Shown: positions 1 through 64,000 of the stretch, piece by piece
How the letters are laid out: each line of letters starts with the position of its first letter
Position numbering within the stretch: the first letter of the stretch is position 1
Source: Siderastrea siderea
Lineage: Eukaryota; Cnidaria; Anthozoa; Scleractinia; Rhizangiidae
Length of the DNA: 64,000 nt
NCBI GenBank assembly: GCA_964030785.1
Contig: OZ034969.1
Coordinates: 34,890,601-34,954,600 of the forward strand
Reading direction: 5' to 3'
Program-made: the position numbers and the translations under genes
The notes under the pieces: generated by a model
What the model saw: the letters and a program-made list of their open reading frames with translations, nothing else
Databases searched by the model: none
What the model was told of the DNA's origin: nothing

Positions 1-440
1 TGGCAGGCTGCTGAAAACCACTAAAATTCGCTTGCTTTGAATTCTCAATTTGGCACAGTTTTTCAAGAGAAAGTTTCCCTCCCTGGTAAAACACCGAATC
101 ACTTGAAATTCAGAATTCTTGAAAGAGGAAATGCCGTTCTCAAACCAGGTTTAAAAATTGGTTTCGGGCATTTTATCAGCGCCGAGTACAAACGCTCTCA
201 AACTCCCGATAATTACAGCAATAACACGTCAACAATTGGCACATACCATCGACCAAATAACCGAAAATGTGGACATTTCTTCTATTTTGGTTGGTATTCG
301 GCTGTAATCCACAGCAGAAAGGTAATGTCTAGCTTACCTGAATATGGCATTGTCTAAATATCAGGTTCTGTGCGTACTCTTTCATAATAACCATCTTGGC
401 GTCCGGGGTCAACAACGTTACTGAAGCATCGCGTATTGGC
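1..440 (+). repeat. Left terminal inverted repeat of the 5.6 kb element
   Basis: This arm pairs with 5225-5660. The short open frame inside it (37-357) has an inverted twin in the other arm (5391-5624) with a near-identical start, so it is transposon sequence and not a host gene. Confidence 0.8.
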
Positions 441-699
441 AATCAACCCAAATGACTTATTTCCATCCCGCCTCCTTTTGTTAAAATGAAGAACCTTCAG
501 GAATAAAATGATTTTTCCTTATTTGATCTTCAAAAGAGTTTTCTCCTATAAGACGTCTTTTCTTGATCTGTATTCGTTGTAAAATTTCGAAACGATAATT
601 TCTTGCCGAAAGCTTACAAGCCTGTTTAGTTTGAGTCACGCAACAAAATGTCACGCACTTGATTTTACCGGACGTCGGATTTGACTTGGAGGGGGAAAT

Positions 700-795
700 G
701 CACAGAAAACAAAAACAAAAACAAAAACAAAAAAAAAAAGAAAACAACAACAACAAGCAAGCAAAAAACAAACAAACAAAAACAAAGCAATGAGA
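700..795 (+). repeat. A-rich low-complexity tract (AAAAAC-type)
   Basis: About 95 bases are dominated by A5C units and CAA repeats. It could be an old poly(A)-derived simple repeat. The open frames crossing it on the minus strand are low-complexity Phe/Leu/Cys strings and not genes. Confidence 0.8.
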
Positions 796-828
796 ACTTT
801 GAAAATCTGTGGACCCAAGGACCGATTA

Positions 829-1265
829 CCGTCAACTGCCGCTTATAAGCCCTGGGCTTATACAACTTTGTAAGGGGTTTTGGGTGGGCTTATAAACGGA
901 AGGGCTTATGTCCGGGGGGGGCTTATAAGTTTCGAAAATGAGCCACAGCAGTGTTGATCAAAATACGATTTTAATTTACCAGTTTTTAATTAACCTTTGA
1001 AACGTCACAATAAATCGAATTCATTTCAATTTTAATTTAACAACAAAATCAAAATTGTAACAACACGAAGAACACAACAGAAACTCGGAGTTCATCTTCG
1101 CAGTGTTCTGTGAGAGTGCTTAATATTAAGGAAACAGGGAAAACTAGAGGGCGACTTATATCCGGTGGAGCTTATACCGGATGTATTTTTTTGTTCACAG
1201 GTAGATGGGCCTATAACCGGGGGGGGGGCTTGTAAACGGTTGGGCTTATAAGTGGCAGTTAACGG
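829..1265. mobile_element. TA-flanked MITE (CCGTxAACTGCC termini)
   Basis: Terminal inverted repeats of about 24 bp match with two differences (CCGTCAACTGCCGCTTATAA on the left; the reverse complement of the right end is CCGTTAACTGCCACTTATAA), bounded by TA on each side (827-828, 1266-1267). Subterminal regions are rich in GGGGCTTATAA motifs. A TA duplication is typical of Tc1/mariner-type elements. No coding capacity. A diverged relative appears near 42225-42445. Confidence 0.8.
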
Positions 1266-1658
1266 TATTTATGTATTTATCAGTATCATTAGAGGCAGTG
1301 AAGCCTTGCCAAAACCTTGCCTGTTACTAGGGCTTTGAAAAAGAAATTATTATTAGGTCTCTATGTATTGGTCTTCAAAAGTTGGTCAAGACAGGAGTGA
1401 GAATGTAAAAATGTATGTTGAGTTTACTCAAGCCCAAACCAGGGTTGTGGCCAGGGGTGCCGGAACCGTCCTTTTCGTTCTTTATAAGCTTGTGAAACCA
1501 TTTTATGGCAAATCTAGCGGATTACAATTTTATACATGAAACTCGAAATTAAGTTGAGTTTGAAACTCAACTCATGTTGAAACTCATCATGACAAGGAGT
1601 CCTAATGTTTAGGGCTCTTTGTCGCTTTCCGCCTGATCTTCTGAGCAGTGCAGGTGAC

Positions 1659-1835
1659 GAAGGTGGAGAACCATCCTTGTGACGAATGGCTAACCCTCGA
1701 AACGTCAGCTTTCAATCTCTTCACGGTGGCTCAATTTACCTTATCAACTCAGTTGAAAAATACAAAGTTTTGTGTTTCGCTTCCCCACCGATGCAGCACC
1801 ACAGTTTCTGTAGAAATTTGGAAGGTGAGGAAGTA
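1659..1835 (+). repeat. Dispersed repeat (CTCGAAACGTCAGCTTTCAAT family)
   Basis: This segment recurs, diverged, at 2698-2790 and at 62225-62360. The shared order is: GGAGAACCATCC-like start, an AACGTCAGCTTT core, a GGTGGCTAATTTACC-like block, and a CCCCACCGAYGCAGCACCACAG block. Recurrence in three contexts shows a dispersed repeat of unknown class. Confidence 0.7.
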
Positions 1836-2697
1836 ATAATATAGAACTGCACCAGCGGCCTTTTCTCCCCTGATCCTAGAGAGGATTGAGGAGCCAAATG
1901 AAACAGTGCTTGCTTACACCTGCGCTTTATTTTGTAGTTTATACAAGACTGGATCCAATTTGCCTTCTTCATGCAAGTGGAAAACAGGAGACTGCTTGCT
2001 GTTTGAGTGATGATTTATTAAATGTCATCATCAAACCAGCCTAGGACCCTGTTGAAAAGCCAGTGTGACTATTAGTGAATACATGCAACCCAGGAATTTA
2101 AGTTAATCTTTTCTCTTAGATTTTCATTGCACTGCGAAGAGTTCTTGATTAGTAATGGTAATTGGACTCAGTGGAGCACAATTCAGGGAGTAATTGGGCG
2201 AGTTACTTTAAATCAGCCGAGCGCGTAGCGCGAGGACGATTTGAAATTACGAGCACGATTATACCTGAATTATACAATAGGAGGTCCAGTTAATCCTATC
2301 TATAACAAAATGCAAGATTAGAAAATCTATGTGCCCTTCAGGGATATATTTTTAATTATCAGTTTTGCAAGCAGTGGAAAAACGGCTATAAAAAGAACCC
2401 ATTTAAGTGCACCTGATTGACGCGTGCACAACATAGTTGTCCGTTTACAGCCATCCAATTACAAATATTTCTTGTTATAGAAACGATTAATACAATAACC
2501 TAACTTAAACATTTAATGCTTTCAAGGTCCTCATAAGAGATTATTTTTAATAAAGGAGTTAGTTACTGATTTTAAGAAACTGTGGTACTTTGTTGGTGGA
2601 AAGTAAAAGCAGAAATTGCGGTTTATCAACCAAGTCGATTTGGTAAATCAGCCACCGGAAAGAAATGACAAAACTGATGTTTGTTTGTCTCATTTGC

Positions 2698-2790
2698 TCT
2701 AATGAATAGCTAACACTCAAAATGTCAACTTTTGAATTAGTTTGTGGTGGCTAATTTACCATGTCAAACCAGTTGATGAATCCAGATTTT
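2698..2790 (+). repeat. Dispersed repeat, diverged copy of 1659-1835
   Basis: It shares the AACTCAAAATGTCAACTTTT and GTGGTGGCTAATTTACC blocks with the copies at 1659 and 62225 but lacks the 3' GCAGCACCACAG block. Confidence 0.55.
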
Positions 2791-3059
2791 GCAAACCATT
2801 TTGTTGCATTGTTATCTTGCATTTTAACAAATAGGACTAAATTTACTTATATAAATCAAACTATGTATCAACTAGTCTGCAAACTTTTTATTTTCTCCTT
2901 TTCATGTCTGCAAACAATTTATTTGGGCTTTTTTGATTTTGCAAACAATTTTTTTCAGGATTTTTCATCCCCCCCCCTCCAAAAAAATAATGGTCCGTCC
3001 CTTAGAGCACTGCTATGGACGGTAGTCCATCAGATGACAGAGCCTTAGTTTTCAGCGCA

Positions 3060-3603
3060 GATATTGGTCAGTATAGGTCCCACGCCATATGCTCTTCATA
3101 CACGGACGGATTCCTTCTTTAGAAAACTGTATATTCACACCATCGATCTTCCAAGTGGCAACTAAACGGCCTGCAATGGACGCGCACCGGATGACACTTA
3201 AGGATGGTTCTCCACCGGGATCTTGATATCGTGTCCGGAGTTTAGGAGGACAAATGTATCCGACTTAGTCTCCGCCGGCCTTGCGGTCGCAGGATCCCTT
3301 CCCTCCATGGGGAGGGAAGGGAGTCAAGAGTTTGAACACCACGCTCAGCTCTGCTCCTAGTACTCCTGCGCAAACTATGGTGGCCCTGCAGGCCCTGCAG
3401 TGGTAGCAGCCAGCGCTGTCTTGCCGGAAGCTGACTGTCTTCAGGGCTGGTATGGTAGTGTTAATCTGCTTAATGACGTCTGCCATCACAACGAGGAATG
3501 CACGAAAGTGGGTATGAGAAAAAAGTGTACTTACCAGAGCCCACGGGAGGGAAGACACTGATGTGTTGCGAAATAGCTTTGGACTCCGATTTGCCATTTC
3601 CAC
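3060..3603 (-). pseudogene. DDE-type transposase remnant
   Basis: The minus strand encodes VSFRQDSAGCYHC followed by an ATIVCAG segment and then GGKGSCDRKAG. From memory of the family, the order (D-x-AGCYH, a short spacer, GGKGxCDR) matches transposase-like proteins common in cnidarian and fish genomes, in which the Asp of the AGCYH motif is probably a catalytic acidic residue. The frame is closed by TAA just after CDRKAGGD. Downstream, in the same direction, a segment reading DGVNIQFSKEGIR continues the likeness at lower quality. A GT donor-like site (after the SLPWAL codons) and a pyrimidine-rich AG site lie in the middle, so a 50-60 nt intron is possible. It is truncated and has stops, so it is not functional. 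It is probably the relic of the transposase of the enclosing 5.6 kb element. The superfamily is not determined. Confidence 0.5.
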
Positions 3604-5224
3604 GGTCTGCTTTTCTCACTTTCCCGTTCGAGGCATACTTAGACTGCCCTGGTAGAACTCAACATGACCAACGTCGATTAGTTCCCTCTGCGCTATTCCC
3701 AGACAAGAGCGATGGGCTGGGCAAATGGTCCATGTTAAGAATACTAATTAAAAATACTTTTGCGCGTGCTACAAGAAAATCAACGAAGCTCAACTTCTGA
3801 GTGGATATCGCTGATTCCAATACTGCAAGTGTGACCCGAAAAGTCTTTTTTTGCAACTGGAATAGCAACTGCTTGTTCATATCGCTTGTAAGAGGCGCAA
3901 ACGCCTGCAACTAGTTTCTGACAAGAATAAGTGACCTCTATTCGCAGCCAAGGGAGATAATAGTTTGATTGGCTATTGTACTCGGTGACAGGGGTCCTGA
4001 CTGCGAGAACTCCAAAGAACATATCCTTTTACAATGGCGCGATATAGAGGAAGCGCTCTACAACTGCTGCGTGTTAAATCTGGCGTTTTCCTTTTTTTTT
4101 TCTTTTTTTTTTTACGAAAATTATCAGTTTTTGAACATTTACTCAAAGCCGATCCGCACTTAAGACATTTTGTCTAGTTTCCAATAATGCCGCACCTGAA
4201 ATTCTCACACGCCTGATTTCCAACAAGAAAATTATTTCTGCAAATGGCAGCTTCTCGAGGCGCCTTCTTTGTGGCTTGCAAATAATATTGAAATCCTTCA
4301 CCGTGAAATTAATTAGACTTGAAAAGTCGAACTCTTGAAAAGTCGAACTCTGCATAAGATATAAAAAAATATATCGATGTTTGCTATTTTAGACTATCGG
4401 AAGCTTATACTTTCTACTTCTCGTGAACACGTGACAATTTTTTCCTCTCGCCAGACTGCGTCACAAAATGTACATCTATGTAATCTGCAACTTGTTTTGC
4501 ACAGGTCAGAATTGTGTGGTGAATAGTCCCGTCATATGTAGTATCACTCTATTTTACTAGTCGAAAGATATTTCAGGCATAACTTCGGCGGTGTAACATG
4601 ACACCAAACAGGAGGACGGAAGTGAGTAAACAAACACAGTTGTAGCCAAGTGCTACGCATTGAAAACTTACGATTATAGAGAAAAGTGAACTTAAAATTT
4701 TCAGGAAACTTGTAAAAACAAATGGATGCCCTCTTTGTTAGCCTTCGATATGCTTTAGTTTAAATCATGGGAAAAAACCAGCTATCTCTGCGGTTTGTTT
4801 TTACATTGAGGTAGTCCGGCATCTGGGATGAAAACGGGAAACGGTCATTCCGGTCGAGTTGCTGAAACAAACGCCATCACTATTTGCATCGCCTTCTATC
4901 TTGTATAATTTCTTTCCTAGCTTAAGTTATTTCAGACGTCCTAACCTTCCCATTTTTTTTCCCATTTTTGCAATGCCATCACCAAAACCTAGCCTGTGAC
5001 TTGACCACAACCCGTTGCGTGACAGACAAATTTAGTTAAATCAGACCATAATAACAGTGTGGTTTCTGAGATGAATGTGGAGATTACTGCAAAGTTATTT
5101 AGTTTCTTCAGGGAATTAACACTGGGAGATTTTAAAAATTCATTTGCCATTCGTTAAGGGATGTGAATGTGTTGGCGGAGTCGTTATTCATTAGTTGAAA
5201 GTCAATCTGGAGATACCAGGAGAT

Positions 5225-5660
5225 AACGGTCGATTCCACACGTCAAGATGGCCCTTGGACAGTACACCTAAAACTTGACAAAACCTGGCATTTAGACAAA
5301 ATCTTATTCAAGGTAAGCTAGATATGACCTTTATCCTGTACTTTTCATCCACATACCAAAGGAAACAAGGAAAAAATTCCAAGTTTTCGGCTATTCGGTC
5401 GGAGGCACGAGCCTATTGTTTGTACTGGTTGACAGGTTAATGCTGTGATTATCGGGATTTTGAGAGCGTTTGTTATCGGCGCTGATAAAAAGCCCGAAAC
5501 TAATTTTTAAACCTGATGTTAGAATGGCATTTCGTCTTTCAAGAATTCTGAATTTCAAGTGATTTGGTGTTTTACCAGGGAGGAAAACTTTCTCTTGAAA
5601 AACTGTGCCAAATTGAGAATTCAAAGCAAGCGAATTTTAGTGATTTTCAGCAGCTCGCCA
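5225..5660 (-). repeat. Right terminal inverted repeat of the 5.6 kb element
   Basis: Reverse-complement match to 1-440. It ends at CAGCTCGCCA, after which sequence unrelated to the left flank begins. Confidence 0.8.
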
Positions 5661-6000
5661 TGACCTTGAAAATTAATTCACAGATCTAAAACAAGACTCA
5701 GTTACTTCCTACACACTTAAAAAGCAAACTTTCACGCTTAAAATGGGGGTTTTCTGGGGTGCAAATCAAACAGAGCGAAGTTTACGAGAAGGTATGATAC
5801 ACGTTTATCTCGCGTGTTTACAGGACACGTGTGGCGTAAACATGTTAAATTTTTTGGGGGGGCTTAAAAAAATTTTCAAGAAAAAAATGCCACCACGTTT
5901 CTTAGATTGCCATAGGGTATCCGTGGAAAATTTATGATGGAATTTTATGTTTCATCATGTGCCGCCACTCGCTCGATGTTAGTGGACATCCCCTCTTAAA
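5661..6000. other. Spacer between transposon and tandem array
   Basis: About 340 bp of AT-rich DNA with no supported gene. The 64-codon open frame here has no recognisable features. Confidence 0.5.
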
Positions 6001-6685
6001 GTGTTGTTTATTGATTGCAGCTGGATTGAGATAAACGCCGGTGTTTTGCTAAGGAAATGTGTGCGGACCGCTCCAAAAACCAACAAGACAGAGAAACAAT
6101 AGACAAACTGACTTAATTTTACTAACAATAGACCAACGGACAATTGACTAACAAAAGACGGATCGAAACGCACCAATCACGTTTTACAGTTAATAGCATC
6201 ATGGCTTAACTGACAGACAGCATCGCGAGTTCGTCGACCAATCAGGACTACAACCAGAGACTTATAACTTATACTGACGATTCACAGTTCACTTGACTGT
6301 GATGATGACTTCCGCTCAGGTTTTATACTCGTCAGTCAATGTAACCACAAACAGTCCTACTTCTCAGGACTACACTCACTCGGACGATCGTAATTTACCG
6401 ACGTATGATATGTCTCCTGGGTTCAAACCATTTATAAAATTACAGATTTACAGTTTTAGAGATGTACATTCATAAGTTATTTTCTGACGACAAACGCACC
6501 CGAATAAAGCTCCGAAATATTTTTGGGTCCAAAAGATTTTCAGGACTTTTGATAAAAGAACACCTAGTAATTCTGTGAGGACTCCGCAGTTAGGCTAGCC
6601 TAGTATTAGTATTGCTAATAAATATATCTACAATGTAACATTTCTTTAATTTCTTACTTCCTATCCTGTTCGTCATGTTCAACAG

Positions 6686-6700
6686 CGACAGTCCCAGAAG
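6686..6700 (+). CDS. Predicted microexon 1 (15 nt, phase 1-1)
   Basis: The acceptor is a long pyrimidine-rich tract ending TTCAACAG and the donor is GTAAGTAA. The exon is CGACAGTCCCAGAAG. Read in phase 1 (the first two bases complete a codon begun upstream) it gives T-V-P-E between split codons. An internal CAG after six bases offers a second acceptor that would give 9 nt, still a multiple of three. It is the first cassette visible; the upstream exon is not in the window. No RNA support is available. Confidence 0.55.
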
Positions 6701-6976
6701 GTAAGTAACGTTCTTTGTTACACTGATGTTTTCTTCAGTTAATTTAGGCATCTTGTGCTTGTGTGCAGTGCCCTTAAATCATAAAATCACATATCAGTTG
6801 TTGTTTTTGTTGTTGTAATTTTATTTTATTTGTATTTGATATTTATATTTCCATATGCTATTGCTTTCGTGGAGCCTGCTTTCACTTTCACATCACAGGA
6901 GCCCCAAACTAATCCTGTCAGTCAGCTATGATTTTTTTTCTGTACTGACACTCTGCTCCCCATTACTGCTCGTCAG

Positions 6977-7024
6977 ACTCAGGCGTCACCAGAGCATCGC
7001 CAGAGCAGCTAGTTTCTACCATAG
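6977..7024 (+). other. Possible second cassette in the unit (48 nt)
   Basis: A CTCGTCAG acceptor-like site and an ATAG/GTAAAA donor-like site bound 48 nt that are open in phase 1 (S-G-V-T-R-A-S-P-E-Q-L-V-S-T-I between split codons). Copies lie in units 2-6 (for example 8976-9023). In the old copy near 26590 the donor is not kept, so this may be chance. Much weaker than the microexon calls. Confidence 0.2.
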
Positions 7025-8000
7025 GTAAAACGTCGTAAACGTTGCAATCCACTACACTTATCGAACGTCATAAGAGCTCTTGACTTAGATGTCAAAAATA
7101 TATCTTTTTTTGGTAGTTTTATTTCCTCTGGGTTGAAAACGCAGATCGTTCTTTTCTGAAATAGAACAATAGAAAAAACAGTGGCTTACCTTTGGGAATA
7201 ACCCCTTTTGTTTAACAGATTGACTATTTGATTATTTTTAAAAAAGAAAAAAAATGGTAAATTAAGTGTACCACAAAGAGTTAATAGCGACTGATCATGC
7301 CTATTGTTAGATGCTGAAAAACACGAAAAACTCCTGACAAACGCCACGATAGTGTTTTCCTGTTGTTTATTTAAAACGAAGAACTCGGTTGATTTAGCAG
7401 CGAAGAGCTTGATACGGGGGACGAACCCTCCAGACTAGCTGCCAGGTCACACAGTCTGACGAGTATAAAGTGTTAGTAATGGGGACCAGACTACTGTATT
7501 GCGCAATAACACTAATGGCTGAAAAGAGAAGGGTTTGTTTGAGAATCAGGAATCTGTTTAGCTCCAGGAGTAAAAGCTTGCAGAAATTAATTTTTCCAAC
7601 ATAATCAGAATGTTCCGCGCCTTAAAACTTCGAAATTAGCACGACAACGTAAAAAGAACTGTTAGAAGATAGTTTCCTTAGACTTTCCTTTAAAACAATC
7701 CTAAAATCACGGCTTTTCCTTGTGCTTACGTTATTTTAAGGTTTGATGTGCAATGTAAGTAATATATAGATTTAGCCAAGCCTAAAAGCGGAGCCCCACT
7801 TTTTTTTAATTGCTGAAAGTTATTCATTTCTTTAAAGTGATTACCAAAACAAGAGAAAAAGAAAAAAATTAAAGAAATAATTGCTCCCCCTGCGGTTCGC
7901 ACCGACGAGTCGCTAAACCGCCGAACTTATAAAGGAGAATACCAACCACTGCACAACATCTGCTAAGTTGTCAAGTGAGCAATTCATTTTCATACTTAAC

Positions 8001-9999
8001 CTGTTGTTTAATGATTGAGCTGGATTGAGATAAACACGGGTGTTTTTCTTAGGGAAATGTGTACGGACCCCTGCAAAAACCAACAAGACAGAGAAACAAT
8101 AGACAAACTGACCTAATTTTACTAACAATAGACCAACAGACAATTGACTAACAAAAGACGGATCGAAACGCACCAATCACGTTTTACAGCCAATAACATC
8201 ACGGCTTAACTGACAGACAACATCGCGAGTTCGTCGACCAATCAGGACTACAACCAGAGACTTATAACTTATACTGACGATTCACAGTTCACGTGACTCT
8301 GATGATGACTTCCGCTCAGGTTGCCGACTCGTCAGTCAATGTAACCACCAACAGTCCTACTTCTCAGGACTACACTCACTCGGACGATCATAATTTACCG
8401 ACGTATGATATGTCTCCTGGGTTTAAACCATTTATAAAATTACAGATTTACAGTTTTAGAGATGTACATTCATAAGTTTTTTCTGAGGACAAACGCACCC
8501 GAATAAAGCTCCGAAATATTTTTGGGTCCGAAAGATTTGCAGGACTTTTGATGAAAGAACACCTAGTAATTCTGTGAGGTCTCCGCAGTTAGGCTAGCCT
8601 AGTATTAGTATTGCTAATAAATATATCTAGAATGTAACATTTCTTTAATTTCTTAATTCCTATCCTGTTCGTCACGTTCAATAGCCGGAGCCTTACCAGG
8701 TAACTAAGGTTCTTTGTTACATTGATGTTCTCATCAGTTAATTTAGGCATCTTGTGCTTGTGTGCAGTGCCCCTAAATCATAAAATCACATATCCGTTGT
8801 TGTTTTTGTTATTGTAGTTTTATTTTATTTGTATTTTATATTTATATTTCCATATCCTATTGCTTTCGTGGAGCCTGCTTTCACTTTCACATCATAGGAG
8901 CCCCAAACTAATCCTGTCAGTCAGCTATGATTTTTTTTCTGTACTGACACTCTGCTCCCCAGTACTGCTCGTCAGACTCAGGCCTCACCAGAGCATCGCC
9001 AGAGCAGCTAGTTTCTACCATAGGTAAAATGTCGTAAACGTTGCAATCCACTACACTTATCGAACGTCATAACAGGTCTTGACTTACAAGTTTAAAAAAA
9101 TATTTTTGTGGTACTTTTATTTCCTCTGGGTTGAAAATGCAGATTGTTCTTTTTTGAAATAGAACAATAGACAAAACATTGGCTTACCTTTGGGAATAAC
9201 ACCTTTTGTTTAACAACTTGATTATTTGATTATTTTTAAAAAAGAAAAAAATGATAAATTAAGTGTACCACAAAGAGTTAATAGCGACTGATCATGCCTA
9301 TTGTTAGATGCTGAAAAACACGAAAAACTCCTGACAAACGCCACGCTAGTATTTTCCTGTTGTTTATTTAAAACGAAGAACTCGGTTGATTTAGCAGCGA
9401 AGAGCTTGATACGGGGGACGAACCCTCCAGACTAGCTGCCAGGTCACACAGTCTGACGAGTATAAAGTGTTAGTAATGGGGACCAGACTACTGTATTGCG
9501 CAATAACACTAATGGCTGAAAAGAGAAGGGTTTGTTTGAGAATCAGGAATCTGTTTAGCTCCAGGAATAAAAGCTTGAACAAATTAATTTCTGCAACATA
9601 ATCAGAATGTTCCGCGCCTTAAAACTTCAAAATTATCACGACAACGTAAAAAGAACTGTCAGAAGATAGTTTCCTTAGACTTTCCTTTAAAACAATCCTA
9701 AAATCACAGCTTTTCCTTGTGCTTACGTTATTTTAAGGTTTGATGTGCAATGTAAGTAATATATAGATTTAGCCAAGCCTAAAAGCGGAGCCCCACTTTT
9801 TTTTTAATTGCTGAAAGTTATTCATTTCTTTAAAGTGATTACCAAAACAAGAGAAAAAGAAAAAAATGAAAGAAAAAATTGCTTCCCCTGCGGTTCGCAC
9901 CGACGAGTCGCTAAACCGCCGGAATGATAAAGGAGAATACCAACCACTGCACAACATCTGCTAAGTTGTCAAGTGAGGAATTCATTTTAATACTTAAAC
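8001..9999 (+). repeat. Tandem unit 2, contains microexon 2
   Basis: Same landmark order as unit 1 with period 1998 (GGCTAGCCTAG landmark at 8590). Its sequence around the exon (AATAGCCGGAG) is closest to unit 6, suggesting block duplication or gene conversion and not simple stepwise growth. Confidence 0.9.
8685..8699 (+). CDS. Predicted microexon 2 (15 nt, phase 1-1)
   Basis: The acceptor ends CAATAG; the donor is GTAACT, weaker than the GTAAGT of most sister cassettes. CCGGAGCCTTACCAG gives G-A-L-P in phase 1. It differs from microexon 6 at only two positions, making the two the closest pair in the array. Confidence 0.5.
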
Positions 10000-12007
10000 T
10001 GCTGTTTATTGATTGCAGCTGGATTGAGATAAACACGGGTGTTTTTCTTAGGGAAATGTGTACGGACCGCTGCAAAAACCAACAAGACAGAGAAACAATA
10101 GACAAACTGACCTAATTTTACTAACAATAGACCAACGGACAATTGACTAACAAAAGACGGATCGAAACGCACCAATCACGTTTTACAGCCAATAACATCA
10201 CGGCTTAACTGACAGACAACATCGCGAGTTCGTCGACCAATCAGGACTACAACCAGAGACTTATAACTTGTACTGACGATTCACAGTTCACTTGACTGTG
10301 ATGATGACTTCCGCTCAGGTTGTCGACTCGTCAGTCAATGTAACCACAAACAGTCCTACTTCTCAGGACTACACTCACCCGGACGATCGTAATTTACCGA
10401 CGTATGATATGACTCCTGGGTTCAAACCATTTATAAAATTACAGTTTTAGAGATGTACATTCATAAGTTATTTTCGGACGAGAAACGCACCCGAATAAAG
10501 CTCCGAAATATTTTTGGGTCCAAAAGATTTTCAGGACTTTTGATAAAAGAACACCTAGTAATTCTGTGAGGACTCCGCAGTTAGGCTAGCCTAGTATTAG
10601 TATTGCAAATAAATATATCTAGAATGTAACTTTTCTTTAATTTCTTACTTCCTATCCTGTTCGTCATGTTCAACAGCGACAGAACCACCACGAGCCCCAC
10701 CACGTAAGTAACGTTGTTTGTTACATTGATGTTTTCATCAGTAAATTTAGGCATCTTGTTTTTGTGTTCAGTGCCCTTAAATCATAAAATCACATATCCT
10801 CCATTGTTGTTTTTGTTGTTGTAGTTTTATTTTATTTGTATTTTATATTTATATTTCCATATGCTATTGCTTTCGTGGAGCCTGCTTTCACTTTCACATC
10901 ACAGGAGCCCCAAACTAATCCTGTCAGTCAGCTATGATTTTTTTTCTGTACTGACACTCTGCTCCCCAGTACTGCTCGTCAGACTCAGGCGTCACCAGAG
11001 CATCGCTAGAGCAGCTAGTTTCTACCATAGGTAAAACGTCATAAATGTTGCAATCCAGTACACCTATCGAACGTCATAAGAGGTCTTGACTTAGATGTCA
11101 AAAATATTTTTTTTGGTAGTTTTATTTCGGATCCTCTGGGTTGAGAATGCAGATATTTCTTTTTTGAAAAAGAACAATAGACAAAACAGTGGCTTACCTT
11201 TGGGAATAACACCTTTTGTTTAACAACTTGATTATTTGATTATTTTTAAAAAAGAAAAAAATGATAAATTAAGTGTACCACAAAGAGTTAATAGCGACTG
11301 ATCATGCCTATTGTTAGATGCTGAAAAACACGAAAAACTCCTGATAAACGCCACGCTAGTATTTTCCTGTTCTTTATTTAAAACGAAGAACTCGGTTGAT
11401 TTAGCAGCGAAGAGCTTGATACGGGGGACGAACCCTCCAGACTAGCTGCCAGGTCACACAGTCTGACGAGTATAAAGTGTTAGTAATGGGGACCAGACTA
11501 CTGTATTGCGCAATAACACTAATGGCTGAAAAGAGAAGGGTTTGTTTGAGAATCAGGAATCTGTTTAGCTCCAGGAATAAAAGCTTGAACAAATTAATTT
11601 CTGCAACATAATCAGAATGTTCCGCGCCTTAAAACTTCAAAATTATCACGACAACGTAAAAAGAACTGTCAGAAGATAGTTTCCTTAGAATTTCATTTAA
11701 AACAATCCTAAAATCACAGCTTTTCCTTGTGCTTACGTTATTTTAAGGTTTGATGTGTAATGTAAGTAATATATAGATTTAGCCAAGCCTAAAAGCGGAG
11801 CCCCACTTTTTTTTAATTGCTGAAAGTTATTCATTTCTTTAAAGTGATTACCACAAAAAGAGAAAAAGAAAAAAATGAAAGAAAAAATTGCTCCCCCTGC
11901 GGTTCACACTGACGAGTCGCTAAACCGCCGGAATGATAAGGGAGAATGCTAACCACTGCACAACATCTTCTAAGTTGTCAAGTGAGGAATTCATTTTAAT
12001 ACTTAAA
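10000..12007 (+). repeat. Tandem unit 3, contains microexon 3
   Basis: Period about 2 kb, with the GGCTAGCCTAG landmark at 10584. It carries small changes private to the unit, such as a GGATCC insertion near 11129. Confidence 0.9.
10677..10703 (+). CDS. Predicted microexon 3 (27 nt, phase 1-1)
   Basis: The longest young cassette. The acceptor ends CAACAG and the donor is GTAAGTAA. Phase 1 gives T-E-P-P-R-A-P-P, a proline-rich insert. The exon contains an internal CAG six bases in, so a 21-nt version would also keep frame. The extra 12 nt look like a local duplication of a CCACCACGAGCC-type motif, showing cassettes can change length in multiples of three. Confidence 0.55.
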
Positions 12008-13571
12008 CTGTTGTTTATTGATTGCAGCTGGATTGAGATCAACACGGTGTTTTTCTAAGGCAATGTGTATGGACCGCTGCAAAAACCAACAAGACAGAGA
12101 AACAATAGACAAACTGACCTAATTTTGCTAACAATAGACCAACGGACAATTGACTAACAAAAGACGGATCGAAACGCACCAATCACGATTTACAGCCAGT
12201 AGCATCTTGGCTTAACTGACAGACAACGTCGCGAGTTCGTTGACCAATCAGGACTACAACCAGAGACTTATAACTTATACTGACGATTCACAGTTCACTT
12301 GACTCTGATGATGACTTCCGCTCAGGTTGTCGACTCGTCAGTCAGTGTAACCACAAACAGTCCTACTTCTCAGGACTACACTCACCCGGACGTTCGTAAT
12401 TTACCGACGTATGATATGACTCCTGAGTTCAAACCATTTATAGAATTACAGATTTAGAGATGTACATTCATAAGTTATTTTCTGACGACAAACGCACCCG
12501 AATAAAGCTCCGAAATATTTTTGGGTCCGAAAGATTTTCAGGACTTTTGATAAAAGAACACCTAGTAATTCTGTGAGGACTCCGCAGTTAGGCTAGCCTA
12601 GTATTAGTATTGCTAATAAATATATCTAGAATGTAACATTTCTTTAATTTCTTACTTCCTATCCTGTTCGTCATGTTCAACAGGAAGAACCTCACCACGT
12701 AAGTAAGGCTCTTTGTTACATTGATGTTTTCATCAGTTAATTTAGGCATCTTGTTTTTGTGTGCAGTGCCCTTAAATCATAAAATCACATATTCTCCATT
12801 GTTGTTTTTTTTGTTGTAGTTCAATTTTATTTGTATTTTATATTTATATTTCCATATGCGATTGCTTTCGTGGAGCCTGCTTTCACTTTCACGTCACAGG
12901 AGCCCCAAACTAATCCTGTCAGGCAGCTATGATTTTTTTTCTGTACTGACACTCTGCTCCCCAGTACTGCTCGTCAAACTCAGGCGTCACCAGAGCATCG
13001 CCAGAGCAGCTAGTTTCTACCATAGGTAAAACGTCATAAACGTTGCAATCCACTACACTTATCGAACGTCATAACAGGTCTTGACTTAGATGTCAAAAAT
13101 ATATTTTTTTTGTGGTAGTTTTGTTTCCTCTGGGTTGAAAATGCAGATAGTTCTTTTTTGAAATAGAACAATAGACAAAACAGTGGCTTACCAGTGGGAA
13201 TAACACCTTTTGTTTAACAAATTGATTATTTGATTATTTTTAAAAAAAGAAAAAAAGGATAAATTAAGTGTACCACAAAGAGTTAATAGCGACTGATCGT
13301 GCCTATTGTTAGATGCTGAAAAACACCAGACTAGCTGGCTTTTAGCCAAACCTTAAAAGCGGAGCCCCACATTTTTTTAATTGCTGAAAGTTATTCATTT
13401 CTTTAAAGTGATTACCAAAAAAAGAGAAAAAGAAAAAAATGAAAGAAAAAATTGCTCCCCCTGCGGTTCGCAGCGACGAGTCGCTAAACCGCCGGAATGA
13501 TAAAGGAGAATACCAACCACTGCACAACATCTGCTAAGTTGTCAAGTGAGGAATTCATTTTAATACTTAAA
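12008..13571 (+). repeat. Tandem unit 4, internally deleted, contains microexon 4
   Basis: GGCTAGCCTAG landmark at 12590. The unit lacks about 430 bp between GCTGAAAAACAC (near 13326) and TTAGCCAAACC (near 13345), including the GTCACACAGTCTGACGAG block, so the period falls to about 1.58 kb. Confidence 0.9.
12684..12698 (+). CDS. Predicted microexon 4 (15 nt, phase 1-1)
   Basis: GAAGAACCTCACCAC lies between CAACAG and GTAAGTAAGG. Phase 1 gives R-T-S-P. It differs from microexon 5 at 6 of 15 positions, while the roughly 95 bases upstream differ at only about 2. Confidence 0.55.
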
Positions 13572-15569
13572 CTGTTGTTTATTGATTGCAGCTGCATTGA
13601 GATAAACACGGGTGTTTTTCTTAGGGAAATGTGTACGGACTGCTGCAAAAACCAACAAGACAGAGAAACAATAGACAAACTGACCTAATTTTACTAACAA
13701 TAGACCAACGGACAATTGACTAACAAAAGACGGATCGAAACGCACCAATCACGTTTTACAGCCAATAACATCACAGCTTAACTGATAGACAACATCGCGA
13801 GTTCGTCGACCAATCAGGACTACAACCGGAGACTTATAACTTATACTGACGATTCACAGTTCACTTGACTCTAATGATGACTTCCGCTCAGGTTGTCGAC
13901 TCGTCAGTCAATGTAACCACAAACAGTCCTACTTCTCAGGACTACACTCACTCGGACGATCGTAATTTACCGACGTATGATATGACTCCTGGGTTCAAAC
14001 CATTTATAAAATAACAGATTTACAGTTTTAGAGATGTACATTCATAAGTTTTTTTCTGACGACAAACGCACCCGAATAAAGCTCCGAAATATTTTTGGGT
14101 CCGAAAGATTTTCAGGACTTTTGATAAAAGAACACGTAGTAATTCTGTGAGGACTCCGCAGTTAGGCTAGCCTAGTATTAGTATTGCTAATAAATATATC
14201 TAGAATGTAACATTTCTTTAATTTTTTACTTCCTATTCTGTTCGTCATGTTCAACAGCAAGAGGCCGACGACGTAAGTAACGTTGTTTGTTACATTGATG
14301 TTTTCATCAGTTAATTTAGGCATCTTGTTTTTGTGTTCAGTGCCCTTCAATCATAAAATCACATATCAGTTGTTGTTTTTGTTGTTGTAGTTTTATTTTA
14401 TTTGTATTATATATTTATATATCCATATGCTATTGCTTTCGTGGAGCCTGCTTTCACTTTCACATCACAGGAGCCCCAAACTAATCCTGTCAGTTAGCTA
14501 TGATTTTTTTTCTGTACTGACACTCTGCTCCCCAGTACCGCTCGTCAGACTCAGGCGTCACCAGAGCATCGCTAGAGCAGCTACTTTCTACCATAGGTAA
14601 AACGTCGTAAACGTTGCAATCCACTACACTTATCGAACGTCATAACAGGTCTTGACTTAGAAGTCAAAAATATTTTTTTGTGGTAGTTTTATTTCCTCTG
14701 GGTTGAAAATGCAGATAGTTCTTTTTTGAAAAAGAACAATAGACAAAACAGTGGCTTACCTGTGGGAATAACACCTTTTGTTTACCAAATTGATTATTTG
14801 ATTATTTTTAAAAAAGAAAAAAACGATCAATTAAGTGTACCACAAAGAGTTAATAGCGACTGATCATGCCTATTCTTAGATGCTGAAAAACACGAAAAAC
14901 TCCTGACAAACGCCACGCTAGTATTTTCCTGTTGTTTATTTAAAACGAAGAACTCGGTTGATTTAGCAGCGAAGAGCTTGATACGGGGGACGAACCCTCC
15001 AGACTAGCTGCCAGGTCACACAGTCTGACGAGTATAAAGTGTTAGTAATGGGGACCAGACTACTGTATTGCGCAATAACACTAATGGCTGAAAAGAGAAG
15101 GGTTTGTTTGAGAATCAGGAATCTGTTTAGCTCCAGGAATAAAAGCTTGAACAAATTAATTTCTGCAACATAATCAGAATGTTCCGCGCCTTAAAACTTC
15201 AAAATTATCACGACAACGTAAAAAGAACTGTCAGAAGATAGTTTCCTTAGAATTTCATTTAAAACAATCCTAAAATCACAGCTTTTCCTTGTGCTTACGT
15301 TATTTTAAGGTTTGATGTGTAATGTAAGTAATATATAGATTTAGCCAAGCCTAAAAGCGGAGCCCCACTTTTTTTTAATTGCTGAAAGTTATTCATTTCT
15401 TTAAAGTGATTACCAGAAAAAGAGAAAAAGAAAAAAAATGAAAGAAAAAATTGCTCCCCCCGCGGTTCGCACCGACGAGTCGCTAAACCGCCGGAATGAT
15501 AAAGGAGAATACCAACCACTGCACAACATCTGCTAAGTTGTCAAGTGAGGAATTCATTTTAATACTTGA
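13572..15569 (+). repeat. Tandem unit 5, contains microexon 5
   Basis: Full-length unit, GGCTAGCCTAG landmark at 14166. The TTTAGCAGCGAAG...CTGAAAAGAGAAG block at about 14961-15100 looks base-for-base the same as in units 2 and 3, showing recent duplication or gene conversion. Confidence 0.9.
14258..14272 (+). CDS. Predicted microexon 5 (15 nt, phase 1-1)
   Basis: CAAGAGGCCGACGAC lies between CAACAG and GTAAGTAACG. Phase 1 gives the basic peptide R-G-R-R. It differs from microexon 1 at 7 of 15 positions although the 75 bases before the two exons differ at only 3. Confidence 0.55.
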
Positions 15570-15840
15570 ACTGTTGTTTATTGATTGCAGCTGGATTGAG
15601 ATAAACACGGGTGTTTTTCTTAGGGAAATGTGTACGGACCGCTGCAAAAACCAACAAGACAGAGAAACAATAGACAAACTGACCTAATTTTACTAACAAT
15701 AGACCAACGGACAATTGACTAACAAAAGACGGATCGAAACGCACCAATCACGTTTTACAGCCAATAACATCACGGCTTAACTGACAGACAACATCGCGAG
15801 TTCGTCGACCAATCAGGACTAAAACCAGAGACTTATAACT

Positions 15841-16900
15841 TTTATTATTCAACTGCATTCAGTAGAGTACAAATAACACCCAAAACGAGTACAAATATCC
15901 CACGGTATTTGTACTCCAGAAGACCGGTTTGACAGGTTTTCTACAAATGCACTTCAGGCATTAGGCTTACAAGGTGAACGATGAAAAAATGGCCGAAACG
16001 GTCGTTTTCCGGAAGAAAACAATGAATCTTTACCAAATTTTGAGGTTTTTAACGAAAACGAGATCCTAGAGACAAGCAATGACCTAGACGACAGTGAAAG
16101 TTCTTTATTTATTTAAGAGAATCGAAACGTATTAAATTACAACAGAAAAGACAAAAACTGACCTCAAGTCCGTTAAAGAAACAAGGGCCATTGAAGAAAT
16201 TCCCGCCGAGGAACTTAACAATCTTTTATGTCATTTGTTTGTCAAAGTCAGGAAACGGAACAATTCTTTCCTCAGGAGCTGTCTTCAACAAATGCACAAT
16301 TGTCGGTCGGTCAGAAATCTCCACCGCTATCTCTTCCAAAACGACCCGTGGTTAGTGATTCGGACGAAGATGACTGAGCTTAAAGTGCTGTTTAACTTTG
16401 TTTGACTTGACTATCGAGTTATGTTTGTTCTGTCGAGTTCTTTCTTTTCGTAGTTTTACTCGGTGACCAAGAACATTGTTGTTCATCTAACTGTAAACCC
16501 GAAAATAATTCAGTTTTGCCTTGTTCCATCTTTGTTTTCCTTGCAAGTTTGAAATAAAATCCCGACGCTTCGCTCGATTGACAGGTTTGACAAGTTTTCG
16601 TTTTTGACCAATCAACAACAACCTCACGTCAAGCGCGCGAAACTGACCTCGCTGGCGCGCTCACTCGCTGCTCAGAAGTCACGTTAGTTTGTCACGCAAC
16701 TCAGACAGTTTATATACCACTTTTCCATTTTGTAGCTAAGTTGAATAATAAATCCCTTATTAGACGGTTGAGTGTGTAGTATCGTGGGATATTTTTACTC
16801 GTCTCTTGTATTTTGACTCGCCCTACGGGCTCGCCAAAATACGGCGCGACTCGTAAAAATATCCCACGATACTACACACTAAACCATCTAATAAGATATA
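15841..16900. mobile_element. Composite inverted-repeat insertion in unit 6
   Basis: The other units supply the empty site (ACTTATAACT joined to TATACTGACG). The insert has a 14-bp perfect inverted repeat TTTATTATTCAACT at 15841-15854 and 16739-16752. It is followed by a hairpin segment (16756-16895) whose arms share TAGTATCGTGGGATATTTTT. The interior has no intact coding frame. It contains GC-richer CGCGCGAAACTGACC-type sequence and a CCAATCA motif. Probably a nonautonomous element, with the terminal hairpin either part of it or a second insertion. Confidence 0.7.
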
Positions 16901-17315
16901 TATACTGACGATTCACAGTTCACGTGACTCTGATGATGACTTCCGCTCAGGTTGTCGACTCGTCAGTCAATGTAACCACCAACAGTCCTACTTCTCAGAA
17001 CTACACTCACTCGGACGATCGTAATTTACCGACGTATGATATGTCTCCTGGGTTTAAACCATGTATAAAATTACAGATTTACAGTTTTAGAGATGTACAT
17101 TCAAAAGTTTTTTCTGACGACAAACGCACCCGAATAAAGCTCCGAAATATTTTTGGGTCCAAAAGATTTTCGGGACTTTTGATAAAAGAACACCTAGTAA
17201 TTCTGAGAGGACTCCGCAGTTAGGCTAGCCTAGTATTAGTATTGCTAATAAATATATCTAGAATGTAACATTTCTTTAATTTCTTAATTCCTAGCCTGTT
17301 CGTCATTTTCAATAG

Positions 17316-17330
17316 CCGGAGGCATACCAG
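17316..17330 (+). CDS. Predicted microexon 6 (15 nt, phase 1-1)
   Basis: CCGGAGGCATACCAG lies between CAATAG and GTAAGTGAGG. Phase 1 gives G-G-I-P. It is the last cassette of the young block and a close sister of microexon 2. Confidence 0.55.
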
Positions 17331-18215
17331 GTAAGTGAGGTTCTTTGTTACATTGATGTTTTCATCAGTTAATTTAGGCATCTTGTGCTGCTGTGCAGTG
17401 CTCCTAAATCATAAAATCACATATCCGTTGTTGTTTTTGTTGTTGTAGTTTTATTTTATTTGTATTTTATATTTATATTTCCATATGCTATTGCTTTCGT
17501 GGAGCCTGCTTTCACTTTCACATCACAGGAGCCCCAAACTAATCCTGTCAGTCAACTATGATTTTTTTTCTGTACTGACACTCTGCTCCCCAGTACTGCT
17601 CGTCAGACTCAGGCGTCACCAGAGCATCGCCAGAGCAGCTAGTTTCTACCATAGGTAAAACGTCATAAACGTTGCAATCCACTACACTTATCGAACGTCA
17701 TAACAGGTCTTGACTTAGATGTCAAAAATATTTTTTTTGTGGTAGTTTTATTTCCTCTGGGTTGAAAATGCAGATAGTTCTTTTTTGAAATAGAACAATA
17801 GACAAAACAGTGGCTTACCTTTGGGAATAACACCTTTTGTTTAACAAATTGATTATTTGATTATTTTTAAAAAAGAAAAAAATGGTAAATTAAGTGTACC
17901 ACAAAAAGTTAACGACTGATCATGTCTATTGTTAGATGCTGAAAAACACGAAAAACTCCTGACAAACGCCACGCTAGTGTTTTCCTGTTGTTTATTTAAA
18001 ACGAAGAACTCGGTTGATTTAGCAGCGAAGAGCTTGAGACAGGGGACGAACCCTCCAGACTAGCTGCCAGGTCACACAGTCTGACGAGTATGAAGTGCTA
18101 GTAATGGGGACCAGACTACTGTATTGCACAATAACACTAATGGCTGAAAAGAGAAGGGTTTGTTTGAGAATCAGGAATCTGTTTAGCTCCAGGGATAAAA
18201 GCCTGAAGAAATTAA

Positions 18216-21200
18216 GAGCAAATCCGTACAAAAATCAAACATTGAGCGGCAAAGCTTGAAGAATTAAATTCGCTCTTCTTTTGCATGGCGGTAGCCCTTT
18301 GTAAGTATACAAACGCTATGTAGTTTTTTCCTTGAAATAACTATTTATTTCAGAGAAAAACGAAAAATTCCGTTCATAGCTCTAAGCTCGATTTTGCGAG
18401 ACCAGGAAGGTTTAAAATTCCTTCAAGTTCTCTCGACTCGCGTATCAAAACCATTGAACCGGGGAAGGCTGTGTTACTTCCAATTTGTTGTATAGTTCAT
18501 CGTTGTCCAAACCTTATGATTTTATAAACTTGACTAATCTTAGTGTTCAAGGAAATAAAAAAGAGTAAGGCTTCTTTTTGTTACCTCAATCAATAGATCA
18601 AAAAGAACGACGAGTTTGACCATGTGCCTTTACTTGGAATTTCATAAAACTTAGGTTTTAAAGACTAATGATGCTGTGCTTTCAAATTACGTCAAAGGTT
18701 TTTTGGGCAAATGGTTTTAGAATATTCAGGAAATTTTTTAAAATCGTGTATAGAAAGCACAAAATCACGCCATCTGATGATTGCGTGACCAAGAGAGACC
18801 TGGCATAAATTCCTTTAGTTGGAAATATAGGCAGATATCGGCAACGTTGACGCATGAAACAAGTTAAATATACTAACCTGTACAAGGATATGTTCTTCTA
18901 AGTGGTCCAAAGTGTTTGCTTTATGCTTGCGTTCCATATTGACGTACTGACCGTTCTTCTTCAATTTCACCGAACGGTGAACATTCCCCAACCGAAACGT
19001 CTCAATTCTGCTTATTTATATTTTTTCCTCTCCTCGTGCTATGGACAAAATATTCCCGTCAAATCTGCTAAATGATCCTTTAAATTAGTCGTAAAAGCAA
19101 TTACTTCCATCGTCCATCGGGGGATTTTCCATCACGCAGTTGTTTTTGTTGTTTACCTGTCGACAAGATGTGACAGGCGGTTACAAGACGATGCAACAAT
19201 TTACATACATCCTGACCAGTACACGTGATCGTGATCGGATTTCCACACTTATAGGTTTTCGCACATCGTCATAAATTTCGCGAATTTAGCCCACAAGAAT
19301 AATCCCGAGAAGTTAAGGCAAAGTTATGACTGATTTGTCTGCTGTAACGCAAATTTTGTATGGTATGATGAACTGGCGGTTTGCGTTTTTTCCCTGCATT
19401 TGTTGAAATATATGGACATTTCAAAGCGGCCAATTTTTCGACTGGAATCGATGTACTTCTGCGGTTTACATAAAACTTCATGTCACTTTTGGAGGATTTC
19501 CACAAATTCTAAATTTCGGAAATAGACGGCAAAAGAGTACATTTGGAGTTCCTGGGGGGAAATATGTATCAATTTTTCCCTTGTACCAGGACCGAACATT
19601 TTCTGAGAATCCTCGAATGCGTAACGTAATTCTGTAGATTAACTGCATTTCATGTGTATATTTTACATTTCCCACGTGTCGAACTACAATCCTGACTTCA
19701 ACAGCAACGCGAGTTAGCACTTTTTTGTTCGTCTAATTTCGCGTGAACGAAGCTTTCTTTCTCGTTCTTTTTAATCCATCGTGGGCAGCTTTTGTTCCTA
19801 CGACGGTCGAGACAGAAAAAAAAAAGTCGACTGAACTTGTTCCTTTATTCACATGTCAGAAAGATGTAAGTAGCCATCAGTCCGCTTGATGATCATTCTC
19901 TGGAGCTGAAAGCGAGACAGAGCTGATGCGAAGTTCCTCATGAAACTGCCCAACGCAGTACTGGAAAAGGAAAACTACCACAAAGGTGACAGAGGAGTGG
20001 GGAAGGAGGTATCGAAGCCGTTATTTTTCAGAAAACAGGTGTCCTTGTTCCTGTGGGCTTAGCTAATGGCAACAATTTGAGAGGGGAAGGGGCTAGTAAA
20101 ATAATAATACATGGCTTTTGAACTGATTAATCTCGCTTTTGAAAAGAAAATGCAATGCCTTCTTCTTGAAATCTAATAAAATGAGCAGAAAATTATCTTA
20201 AATAGTAAAAATGTGAAATTCGCTACAGTTGAAAAAATCGGCGACAAATGCCCCATCCCCGGTCAGACCACTAATGACAAATGCCCCACCCTCGAAACCG
20301 ATAAATGCCTGGTGGGGGAAAGAGGAATGGTCACGCTCGGAATTGACTGAGCCAGGAGATTTTTGGTGTAGTCCTTAACCTTGCCATAATCGGCACCATA
20401 TTGTGTTCTTCTACATAAATAAGCTTAACTGCATGGCCGAGTTTGAGCAAGTAGCCAACGAGGCGCAGCCTGCAGACAGGTATTGTAATTGATTTCGTGT
20501 ACAACAAAATGGTTGGACTTGGCAAACGACTATACATTTTCATGCTAGAAACTGAAGCACGTGCCATCGACGAAGGTATGAATTTGGAACAAGAATGCCA
20601 GTTGCAGCAAGTCAGAGATGATGACATGACCAACATCTCAAATCTCCACGCCCACCCAACTGCGTACGATGCTCGCAACATTTACTATTTCTTTAGCTCG
20701 AAGTTTTTACCATTCTTAAAAAGGCTACTGCAGCAGCAATTTGTTCAGGTCAGATTAAAGTGCAAGCAACCATACATTGACACCTTAGAAGAACCTGTCA
20801 AGGGCTGTGAATGCCACCGCAGGCGACCCAAACTCACGTTACGAGTTGTAATGTTATTTACATTCTTACCTTCGGTGAGGCGGAACGTGACCTTTGAGCG
20901 AGCCGGTATCGCGTTACAGGCGACCGTTAAAAGAGACGTTGCATGAGAATTAAAATACTGAGGTCTGCGAACGCTAAATAACGATAACTTTGAACTTTTG
21001 TTTAATACAATGAATAAAAAATACTTACCTTTGATGTATTTCTTTGTGTTTTGCCGTGTATTCATCGTTTTAGTGGATTTTAGGCTTCATTGCGTAACCG
21101 GTTTACCGTTGGTCACGTGATTTTATGCTTTCAGTGCACCGGTTTTCAAAAATTTCCTGAAAATTCCCAAATCGTTTGCCCAAACTAAACTTTAAATACT

Positions 21201-21681
21201 TCAAAAGAACAATTTATTTAGTCCTTAAATACTTAATTTTATGACATTCTGAGTAAAAGCACATGGTCAAATTTGTTGTTCTTTTTGATCCATCGATTGA
21301 CCGAACAAAGGAAAGCCTTTTGCTTTTGGCTTTCTTTCAATACTTAGATAAATCCAATGTTTATGAAATCTTGATATCTGGACGATGAAGAGTCATGCAA
21401 CAAATTGGTGGTATTACAGCCTTTCCCAGTTCAACAGTTTTGATACGCGAGTCAAGTGAACATGAAGGAATTTCAACCCTTCCTGGTCTCATCAAATCGA
21501 GTATTGAGCTGGAAACGGATTTATTTGCTTTTCTCAGAAATGAAGAGCTATTTCAAGGAAAAAACTACACAGCGTTTGCAAACTTACTAAGGGCTACCAC
21601 CATGTAAAAGAAGAGCGAATTTGATTTTTTGAGTTTTGCCGCTCATTTGCGATTTTGTTTGATTTTTGTACGGATTCGCTC
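18216..21681. mobile_element. TTAA-flanked 3.5 kb element with long inverted repeats
   Basis: TTAA lies on both sides (18212-18215, 21682-21685). The ends are GAGCAAATCCGTACAAAAAT and the reverse complement of ATTTTTGTACGGATTCGCTC. Inverted-repeat arms, imperfect, run for about 470 bp (to about 18690 and from about 21208). Removing the element and one TTAA restores the GAAATTAATTTCTGCAACAT seen at the same place in sister units, an exact empty site. TTAA targets are used by piggyBac and Kolobok elements. The interior includes an open frame at 20497-20946 that I do not recognise and no convincing transposase. Confidence 0.85.
20497..20946 (+). other. Unrecognised 149-codon open frame inside the TTAA element
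   Basis: The frame starts at ATG and stays open through a segment rich in Glu, Gln and Asp. The opposite strand is also open over part of it (20331-20681). Neither translation shows motifs I recognise, and neither has a clear promoter or splice context. It could be captured or decayed sequence carried by the element. Confidence 0.2.
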
Positions 21682-22165
21682 TTAATTTCTGCAACATAAT
21701 CAGAATGTTCCGCGCCTTAAAACTTCAAAATTAGCACGATAACGTAAAAAGAACCGTCAGAAGATAGTTTCCTTAGACTTTCCTTTAAAACAATCCTAAA
21801 ATCACGGCTTTTCCTTGTGCTTGTCTTATTTTAAGTTTTGATTTGCAATGTAAGTAATATATAGATTTAGCCAAGCCTAAAAGCGGAGCCCCACTTTTTT
21901 TTAATTGCTGAAAGTTATTCATTTCCTTAAAGTGATTACCAAAAAAAGAGAAAAAGAAAAAATTGCTCCCCCTGCGGTTCGCACCGACGAGTCGCTAAAC
22001 CGTCGGAATGATAAGGGAGAATGCTAACCACTGCACAACATCTACTAAGTTGTCAAGTGAGGAATTCATTTTAATACTTGCACTGTTGTTTATTGATTGC
22101 AGCTGGATTGAGATAAACACGGGTGTTTTTCTGAGGGAAATGTGTACGGACCGCTGCAAAAAGCA

Positions 22166-23224
22166 TGGTTGTAGACAGAAAATACCGGAAGGCACTAGCT
22201 CTGCCATGTTTGATGTCCGAACCATTGCCAAATGCTGCGAATTCAAGCGATGTAGTTCGACTTGATTCGATGTTACGCGAGTTACGCAAGTTACTGTGTT
22301 ACGATAAACACGGGTGCTTTTCTGGGGAAAATGTGTTCGGACCGCCGCAAAAACCATGGCTGTGGACAGAAAAAACCAGAACAGACAACAAAGATGAAGT
22401 CGTCGCCGGAAGGCAAATTAGTAACTTGAACTTTTTGCCCTCCACCAAAAAGACAACTGAGTATTCTTTTGACCTTTTTCTTTCCATTTATAGATATTTG
22501 ATATTTTTTCCTCAAGTTCTAAACTTCACTTTAGTCGAACTGAATCGTTTTGCTAAGCAAGCTAAGTTTTTTTTAAAAAAAAAAACCTCCTTTTCTAAAG
22601 CGACGGTGGTCATGCGATTTCCCGACAAGAAAAACACCTGTTGTCCAAAAGCACCGCGCGGTTTCCCGCCAAGAAAAGATGGCATTCTCCACCACCTCCC
22701 CTCCCCCTCCCCCAGAGTCTGTACGGACGGGCGGGGGGGGGGGCGTACGCTGACGTCACAAACAAAATTTCTCGGATCGATAGGTTACCAAATTTGCTTA
22801 GCAATGGTGCTCCGCTGGCGCGCTAGCGCGCGGGCTCCGCTATAAGTGCAGTACATCATTCAAAATAAATTGATCCTTGTGTTTATGATTATGCTTGCAT
22901 CGAGTTCGTTTTCAGTTCAGTTGGGTCGCTAGTGAAAGCCAGGGCCATTTCAGTCATGAGGAAGAGGTTTGCCTGTGTTCTTCGCTCAAAAATGGGATTT
23001 AAGGATTTCAACCAGCCTGCAGCTGGTTTTTTTTCAACTTCTTACCGTAATCTGTACAGTGTATCAGTGTTGTAGTTCTAAACTGTTCTGTTGAAGAAAA
23101 TGTCTTCGTTTCCTGTTGTTTCTAGGTAATTTCCCTTTATTGTTTATTTATGTCCATGTCTTAGTGCATACAGTAACAGAGTCGCACGGTTCTTTCACTA
23201 AGAGAATTCTTTCTATCTGTCAAT
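22166..23224. other. Junction region between young and old units
   Basis: Contains a direct repeat: about 75 bp at 22113-22190 (ACACGGGTGTTTTTCT through CATGGTTGTAGACAGAAA) repeated diverged at 22305-22372. After this lies a GC-rich stretch with a G/C homopolymer near 22730 and a GCGCGCTAGCGCGC palindrome near 22818. The 226-codon open frame across it is low-complexity and unsupported. Confidence 0.45.
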
Positions 23225-23301
23225 ATTCCTAATCAATCTATACAGAATGTAAATTTTCTCAAATTGTTTTACTTCCTTTTCATGTTCGTCTTGTTCAACT
23301 G

Positions 23302-23316
23302 AAGAAAGTGCAAATA
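23302..23316 (+). CDS. Predicted microexon 7, acceptor altered (12 or 15 nt)
   Basis: Aligned with the young cassettes, the acceptor CAACAG has become CAACTG, but the donor GTAAGTAATG is intact. An AAG at 23302-23304 offers a replacement acceptor, giving a 12-nt exon (23305-23316) instead of 15. Both are multiples of three. Phase 1 of the 12-nt form gives S-A-N. The upstream TTACTTCCTTTTCATGTTCG tract is recognisably that of the young units. May be weakened or inactive. Confidence 0.35.
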
Positions 23317-23335
23317 GTAAGTAATGTGTTTGTTA

Positions 23336-23880
23336 GGGGCCGATGACATGAGGCGGGCTGGCCCGGTTAGCCGAGCTGGCTCGGTTTGCCGGGATCTCGG
23401 CACGTCTGTGAAACATATTAAAAATCAACTTTGCGATTACATGGAAAAATCTCAGCCCGGCTAGCTGGGATCCCGGCATCGCGATGCCGGGATCTCGGCT
23501 AGCCGGGCTGAAAATTTACCATGTAATCGCGATTGCCGGGCCAGCCCGGCTAGCTGGGACAACACTTTCTCGTCACTAAATTTCGCTTCAGAGCAAAATG
23601 GCTCACCAGAAGATCGATATTTCTCTTACTGTATAACACATAAAGGTTTATCGGACCATAAAGCTACGTAAAACTGAAAATAATACACCAAAATAATGAA
23701 TTGGCGAAAATAAAAACACTTGGTTCATGTTCTTTGATGTAGCCATCTTTTCACACGACAGCTTCTAAATTTAGCCGCAGGCGGGCTGGCTCGCCTCATG
23801 TAATACCGGGCTGAGCAGTCATTTCGGTAAACCGAGCCAGCCCTGCAAACTGGGCCAGCCCGCCTCATGTAATCGGCCCC
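23336..23880. mobile_element. 545-bp MITE with TTA duplication (PIF/Harbinger-like)
   Basis: Termini GGGGCCGAT...ATCGGCCCC with inverted ACATGAGGCGGGCTGGCCC repeats, flanked by TTA on both sides (23333-23335, 23881-23883). Sister units give the uninterrupted sequence after the donor. Inside is a second palindrome around CCCGGCATCGCGATGCCGGG. A three-base TWA duplication is typical of PIF/Harbinger elements. No coding frame. Confidence 0.8.
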
Positions 23881-23985
23881 TTAGAGTAATATTTTTGTCA
23901 GTTATTTTAGGTACCACGCGGTTGTGTAATAAATTTTTCTCGGGCTATGCCCTTAACCATAAAATCACATATACCATCGAAGGTT
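23881..23985 (+). repeat. Old array unit, segment after microexon 7
   Basis: The TTTTAGGTACCACG...CATAAAATCACATAT run parallels the part of the young units that follows their microexons. It shows this region is a diverged copy of the same unit, later split by the LINE at 24555-26196. Confidence 0.65.
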
Positions 23986-24554
23986 TCAAAATTTAAGCAC
24001 GAAAGGATCGTTTAAAATTTCAAGAAAGGAAGGGAACTTAGAATGACTACAATGTGGACGTTTTCGCTGATTTTTCATCCATCCGCGAAATAAATTCCTG
24101 CGAAACTAATTAAATCCAGAAAATAAACTCCCGCTAAAAAATAATCAGCGAAAATTTGCTCCAAGGTTTTAAATTGTACTAAACTGACGTCAAATAACGA
24201 GGAAAAAATTGCCTGAAATCCGTGAATATCTGGAATCCAAATTCGGGAAATTTTGTTTCCGCGAAAGACAAAAAATTGGCAATCGGGGAAATTGAACTCA
24301 AGCGAAATTTTTTCTTTGGGACACGGTATGGGAAAAAAAGGAAGCTAATTTAAATATCCAGTGGTCTCTACAGTGGAGTAGATGAAAACTTTAGTGCGAT
24401 GTTATATGCAGTTATTAATTTCAATTTTTGTCTTGTTTGTGCTCGAATCAACAAACCCCAAGGAACACAGGCCACATTTTTCAGTTTGGGGCCAAAATAG
24501 CTCTTTCAATTTATTTTTGGTGTCTGTTTACTATTTTTCTGGCAAAGAAATGAT

Positions 24555-26196
24555 TTTTTTTAATTAATTACTTGCAAGCACAAAAAAGAAAAACAACGCA
24601 TACAGTACAAACACTAAAGCACATAACTAAACAATACAGCAGAGTAAAAAGTAAGTGATCCTAATTACAATGGTTTAGGTGCATTACCAAAATTACAAAG
24701 AGTTAGTCAGTCGAGGGGAGGGGAAGTAACATTTTGAAAGTTAATTGGGTTTGCCATAGTTGCATACATATACAAAATATACTTAAACAATATTTTCTAT
24801 ATATGAGCATAACAGTCCTTCAGTCAGGGGGACAGGAGATAAACTCTTTATAAACATTCTGCAAAAGGAATCCATTTTTTTGTGTCACCCACTTTTGTCT
24901 CTAATACATATCTTGATTTAACAAGACGTAGAAAAGATGTGAAATTTGGTGAGGTTTCCTCTAATCTGGCTTGCCATATATGATACCGCGCTAGCAACAA
25001 GATATAGTTTAATTGAAGTGAATATTTAGAATGAGGAACCGGCCTCAGGCCCAAAGCTGTTGTATTCAATAAAGTGAATTCGCCTGTTATCGAGAGGTTG
25101 TCCTGAAGCCAGTCAGTCACTCTTTTCCAAAAGGAGGATGTAACGTGACATGACCAAAAAAGGTGGATTAATGACTCTGAGGCACTGTGACAAAAAGTGC
25201 AATTTTCGTTTTCCTTTCTTCCTATTTTAAAAAGGAACTTGTTAGTTGGTATGCATCTATGCAAAAGTTTAAACTAGAACTCGATCAGTTTGGTGCTTTT
25301 AGTACAACTTGGAGCCATGAGGTACGCTTGTTCCCAGTTGAAAGTAGTTTTTTCATCTAAAAAATTGCAATCCTGAAACCATTTGTTTTGGCTGTTGCTC
25401 GGGGTTAGACCTTTTGTACTGATTAGCTTTTTGTAAATTATCGGGCCTGGTCTTTGACTTTTTATAATCTTATCGCAGAGTGTTTCAGAGTTGCCTCCTC
25501 TAATCTCAGCAGCTCCGGTAGCGGTTTTTCGAAGGGACTTTACAGCTGATAGTAAGCCATAGAAACTAAGAGGACGTAATTTTATGTCATACTTTGACGC
25601 AAGAGCATTAAGGGACAGAAATCCTTTGTTTTCCGTCCTTTGAAGGTGTTTAACTTTTGTTATACCTTTTTCAAGCCAATCCTTAAAAAAAATTGGCTTG
25701 TTATCAACCCTTATTAAAGAGTTGAACCATAAACTCTGTTCGCGAAAATTGATTTCAGAAGTTACTTGGCGCTCAAAATTGGTTTCGGCCCAGTATTCTA
25801 ATATTTCCTTAAGGAAGGGATCCGTGACCTTTATCATTTTCTTTGTGTCATTAACGTTAAGGTTACCCCGGAAGAGATTTTCACAGCCATAGTTCTTGAG
25901 TTCCATATCGAAGAGGAGTTTCCATTTTCCTTTGTTGGTCGTGTCCAAGTACTTTTTTACCCAAGTTGTTTTGAGAGATTTGTTAAAAGAGCAGAGATCA
26001 ATCATTTTCAGACCTCCATTTCTGGGATCGTTGATCATAACTTTTCTCTTTATTTTGTCACCTTTGCCATTCCATAGGAAATGGTAGAACATGTCATTTA
26101 TTTCTTTTATAGCATGGTGGTTAGAACGCAGCGGCGCTAATAAATAAACCAACTGTGATGCGGCCAGTGTCTTAACTACGGTGATTTTTCCTTTTC
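24555..26196 (-). mobile_element. 5'-truncated LINE, L1/Tx1-like
   Basis: Contains only the 3' part of a LINE ORF2 on the minus strand, inserted in the old array unit whose sequence resumes near 26440. A short T run near 24551-24560 may be the remnant of the poly(A) tail. There is no reverse transcriptase core, so the copy was dead on arrival. Confidence 0.75.
24848..26152 (-). pseudogene. LINE ORF2 C-terminal region, one internal stop
   Basis: The translation has the NGKGDKIKRKV and DPRNGGLKMIDL segments that follow the reverse transcriptase domain in L1-group elements. It ends with a zf-RVT-like segment (CTFCHSASESLIHLFWSC, with the CxxC...H...C pattern). One in-frame TAG at 25274-25276 falls in IEF-stop-FKLLHRCIPTN. 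The two halves are in the same frame, so a single nonsense change is the only break seen in the retained part. In the family this residue is usually Gln, so CAG to TAG is the likely change. The start is a 5' truncation and not a true initiation site. It lies antisense to the predicted microexon gene, within one of its introns. Confidence 0.85.
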
Positions 26197-26439
26197 AAGC
26201 TTGTTATAAAATAGGAGTAGGGAATTTTGCATAAGCATACCTGCTTCAACTGAACGTTTAAGTCTGCTTTTTATTAGCGGTGCAAGCGTAAGCATAAGCA
26301 CAATTAACGGCTCCTATAGAGAAAGGGAGAGAACCAGAAGCGAATCGTGAACTCAGAAGGAACAAACAAACACATTCTCATCTGGTTTCACTAGGAATTA
26401 CAGCGATGTAAGGATAAGCGCAGGTAAAGCGGAAAGTTG

Positions 26440-28440
26440 TTAATCCTTGCCCTTGTGCTTGTGCTATTGCTTGCGTCGAGCCCGTTTTGACTTTCGCTTT
26501 AGAGGAGCCCCAAGTTCATTGTCTGAGTTATCTCTGCTTTCTTCTGTACTGCCAATCTGTTCTCCAGTACTACTATACCCTGAAGCTCGTTAGAGTGGCG
26601 TCGCCAGGGTAGCTAGTCTGAAATGGTTCGTGTGCGCGTGATAATTTAATCCCCCAGTCTTCTGGGGCATACTCTAATAATACTTAAAAGCTAGTTAAAC
26701 AGTTAATAAACATAGCGTGTAAAAATAAAGAACTTCCAAAAACGTGGTTCGGAGACCACAAACATGACTTTAAGTCCGTCATTGATTACGTTTCATGGGC
26801 ACAACGTCGTAAGCTTAAAAAACTATTACCCGTATCGAACCCACAACGGCTCTTGGTTGAGATACGAGCAATGTTCTTTTTATTAGTTTTATTTGCGGTC
26901 ATATGAAAATCCAAATAGTTCTATGTTGAAAAAGAACCATAGGCAAAACAACAGCTTACCTTTGATATTTAAAACATCGTTTATCAAGTTGCGTATTTGA
27001 TTATTTTTGAACGCGAAGCGTATTAGGAATTAATAAAGGCGTACATATAAGTATAATATTTTATAGAAATTTTTTGGTTGCTTTGCATATTTTGTACCAG
27101 TCAAAACTTTAGCACATCGAGTTAATACTTACTGAACATGGAATCTGTTGCTGAGCAACACGAATACCTCACAAAAGTAAAGGCACGCGATAGTTTTCCT
27201 GTTGTTTATTCAAAACAAACAACTCGGTTGTGATTGAGCAGCGAAACGCATGCGGGGGAGCAACCGTTCAGATTAGCTACCGGGTGATACCAGGCTTAAC
27301 GATTATAATGCGGTAGTACTGAGGACCACACAAGTGCATTGTACAATAGCAGTCATAGCTGAAAATGTACGAATTTGTATGAGAATCAGGAATCTTTTTG
27401 TTTTACTGTATGACTGAAATCTTGAACAAGCTGATTTTGGCGACAAAATTAGAATAATCGAAGTTTTGGACTCAAAAAGTATCACAGCGAGTTGAAAATA
27501 ACTGTCAGGAATCAGCGAAGGCGTACATGTATATTGGTATAATATTGTAGAGAACAAGAGACTGAACCTTGGCGCAGTATTCCATCGTCTGTCCAGACAG
27601 ACGGACGCCAACAACAATTTTAGAAAAAAATTTTGGTTGCTTTCCGTATTTTTTACTGGTCAAAGCTTTAACGCATTGAATTAATACTTATTGAACATGC
27701 AATCTGTGGCTGAGCAACACGAATAACTCACAAAAGGCACGCCGTTGTTTATTCAAAAAAAACAACTCGGTTGTGATTGAGCAGCAAAAGCATGCGGGGA
27801 AGGAACCGTTCAGATTAGCTACCAGATGACGCCAGCCTTAACGATTATAAAGCGGTAGTGCTGCGGACCACACTACTGTATTGCACAGTAGCAGCAATAG
27901 TTGAAAATTTAAGGGTTTGTATGAGAATAAGGAATCGTTTTGTTTAACTCTATTACTGAAACCTTGGAAAAGGTGATTTTGACGACAAAATTAGAGTAGT
28001 AGAAGTTTTAAATTTAAAAATAAGCACAACGAGATAGCTGTCGGAAGATGATTTTTCTTAAATTAATAAAAGCTCCTTTTAAATAAGCGTAAAATTATCA
28101 CTGCTTCTCTTTGTTCTTGTTTTATGTTCTTATGCGAAGTGAGCATAAGAGCAAAAATATTTTGATCTTTGTGTATTCAGCTTATGGTTGCTGCTTGCAT
28201 CGAGCCAATTTTCGGTTCACGGTAAAATGTGGGTCTTGTGCTTACAATTGCACCCTTGGTGTCAACAAGTGTAACTTACACGCGTAAATCAACGTAAGTG
28301 ATTGTGACAAAAGATTTTTTTTAGGACCGCGAAGAGCAACGGATTTGCTCCTGCTTTCAATGGAAAAATAGGATTTTAGGCGTTGGAGCTTTGATTCTGC
28401 CTCTAGGAAAGGTAGACGGGATTCTGCCTCTAGGAAAGAT
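26440..28440 (+). repeat. Older, diverged array units
   Basis: Contains GCTTGCGTCGAGCCCG, AGAGGAGCCCCAAG and CTGTACTGCCAATCTG blocks matching the young units in order. There are then two copies (about 27230 and 27770) of the TTGAGCAGCGAA...CATAGCTGAAAA block that parallels 7395-7530 in unit 1. No gene other than the microexon model is supported here. Confidence 0.7.
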
Positions 28441-28862
28441 AAACGGGATTACTTCGTTAAGTAATTTTTTCAGTTTTTATTGCAGTTTATTATTCTAGTT
28501 TTCATTTTAGGGTCTTTTTTGAAATTTTATTTTTGTTTAATTCATATGTGTATACTATTTATGAGTACTTTACATTTATGTACTTAATATTACTTAATTC
28601 ATATATGTATAGTACTTGTGATGTGAATGCATCTGACTGTTCATATTTTTTGATTATCTTGGTGATACAAATCATTTTACGGGAGTTAACGAAGGAACAT
28701 TTTAATTAAACCAGGACGAAATCTGTATTGGATTTATAGATATTTATTAAACTGATGATGACTTGGTGTTTAAGTGCATATGGGATTTGAAAATTCAATT
28801 TAACAATTTCTTTATTGTATTTTTTTAAATTATCTTTCTTTTTCTTCTTTTGGTGTTTGCAG

Positions 28863-28877
28863 CGAGTGCAAGTTCAG
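28863..28877 (+). CDS. Predicted microexon 8 (15 nt, phase 1-1)
   Basis: The acceptor follows TCTTTCTTTTTCTTCTTTTG and GTGTTTGCAG; the donor is GTAAGC. CGAGTGCAAGTTCAG gives S-A-S-S in phase 1. This acceptor type (TGTTTGCAG) is shared by microexons 10 and 11 and defines an older subfamily of cassettes, distinct from the CAACAG type of the young block. Confidence 0.5.
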
Positions 28878-29179
28878 GTAAGCAATATATATGTAGATAA
28901 TCTCTTTGGCCGTCTATAAGAAATGTTTTACACAAGGTGAGATTTAAACAGGTTAATTTTGATGAACGTCCTGCATACTTCATATTATTTAGTTTTCCTA
29001 AGCCCATCCGACACTTCTCTAAAGTTTACGAACGTGGCGTTCGTAATGAAATCATATATAAGCGAAGTTTGTGGTTACTTTTCACAAGTTTAAAGGAACT
29101 ATGTCACGGTATTTGCATCCATTTTTCTGATCTGACAAAATTATTTTCTTATTGAAGAGAATTTCAAAATAATCGTTTC

Positions 29180-30239
29180 CTAAGGTAGAAAAACACCAAA
29201 GAAGTAATAATAAACCAAAACTGAACAAGGATTGTTACGATTGAGGGAGATTAAGACGGCGAATGACAAACCGTTATCCGTGACGTAGCTCCTTTAATCA
29301 GACAAGATTTCATTACATGGAGTAAATAGCGGGTGAACATGCAAATAGTTGCTGAAAACACGAATGACTCAAAAAAGGCACGTCATTATTTTCCTATAAC
29401 TCGGTCGGTTGTGATTGAGCAGCAAAGAGCATGCGGGGGAGGAACCCTTCAGACCAGTTGCTAGGTGACACCATTCTTTACGATTATAAAGCGGTAATGC
29501 TAGGGACCAGACTTCTGTATTGCGCAGTGGCAGTAATGGCTAAATGTAGGGGTTTGTATGACAATTAGGTGTTTATTTGTTTTGCGGTATGAGTAAAACC
29601 TTGAACAAATTTTATTTTGGCCACAGAATTGGAATAAACTTGAAAATTAGCACACTTAGTTGAAAATGACTGTCGGAAGATGATTTTCTTAAAAACTCAT
29701 TTAAATTAGCCTAAAATCACTGCTTTTGTTGTTCTTGGTTGGTGTTCCGTTTTTACTTGCGAAGTGACCATAAGTGCAAAAGTATTTTGATCTTTGTGTC
29801 TTGTGCTTATGCTTGCATCGAGCTCATTTTCAGTTCGCGGTGAAATGTGGGCTCTTATGCTTGCAATTTGATCGATCCCGTTTCCAGATCACGGTAAAAT
29901 AAGGGCTCCCGTGCTTGCAAGTGCATCTTTAGTGTGAACAGGTGTAATTTACACACGTAAATTCACTCACATCAATGTGACAATGGATTCGCCTTTTCAA
30001 GAGCGCGATGAGGAACGGATTTGCGCATGCTTTTCTTTGGGAAAGAGGGATTAAAGGCATTGGGGCTTTGATTCTGCCTCTAGGAGTGGAAAAAAAACGC
30101 CACCTGGAAATGGGATTTTGAAGTGGGGCTTTTGGAGTTGTCTTAGTTGTTCCTCCACTCAATGGAACATGGAATTTTAAATTCGCTTAATTAACAATCT
30201 TTGAATGGTACTTTCACTTATCTTCTCCTTCTTATTTAG
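29180..30239 (+). repeat. Older array unit with conserved intronic block
   Basis: The block at about 29410-29560 (GATTGAGCAGCAAAGAGCAT, then GAGGAACCCTTCAGACC) is a third old copy of the segment seen at 27230 and 27770 and in the young units. The order matches; identity is visibly lower than among the young units. Confidence 0.65.
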
Positions 30240-30252
30240 ATTCTGCTGCCCC
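30240..30252 (+). pseudogene. Decayed microexon copy
   Basis: Positioned where an old unit should carry its cassette, after TCTCCTTCTTATTTAG. The donor has become GTCAAT and the enclosed segment is 13 nt, not a multiple of three, so inclusion would break the frame. Its downstream flank (AAGATAAACGAATTTACT) still matches other units. Confidence 0.4.
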
Positions 30253-30517
30253 GTCAATAATTCAATAGTTCAAAGATAAACGAATTTACTAGTCATATGA
30301 GAAATGTTTTTCACGAATTTTCATGTGTTTATTTTTGTATTTCAGCCGATAGGAAAGTGATAAAGGTTCTTTTTTAAGTAATTATTTTCAGTTTTTATTG
30401 AAGTTTATAATTCTAGTTTTCAATTTAGGTTTTTTCTTAAATGTAAGTATTGCTTAATTCATATATGTATAGTATTTATGAGCAATATACATTAGTATTC
30501 ATGATATGAATGCATCT

Positions 30518-31357
30518 GAGGGTGTGTTTCCTTGAGGGAGGATCCGGATCAGGATTTCTGATCCGTCGCGTTCCTTTCAGCGAATCCATTTTCAGATCAG
30601 TGATCTATCGAATCCACTCTGGACATGGATTCATCGGATCACTGATCTGAGCGATCAGAAAATGGTCCATCGGATTCGTGATCCAGAGTGTTCCTTTGGA
30701 TAAAGTATCCGAAATTTATCACGGTGCACAGCGGTTTTCGCTGTGAATGGTGCATTTCCTGCTCGGAGATATTCGGCATTCGTGGTAAGTAGACATCAAA
30801 AATATCGTAATTTAGTCCTGTTTCTACCCGCACCTATTTACATTCGTCACGAAATGGACGAAGGACAAATAGTTGAAGCGGCTTGTACAAAAACTGTCGG
30901 TTTTACCACGAAATTGCCATAAAGTGACTCTCTTTGAACATGGTGGATCGAGCCTCCGTGATGGAGCCTGTACAGTTTATGGTTAAAAGACGCTTTTTGG
31001 TATTTTAGCTGGGTGTGCTGGGTGACTTCTCAAGTGCACTCTTGCTTTACATATGTTTAGATTGTAACGCTTTTCGTAGGGGTTTTAAATTTGTAATAAG
31101 TCGATCCTCTAAAAAACTTGTTATTGTTTTTCAACGCCAGTTTTACAGAATCGAAATCGACAGTTCAGAAATCGAACGTTTGATTGGGTTCGATTGTCCA
31201 ATTTTTGTTTTGTTTGATTGAAATTCAGCTGCGATTTCGTGCCTGATGTCATGGTAACTGATCCTACTTATAAAACCTCGTTCCTTTGATGCACCATGAT
31301 CCGGGTGATCTTGGATCACTGATCCTGATCTGGATCATCCCAAAGGAAAGCACCCTG
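30518..31357. mobile_element. TGA-flanked MITE (GGGTGxxTTTCC termini), PIF/Harbinger-like
   Basis: Ends GGGTGTGTTTCCTTGAG and, reversed, GGGTGCTTTCCTTTGGGA, followed inward by GGATCCGGATCAGGAT-type repeats. TGA flanks both sides, and the sister sequence near 28635 (GAATGCATCTGACTGTTCAT) is the empty site. A three-base T-N-A duplication fits PIF/Harbinger. The interior has several GATCAGTGATC-like motifs and no coding frame of note. Confidence 0.75.
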
Positions 31358-34280
31358 AATGTTCATATATTTCGATTATCCTGCTGATACAAATTTGATA
31401 CAAATCATTTTACGCGAGTTAAGCGAAGGAAAATTTTATTTAAACCAGGACGAAATCTGTATCGGATTTACAGATATTTATTAAACATTTTGTTGGCAGT
31501 TATTTAAACGGAAGTAAGAAATTAGAGAAATTACATTCCAAGTAAATTGATTGTTATAAATACTGACAAATAGAAAACATCTTCTTAGTCAAAGAACCGA
31601 AATCATTTTGTTACATAGAGAGTAAAGGAAAATTATCAAGCTGAGTCAATAAAAAAGAGGGAATTTTATACAAAAGAACAGTTAATTGCCACGACACTGG
31701 CACACTCTAAGAAATTCCAAAAAGTCCTGTTTATGACATTTTGTAAAAACTGTTTCCTACATGTATGTTATTTATTTTTTCCTACGGCCTGAAACAAAAA
31801 GCCATTCTTTTACTTTGTTTTTTATTCTGAAGTTTTTAAGTAATACCACATATGAAATTGGAATACCAAGAACAATTACAGCGGAGCTTCCAAGCGGAGC
31901 TCCATACCTCTACTAAGAACCATGCTGGTAATTTTTCATGGTCATGGCAAGCGGAATGGCTCGCGGACGCGTGCGCCGTGCGTACGTCGCATTACATGAC
32001 ATTCTTATATGAAGGAATTTTCGCCCAGCTTCTAGCCAATGGCGTGCGAGGAATCACGTAAGTCTTTTCACGGGGCAAATTGGATGTTGGCGTAATCAGC
32101 TTTGCATTTGTCATTTTAAGTCCACTTATATTTATGGGAATTTAGTTTATGTCATTAGATCTGTTTCATTTACGATTTATTTATGTTGACGTTGAAAAAA
32201 CTGTTAAAAAACGCACTCAGATTTGAGGCATGTCTGTCTACAGATGTAGTGTTGAATATGTTGTGCTAATAGCCGATTTTACTTGCGTGGACCGATGAAG
32301 AAAGTGTGACGCGAATTCCATTTTAATAAGTATAAACTGGTGGTTTTTCGAATAAAATTTTTCAAAACTGATTTCTCTGACCATTATTTTGTGTTTGTTT
32401 ACTCAAAACATTTCGTCAAAATACAGTGAGGGACTGTCAACACAACAGCACTGTTTGTTTTGAATTTTGACTACAGGGTCCATCTCTTTGGGCAATTGTC
32501 AATTTTATTGTCCCAGAAATTTTCAATAGCAATAATCTTTTAAGCAAAGTATTTGTCATTAATTGAGTGACTTTACATGTTTACGGTAATTTTCTTGAAT
32601 GTTTGAAAAACGTGTTCAAAATAGCCTTGAAACCCGCTTCGAAAGGAATTGCTTGCGAGTATTAAACTTATTTATAATGCTTTTTGTTTTCCTAGGCAAA
32701 GAAGTGCTCATGTGAATGAAATTTCATGTTTGTAAAGGTTTCTAGCCCTTGTTCTGTGTTTATTCATTCAAGGAATTTTCATTAATGATCATTCTGATAA
32801 GAAAAAAAAATTAAGTTTATGTTTTAAGTTTAGTGGATAATTCTCAATGTTTTTCTTTGAGCAATTCTTTTTTCGCATCTGGTGTATTTTATTTCAGTTG
32901 TGAAATATTTTATCTTCCTTATATTGTTTTTTATATTTTTTAGTTTCTTTGTTTGAAATGAATGACATTTCTGTCCTAATTTAGCGACTAAACTAAGACG
33001 ATTCATTGAGTGAGTTCAGTGTGGCACTTTTTCGTGTTCGTTTTGTTTTTAACCTCAGCGCCATTTCAACGCGTCTTTAGTTACAGATCGGAATGAAAAA
33101 AATTCTTAAGTAACTATAAACGAAGCAATTTTCGGTTTAAATCTATTTTTTTGTTAAAAAGAGACTAAAAGCTTCCTAAAATTAGTTCAGTCTGTGTTCT
33201 TGAAAGCGCCCAAATAATACGTCGCAGGCGAAAAAGTTGTGCCATTTTCTCTCTATAATTTTACGTGTGCTTAAAAGTTTCAGAAAACATTTTTTGGTAA
33301 TTTTTGTCCGTAAACTGGTTGATGCCGGGGCAATATTATTTATTTCAGCAAAAATGTTTCATAGTTGACAGAACTAAACAGCCAGAGGGATGCATAGGAA
33401 TAAGTGAGAAATGCGTGTTTACATTAAAAAATCTGTCGAGTCGCTACTGGGAGCAACTTAAGCGGTTCATTAGAGCGATTGTAGTTTTACAAGTACTCTT
33501 ATTGAACTTAAAAAGCTTTCAAAAGATGCTACAAGTAGAGCTGTCGGTGAACGTCGTAATGAAGTCTTCTCTTTGAAGAAAAATAAGTCAACTCATAAAG
33601 ACACTGTATAGAGGACAAAGTTGATGCAAAGTACCTGTTTAGCTTTAGATTTAGCCAATATTTAACTTAGCCGACAGTTTCAGTTTGGCACTCGGGAGCA
33701 GTATTGTATTCTCTACTGATCTTTTGCAACAAAATTAAATAATCACTGCTATTTTTAACTTCATGTTGCCATTGTCACATGAGGCATTTTCTTTTAGCGG
33801 GAAGGGAAACTGATGAGAAACCTTTCCGTTTCCTGGCCTTTGTAATTATTTTGTCCTTCAGTGACTAGAAGTAAACAAATTGTGCAGCAACTACGTAGAA
33901 GAAAAACAAAAACGGCACCTAATAACTCCGCCGATGGCCTATAAAATCTTAAAAGTAACCTACTTCCTCTCAGTCTGGAGAAATTATCAGTAGCTGTTAT
34001 AAACTGCAGCAACAGATGGATTGAAGCAAACGAGTAGCCGATTTTGACATAAACGGCCAGGTGGCAATCTAGCCGAACGAAAAAGAACAGAAGGAAACCA
34101 AACCGCGAAATTTCGACTTTCGGTAAGGTCAGAAAAAATGAGGTTAACTAGAAACAGCATTTTGCAATTGGAGTTGACGATTTATTCCCCATGAAATCTT
34201 GTCTTAAGGACTAACTTACGCCATATTTAATGACTTCAGTGAGAGAAGTTTCAGAAGTTAATAAGTACTAAAAAATGTAG
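31358..34280. other. Predicted intron, no further gene seen
   Basis: 31360-31490 still matches an old array unit (GATACAAATCATTTTACG...GGATTTACAGATATTTATTA, also at 28660 and 38900). The remainder is AT-rich with several short open frames that lack support. The frame at 31852-32061 ends beside a GTAAGT, but its open phase (0) and length (176 nt from the nearest AG) do not fit the array gene. Confidence 0.4.
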
Positions 34281-34318
34281 AGCTCCGCTTTTAGGCTTGG
34301 CTAAATCTATATGTTATT
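34281..34318 (+). repeat. Dispersed repeat fragment (CTCCGCTTTTAGGCTTGGCT)
   Basis: The same segment, inverted, sits in every young unit (for example 7769-7800, ATATAGATTTAGCCAAGCCT) and, direct, at 48609-48646. It marks a mobile sequence shared by the array and its surroundings. Confidence 0.7.
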
Positions 34319-34617
34319 TAACAACAGCTTTAACAACAGTGGTGGAGAACAATAAGAAATATTTTGTTACAGTGTCATTTTTCTCAGAAAAATTTATGCA
34401 GTTTTTTCTCGTCAAGTGGTCCGTTCTCTAATTATTCTGCAATTGAAGGTTACTCTTAAACTACTGAGCTTTGCAGCTTCTTTATTCAGGATTTGTGACA
34501 ATTTCAGCCAAAGGTTCGCCTAAATTGCAGGAAAGAAATGTTTAAAGGATCTTTGAATGTAAATGGGAAGAAACTGTGACTTAATTAATCAGTAATATTG
34601 AGATTTGTCTGCCTTAA

Positions 34618-35266
34618 GGACGTTCGCGCGAAAAACTTCCACAATACAGATTTTTTTTCATACTTTGGCTACAGTCAGATAATAAGTTACCTATGTCAGA
34701 AATGCAAAAAAATTGAGGGGTCACCGACTTCGTTTTCAAAATAAAGCGCGTGGAAAACTACCCTAATTTCGACAAATCGGCCCTCGCAACTCGACATAGC
34801 CTCAATGCTTGTTGGTTTAAAAATATTAAAAATTATTCGCTGTAGACCCACTTTCTTAGCCAAACGTTATTTAAGTGGGTCTGTCAAGTAAACAATGTGA
34901 GCTGGTGTCATCCTTTTAGTTAAACTCATCCTCTAAGATGGACTTTTGCGAACACCGTGCAGCTACAATAATAGCATAATTCGATGATGCGAGGGCAGAA
35001 AAGTTGAAAAAAATCAAACTTCCACAATACAGATTTTCTTTAATTTTTCTCAAAATGTAGATAATTGACAGACAAAGTGATTTATCAAAAGAAAATATGG
35101 GGTCACCGAACATTTAAGAGAGTTAAACTCTTGCATAGATACTAAAGTGCCTACTAGCGCTATATATCTCCACATTTCTCCAACAGCGCGCGCGCGCTCA
35201 ATGCATGACGTGGCACTGAATTGCATGCGCAGTAAGGATGCGCAGAAACAATTAGCGCGAACGTCC
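34618..35266. mobile_element. TTAA-flanked MITE, 649 bp
   Basis: GGACGTTCGCGCG at the left end and its reverse complement at the right end, with TTAA at 34614-34617 and 35267-35270. The 3' subterminal region has two GATGCGCAG/CATGCGCAGT motifs. No coding frame. The end sequence and the GCGCAG motifs resemble the element at 44830-45226. Confidence 0.85.
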
Positions 35267-35671
35267 TTAACGATTGAGTTTGATGCCAAATGCATTCAGT
35301 CGTTCGTACGTTGGTTCGTTTGTTCCTTCATTCATTCATTCACTTATTTCTGTTTTTAACGTGGAACAAAGTGATTTCGTTTCTTTGATTAAGTAGTCTC
35401 TCTTCTCCTGTATTTTTGGAAAGGTTTTTTTTCTTTCTTTTTTTTTTTCACGTTTACATCACAGGCACTCCAAGCTCTTTTTGGGAAATTAGAGTTGAGA
35501 AATTGGATTTGTTGTAGACTTTGAATCTTTTTATAGATCTTTTACAGTTGGATAAATTGCCTCTCTTCTTGTTGATTTGGTCTTTGTGTGCAAATGGAAT
35601 TTTAAAATTCGCTTTAGCATGTACAATTTCTGAACTACTTATCTTTCTTTTTCTTCTTTTGATGATCGCAG

Positions 35672-35686
35672 AGACCTCGAATGCAG
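35672..35686 (+). CDS. Predicted microexon 9 (15 nt, phase 1-1)
   Basis: AGACCTCGAATGCAG follows GATGATCGCAG and precedes GTAAGA. Phase 1 gives T-S-N-A. The acceptor is ambiguous (CAGAG), but use of the second AG would give 13 nt and break the frame. The 170 bases before it match those before microexon 11 (TAGATCTTTTACAGTTGG and GGAATTTTAAAATTCGCTTT). Confidence 0.5.
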
Positions 35687-35759
35687 GTAAGAAGTGTATG
35701 TGTTAGGTAATCTAATTGGTCACTTATTAATTTTAAGAATAAACTAATCCTGTCCATAT

Positions 35760-38279
35760 GTAAGAAGTGTTTTACACAAGGTGACATTGAGACAGGTATG
35801 TTGAGGTATGTAGAGTAAAGTAAAAGGTGGTCAAATATAAAGAAGGGTTAACTCGAATACTCGAGACCATATCAGTGGGGCCTAAGAATCATCGTGTGCA
35901 TTTCCACTAAGACAGATGAGTATTTTCAATTTGCTGATTTGCACTGATATACTCTCGGAGATAAACATTTCTTCTTCTGTTTATACAAGTGATTGGTTTT
36001 ACTCGCTACCCATTTTGAAAGCTAAAATAACGTCGAGTTCTGTAAACAAAATGATTAGGTGGTCTCGACTGTGAGTTAAATGTTGTGAAAATCTCACTGC
36101 GTTTCATCTACACTCGTGGTAAATAGTTCAACCATACTTAAGTAGATTTTAGGTGTTTAATCCTTCTTAATTCTTTTCTAATATTTTAATAGCAGCATTT
36201 TAGTATTTTAGTCAATTTTATCTTGTTATATTTTCACAGTGCCCTATTGAAAACCACCTTGCGTGATGTAGGCCATCTGTATAAAGAATTTGCATTATTA
36301 TTATTATTATTATTATACCGAAATGACTTGACTGTCTCGCTGAGATAAATATTGTAAACCGACTGTTAGGTATACTCGCCACTGAGGTAAATTTCGATGC
36401 ACTCGCCGTGCATTCTCGTTCCCAAAGCCTACGATCTGTTCTGTCAGCGGTGGGATCGTAGGGCTCTGGTATCAGCCATTACCGGATGTCGTGAAATTCA
36501 CGACATCCGGTAGCGCATTTCTAATTCGTTAAGGTGCTATTGCGCCTGCTCTATTCACGTCCGTGGAGCTCTGGGCATGACAATTCTGACAACAGCCGAG
36601 AAATTTGAATTCCTATCGATCGAGTCATGGAAAAGCTGTTCGGGACCCTCTAAATCTCTGCAATTAGCGGAAAACCTGGAGCTTTTAAAAGGAACAAACT
36701 TAAAAAGGTGACTTTCGTGCCGTAGTTGTTCAGAAGAACGATTGTCCCTGCATTTTCCTCACGGGTTTTGGATTTGTACGTTGCCTGAATAAAGGTATTG
36801 CATTTGCGTTATACTGAATTCTACAGTTATTTTATTACATTCGTCTGGTTTCTGATGTGTGAGAATGTCAACTGTGTACTTATCGTTTCGCCACTAAATG
36901 CTACATTGTCTTACGTTTTACCCCATCGAAAATTTCCAGAAGCATTTGGCGCCCAAGTTTTTAAACATCGGCATCAAGAGGTCTTCACAAAAGTTGATGA
37001 GACAGTTACATGTAAGTTTATTTATGGACAAGCTTAAGTTTTGTAGAAAATGCTGTCGTGAGAAAAGAATCGCTGGCATTTAGCGACAATCTCTTACACG
37101 GAATTCTTACGTGCTTAACCAAACAGCAAAATTTGGTCGCTTAATCTGCCCTAAGCCACATTCTTTGAGTGGAAATTGATCAAGTCAATATATTAATTAA
37201 TGCCTTGATTAATTCAACCGGAAATAAAACGTTATACGTAGAAGCCAAAACATTTTAGCGTTATTGCGCATACAGTTTGAATCAGCCAATCAAAAAAAAT
37301 ACATTTTTGGCCGTTACCAGAGCTACAACAGACGTAATTTTAAAAAAGCGGCGTACCTCTGGGGACAAGAATGTTCGCCGTGGTAATCATATCATATTTG
37401 CGACTTTGCTCCACAATTTTCTGTTCGTTTATTCGTATGATATTACCAGTTCAATACCTCATTTGCAGCGAGTAATTATCATTTACTCATCTGACTCGCA
37501 TACACTGCAGATAATTTTTTCTTCCATTTAGACAGATTTTGACTCTTTGCTTGAAATCTATAACAAGGTAAATTTCTATAACCGAAATGAATTTAGGTCT
37601 CCATGAGACAAATATCGAAAGAAATTATGCTGTGGTTCAGTGTTTAAATGAGTTGCGGTTCATATTCACTCACGGTAAATTTGCAACTTCTGCAGTACAT
37701 TCGGATGTAAATAAATGTTGTATCGCTGAACATGAACTGAAAGCAAAGGGAACAGGATTTTCTACAAGCGAAATGGTATTGGGATCACTATGACAAAAAC
37801 AGCATTAAAATCTAGCCGTCAGTTTTGCTGCTTGTATCGCTCGCTACGCAGTCACGGTGGTGTAAGTTCGGTGACATTTCGTTTTGAAGCATTCTTGTTA
37901 CAACGACAGGAAGTGCACTCTTTACACTTCAAAACTTGGAAGGCCAACAAACGAGAGTTGAAGCCAGGAGTTCAAGAATTAAACCCTCTTAGAACCACCA
38001 CTCCAGACAAAGATTTGTAGGGATTTACAGCAAAAACAACCAGCGAGGAAACGTTCCTACATCATCCCCTCTAGATTCGTCACCAGTCCTCCCACTTTTC
38101 AACTGAGATTACGCGTTTGATTGCTTAAAAGGCCGCTTTCCCCGTTCTCCTCTTGAATTGGCTTTTTTTTTCATTAATTCTATCGATATAATAAACAGCA
38201 GAAAAATCATATTGGCACTTAACCAATGCCTGAATTTACTGTCTCCTTAACTTTCCTTTTCTTCTTTTGATGTTTGCAG
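35760..38279. other. Predicted intron with hairpin and simple repeats
   Basis: Contains (ATT)n at about 36297-36318 and a near-perfect 33-bp palindrome at 36483-36513 (ACCGGATGTCGTGAA and its reverse complement). Open frames at 36798-37037 and 37587-38020 have no recognised motifs. A 36-nt AG/GT-bounded segment at 37532-37567 is open in phase 0 but has TGA in phase 1, so it does not fit the array. Confidence 0.4.
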
Positions 38280-38297
38280 CGTCAAGCAGCGAACGTC
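38280..38297 (+). CDS. Predicted microexon 10 (18 nt, phase 1-1)
   Basis: CGTCAAGCAGCGAACGTC lies between TGTTTGCAG and GTAAGTAATG. Phase 1 gives S-S-S-E-R. It is one codon longer than most cassettes. An internal CAG (after 9 nt) would give a 9-nt form, also in frame. The downstream intron start (GTATATGTCGATATTCTTAT) matches that after microexon 11. Confidence 0.55.
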
Positions 38298-38411
38298 GTA
38301 AGTAATGTATATGTCGATATTCTTATTAATTACTCAACAATTTTAGGATAAACAAATCCAGGTGCCAGCTAGAGAAAGTATTAGCTTTGTTAGGCTAATT
38401 TCGAATTGCCT

Positions 38412-38547
38412 TGAGCCTCCCTATCAAAGCGAGGCAAGGTGTACATCCTTTCATATGAAAAAGAGTTTTATTTGCATTAAATGAAAACCCATTTTTATAA
38501 TTATGAAAGATTGTGTACTTAGCCTCGCTTTGACAAGGAGGCTAAAA
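38412..38547. mobile_element. Short MITE (GAGCCTCC...GGAGGCT)
   Basis: Terminal inverted repeats TTGAGCCTCCCTATCAAAGC on the left and GCTTTGACAAGGAGGCTAAA on the right enclose about 90 bp of AT-rich DNA. No coding capacity. Confidence 0.65.
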
Positions 38548-38869
38548 CCAATTCAGAGATGGCCAATTTTTTCTCGCACGTGCTCCTTCGAATGCAAATT
38601 TGTACCTGTTTTAAGTTTAGTTCATCTTTTAGCCCGCTTGAACTAGCTTCAAGTTTCTCGTAGCTGTTTTGTCGGTGATGAAGGAAAACCGAATAAGAAT
38701 CCTGTGTTCTTTATCTCGTGTCACATGTCAATGGCAGTGTCGTCTGCAATGTTGACAACTGTCGGAGATGTGCACTCTACCGAGGTTGATTGACAAGTGA
38801 GCTGTCAGTGCACGTGGCCAGGCCAAGTCCCTCTTAATAATATACCGGAACTTCCTCTTTAATTTATAT

Positions 38870-39948
38870 TTGATTTTAAATTATGTACATAATCTTGGCG
38901 ATACAAATCAATTTAAGAATGGAAAGCGAAGGAAAAGGTTATTACACCTTTTGGCTTTTATTACCAGGAAATAAATTTTAATTAGGGTCCAAAACTCTTT
39001 CATTAAAATGAAGTTGTGATCATTTTAGCAAACTAAACAAGCATTTCAATTTTTTGCGTCAACAATAGGTAGTTTAATCTAGGCATGGGTGGCACTAGAC
39101 TAAAGTTGATTGCAGGGTCGCATTCATGGGATATAATCGTTATTGAATACAACAACAACAACAACATTTTATTTGCATTCCAATTACAAATGGTATTGCA
39201 CATAGAAAAAAGAAAAATACACCTAACGTCAACTCAAGTATACTGGAAACCCAAACTGCGTCCCGTTGAATTGAAGGTTTAGCAATTATCAAATAATGAT
39301 TGTTATTCTTCAAAAACTCTAAAAAAGCATTTCTTGTTGAGCATGTTGTATGAAAGAAACGAATGTTGATTTCGACTGTTTCGATCCAACGGTACCGTAC
39401 CAATTCTTTCGCGAACAGCTAAACGTAACAAATACTACATTTTGACGCATTTTAAACAGGAATTGGGCGTGGACTGAAGGAGATGCACGCATATTTGATT
39501 GTAGCAAGCGTTTCCGTGGATTTTTCCGGCCGTTCGAGGTTTTTTTGCGCTTTTTGACGGCCCAAAAATTGGGGTGTGCGCAAAACTCGCCCCAATATTC
39601 GCGCGTTCAGAAAGCTAAAAGTGCTTCAAACCTGCGAAAAGCCCTACGGAAACGCTTGCTGCTCAGGCTAATTTGATTGTGTCCTGAATGTTCTGTTTTT
39701 TCTTCCATTGACAAGCGTTGACAGTTGCCGCTGTGATTCCTATTGTTCAGCTCGATTTTTTGAAAATCTGCCTGCTGAATGTTTGAAAACTTCTTTTTAG
39801 ATCTTTTACAGTTGGCAAAGTTATTCCTCCTCTCGTTGATTTAGTTTTAAACTTATTATAAATGCATGTGGAATTTTAAAATTCGCTTTAACAATTTCTA
39901 AATTCTGTTTTTTACTTGTCTTTCGTTTTCCGCTTTTGATGTTTGCAG
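38870..39948. other. Old array unit, predicted intron
   Basis: 38870-38990 matches 28640-28760 and 31370-31490. The rest shows a CAA microsatellite at about 39149-39165 and, from 39780, the conserved approach to a microexon. The minus-strand open frames at 39140-39507 lack recognisable content. Confidence 0.5.
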
Positions 39949-39963
39949 CGTCGCTACCAATAC
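39949..39963 (+). CDS. Predicted microexon 11 (15 nt, phase 1-1)
   Basis: CGTCGCTACCAATAC lies between TGTTTGCAG and GTAAGTGATG. Phase 1 gives S-L-P-I. It is the last cassette of the array before the exons that fix the reading phase. Confidence 0.55.
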
Positions 39964-40574
39964 GTAAGTGATGTTTATATCGATATTCTCATTATTCACT
40001 TAACAATTTAAGGATAAGCGAATCCACTGGTTTTACGCGAAATAACATTTGAACAGAAATCCTTATGTTGGGGTATGTAGAGTAAAGCAGAAGGTTGACA
40101 AATACAATGAATTGTTGTGCTTTGCACTTGCTTTGTACTTTGGATTAAGATTAGTCAGTAAAAAGAATATCCAGTCTGAATAGGCTCAAAACAGTGTGCT
40201 CTATGTTAAGTTCTCTTCTCTTAATTTTGGCTACGATATGCGGGTAGGGAGGGAGGGTCATTAAACTTAATTTTCTTTTTTAACGCCTCGTTTATTTTGA
40301 GTAACAGGTTTTGAGTCGTTGAACAGTTCAACAGTTTATGAACAAGGTCACTCTTGAACTAATTTACTTAAGTTTCTTTATATTTTAATTTTACTCGTTC
40401 ACTTTATGAAGCTCCTTGAGAAGAAAATCATTGCTTTGAGGAAGGGTACCTGGCCAAAGAAGACAAAAGTATGAAGGCCCCGCGAAACACCCTATTTAAG
40501 TGAAGATTTCAGATTCGAACAAGAAACATGTATGGAAAAGAAGGGATCACATTTCACTTCATTTTTTGCGCGAA

Positions 40575-40612
40575 TTTTGTCTTAATCTATCTTAATCTAA
40601 TCTAATCTAATT
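40575..40612 (+). repeat. (AATCT)n simple repeat
   Basis: Four or more imperfect copies of TAATCTA-type pentamers within the predicted intron between microexon 11 and the 45-nt exon. No gene is seen in the rest of this intron (39964-41042). Confidence 0.7.
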
Positions 40613-41042
40613 TATATATTTATTTATTTATTCTTTGAGAAATTTTTACCCTATTCAGACCGGGCTTTTTTCGCCCTCCTGGGACGTCCCCCCCCCCTCC
40701 CCTTCCTATGTAACTTTAAAACCGCTTACGCTGTGGCCACCAAATCTGCACAGGATAGTGTACGCGTTAATTCTAATCACTACAGATACTATGATGTCAC
40801 TGTGACGTGTATGACGTCATCATGACGCCGTTTGTTTCTCAATGTTTCACTGAGAAGTTCTAAAGCAATAAATTTACTGCATACTGTACCTGAAGGAGTA
40901 AAACTACTTTTGTTAGGTATAAAGGGTCATAAGCCACGCACCTCTTCGGAACCTGTAATTTTATTGGCTTCCTATATCACGCACCTCTATTGTTTTAAGG
41001 GCTAGGGTCATTGTTTTATTGTTTGTTCTTTTGTCTTCTCAG

Positions 41043-41087
41043 CCAATCCTGTTAAGCCTTCCGATAGGTGCGTACCGCCTCTAAAGG
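41043..41087 (+). CDS. Predicted exon 12 (45 nt, phase 1-1)
   Basis: The acceptor follows TTGTTCTTTTGTCTTCTCAG and the donor is GTATGT. The 45 nt contain a stop in phase 0 and in phase 2 but are open in phase 1, giving N-P-V-K-P-S-D-R-C-V-P-P-L-K between split codons. This fixes the phase of the whole array upstream. An earlier GTGCGT (after 25 nt) could also act as a donor but would break the frame. The exon is not part of the repeat units, so it is probably constitutive. Confidence 0.6.
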
Positions 41088-41992
41088 GTATGTACAATAT
41101 GTTTTCTGACTGTATATTTTTGGAAGATATGAAATTATGCAGATACATTTCATATAAGAGATAAAATGGCCATTTTGGTGTCCGCCATCTTGAATTTCCC
41201 TAACTTCATCTGCTTCATTAATAAACAATAAAATGAAACCAGTTGATTGTAAAAAGTTTATTTAATCAATTAACAATGTCATAAACTTTGTGGCGAATAG
41301 TGAATTGCGAGCGAGAAATCACCTTTTTTACCAGTTAAGGCCGCCATCTTAGATTTTTACGTTTAAAATTTCATGTTTTCCTCAAATTAGTACTAAATTT
41401 CTTTTTTTAGTTGGCGGTTATTTCTAAATGATAAATTGTAGTTACAATTAATGTAAAAATTGAATCGTAAAAAAAGAATCGTGATTTTTTTTAACGTGCC
41501 TGTCACCAATTGGTTGCCATGGAAACGTCAAGTTTGTTGGACCCAGTTAAATTTTAGGAAAAGTAACAAAATTTAATGGTAATAGCATGAACGGTTACGA
41601 AATTACACGACTTCAAAGTTGAGGCGTGCCTCAAAAGCCCCCTCCCGGTCTGAATGGGGTTAAAGCCGACGCTAGGAATGTGTTAGAATAACGTGAAGAA
41701 TAAGACACCACGTCTTTTACACACACTCGACGCACTTAAAATAACTTTAAAACGATGTGACTGAACACTGTTAAATCGTGGTAAATCGGTATATATTTCG
41801 CTCCTCGAGCCTCGTCAGCCGTCCGCCGTATAAGCACAGAGGACAGGGAAGCTACCAGCTTCCTTGGGAGCAGTTCGAGGTCAACTTGATTAAAAGCACT
41901 TTACAAAGAATATGGCCTGTTTCTAATAAGGAGATCTTTCTGATGTTGCCAGGAATTTGCTCATTGTACTTCTCTAAGTCCTTTTTGGTTTT

Positions 41993-42035
41993 CATCATCA
42001 TCATCATCATCATCATCATTATTAATTATGATTAT
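41993..42035 (+). repeat. (ATC)n / (ATT)n microsatellite
   Basis: About eight ATC units followed by ATT-rich sequence. It lies in the predicted intron before exon 13 and creates the Ile-rich end of a spurious open frame. Confidence 0.9.
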
Positions 42036-42108
42036 TATTGATGAACTTTTATGCCTTGCACTTTTTTTATTTTCACTTTTTTTCTTTCTCTTGTTCTTTT
42101 TTTTTTAG

Positions 42109-42144
42109 CCAGGAGTTCCCGGAATGTAGAGAATAATCTTGAAG
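42109..42144 (+). CDS. Predicted exon 13 (36 nt, phase 1-1)
   Basis: A run of pyrimidines ending TTTTTTTTAG precedes it and GTAAGTGC follows. Phases 0 and 2 contain TAG and TAA respectively; phase 1 is open and gives R-S-S-R-N-V-E-N-N-L-E between split codons. Joined to exon 12 the split codon becomes GCC (Ala), and to exon 14 GAA (Glu). Two successive exons that are open only in the same phase are the best sequence support for the model. Confidence 0.65.
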
Positions 42145-43447
42145 GTAAGTGCTTTGTTTCCTTCGAGGTGTTAAGGTCGTGAATCGAGTAGCGCAAGAAA
42201 ACCAACCACATCCAATTTCATACCGTAAATCACCCGGTTATAAGCCCTGGCCTATGCAGCTTCGTAAGAATTTTGTTGGTTACCAAGGACAAAATGTTGT
42301 GGTAATGAACTATCATTTTAGCCGGTTAGTGTAATTTGATTTTTAAAAAAAACTATGAGGAGATGTTGTATTGCTTATATCTCGGACGAGGTACAACCGG
42401 CAGTGTGACTATAACAGGGTGGAGTTATGACTGGGTTTAACGGCATTTCGTCGGCCGATACTTACTCACTCATATTTGTCTGTTTTTGAGAAAGTTTTCC
42501 TAGCATTCCTATTATCATTTGAGTAATCATCCAGTAAGTATTTTCGTTTTTCCTTTTTTTTTCTTTCTTAATTTCGCAAGTTAAATCGAATAGTGGGCTG
42601 TTGAACCGTAACCTCATTTCAAATGTCGAATGTTACGTCCAACACAGCGCTGGGTGTTATGGCATAAACTTAAAAGCGCCGCTGCTCCAAAGCAAAGCAA
42701 AGCGCACAAGCATTTATCACGGGTTGCAAAAGGCGGACGCCGCATCATAACGATGTGTAGTACGCATGTACCGCTGAAAGAGGAATCTTACTTCGCGTAA
42801 AAGCTCTTCGCTCTATTTCACGTCGCATATGAAGAAGAAAGGTTAATGAATGATGACGCTATACAGAGGCTCAAGGTGACTGATTGTATTAATCAATTCA
42901 ACCCTTTGAAGTTTGAAACCAAAAAAGGAACCTGTTGTTGACCGTCGTGGGCTAATTTCTTTTTGCACCCACTTCAAGATGGCGGCCGATCAACGTTTTT
43001 ACCAGAGAAAAAGGAAACAGTTGTTAAAACAACTCAAAATTTGGTTGGATTCAACTCAGTTCTCCGCTGCTTCTCTAAATTTACACTACCGAAACGTTAG
43101 TTTCTCCAACTAGCTTCTTTTAAACGTGTATATCGTGACGCGTTGCATTATACGAACACTGGTCGTTTTCTTATGATAATCAATCAAATTTGTCTAAACA
43201 TAAATTGCGACCTATAACTGAAGCCAAACAGTAAAACAATGCTTAATTTTAAATGTTTGACGCTCTATGAATCTGAAAACGTAACAGGTTCTTCGAAAAA
43301 CGCAAAATGTCCGCCATCTTGAAGTGGGCGTAAAAAGAAAATTGGCCCGTCGTGGTTGATGACAGCTTTTCTCAAATAGCAAAACTGAAGTCTTGTATCG
43401 CGTACTGTGGGTTTTAACATTTGCCTTTCCTTTTCCTTTCCTAAAAG
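42145..43447. other. Predicted intron 13, with MITE relic
   Basis: 42225-42445 has diverged TTATAAGCCC and AACCGG motifs resembling the MITE at 829-1265. 42955-42985 and 43305-43330 carry a short inverted repeat around CACTTCAAGATGGCGG, so 42930-43360 may be another decayed inverted-repeat element. No gene is seen. Confidence 0.4.
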
Positions 43448-43601
43448 AAAGGCGTGGAGGCGTCCTGACTGAAAATGATCCAGCATGGAAAGCAGGGGGA
43501 ACCACCTTACAAGGTCACAGCACTCAGCAGTTCATCACAGCTGAGCCAATCAAAGTTGATCCTTCCAAGAAAGTTGAGCTGGTGCTGAGGCTTGTCGCAA
43601 G
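43448..43601 (+). CDS. Predicted exon 14 (154 nt), constant C-terminal region
   Basis: The acceptor is CCTTTCCTTTTCCTTTCCTA followed by AAAG; the donor is GTAATA. Entered in phase 1 it is open throughout and leaves in phase 2. The peptide begins E-R-R-G-G-V-L-T-E-N-D-P-A-W and later reads QQFITAEPIKVDPSKKVELV. It alternates polar and hydrophobic residues as in beta strands. I do not recognise the family: no transmembrane segment, cysteine pattern or catalytic motif is visible. An alternative acceptor eight bases farther on (GAAAG) would not accept exon 13 in frame. Confidence 0.65.
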
Positions 43602-43895
43602 GTAATAAATATGGTATAGCACGACTTCACAAACATGGGCTTTAACTCAGGCCCGCACTCACACTCTTAGAAACTAAATTCTATTAGTGGCCTGATAAGC
43701 CTAAATCCTGATTTAAACGTTTGTCTTTCCTTTCTTGTAAACCAATACTGGAAGGAAAGGAAACACTGCACCTGTCCCAATAATAGCGTGAGAAAATTTC
43801 ACATTCCCAAAAACTGTTCCGGGAGTTTAGATGATCTGTGTGTGCCAGTTATCAAAAACGCTAATATAAAATTTTCATTCTCTTGTCGTCCTCAG

Positions 43896-43977
43896 AGAAG
43901 ACGAGACAGACGTTGTATTCCCCAAAGATGAGTTCAAGCCGTTGTCGACTCTTTATCCACCAGCTGTGCCAGAGTAG
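43896..43977 (+). CDS. Predicted terminal exon 15 with stop codon
   Basis: The acceptor TCTTGTCGTCCTCAG precedes it. Joined to exon 14, the split codon is AGA (Arg) and the frame reads EDETDVVFPKDEFKPLSTLY followed by PPAVPE and TAG at 43975-43977. The tail is acidic and then proline-rich, with no GPI-like hydrophobic end. Together exons 12-15 encode about 105 residues. An ATTAAA at 44192-44197 is a possible poly(A) signal. Confidence 0.65.
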
Positions 43978-44825
43978 GCACTGGTGCAGAGTGAAGAGCC
44001 CATAATACAACACGAGAATGCAAACATTTCAATCTTCACGAGAAAATTTGCTTCAGCAATAATTCACCAAGATTCCATGAAACGTTTTAATGTGACGCTC
44101 GTTTTTTTGATTGCTTCATCGATGTCTTTTGTCGATGTCCGCGTTAAAAATAATTAGATAAAAACATGCGAAGGTAAATTTGTAGTTATTGATTAAAGAG
44201 AGAAGGACTAAGTCAACAGTTTGTATCAGACAGGTATCTTAGTTACAGTTTGTCAGAACCAACCTGTAACTAACACCTTGCATTTTGTGAATTTACTAAT
44301 GACACACTAAAGACGGTAAATGTTTAGAAAAAAAAGTTGTTCCTGCGTAGTCTTTCAAAAGTTGGCGGGTTGTTTTGTGCGCATACTTGCAAGATGCATA
44401 TATAATTATCTTGCGCGCATTATCTTTTATGCCTTAAGAAATTTAAGACAATGTTAACGCAATTAGAGCAAAAGTGTTTTATGAATACAAGTAAGAAAAG
44501 TCCCGATTATGCTTAGGAAATTATGAAACGGTTCACATATGTATGTGCTTATCTATTATCTATGATTGCATTGGTAAAAATTGTTAGTTACTTCCATCAA
44601 TAGGTTTTTGAAAATTCTATTGTTCGTCATACTATCCGTTTTTGTAACAACTTTTCCTCAACCAGTGCGCAGAGCTACAAATGAAGAGGGACTCTAAAAG
44701 AAATAACTTACATCAGATAGGCAACCGTCGAAAGAGATAAAAGCCATTTATAAACAGACCTAGCAAAGGCATTATTACATTAGAAATTTAGTTTGCAGTA
44801 ATCTGTAGATAACAGTTAGCTTTGT
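43978..44825. other. Probable 3' untranslated and flanking DNA
   Basis: AT-rich and without a supported gene. The transcript end cannot be fixed from sequence alone; ATTAAA at 44192 is the first plausible signal. Confidence 0.4.
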
Positions 44826-44829
44826 TTAA

Positions 44830-45226
44830 GGACGGTGCCTCCTAATAGAGATGTACTTTTGCAAAGGCTATGACTATGGAGAAAAAGTAGATCTTAGCAA
44901 GGGTTATTGGAATCCAAAAAGAAAAATGTTGGTAACCACGAATTTTTCAGAGATAATTAAGCAACCATAATTCTAAAAAAGCGTTGAAATACAAAGATTG
45001 TATGGCAATTTCTTTTCAAATTTAAGCTCAATTATCTCTGAAAAATGCCTGGTTACCCCCAATTTTCTTTTTGGATTCTGATAGCCCTTGCTAAGATCTG
45101 CTTTTTTCCACATAGTCATAAACCGCGCAAAAAAATATTGTTGTATTAGGGGGGAAATTCCTTAAGAAGCCCGAGTATCCCGAGATGCGCAGATCGTATG
45201 CGCAGTAACAAAAGGAGGCACCGTCC
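44830..45226. mobile_element. TTAA-flanked MITE, 397 bp, foldback-like
   Basis: GGACGGTGCCTCCT at the left and its reverse complement at the right, with TTAA at 44826-44829 and 45227-45230. Inverted homology extends far inward (AGCAAGGGTTATTGGAATCC versus GGATTCTGATAGCCCTTGCT), so most of the element can fold back on itself. ATGCGCAG motifs near the right end are shared with 34618-35266. Confidence 0.9.
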
Positions 45227-45230
45227 TTAA

Positions 45231-46640
45231 TTCAAATTTTCTAAGCCTGTAATGTTCCAAGATAGACTGTTGTCATTTAGATATTGTCACGGTTTCTTAT
45301 TATAGGGTTAACTTGCAAAAATAAACTGCCGCATTTTTACTTAATGAATTGCTTTGCATCTTTGCTTCTCCACGACACCTGATACAGTAAAAAATACTGA
45401 AAACGACTATGACTATGCCCCATGTAAAACTGGGAATTTGCCCAGGTTATCATGATATCCCACAGTTTTCAGAACTTCCGTCAGTTAAAAGTAATTTTTT
45501 TTTTATAAATTCAATATGGAAGGGTGTTTTTTGAAGTTTTATTATTTCCTTAAATCCGACACTGGAGTACGCTTCGAGAAGAAAAGACACATCCAAAATT
45601 GATTGTCTCTTAAGTTACCACGGAGTGGACACCCACATTTGTGCGAACCGGGGCTGCTGACGATAGCTTTTACACAAAGATCGCCTCTAAACAAGATCTT
45701 GTTACGTGTGATTTTTAACTAATTAGTAAAACATTAAGCCTGAGATTAAAATGGCAAATTATTATAAATCAGAAGTGGAACAAAACGTGGGTGACCCGAA
45801 AGAAATATGGAGAACAATCAATGAATTAACATATCTTCAAAAACTCATTAATAATTTATAAGCCCATTAACCTATCAAATGATCGATAATACGTCACGTG
45901 CATTGACTTTATATTGATAAAAACCTCTTCCTTATTAGTATGCGGTGTTTTATCAGATATAAAGTCACTGCACGTGATTTATGAATATTAATTATCCACA
46001 CATCAACTGAAACAACAAATGGTGGGTGAATATTTAATGTTCTTTAATTTACACACACAGTAAATTTACTTTTGTACAAAGTTAATAGTACAGTTGTTAA
46101 ATACAGATCCAGAAAAATTCTGTATTACATTACTACGGTAATCTGGTCAAGGCATATTAGACAATACATCATCTGAAATTTCGAAACTTAGATCAGCTGG
46201 CAGAAGCGACTCCATGTCGTTTCCCATAACCTCTGCGTTTGACGCTTTGCCCGTAGTCCCCAAATTTTCAAGGGGGCCTAAAATATTACTAACCTGGTGC
46301 TGTTGTCACTGCCCGCGTTGACTTTGGGGTAGCACTTTCTAATAATTTCCTCTCTTCCTCGGTATTTTTAGGCTTCCGAAAAGCCCTGGAAGAGGACGCC
46401 ATGTCCTCTTCGTTCAGTTCAAAACACGTGTGAGATTTGATTTTCTTGCATACTAATTTTCGACGTAATATTTTTTTTGTATGCTAATTTCCAACATCCA
46501 CAAAAGCATCGATGTTATGAACTCTATTAGGACACACTTATCTAGGAACGTCTTTGAAGCCGTTCAATAAACTCGCAGTTCGTGCTTTATCAAGTCTAAA
46601 ACACTCGGCTGCGCCTCGTGTTTTAAACTTGATAAAGCGC
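45231..46640. other. Repeat-derived spacer with palindromes
   Basis: An imperfect hairpin at about 45894-45976 pairs CACGTGCATTGACTTTATAT with ATATAAAGTCACTGCACGTG. A second at 46583-46636 pairs CTTTATCAAGTCTAAAACAC with GTGTTTTAAACTTGATAAAG around a CGGCTGCGCC loop. Both look like MITE parts. No gene is seen. Confidence 0.5.
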
Positions 46641-48535
46641 TCCTGCCCGTTTATTAAACATTACGTAAGTGCACCAGTAACTCCTCAATAAGTGAACTAA
46701 AAAGTGGTGATACTTCCTTCACAAAACCCGCGGAAATGTGCGAGATTTTAAATGACCATTTTACATCTATTGGTCCAAACCTAGCCTCGAAACTGCCAAG
46801 TGAAAGCACAAGTTTTGACTCGTACATAAATCCTGTTTCCACGACGTTTAATTTACAACATACCTCTACCACTGAAGTATTAAAGTTATTAAACAAATTA
46901 TCTCCGAACAAGGCCACTGGCCTTGATAACATTTCACTTCGGTTTCTAAAAGAACCTGGTCCAATTATTGCCACTTCTTTAGCCGGTATCATAAACAAAA
47001 CTATAGACACTGGCCTCTTTCCTTCACAGTGGAAAATGGCTAAAGTGTTTCCTTTGTATGAAAAAGATGTCCGCACTGAGACACAAAATTATAGACCAAC
47101 ATCTGTCTTGCCAGCCATTTCTAAGATTTGTGAAAGGGTAGTCTACGACCATCTATACTGTTACTTAAATTCAAATGGCCTGTTATCAAAGAACCAGTCT
47201 GGATTTCGTTCTGTTCATTCCACAGTGACAGCTTTCTTGCATTGAACAAATGATTGGTATCTTAACATTGACAAAGGCATGACTAATTTAATTGTGCTTC
47301 TTGATCTTGCCAAAGCCTTTGATACTGTTTCGCATAGTATTTTATTGAAAAAGCTTGAGCTCTATGGTCTGAAGGGTGCAACGCTTGACTGGTTTATATC
47401 GTACCTATCAAATAGGCAACAGCAGTGTGTAGTAGAGGGCTGTGTATCCAAACCCCAGTTGATTAGTTGTGGAGTTCCACAGGGGTCAATTGTAGGCCCA
47501 TTGTTGTTTTTAATATATATTAATGATCTCCCTGGATGTCCTCTGCATACTAAAGCACACATGTATGCCGATGATACCACAATATATTCGTCCTCACAGT
47601 CCACTGCTGAACTATATACCAAGGTCAATAATGACCTAACTCGTGTTAGGGATTGGCTTCTTGCAAATAAGTTAAGCTTAAATGTCACTAAAACGGAGTA
47701 TATGTTTTTAACTGCTGATTTCAAATTGTCGAACTTAGGAAGAGATCTTCCAATTAAGATTGGCAACAATCATATAACACGAGTCCAAACAACAAAATAT
47801 TTAGGAATTCACTTAGATAAAAATCTTAAATGGAACGAGCATGTTGATAAACTGCTCAAAAGTAAATCGATCTATCAGTGGTCTTAAACAGGCACGTGAT
47901 GTTCTAAACACAATTTACAAATCTCTTATCCAGCCTGTGTTTGACTAATGTGGCGTTGTTTGGGACAATTTAGATCAGGGACTCGCTACTAAACTTCAGA
48001 AATTGCATAATCGTGCTGCACGCATAATAACCTTTCAAGGTTATGATGTGCGTTCAGCACAAATACGAAAACAGTTAAACTGGGAAGAGCTCGCCTCAAG
48101 GCGTCAAATGCACTTAAGCCTAATTAATGTACGATACAGTGAATCGAAATGTACCTAGTTACTTAAGTGGTCCTTTCTCGAATGCATGTGAGAACAACCC
48201 TTACCAGTCTAAGCTAAGAAATACGGAATATAATGTTGTACTGGATCATGTTCCAAAAACAGAATATTATAAAGGGTCTTTCTCATATAGAGGAGGAATA
48301 CTGTGGAATTCATTACCAACTGACATGAAAACGTCCGAATCTAAAGCTATTTTTAAAAGAAAACTGGCTAATAGGTAAGCAAACTGTTGACTAGTTTTTA
48401 TTATCTGTGCACATTTTTTAGTTATTTTACAGTATTGACTTCTGTTTCAATACGGCTTTCATGTAAAGAAGTTTTTTTTGTAAACTTATGAAATTACCGT
48501 AAATAAAAGTGAATCAATCAATCAATCAATCAAGC
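46640..48535 (+). mobile_element. 5'-truncated LINE, L2/CR1-like
   Basis: Carries the reverse transcriptase and C-terminal region but no endonuclease. It ends not in poly(A) but in a short AATC-type tandem repeat (48510-48535), the 3' end style of L2/CR1-group elements, followed by (CT)n to 48561. Confidence 0.8.
46736..48378 (+). pseudogene. LINE reverse transcriptase, disrupted
   Basis: Domain order: fingers with SPNKATGLDNIS and a degenerate YRPTSVLPAISKICERVV, a GFRSVHSTVTAFLH segment, LLDLAKAFDTVSH (first catalytic Asp), CGVPQGSIVGPLLFLIYIND, and the YADD box at 47564-47575. It then has a thumb segment TTKYLGIHLDKNLKWNEHV and the C-terminal RNVPSYLSGPF...FKRKLANR. Breaks: TGA at 47243-47245 in frame, a frameshift near 47865, TAA at 47946-47948 and another frameshift before 48127. 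The catalytic residues themselves are kept, so decay is recent to moderate. A typical L2/CR1 ORF2 of about 900 residues would include an N-terminal endonuclease, absent here. Confidence 0.9.
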
Positions 48536-48608
48536 AATCTCTCTCTCTCTCTCTCTCTCTGCTACTTTAATGAGAGTGTTTTAGAAATTAAAACACTCAG
48601 GAAAAAAG

Positions 48609-49240
48609 TGTGGAGCTCCGCTTTTAGGCTTGCCTAAATCTATATATTACGGTAAACATGAACACAAAAGCTAGCAGAGTAAAGTGTTTGCGTCAGTGGA
48701 AAACAAGAGACATAGTGCAGACGTGTAATCCCAAGGACATAAAAACTGAAAGTTGCTCCTTTTGCTCCTAGTTATTGCCGCGTATCAAACGAAAAACAAA
48801 TCTCTGTTGCGAGCCTGTTGGTTCACATTGGCCGCTGCATTTATCAGTACACGTTTAGCTTACAGACTTATCAATATGTTTCATTTACATAATCAGAACT
48901 CTTTTGTTAACGTTTCAGGAAGCTGAAAACTTTTTGAAATACGCCGAGTGAATCAGTTACCTAATAGTCTTTAGTGTAGATGGCAACTACAAGTCATTTG
49001 GAAACTAATCGATGATACTCCATTCCAATACGAGAAATGCTATACACACACTTAATTGTTCGATATTGAAAATCGTCGAAAGGAAATGCCTTGAAATCCA
49101 CCTCATCGATTGCTCGCCTAATATTGCTTTATCATTAATTACTGATTGAAAAATAATTAATGATACTTGTTCCAGGATTCTGCTGCTAGTTCTTTTACTT
49201 CTGTTTGTGCTTCGCTATTCTTAAAATGGTTGAATGCAAT
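48609..49240 (+). repeat. Segmental duplication copy A, left part
   Basis: Begins with the CTCCGCTTTTAGGCTTGCCT repeat. It then matches 58860-59190 and 60220-60960 in order: TTACGGTAAACATGAACACAAAAGC, GAGCCTGTTGG, GGAAACTAATCGATGATACTCC and TTCCAG-ATTCT blocks. Copy A is interrupted by the transposon at 49246; copy B is interrupted elsewhere by the element at 59200. Confidence 0.75.
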
Positions 49241-50489
49241 GTGTGCCCGTGCAATAAATGTCCTGCTTGGGCCAGCCGAGGCCAGCCTGGGCTGGCCCTA
49301 CCTGGCCCAGCCCAGGCCAGAAAACTGGCCTGGCCCAGCATGGCCTTGGCCGGCCCGGGCCGGCTAAGGCTGGCCAACTTCAATTTCCTCTGGCTATTCA
49401 CTGGCCCGGACCGGCCCAGCCAGCCCAGGCCGGCCCAGGCCAGTCATGGGCTGGCTAGGTTGGTCAAGGTTGGTCAAGGCCAGCCTGAACAGTTTTCTTG
49501 GGTAGACGACCTGAGCCATTCTGTTACAAGTCAGGTTAGGTTAGATATGGTCAGCTAACAGTTTTCGGAATTACTCCAGTGTATCCAAGATTAGAACACT
49601 GGATAAACAGTGAATTAATATAAATGATTTTTAGTTTTAACACTGAGTCTCAGGCAATAATTTAAGAAGTTCAATTGGACTCATCCAGTTATAATCAATT
49701 CATATAGAAATAATGTTCCAACTTGAGCAGATAGTTGGCAGTCCATTTAAGAGTTACATACAAAAGTCAAGACTTCTTGGCAGGGTTTTTTGCAGACCAG
49801 AGAATCCTTAAAAGTCATCAAGTCTTGTAACTGTCAAGTGACTGTCAAACAATAACTGAAAGCCAATTGTCTCTGGAATAAGTGCTTAACCGTGCATAAT
49901 GTAGAGAGGCCCTATGGCCTAAATACTTGCCGAAATACTTACAACATGCAAAATTATAGTCTGTTGAATGATATATTCAAATATGTAAATAATATATTCT
50001 GCATTCTGCACCTCTCTCTCCACCAAAGGATTATTGGTACAGGTGAATGTCCCTTGATAGATTTCCCAAAGAGTACATCAGTCTATGGAAACTCTGTGGA
50101 GCTTTAACATCTTTAAACTTCTTATTACTAACTTTTGTGCCCATGGTCACTCACTAATTTGCTCAAATTTGACTTTGGCATTTCCAATTGTGTAACTACA
50201 TCTTACTTGTACTAGTCGGGTGCGAAATGAAACTGCTGCCCTCGTTTGCATGTCCAGTAAACACGCTTCATTTTAAGTTCATTTATCCAGAAGAGATTTT
50301 GTTCCTTTCTTGTTTTCTGTTTGAATGCTCTCCTTCTCCTAAGTGGAAACGAAGCTTCATAGCCTGGGATTGACATGCCACATTATTTACCTTTTTTTGC
50401 TAAATATAAGGATTCACAATAATCGACAAACCTAGTCACAACAATTCTGTAATTCTGGAAGCCATCCAGAAGCCAACCTGAGCGGAAGT

Positions 50490-50600
50490 CATCATCATCA
50501 TGACTTCCACTCAGGTTGTCGAAACGTCAGTCAACGTCACCTCAAACAGTCCTTCTCAGGACTACACTCACCTGAACGATCACAATTTACCGAATTATAA
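50490..50600 (+). repeat. Dispersed repeat shared with the tandem units
   Basis: GACTTCCACTCAGGTTGTCG, then CAGTCCTTCTCAGGACTACACTCACC, matches the young units (for example 6302-6400). It shows that the small open frame conserved in every unit (from 6293, 8293 and 16924) is part of a dispersed repeat and not a gene. Confidence 0.75.
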
Positions 50601-51280
50601 TACAAAGCTACTGAGAGCTTTATATGTATAGCGGTTTATCTGGTTTTAAAACCATATCATGCAGTGGCAAGTATGCCCTTGTCAATTCCGTTGTGTGAAT
50701 TTCAGCTTAGCCTGTAAACAGGCTTTGCAGTGGGGAAAAGCGCCAAAATAAATCAGCGAGCGGAGCGAGTGGAGTGTAGTCCCCTCCCCGTCTCTCCGCT
50801 TGTTCTCGCCCTTTGTTTTCTTCGCTCTTTCCCCGACCAGAGAGCCTGTTCACAGGCCTATTTCAGTTTGATCATAAGAAATCATTCTGTAACAAGCAAA
50901 GATTACATAACAGAAAGGTTTCCCAGCTAACAAAAATTGTTGGTGATCTGAAGCTTGACTTAAACATCAAACACATGAAGTGTTCCCCAGCTTGTTCACA
51001 GCAGCCTGCACTTGGGTGGCTGTACGCTGTACATGCCGCAGGCCAGCATTTACTGTTTGAAAGGGAGTGGAATATTGAGCAAAAAGGTTTTCAAATTAAG
51101 GAACAATCACTTTTGTGACAGAAAAATTTATAATCTATTGCCATTAATACAATCTCATCCATTTACGATTAGTCAGCTTAAAAAGACATCAAGAGTAAAC
51201 TTATCATTGACAAAGTGTACTGTTGTTTTGCTGAGCTCACCTTAATCTTTGTTCAACGTATTTAGTTGAGTGTCATTTAA

Positions 51281-51801
51281 GCCCGACGTGTTCAATCGAT
51301 AAAATCGATAATCGATAACATTCGATAAAAATCGATAAATATTAATAAATTGTATCAGAAATCGATAAAAATCGATAAAGGGATTCGTTGTGAGTAATCG
51401 ATACTTACCGATTTTTCAATTATTCTTATCAATTTTTATCAAACTTATCGATTTTATCGGCGCAATATTTTTCCACATATTTTAGGTAGGGAAACATTAG
51501 AAATGAACGGACTTACTTAGAAACTATTACTACCGACTTCAATAAACGATTGTATAACGATTTTATTGCATCGAACGGTAACATTTTCAAACCAACAGGC
51601 CTGTAAAATGAGTCAGTATGGTCCTCGAAGACAATAATTAAAATCGATAAAATCGATACCATTAAAAACCAGGATCAGTTGTGAGTATCGATTTCTATCG
51701 ATTAATCGATAAAATCGATAACGTTTAATTAAGAATTATCGATTGTTATCGATTTATCGAACGATTTTCCGATATCGGTTTTTATCGATTGAACACGTCG
51801 G
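51281..51801. mobile_element. Inverted-repeat element made of ATCGATAAA motifs
   Basis: Ends CCCGACGTGTTCAATCGATA and its reverse complement, with ATTTAA on both outer sides. The terminal 130 bases at each side are largely ATCGATAA/TTATCGAT repeats in both orientations, so the ends form many alternative hairpins. The middle (51470-51640) is ordinary AT-rich DNA. Nested in the 5.4 kb transposon. Confidence 0.8.
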
Positions 51802-52377
51802 GATTTAATACTGAACTTTTGTCCTCTTTACAAATGAGTTCCACTGTGAGATACTTGGTCCTGTTATCACTGTTCTCCTTTTTAAAACGCTCTTTGTTCA
51901 GTCCTTCATGTTAAAAGGACTCGCTTCTGCTGAGTGAATTTTCTTCAGTAGCGACAACACGTGTTTAAATGTCCGCTGTAGTGTTCGTTGCTTTCCTATC
52001 TCTTTCCCCCTATAAAAGACTCGTAAATGGATAACTTTTCACTTGGAATAACAAACACAAGTTTCTTCTTGTTGCTTAGCTCTTGTAAATATCAGAATGT
52101 TGCATATCTTTTGTGTAACGACCCCTTGTTCTTCGTGTTGAACGTTGAACAGCACTAGTTCGTCCGCCATGTTTGATTTTGAGCATGCGAGTTCCCAGGG
52201 AGACCGTGAGATCACAAACGCATGCACACTTGTAGTTCGCCATCACGTGTGTCATTGAAACAATGGAAAAGTGCGAAGTATGAGTTTGGGCGCGTGGTTT
52301 TGAATAGATCGAGTCTGTTAAGAGTAGAACTGCATTTGACTGCTCAATTCTACGTTTTTTCTCTGAAACGCTTCGCT

Positions 52378-52434
52378 TATGGAACAATTTCGAGTGGTTG
52401 AAGAAGAAGCAATGACCCAGGCTGTCTGAAAAGA
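52378..52434 (+). other. Possible first exon, broken by a stop
   Basis: ATG GAA CAA TTT CGA GTG GTT opens MEQFRVVEEEAMTQAV, followed by TGA, then AAA GAG and GTAATA as a possible donor. A single C-to-T change (CGA to TGA) could account for the stop. It lies in the 5.4 kb transposon upstream of the foldback region, so it could be the 5' exon of a lost transposase. Speculative. Confidence 0.2.
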
Positions 52435-52809
52435 GGTAATAGTGGGAAAATGTTCATATTTTGGCGCAGAATTCGAAGCTCGCAGATATTTCACACTTCA
52501 ATCGCCCAAGCGAATGGTTAGATTTCTCAATTGTCATGCTTTATAATGAAGCCACGTCGTCTTGAAATGTCCTTTAAAAGCAAAATTCTATGTAAGACTT
52601 TAATGAGCTTGAATGTAAGGTGAAAATTTAGCTGAAAGCGTTCGTGCAAATGAGTAAATTCTTGATCGGAACTTACTGGAATAGTCAATACAAATTTGCC
52701 TGATTTCCACGTACATGCAACTAGAGTGAACTATCAGAAGAAGAAGAAGAAGACAAAACTGGATTTGTTGTTACAAAGGGTTGGATTCCTTTATAGTTTC
52801 TTATCAAGA

Positions 52810-53860
52810 CCTAAATGGCTCTTTACTTTAGGACAATTTTTAATGTTCTCAGATGAAATGTCCATTGAGCAGGTTGTAAAATCAGTCCATGTTGCACACC
52901 ATTGGTTTCACACTACAGTTTAAAAAGTTCCTGTGATGACAGTTGTAATAATAATTTCAAGCCAGTCTTTTTAGTTCTACACTCAAACTTAGAAACCATG
53001 AACACTGAAAATATTTCTCGGAATGTTCATTGTGTTTTGACCAATCACGTGCAAGACCTTGAAACCACAGAAAACAAATGGGTTTGTTAGTCACAGAACG
53101 GATTTCGTTCTCACTTTGTTTCGTAAGACCTCAAGATTAAACCTTCATCTTCACTTACAGGAATTGAGATTGTTATTCTCTATCTGAGAGTCGCATGCAC
53201 TACGCAAGCGGTTGCCGCGGCATTGTAGCAACAGCCACAGAGTGTCGAACCGGTGTTCGTTAATTTTTAACAGCCTGCTCACTTAGTACCATTGTTAAAT
53301 TTGAAACTGTCATTTTTAAAATTTGCAACTAGACATTGTATGTTGCAAGCACGTCTCGAACGCATGGATGTTTTGGCCTCAGTAAATTGAGTCAGCTGTG
53401 CTATCAGAATTAACAGCAGCTTTGGGTGAATTTTGAGGGAGAACATAGCATCTTTATATCACAGTATTTAAAATGTCAGTAAACACTTATTATTGCGTCA
53501 GCTTGTACAAAAATTTATCAGATCCAAAAGTGCTCAAACTTATTTTTGCTTGCGTAGTGCACATGGTTCTCAGATAGAAAGGCATAGCACTTTCAATTCC
53601 TGTAAGATAAGATGAAGGTTAAATCTTGAGGTTTTTTGAAACAGATTGAGAACCAACTTGATTCTGCGACTGAGAAACCTATTCGTTTTCTGTGGTTGCA
53701 AGGTCTCGGATGTGATTGGTCAAAACAGTATTAACGCAATGAACATTCCAGAAATATTTTCAGTGTTCACGGTTGTCTTAGTTTGAGTGTAATACAAGGA
53801 CTTTCCTGAAATTTGAGATGGTGTGCTACCTAAAGAGCCACGACATGTAACAGACCTTTT
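52810..53860. repeat. Inverted repeat (foldback) inside the 5.4 kb transposon
   Basis: The left arm 52810-53215 pairs with the right arm 53565-53860. Matching blocks: ACACTGAAAATATTTCT, GACCAATCACGTGCAAGACCTTG, CAGAAAACAAATGGGTTTGTT-like and GCATGCACTACGCAAGC. The arms are about 75-85% alike by eye and enclose about 350 bases. Confidence 0.75.
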
Positions 53861-53873
53861 TCTATTTTTTTAT

Positions 53874-53986
53874 TTACAGAACTTCTTAAGGAAAGATTTC
53901 TGGTTCCTGAAGATCTGAAGACAGATCAGGAATGTGGACTTGCAGCAAACAATTTCTTAAAGCAGTTTCCCGTAAGAGCACAGTAA
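53874..53986 (+). other. Candidate terminal exon of unknown gene
   Basis: A strong pyrimidine tract (CTATTTTTTTATTTACAG) precedes an open stretch in phase 1: LLKERFLVPEDLKTDQECGL, then AANNFLKQFPVRAQ and TAA. AATAAA lies about 165 bases on (near 54152). It has the look of a genuine last exon. It sits inside the 5.4 kb transposon, so a transposase C-terminus or a captured host exon are both possible. Family not recognised. Confidence 0.35.
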
Positions 53987-54624
53987 AATCAAATTGACTG
54001 GTATTTCAGTTTGTTTTTTAATCAGTGCTTTCGGTTTGTAATGTCATCAGATTTCAAAATGTTATACACATGTATAAAACAATGTTAAGCCTTGTTCTAT
54101 ACTTAAGCTTTAAGATCTGATCTGTTATTTGTAAATTAAGGGCAATTTATAAATAAACTTCATGAATGAATACAGGTCTCTGTGTTTAATTTCTCCTTCG
54201 GGGTCAAGTTTCTTTAAATTGGAGGAAAGCACATTTTCCTTTATTGAAAGCAAATTAAACAGTAACTGTAAAATGTAGCCACTTTTTCAGTTAATGACTG
54301 CCCAGACTAGCTTAGGACTGGTCTGGTCCACAACAACAACAAAACAATGGCTTGGGATTGACTGGCCCAGGCTGGCCTGAAAAGCAGGAAATATTTTTCC
54401 ATTTGGGCCGGCTGGGGCCAGCCTGGGCTGTCCTGGTCTGGGGTGGGCCAGTCCCTGTCATATGTCTGTCTTGGACCGGCCCGGGCCGGCCAGGGCCGGC
54501 TTCTCATTAGCATTTTTCGGCATTAGCATTTTTGAAAAATGCTAATTTTGGGCCAGTCTGGGCCGGCCCTGTGGGGACGGCCCAGGCCAGCGTCCAAGCA
54601 GGACGCTTTTTTGCACGGGTGGTA

Positions 54625-54900
54625 CCAAGGTTCGCTCGTGAAAACGACCAGTTCTATGCGCTTGTATTTCACAGTAACTATGTACAGCGACTAGGTTACA
54701 GAGATCACGCTGTGTTTTGGCGCACATTCTCAAAACAAAGTTGAAGTACTGTTTATACACCAGTCAAAATGTCGATGTTAAGGAACGTTAATTGAAATCT
54801 TTTTATGTAGACAGTATCTAGATGATTTGTAATTACGTGGTTTGATGGTTTCTACAAGGCTTTCAGCTCATATCCTATTGGCAGAAAGGTTGCCTAGAAA
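54625..54900 (+). repeat. Segmental duplication copy A, right part
   Basis: GGTACCAAGGTTCG, CAGAGATCACG, TTTTGGCGCACATTCT, TTGAAGTACTGTTTAT and TTTGTAATTAC blocks parallel 60963-61195 in the same order. With 48609-49240 it flanks the transposon insertion. Confidence 0.7.
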
Positions 54901-54952
54901 ATGGTAGGAACAAACACTTACTTGAATACAGATGTCTCTCAGACATTAACCT

Positions 54953-55027
54953 GCGATCAGGCTCTATTTTTGTTTCGCTCGGTGAAACATTCAGGCGCGA
55001 CGGGCGAAACGAAAAATAGAGCCTGAT
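54953..55027. repeat. Hairpin, MITE-like
   Basis: ATCAGGCTCTATTTTTGTTTCG pairs with its inverted copy CGAAACGAAAAATAGAGCCTGAT across a short loop with GCTCGGTGAAACATTC. Confidence 0.7.
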
Positions 55028-55029
55028 AC

Positions 55030-58000
55030 AATTCTTCTACGGAACGTCTACCGCCCACTTTTTTGATTGATTGACATTCAACAAAACAGCCAATCAAAAT
55101 TTCTTCTGCTTGCACGATCCTCGGTATGCAAATTTTCCATAACGGCGATTCGCAAAAAGTCACGTAAATGTCGGCAAAATAAGAAAATCATAGGCTACGA
55201 TATATCTTCTACGCACAAGCACTCAAATTTACACGATTGCTAACTTGAAGGTTCCGGTATTGTACATGGTTGCTCTGTCTGAGCTGAAACTGAATGAAAA
55301 TTCAAAATACGACGAGGTTGTCATGTACCAAAATATGCTGCATGCTTGAATCCTTTCCCATTTCAGGTGGTATCCGGAAATATTCTCTTCGCATTTGTCA
55401 CCAATTTCCTGCGTAAAAAGCCTTGGGCAATTAAGAGAAATACCTTCAGTTTCATTCTTTAGAATAAAGATATAAATAAAACCGTTTATAAACAAAGGAG
55501 TATTTTGTAATTTAATTTAGTTCCAGAACTAGAAGTGATAAATATTTGAGATTAGCAGCAAATTTTATCTCTAAACAGCAGCGAATTTTAAAACGAAGAA
55601 CATTTATTATAAAAGTAATCAGATCCTTTGATGTCAATGTCAGAGATCAAAAAAACGACGTAAGTATTAAACAATGAATGAATAAACTGAAAATCGTTAT
55701 TACGACTTGATTGCGGCTCAGTCGCCAAACATCAGTTTACCGTTAACTTTACCGAATTATCGGTTGACTTGTTGTCGATCATTCTTGACGAAAGATATTT
55801 GTTCGTCTGCTGTTCTTTTTGTTTCGTAAAACGGGGAAACAACCACTACTCTGTTCATATTATCAATACTAGCTGAAAGCCGTCAAATGAAAATTCCGAG
55901 ACACGATGCGATAAAATGGTAAAACGGAATACATACTTCACTGTTGCTGTACTTCTCTGCTCCAGGTGAGAGAAAGCTTTCGTCAAACCGAACGCTATAC
56001 TCAGGAGAGAAAGAAATGGTAACAATTCTCCTAGAACGACGAGAATTTATTAGAGCAACACATTTTACTTCGGCAGACTTGTTCCTTGGCGATGGCGGTC
56101 GCATCGAAATTGTGAGCGAGTCACGTCGACAATTTACTTCCGTTGACAGCTCTATTGTTAAAGGGCCAATCAGAACACATCGATTCATAGGTATTGTTTC
56201 TCGACCAATCAGACAAAAAACCGGAATCTGTTTTTTTTTACATGCGTTTCGACAAGCAAATGTATCATGCCCTCCTTCCCCCGCAGCAGTAGTAGGGAGG
56301 GAGGGCATGATTTCAGGTTACTCAGACATCAGTTAAATAAACCTTAATAAAACAGAAGAATATTTGCCTACACAATCAAACAGTTATTCCACTTAGTCGA
56401 GTTGTACAAGCCAAAACTGTACGTTCTGGAAGCTATAAAAGCGTGTGCGACAAGATTTGAACTGAAAAAGGGGAAGAAGAGCCGTACATGTCTGCTGACC
56501 ATGAATAAACAAGAAAGCCCAATGGGCATTTTAACCGGCCATTCTGACCCTCCCCACCCCTAGGTTTCACAAATGTTAGCGCGATCCTGTATTTCTACGA
56601 ACCGGCGTGACGAAAAGTGTGATAGTGTGACACAATATTTTGACTATAGCGTTACTGGATGACGTAATGTTAAACTCTGATGACTCAGCTTATCTTTCTT
56701 ATCGCTTTTATTTCTGCTGAAAAACGCAAATTCACTCAAACGTTGAATGTCGGTATAAATTTGCCCATAACTGAGGATGCTTTACAAAAGGATGACGAAA
56801 TATTTACTGTTGTGCCCAGACCGTGAATATACAAACAGTGAACATAGCAGTAGAATCAAAATATAACGCTTGATAAACACGAGCTGGAACAGATCGTCAG
56901 AGTCTGGGGCATGTTAAGGCATATCTCATGACGTGATGTTTAAATCTGGTTTGCTAACCCGGGAATCTCCTTGCAAAGTAAACAAGTTGACTCGGAACGG
57001 TAACACCACACGCAAACCACACGAACTAACTTAAAGACTCGTAACAGCTACCTTATTAATTGGTCTCCTTATTAATAACCGATTCCTTCGTCTTTAAGCA
57101 ATTAAAATCAACTTCTCGCGTCAAATAAACACTCATCTCTCTCCCTTCTCAAGAACTATGTTGTATTGATGGTGCAATCCACTAATTGCATCATCATACT
57201 AGTGCCAAGCCCTTCTCTTCCTAAGCCACCGTTCCTTACCACGCTAATAAGCTGCAAACACAGCTGTCGTTTCTCTCCTCTGCGAAATACAGGTTACCCA
57301 ATGAGAAAACTTACAATCCACGTCGGAAACCGTCCCCCCATAAAACGCCAAGGGAAACTACCTCTCACGCAGCACAATATTACACCGCTGCTATACAAAA
57401 TGCAACTTTCTAAGCAAATCACATTCGCAGAAGCGTGATATGGCCCTCAACGGTCACAAATCCTTCCACTCCCACATTTTTACATCCCTCAAAATGTCAA
57501 TCCCCATAATAAAACTCCTGCGCTAAAAAAATTTTCACCATAACCACTAACTAGATCAGACAACACAGCCAATTTTGCATTCAATCCTATTAGCTGCTTT
57601 ACTCAGTTGCGCATGCGTTATACAAGACAAATACAGAAACCCCAAACTTAACAACCCTTCGCCGTTTATATCTTAAATACTGTAAATTAAAAAACAAGAA
57701 CACACGAAGGTAACATTCAGCAGGCCGATATGCGCATGCGTCTTAGATAGACAGTACCGCTCTTGAGTACCCGTACCACAAGCTTTACAGCACTTTGTTC
57801 GTATATTAAGCCAACTGACCATCACGAAAGACGCCTGTCCATTTTATAAACCGGCGGTCGCCTCATGGCGACGGCCGGTTAACTAAATCTTGGCTATTGA
57901 ATTTCTAGCTTTCCGATTGGCTCACAGCATACAGATTATCTTCGAATAACTCTCCTTTAAAATATATTATTTTCTGACCACAAAGGACTGGGCAGTATCA

Positions 58001-58810
58001 CTTGAGACTGATTCAGTACTGAGAAGCTTAACGGATAACATTCTGCGGGTGATAAGCGACGCCTACATCAAAATTCTTAAAAGTTATTTGCAGGTAAGAA
58101 ATAACTAAGGATGAGTTTACACTAGAGGAAAAGCATCCGCATACATAAATGTTCAGGCTTCGTCACATCTTGAGTGTTCAGATTCGTGAAGTTTTTACGG
58201 TACGGGGTCTTCGGACTAATTCGCAATAGCTTACACTACACTACGAATCTGGAGATGGTTGGCGAATTACTTCACAGAGCGCTCGAAGACTAAAATGGGA
58301 AAACCTTGTTCAAGTCAGGCAAGGTAGAGTAAAACGTCTGCTCTGGAGTTGTTCCCTCAAATTTCTTCCACTGAGGATGAAAACAACAGATCAGAAATAG
58401 ACTAATAAAGACGGCACCAGACTTGTATTCGTCACCCAGTCGGCGGTTCGTGACCCAACATGCTAAAGATAGTATAAATCTGTTCCTGTGGTACTAAAAG
58501 TTTTAATATCGGGAACAACTGGCTAACAAAGCTCACGATGTAAAGGTGCGAAGGCCGTAAAAGCCGTAAAAAGTGTTCGGATTCGCTAGAAAACCAGTTT
58601 AAACAATAAAGAGTAATAACATATTCAATTCCGGATTTAAAATTATTCGGATACAAAGTATTCACGTCTTTAGTATTCATAGTATTCGTATCCGCGGTGC
58701 AATCTGGCTAGTTTCGACCACTAAATCGTCCCTTTGTGCGGTGTAAGCACGCGAACGACGGCCTGTACCAAATGTCACCAGCTTCGTCATGAATCACTAA
58801 CTTTTGCTTA
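55030..58810. other. Repeat-rich spacer, no firm gene
   Basis: Contains a perfect-looking hairpin at 56264-56311 (ATCATGCCCTCC and its reverse complement) and another at 57849-57882 (AACCGGCGGTCGCC paired with GGCGACGGCCGGTT). The opposed open frames at 55883-56336 overlap each other and lack motifs. A possible exon end lies at 57985-58093. Confidence 0.45.
57985..58093 (+). other. Possible exon fragment of unknown gene
   Basis: An open stretch reading KDWAVSLETDSVLRSLTDNI, then LRVISDAYIKILKSYLQ, ends at CAG/GTAAGA, a strong donor. It looks helical and protein-like, but no good acceptor or start is clear on its left, and no partner exon was found. It could equally be chance. Confidence 0.2.
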
Positions 58811-58859
58811 ATTTATATAGACTTAGCCTAATGAGCTTAACTGCAAGAAATTTTGCCAC

Positions 58860-61195
58860 ACGTAGGCCGCGTTTTACGGTAAACATGAACACAAAAGCAA
58901 ACATGCTGAAGAGTTTACGTCGTCAATTCCAAAACGAGGGAAGCAGCACCGAAGCGTAAGCAGAAGGAAATGATATTAAAAAGGACTCCTTTTGCTCTAT
59001 GCATGCCCCATTCTTAGTCATTGCTGTGAATCAATCGAAAACTAAGAAATCGCCATGCAATGTGAGCCTGTTGGCTTACGTGCACGTGGCCGCTGGAGTT
59101 ATCGATACTTCGTCGCGTTGTAGGACTTATCAACCTGCTTTAGTTAAATAATCAGGACATTCTTTCATAATAATCTTTATTTCGTTAGTAAAGGGCATAC
59201 TACCATTTTCGTTCAACCCTGAAGCGTGACGATTTTTTCGCGTATGTTTACGTTTTAAACGTAACGGTTTTGTCTGGTTACGTGCCACTTTAGGCAATGA
59301 AACCTTGCCGGTTATGTCGCGAAACTGACAAGGTTCTTGGCGCCATTGGAACATGTTTTGTTCACGTGCTCTGAAACTTTTCAGGTTTTCTGTGCACTTG
59401 AGCATGTTTTGTTCACGTGCTTTGAAACTTTATGGTCCGCGAAACGGCCAACATTGAAATTTGTTGTGCTCCAAACTGCACTAACTCCTCGGTGATTTGG
59501 AAAAGGGAGATAGATCAATAGTGGACTTTCAATACTTCGATGAGCTCAAGGTCATCTTCCCGTAATTTTTCAGATGTCAGGCCTCTTTAGACTTTGCTAA
59601 TTTTTGCATTTCGTCGCAGTATCTGTGCCATACAGATTTTGCGGTGTTTACGGTCACGCAACTCGTTCGCAAATTGTCTAAAACTCCGCGGAATTTTACC
59701 CGTAACTTGTTCACCCCCTTCACTCAGTCCCTCACTGATATTAAAAAAAACATTCTGTCAATGATGGAGCATTTTAAATCTTGATCTAAAGCGACTTCTG
59801 GACGGTAACTCCTTCCAAACTTGTTAACTTTTCTCATCTCCTTCACTGCAAAAAATTAAAGACTTTCATGCGGCAAAACCTGAAATGTCTCAGAGCAGGT
59901 GAACAAAACATGTTCGAATGGCGCCAAGAACCTTGTCAGTTTCGCGACATAACCGACAAGGTTTCATTGCCTAAAGTGACACGTAACCAGACAAAACCGT
60001 TACGTTTAAAACGTAAACATACGCGAAAAAATCGTCACGCTTCAGGGTTGAACGAAAATGGTAGTATCATGTGTTACAACAGCAACAATATATGGTAATT
60101 TCATTAAGCCGCACTGAAAATACTTAACTGAATATATAACATTTCAAGAAGTTGGAATCTGACGTGCTGACATCCGCTGCGTGAGTGAGTTATCTATAAG
60201 TAGCAAGCGTAGATCAGTAGCAAACGCAATTCATTTTGAAACTAATCGATGATACTCCATTACAATACGACAAATGCTTTATGTATAAAATTGTTGGATA
60301 TTGAAAATCGCTGACAGGAAATGACTTAATAAACCACCTCTTCGATTGACTGTCGATAGTGATGGGCAACAACTTCAGTATTGACTCGATCTTCAACGTA
60401 AAGATTTTAGTGTTTATACAATGACACAAAGCTAGAAAAGGACGAAGAATAAGTATTTAAGTAAATTAAAGCTTTCCGTTAGCCATTCCGTGAATTGATG
60501 AAACGCTAGATAGCAAAGACTGGGATTTGTAACAATTTAAGACATCGTCAATATAAGCGGCTTTTAGATTGATAATGTTTTCATCACCTATAGCCAAAAT
60601 ATACAAAATAGCGCCTTACAAGTTATATTCATGAAATAACTGTTTATTGATGAATTGCATATCCAGACGATACGCCTAAGAAGAGAAAAAGATAAAGAGT
60701 TTTTAATCATTAAATAATGGAAATGATCACCGAAAGTGGGAGAATCGGAGGAGGGGCAAAATCTCTCATCTCTAGATAGCTTCCTGTACCGCCCAGTTTC
60801 AATATGCAGCAAGTGAAACGAAATTTGCATTTTGTTTACCCTCTCATTAGTAGACAAATGGTTGATATCTCCTGATATTATCATTCGTAACTAATTTAAA
60901 ATCATACTAGTTCCAGAATTCTCTCGCTAGGTCTTGCGCTTGTGCTTGTGAAAGCGATGCATGGTACCTGGGTTCGTTCTTGGAAATCAATTTATGGTTG
61001 TATCCGGTAGTAGCTAGAGCGGCTGGGTCGCAGAGATCAAGATTTGCGTTTTTGCGCACATTCTTAAAGCCTGACTTGAAGTACTGTTTTTAATATCAGT
61101 CAAACGGTCGGTGAGCTCGAGCGTTATTCTATTGTTATGCAGGCAATGCCTAGATAATTTGTAATTACACGGTTTGATTGCTTCTAATTGGCTTT
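58860..61195 (+). repeat. Segmental duplication copy B
   Basis: Matches 48609-49240 plus 54625-54900. It is interrupted by the TA-flanked element 59200-60064, which copy A lacks at that point. No gene is supported in it. Confidence 0.7.
59200..60064. mobile_element. TA-flanked element with 200-bp inverted repeats (mariner-like)
   Basis: Ends CTACCATTTTCGTTCAACCC and its reverse complement, with TA on both sides (59198-59199, 60065-60066). The arms (59200-59400 and 59865-60064) are nearly identical, so each strand encodes the same short peptide (…RRQEPCQF-like frames at 59130-59405 minus and 59868-60098 plus), an artefact of the palindrome. Near-identity of the arms suggests a fairly young copy. 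No transposase. Confidence 0.85.
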
Positions 61196-61334
61196 CAGTT
61201 CCTCATCGCTGCGCAACATAAGTAATTCAACTATGAAAACAAAGAATGAACTCTGTAGTGTAAATTTAAGTGCTGAAAGAAACCCACTTTAATCTCCCAC
61301 TGAGCGTCTCCCAAGTAAAGAAATATGGTCTATG

Positions 61335-61432
61335 CGAGGTAAAAAAATTCTTTGTCCTCGGTAGGATTGGGATCGACGGCCCTGGATTTGATCACTCTTG
61401 CTCTATCGACTCAGCTACGAGACCACGCGGAA
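61335..61432 (-). ncRNA. tRNA-derived SINE-like sequence
   Basis: On the minus strand TAGCTGAGTCGATAGAGC (within 61401-61422) resembles the pol III A box, and CCGTCGATCCCAATCC (61362-61377) a degenerate B box. These are followed by CTACCGAGGACAAAG and a T run (61341-61347) that could end pol III transcription. Spacing fits a tRNA head. There is no complete acceptor stem or credible anticodon loop, so this is a tRNA-derived SINE or tRNA relic, not a working tRNA. Confidence 0.55.
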
Positions 61433-61538
61433 GCAGGTCGACGGTAATTATGGCAGTTACCGGGAATGAAGACGTATAGGGTACAATTTGTGTTTGCCGG
61501 GCAATTAAATTAACTAAGTAAAATGTTATTTTTATCAG

Positions 61539-61870
61539 GATACAATTATGCCAGGGAACCTAGTCTTAACTGCGTTTTTTGCTAACTCGGCTGTCCGCTT
61601 GATTATATTTTTCATTCCGGGAACGGGGAGGGGGCAGATTTTGCATGCAACCACGGACATCCACGTGTTCTCCCCGCTTGACTTTCTCGATAAGAAAAGG
61701 GGAATGCTTTTAAGAGTGTTATGGTATTCTTGGATAAACGATGTTACAGGTTCTTTTCCAGTTGAGAAAAACAAGCATTTGAGATATAAAGATTCCTTCC
61801 GTTTCTCATTAGAGCGATTTAATGGAGAGGAAAACAACTGCCTTTCTGAGTTTGCTCGCCCTGACTTCCT
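61539..61870 (+). other. Open segment bounded by splice-like sites (332 nt)
   Basis: ATTTTTATCAG precedes and GTAAGTATTTT follows a continuously open frame of 110 codons (DTIMPGNLV at the start, CLSEFARPDFL at the end). The reverse strand is also open for 100 codons. I recognise neither protein. It could be a host exon, a captured exon or chance. Confidence 0.25.
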
Positions 61871-62224
61871 GTAAGTATTTTCTTTGTCACGGCATCAAAT
61901 TTTAGTTTAATTTTCCCAATGCCCAAATACAGTTGTAATAATGTGTATTATTGTTATCAGGAGCCATACATAGTTATGAAGACCGTAAGCGTGGGGCCCA
62001 TGCAAATCCATGATGTGTAACATATTTGCTAATTTTTATGGAACAAATACGCCACCCTACACAAAACACCATGGTACTCGCAGATTTTTATGTGGGAGGA
62101 ACTACTTTACATGGAAATACCTGTGTAAAGGCCTCTCCAAACATTCCTTCCCAAAATGTTTCTCTGCTAATGTCCACAGGTATGTATGCACGTATTGGAA
62201 CATTTGCTGTGGACGATTCTGCAA

Positions 62225-62365
62225 CTGGCTCAAAACGTTAGCTTTTGAATTTCTTTAGTGTGGTCAATTTGCCTTATCAACTCCGTCCAGAAAACCAAAT
62301 CTTTGTGTTTCACTTCCCCACCGACGCAGCACCACAGTTTCTTTCGAAACTAACCCCGTTGCTTA
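62225..62365 (+). repeat. Dispersed repeat, copy of 1659-1835
   Basis: AAACGTTAGCTTTTGAATTTC, then a GTGGTCAATTTGCCTTATCA segment and CCCCACCGACGCAGCACCAC, in the same order as at 1659. It abuts the start of the RTE-like LINE remnant and may belong to the same composite insertion. Confidence 0.65.
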
Positions 62366-63660
62366 AGCCCCCTGAGAATGGGAATGGACTGCGACTGCTC
62401 GAGATGTGCACCTTTCACGACCTGTGGATCGCCAACTCGTACTTCCAGACCAGGCCTCATGGTTTCCTGGAGACACCCATGCTCAAAGCACTGGTACCAA
62501 CTGGATCTGCTTCTGGTCAGATGTATGGGCATCAAGAACGTTCTGCACACACACTCTTACCACAGCACGGACTGCGACACAGACCACAACTTGGTGTTTT
62601 GCAAGATCAGGCTGCAACTGAAGAAGTTTCACCGTATTAAGAAACAAGGGAACCCTTGCATCGACGTCAGCAAGATGTCTCAGTAGTGGAACAGTTTGCA
62701 GTGGCCTAAGAAATAGGCGACTCTTAGCCAGGAGACTCTGCCAAAGAAGTGAGAAAGTCTTCCGGACACCATGCACTGCATAGCCTTAGCCACCCTTGGG
62801 AAGAAGAGCCCGAAGTCACACGACTGGTTTGAAGCCAAGTCGACCGAGATGTCCCCCGTTACTGAAGCCAAGCGCGCCGCCCCTTTCGAGTACAAGCGGA
62901 CACCCAGCAAGAGGAATCTGCAGACTCTTAGGGCTGCCAGGAGCAAGGTTCTGCAGACTGCCCTGCGTGGCGCCAACAAGTACAGGACAGAGCTCAGCGA
63001 GAACACCCAGACGGCCGCCGCTACTGGAAACATCAAACGAATGTACGATGGCATCAGGAAGGTAAAGGGACCAGCTTAGAGCAAGATGGCCTCTATCTCA
63101 ACAACAAAGGCCAACAGATGGAGAGATAAGTGGAACACTACTCCGACCACTTCTCCAGACAGAACAATGTGTCCTCCTCAGCCCTTGATGTTATCGAGTC
63201 CCTGCCGACACTGGATGAGCTAGACGCAGAGCCGACTGTAGTGGGGCTCAGCAAGGCCATGACTACTGGGCCTTGGGAAAGGCTCCAGGTAGCATGGGAT
63301 CCCACCAGACCTGATCAAGCACTGCAAGCCGATCGCACTGCTTGCTCTGCATGAAGTCCTCTACCAGTGCTGGTAAAAAGAAGCTGTACCTTAGGACGCT
63401 AAGATCATCACCCTCTATAAGAGCAAGGGCGATAGAAGCGACTGCAACATCTACAGAGGCATCTCTTTTTTCAGCATCGCCGGCAAAGTCTTTGCTCGGG
63501 TCATCTTGATCCGCCTGCGGCAGCTGGCAGAACGTGTCTACCCTGAGTCAAAATGCAGCATCGGAGCTGAGAGGTCAACCGTAGACATGGTCTTCTCCCT
63601 TAGCCAACTCCATGAGAAGTGCAGAGAACATACCGACATACTAAGCCTCTGTCATTCTTC
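62366..63660 (+). pseudogene. LINE remnant, RTE-like (endonuclease end to RT start)
   Basis: Spread over several frames. First comes the tail of an AP endonuclease (NGLRLLEMCTFHDLWIANS, then STDCDTDHNLVFCKIRL, where DTDH resembles the conserved terminal SDH/TDH motif). Next is a linker (LGKKSPKSHDWFEAKSTEM). Last is the beginning of a reverse transcriptase (SALDVIESLPTLDELDAEPT, then DAKIITLYKSKGDRSDCNIY-RGISFFSIAGKVFARVIL and LAERVYPES). Multiple stops and frameshifts occur, for example TAG/TAA near 62686, 62708 and 63077. The RT is cut off after about 63655, before the catalytic core. GC content and codon use are higher than the neighbourhood. The RTE-like assignment is from memory of similar coral elements and is tentative. 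Confidence 0.75.
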
Positions 63661-64000
63661 ACTGAGTTCCTAAAACCTTTGATGTTGTTCATTACTTTAG
63701 TCCGTACCTCTCGGCGTGTGGACGTCTCTCAAAAAGTAGGCAGAACAATTTAGGCAGGTCAAGTTCCTACAAATGTAATCTTAACGCCAGTGCACCTGAA
63801 ACAGCTCCATAAAACGGAGGCTTCTATCTTACGTACATGCGATGCAGTTGATATTTAACACATGCTTTCAATGTATTTTACAGGGGTGATATTTGGAATA
63901 CAGGCTGACGTTGTGTCACTCGGTAAGGAGTGTTAATTTGGTGCCTTGTCTCAACGTTTGGTTGACTTATTGAATCCTGTAATGTTATCCCTGTCAACTT
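63661..64000. other. Unassigned window end
   Basis: AT-rich DNA after the LINE remnant. No gene or repeat recognised. Confidence 0.4.

What the first reader, a model, noticed from the sequence alone, without database searches (positions are those of the whole stretch)
6686..43977. A modular gene built from an array of 11 phase 1-1 microexons
Seen: eleven AG/GT-bounded cassettes of 15, 15, 27, 15, 15, 15, 12-15, 15, 15, 18 and 15 nt, one per repeat unit, all multiples of three. They are followed by exons of 45 and 36 nt that are open only in phase 1, an exon that accepts phase 1, and a terminal exon with a stop. Any subset of cassettes keeps the frame. Known: symmetrical microexon sets generate protein variants in schistosome MEGs; tandem alternative exons do so in insect Dscam. 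Inference: this is a comparable diversity generator in a cnidarian, inserting short Pro/Ser/Thr/Arg peptides before a constant C-terminal region. I know of no description of this locus.
Basis: partly seen in the sequence, partly recalled or inferred. Interest (0 to 1): 0.92.

Follow-up and report, generated by a model that had tools for sequence, protein, structure and literature searches.

The report
Hypervariable microexon array, coral DED-ubiquitin-like gene
A predicted coral gene for a cell-death/ubiquitin-like signalling protein carries about twenty tiny in-frame exons whose coding letters differ far more than the introns around them, which suggests that evolution keeps rewriting, and splicing may reshuffle, one flexible part of the protein.

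Summary
The core observation holds. Ten of the 11 cassettes are AG/GT-bounded, frame-neutral microexons; the one near 23.3 kb has lost its canonical acceptor. The array is larger than the window shows: ten similar units and one divergent 30-nt unit lie upstream, making 21 cassettes in a ~111-kb gene.

Upstream exons encode a death effector domain (Pfam E 8e-23), a conserved beta-domain and ubiquitin-like domains. The 20 named homologues found are all stony corals. A tandem paralogue just upstream carries its own, different microexons (15, 18 and 24 nt).

Main new result: the A-type microexons differ about eight times more than their introns (0.33 against 0.04 per site). In phase 1, and only there, nonsynonymous change exceeds synonymous 4.6-fold, while domain-coding exons compared between the two genes are constrained (0.15-0.44). 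This supports real coding exons under diversifying selection.

Two corrections. The 45-nt exon lies in a small transposon-like insertion and is probably not a conserved exon. The protein looks intracellular (inferred), unlike schistosome MEG products.

Best reading: a Pro/Arg-rich linker of variable content. Alternative inclusion is plausible but unproven; no RNA from this species could be examined.

The parts
6686..6700 (+). microexon, 15 nt, A-type, core peptide TVPE
   Evidence: AG/GTAAGT; unit flanks 88-96% identical to a reference A-type unit
8685..8699 (+). microexon, 15 nt, A-type, GALP (donor GTAACT)
10677..10703 (+). microexon, 27 nt, A-type, TEPPRAPP
   Evidence: identical exon also at C4:34877929 upstream
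12684..12698 (+). microexon, 15 nt, A-type, RTSP
14258..14272 (+). microexon, 15 nt, A-type, RGRR
17316..17330 (+). microexon, 15 nt, A-type, GGIP
23302..23316 (+). degenerate cassette: acceptor CAACTG instead of CAACAG; 12-nt alternative 23305-23316 only
   Evidence: probably a dead or dying copy
28863..28877 (+). microexon, 15 nt, B-type, SASS
35672..35686 (+). microexon, 15 nt, B-type, TSNA
38280..38297 (+). microexon, 18 nt, B-type, SSSER
39949..39963 (+). microexon, 15 nt, B-type, SLPI
40927..41081 (+). small insertion with TAAAGGGT at both ends, inside a dispersed repeat; contains nearly all of the proposed 45-nt exon 41043-41087
   Evidence: argues against that exon
42109..42144 (+). 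36-nt exon, open only in phase 1 (ARSSRNVENNLE)
   Evidence: 36-nt counterpart in the paralogue by position and splice sites (by eye), sequence only half conserved
43448..43601 (+). C-terminal domain exon, phase 1 in, phase 2 out (..DPAWKAGGTTLQGHS..LRLVAR)
   Evidence: pN/pS 0.25 against the paralogue
43896..43977 (+). terminal coding exon with stop (EDETDVVFPKDEFKPLSTLYPPAVPE)

Best explanation
The array is the variable part of a stony-coral gene of about 111 kb (C4:34,823,291-34,934,577 of the source assembly). The gene encodes an adaptor-type protein, probably intracellular: an N-terminal death effector domain, a conserved beta-domain, ubiquitin-like domains, a linker, and a conserved C-terminal domain ending in ..GGTTLQGHS..PLSTLYPPAVPE. 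The linker is written largely by 21 microexons of 15-30 nt that fit phase 1-1, so any of them can be included, skipped, duplicated or lost without breaking the frame. The A-type units of about 1.6-2 kb have spread recently by tandem duplication and recombination; introns stay alike while the microexon is under diversifying selection for amino-acid change. SHOWN (sequence): the exon-like cassettes, frame neutrality, gene and domain context, tandem paralogue, hypervariability, phase-1-specific excess of nonsynonymous change. INFERRED: that they are transcribed and spliced in, that cassettes are used alternatively, that the Pro/Arg-rich peptides (..PPRAPPPRAPP.., RTSP, TEPL) act as short linear motifs for partner proteins, and that the driver is conflict (pathogen or symbiont).
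For: Splice signals and symmetry. Array extends upstream: 10 more A-type exons. Exon hypervariability: 14 fifteen-nt A exons differ at 0.334 per site against 0.043 mean and 0.138 maximum in 562 flank windows; 5.68/15 against 0.044/nt over 79 pairs. Frame: pN/pS 4.62 in phase 1 against 0.72 and 0.78 in phases 0 and 2; 0.1% of 1,000 column permutations reach it; leaving out any one of the 8 exon sequences gives 3.9-6.9. Domain-coding exons between the two genes: pN/pS 0.15-0.25 for E1, E4, E5 and the two C-terminal exons, 0.44 for E6. B-type 15-mers (5 exons): 0.69 exon, 0.11 in 34 nt upstream, 0.22 in 10 nt downstream. DED 8.3e-23, ubiquitin 3.3e-8, Rad60-SLD 2.0e-6. Paralogue with separate microexons. 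Beta-domain found in only these two genes. Coral homologues. Linkers in Acropora and Stylophora contain repeated modules. Linker of homologue P0006 modelled without structure, pLDDT under 50 over residues 423-555, though the conserved C-terminal domain also scores under 50 there.
Against: No RNA of this species. Five of the 16 A exons are identical, so not every copy is diversifying. In 29 of 79 pairs at least one flank window equals or exceeds the exon count; some pairs (e.g. -14243 with -8740) align better with gaps in the exon, so indels as well as substitutions contribute. A plain column permutation of third-position diversity gives only P about 0.02. In a whole-unit alignment seven separate windows scored higher than the exon, at places where units differ by indels and the alignment is forced. 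Outside the array the spacer exons are not constrained either: E2 0.81, E3 0.97, and the 36-nt exon has 6 nonsynonymous and 0 synonymous changes in 8 codons. The E6 donor is weak (GTTAGA), and gene 2 shows no clear third or fourth ubiquitin-like domain. 5,000 bases just upstream of the window are withheld, so the count of cassettes is a minimum.
Confidence: 0.77

Rival explanations
1. The microexons are real and fast-evolving but are all spliced in constitutively. The array is an evolving, length-variable Pro/Arg-rich spacer, not a combinatorial isoform generator.
For: Good, near-uniform donor and acceptor sequences in almost every unit; other coral linkers also consist of repeated modules inside single protein models. 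Nothing in the sequence requires skipping.
Against: 10 of 22 homologue names read 'isoform X..'; exons this short are often hard to define and skipped (recalled knowledge). Neither is decisive.
Confidence: 0.4
2. A non-functional tandem repeat or mobile element with fortuitous splice-like sites inside a long intron.
For: Units are tandem repeats of about 1.6-2 kb; one copy near 23.3 kb and the single A-type copy in the paralogue have broken splice sites; mobile-element-like sequence is present around.
Against: Frame-specific excess of nonsynonymous change, lengths divisible by three in both A and B types, exon segment confined to this locus among the matches scored.
Confidence: 0.04
3. The microexons are targets of a local mutational process (hypermutation, or templated replacement during unit recombination), and selection only filters the result.
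For: Units can have left flanks 0.3% different and quite different exons (-8740 and 12684; their flanks as a whole differ by 2.3%); for 13 of 16 units the nearest relative by left flank is not the nearest by right flank.
Against: Changes avoid third codon positions, which a mutational process would not do. No enzyme or template was searched for.
Confidence: 0.05
4. Concerted evolution: gene conversion keeps intron flanks alike, while exon differences are kept by balancing selection for different peptides, so the exons are old rather than fast.
For: Mosaic flanks; identical exons in separate units with differing flanks, e.g. the 27-mer at -12671 and 10677 (4 of 150 upstream and 30 of 150 downstream, ungapped, so an indel may inflate the second).
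Against: Conversion tracts would have to skip 15 nt repeatedly; it still needs selection on the exon, so it is a variant of the best reading.
Confidence: 0.15

Closest known systems
Schistosome micro-exon genes (MEGs)
   Same: Most of a coding region is made of very small symmetrical exons, allowing variants by alternative splicing; accelerated evolution (PMC4350168, passages read).
   Different: [quoted passage not shown] Here the protein has DED and ubiquitin-like domains, and the A-type exons sit in tandem units 88-96% alike.
Arthropod Dscam-hv variable exon clusters
   Same: Tandemly duplicated alternative exons between constant exons.
   Different: Dscam-hv exons are mutually exclusive and encode ecto- and transmembrane parts (PMC3364881, passages read; no Dscam-like orthologue was detected there in two cnidarians). 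Here exons are 15-30 nt, frame-neutral and can in principle all be joined.
Aphid bicycle genes
   Same: Many small internal exons of one phase (almost all phase 2) and strong positive selection (PMC9168663, passages read).
   Different: Different proteins (putative plant gall effectors); in the passages read the small exons are not described as tandem copies of one unit.
Sea anemone SA8 toxin genes and tandem venom genes
   Same: Cnidarian genes of 3-5 microexons with one highly variable exon in Actinia; low intron variability is noted for clustered rattlesnake venom genes (PMC10210398, passages read).
   Different: Whole-gene duplicates encoding toxin-family peptides; not an exon array within one gene.
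DED/TRADD-N adaptor proteins of invertebrates
   Same: Cnidarian proteins with DED fused to variable C-terminal regions, in a predicted immunity/apoptosis setting (PMC8195603, passages read).
   Different: No TRADD-N match appeared for the pieces scanned with Pfam; ubiquitin-like domains and a microexon-coded linker instead.

Membership tests
Death effector domain protein | Pfam DED above gathering score | tested here: met
   80.9 bits against cut-off 35.9, (exon E1, upstream of the window)
Ubiquitin-like domain protein | Pfam ubiquitin / Rad60-SLD above gathering score | tested here: met
   33.6 against 25.4 and 27.9 against 23.8 bits, (exon E6); ubiquitin-chain matches for the model of homologue P0006
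Coral DED-beta-UBL-linker-C-terminal family | same domain order and C-terminal GGTTLQG..PLSTL motif | tested here: met
   not every homologue holds all parts
Schistosome-type micro-exon gene | most coding exons tiny and symmetrical | tested here: inconclusive
   21 cassettes against ten other exons of 36-588 nt that carry the domains
Schistosome-type micro-exon gene | secreted product (signal peptide) | tested here: inconclusive
   the first exon found starts MAFAQDENRL and runs straight into a DED, as in homologues; judged by eye, no signal-peptide program was run
Schistosome-type micro-exon gene | sequence homology to a MEG family | not tested
   no MEG sequence was fetched
Dscam-hv-like variable exon cluster | mutually exclusive inclusion | not testable with these tools
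   no RNA
Dscam-hv-like variable exon cluster | variable exons encode Ig-domain parts | tested here: not met
   4-9 whole residues per cassette
Alternatively spliced diversity generator | different cassette subsets in transcripts of one animal | not testable with these tools
   no transcripts of this species were available

The most novel reading that the evidence does not exclude
Corals possess an intracellular, splice-based repertoire: a death-effector adaptor that also carries tandem ubiquitin-like domains uses about 20 frame-neutral hypervariable microexons (at most 382,464 distinct ordered combinations) to present changing sets of short Pro/Arg-rich motifs. The exons are held under diversifying selection in a conflict with microbes, viruses or symbionts. 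This would be an immune or recognition diversity generator that works on a flexible linker inside the cell, unlike Dscam, MEGs or gene-family expansions.
Probability: 0.27. Interest if true: 0.93.

Novelty: new variant of a known kind. Interest (0 to 1): 0.8.

Why it matters
Exons that change faster than their own introns, with the excess in one reading frame only, are a strong sign of an arms race. Here the target is 15-nt exons in a cell-death/ubiquitin-like adaptor of corals, animals whose immunity and symbiosis matter for reefs. The case would show that a few codons, placed in symmetrical microexons, can serve as an evolvable and possibly splice-selectable motif library. It also gives a concrete, cheap test (long-read cDNA over one locus) of combinatorial microexon splicing outside bilaterians.

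Tried and rejected
(1) Fortuitous splice sites in a satellite or mobile element: rejected. A ~107-bp part of the intron (14064-14176) does match dispersed places elsewhere, but the exon-bearing part did not among the 40 of 99 candidates scored. (2) The 45-nt exon as a constant exon: rejected or doubtful. (3) Pfam and PDB searches with the C-terminal 78 and 105 residues: nothing. (4) A first microexon scan with a generic acceptor matrix missed the A-type exons because their pyrimidine tract scores low; replaced by homology-based extraction and a B-type matrix. That matrix was built from the 14 B-type exons, so finding them is by construction; 4 further hits above the threshold, with lengths not divisible by three, were dropped as secondary donors of the same exons (3) or a low-scoring site (1). 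(5) Whole-unit alignment gave higher windows outside the exon, in stretches where units differ by indels; pairwise local alignments were used instead. The two 27-nt exons were left out of the 15-mer statistics. (6) Counterparts in gene 2 for the paralogue's third and fourth ubiquitin-like domains: not found. (7) AlphaFold of homologue P0017: DED confident, beta-domain moderate, C-terminal domain not; the beta-domain had no Pfam match and its identity stays open. (8) Literature: nine searches listed no title or abstract start that describes this gene family or array (one search listed 20 of 136 papers); PMC12960093, held neither 'death effector' nor 'microexon'. Only open-licence PMC papers are held.
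Full report
COORDINATES. Negative numbers are bases upstream of the window's first base; genome position = 34,890,600 + x on contig C4 of the window's own assembly (831 Mb). 'Gene 2' is the gene of the finding, 'gene 1' its upstream neighbour.

1. THE OBSERVATION. The sequence shows 10 of the 11 cassettes as described: AG, an exon of 15, 15, 27, 15, 15, 15, 15, 15, 18 or 15 nt, then GTAAGT or a close relative. The cassette near 23.3 kb has CTG where AG should be. The last three exons (36, 154 and 82 nt, ending in TAG) are as described; the 36-nt exon reads openly only in phase 1 (by eye). The 45-nt exon does not hold up. It lies in an insertion with an 8-bp repeat at both ends, inside another dispersed repeat that is continuous in the 7 other copies inspected. 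In a whole-genome search with the C-terminal protein, 62 of 70 listed matches (one of them the window itself) start at the first residue of its peptide; they are short and weak, E 0.012 to 5.3.

2. THE ARRAY IS LARGER. 100 kb of upstream sequence contains ten more units of the same kind, with exons at -28809, -26850, -24868, -23300, -17807, -16235, -14243, -12671, -10668 and -8740, and a more distant 30-nt one at -33456. A-type units are 88-96% identical to the reference stretch. With the 6 A-type and 4 B-type exons of the window this gives 21 cassettes. 5,000 bases next to the window are withheld, so more may exist. A whole-genome search with a 301-nt A-type unit scored 40 of 99 candidates: 16 are these, one is in gene 1 (its donor is broken), and the other 23 match only an intron stretch before the exon. 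The B-type flank has 8 matches, all in these two genes; it missed some B-type copies, so this is a lower bound.

3. THE GENE. Exons further upstream in the same orientation complete the gene: E1 -67309..-66979, E2 -64010..-63879, E3 -62266..-62093, E4 -61056..-60772, E5 -58874..-58490, E6 -56931..-56344 and E8 -49297..-49101. E8 changes the phase from 2 to 1, as the array needs, and contains a KTSFLSKIKDK motif like those in some other coral linkers (by eye; tblastn E 0.08 for P0023). E1 is a death effector domain (Pfam 80.9 bits, cut-off 35.9); E6 has ubiquitin and Rad60-SLD matches above cut-off. E4-E5 encode a beta-domain with no Pfam match. Weak points: the E6 donor is GTTAGA, and gene 2 shows only two clear ubiquitin-like repeats in E6. 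The model rests on sequence and comparison, not on transcripts.

4. THE PARALOGUE. Gene 1 lies just upstream; its coding part ends near -84.1 kb, about 17 kb before E1 of gene 2. It has counterparts of the domain exons and the C-terminal exons (80-89% protein identity for the latter) and a 36-nt exon in the matching place (by eye). Its microexons are different: GATCCTTGGATGACC (15 nt, four copies) alternating with 24-nt exons (three copies), AATCCCTGGATGACCTTG (18 nt, two copies) and TGCACCGGTGTGCAA. All 14 B-type exons of both genes have lengths divisible by three with their main donor and lie on the gene strand; the matrix built from them gave no hit above threshold on the other strand. The beta-domain was found in these two genes only (4 of 4 candidates scored).

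5. HYPERVARIABLE EXONS IN QUIET INTRONS. Among 14 A-type 15-mers (8 distinct sequences) the mean pairwise difference is 0.334 per site. The flanks average 0.043, and the highest of 562 fifteen-base flank windows reaches 0.138. In pairwise local alignments of 79 pairs with unlike exons, the exon has 5.68 differences in 15 on average and the flanks 0.044 per base. In 50 of 79 pairs no flank window reaches the exon's count; overall 807 of 104,843 windows do. The pairs are not independent, and in some the exon aligns better with gaps, so indels contribute. A forced whole-unit alignment put the exon eighth among the best separate windows, because units differ by indels further out. For B-type 15-mers (5 exons, 10 pairs) the figures are 0.69 exon, 0.11 upstream and 0.22 downstream.

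6. SELECTION IN ONE FRAME. In phase 1 the 8 distinct exons have pN 0.552 and pS 0.119 (ratio 4.62); in phases 0 and 2 the ratios are 0.72 and 0.78. Of 1,000 column permutations 0.1% reach 4.62. Leaving out one exon sequence at a time gives 3.9 to 6.9. A simpler permutation of third-position diversity gives P about 0.02. Three of five third positions do not vary at all. Between the two genes, pN/pS is 0.25 (DED), 0.24 (E4), 0.23 (E5), 0.25 (C-terminal exon) and 0.15 (last exon, only 3 differences), and 0.44 for E6. The spacer exons are looser: E2 0.81, E3 0.97, and the 36-nt exon has 6 nonsynonymous and no synonymous change in 8 aligned codons. So the domains of both genes are constrained, the spacers drift, and the microexons are pushed to change. 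Five identical RAPP exons show that not all copies take part.

7. HOW THE ARRAY EVOLVES. For 13 of 16 units the nearest relative by the left 300 bases is not the nearest by the right 300 bases. Recombination thus mixes units; two broken copies suggest birth and death. The array's spread postdates the split from gene 1: flanks about 4% against synonymous differences of 0.27-0.53 in most constant exons and 0.11 in the short last exon (inference).

8. RELATIVES. A search of 5.8 billion proteins gave 22 matches: 20 named ones, all stony corals (Oculina, Montipora, Acropora, Stylophora, Pocillopora, Porites), and 2 unnamed. Only the 7,995 candidates sharing most words were scored. Ten of the 22 names say 'isoform X..'. 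A search with the C-terminal region added three. Linkers differ strongly between species and several contain repeated modules, for example three RASIPRDELRN.DVIAQG modules in an Acropora and two GSCQVPPLRGAIPPGK in Stylophora. One unnamed protein (P0022) has the beta-domain, ubiquitin-like repeats and the C-terminal motif without a DED. A model of homologue P0006 (mean pLDDT 66) has confident ubiquitin-like repeats, a moderate beta-domain, and a linker with pLDDT under 50 at residues 423-555; the conserved C-terminal domain is also under 50, so low confidence alone does not prove disorder. Its best PDB matches are structures with linear ubiquitin chains, but with low TM-scores (0.21 of the query), so this speaks for repeat type, not for arrangement.

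9. MECHANISM. Most likely: the primary transcript is spliced so that a variable or fixed set of microexons joins E8 to the 36-nt exon, giving a Pro/Arg-rich linker between the ubiquitin-like part and the C-terminal domain. Any junction keeps the frame (506 of 506 junction codons free of stops). If every cassette were optional, 382,464 distinct ordered strings would be possible; this is an upper bound, not an observation. That the peptides are docking motifs, that the protein is intracellular, and that pathogens or symbionts drive the change, is inference from the DED/ubiquitin context and the selection pattern.

10. COMPARISON. It works like schistosome MEGs in using small symmetrical exons (PMC4350168), like Dscam-hv in tandem exon duplication (PMC3364881), and like bicycle genes in single-phase small exons under positive selection (PMC9168663); passages of each were read. 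Membership in none of these was shown. The domain context resembles the cnidarian DED proteins of PMC8195603 (passages read). Nine literature searches listed no account of this family or array.

11. VERDICT. A real and unusual gene feature with strong sequence evidence for coding and diversifying selection; alternative splicing itself remains to be shown.

Noticed in passing
window 40645-41705: Dispersed repeat with about 40 matches genome-wide, split by a ~150-bp insertion (40927-41081) with an 8-bp repeat at both ends and short inverted ends (hAT-like by recall); this insertion supplies most of the proposed 45-nt exon.
   Followed up: yes
window 46658-47887 (+), 25274-26194 (-), 62753-63673: Open frames that look like LINE-type reverse transcriptase pieces (by eye); not compared with any library.
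   Followed up: no
C4 about 34,738,000-34,768,000 (L044, L043, L022, L021): Open frames resembling retroelement pieces (gypsy-type and BEL/Pao-type by recall) in or beside gene 1's introns; seen as separate pieces only.
   Followed up: no
P0022 (unnamed ENA contig): A protein with the same beta-domain, ubiquitin-like repeats and GGTTLQG C-terminal motif but no DED; its origin is unknown, and the core architecture may predate corals.
   Followed up: partly
P0017, P0018 (Pocillopora, Stylophora): Family members with DED, beta-domain and C-terminal domain but no ubiquitin-like match listed.
   Followed up: partly
window 14064-14176: Part of the A-type unit's intron matches dispersed places elsewhere in the genome at 75-79% identity.
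   Followed up: partly
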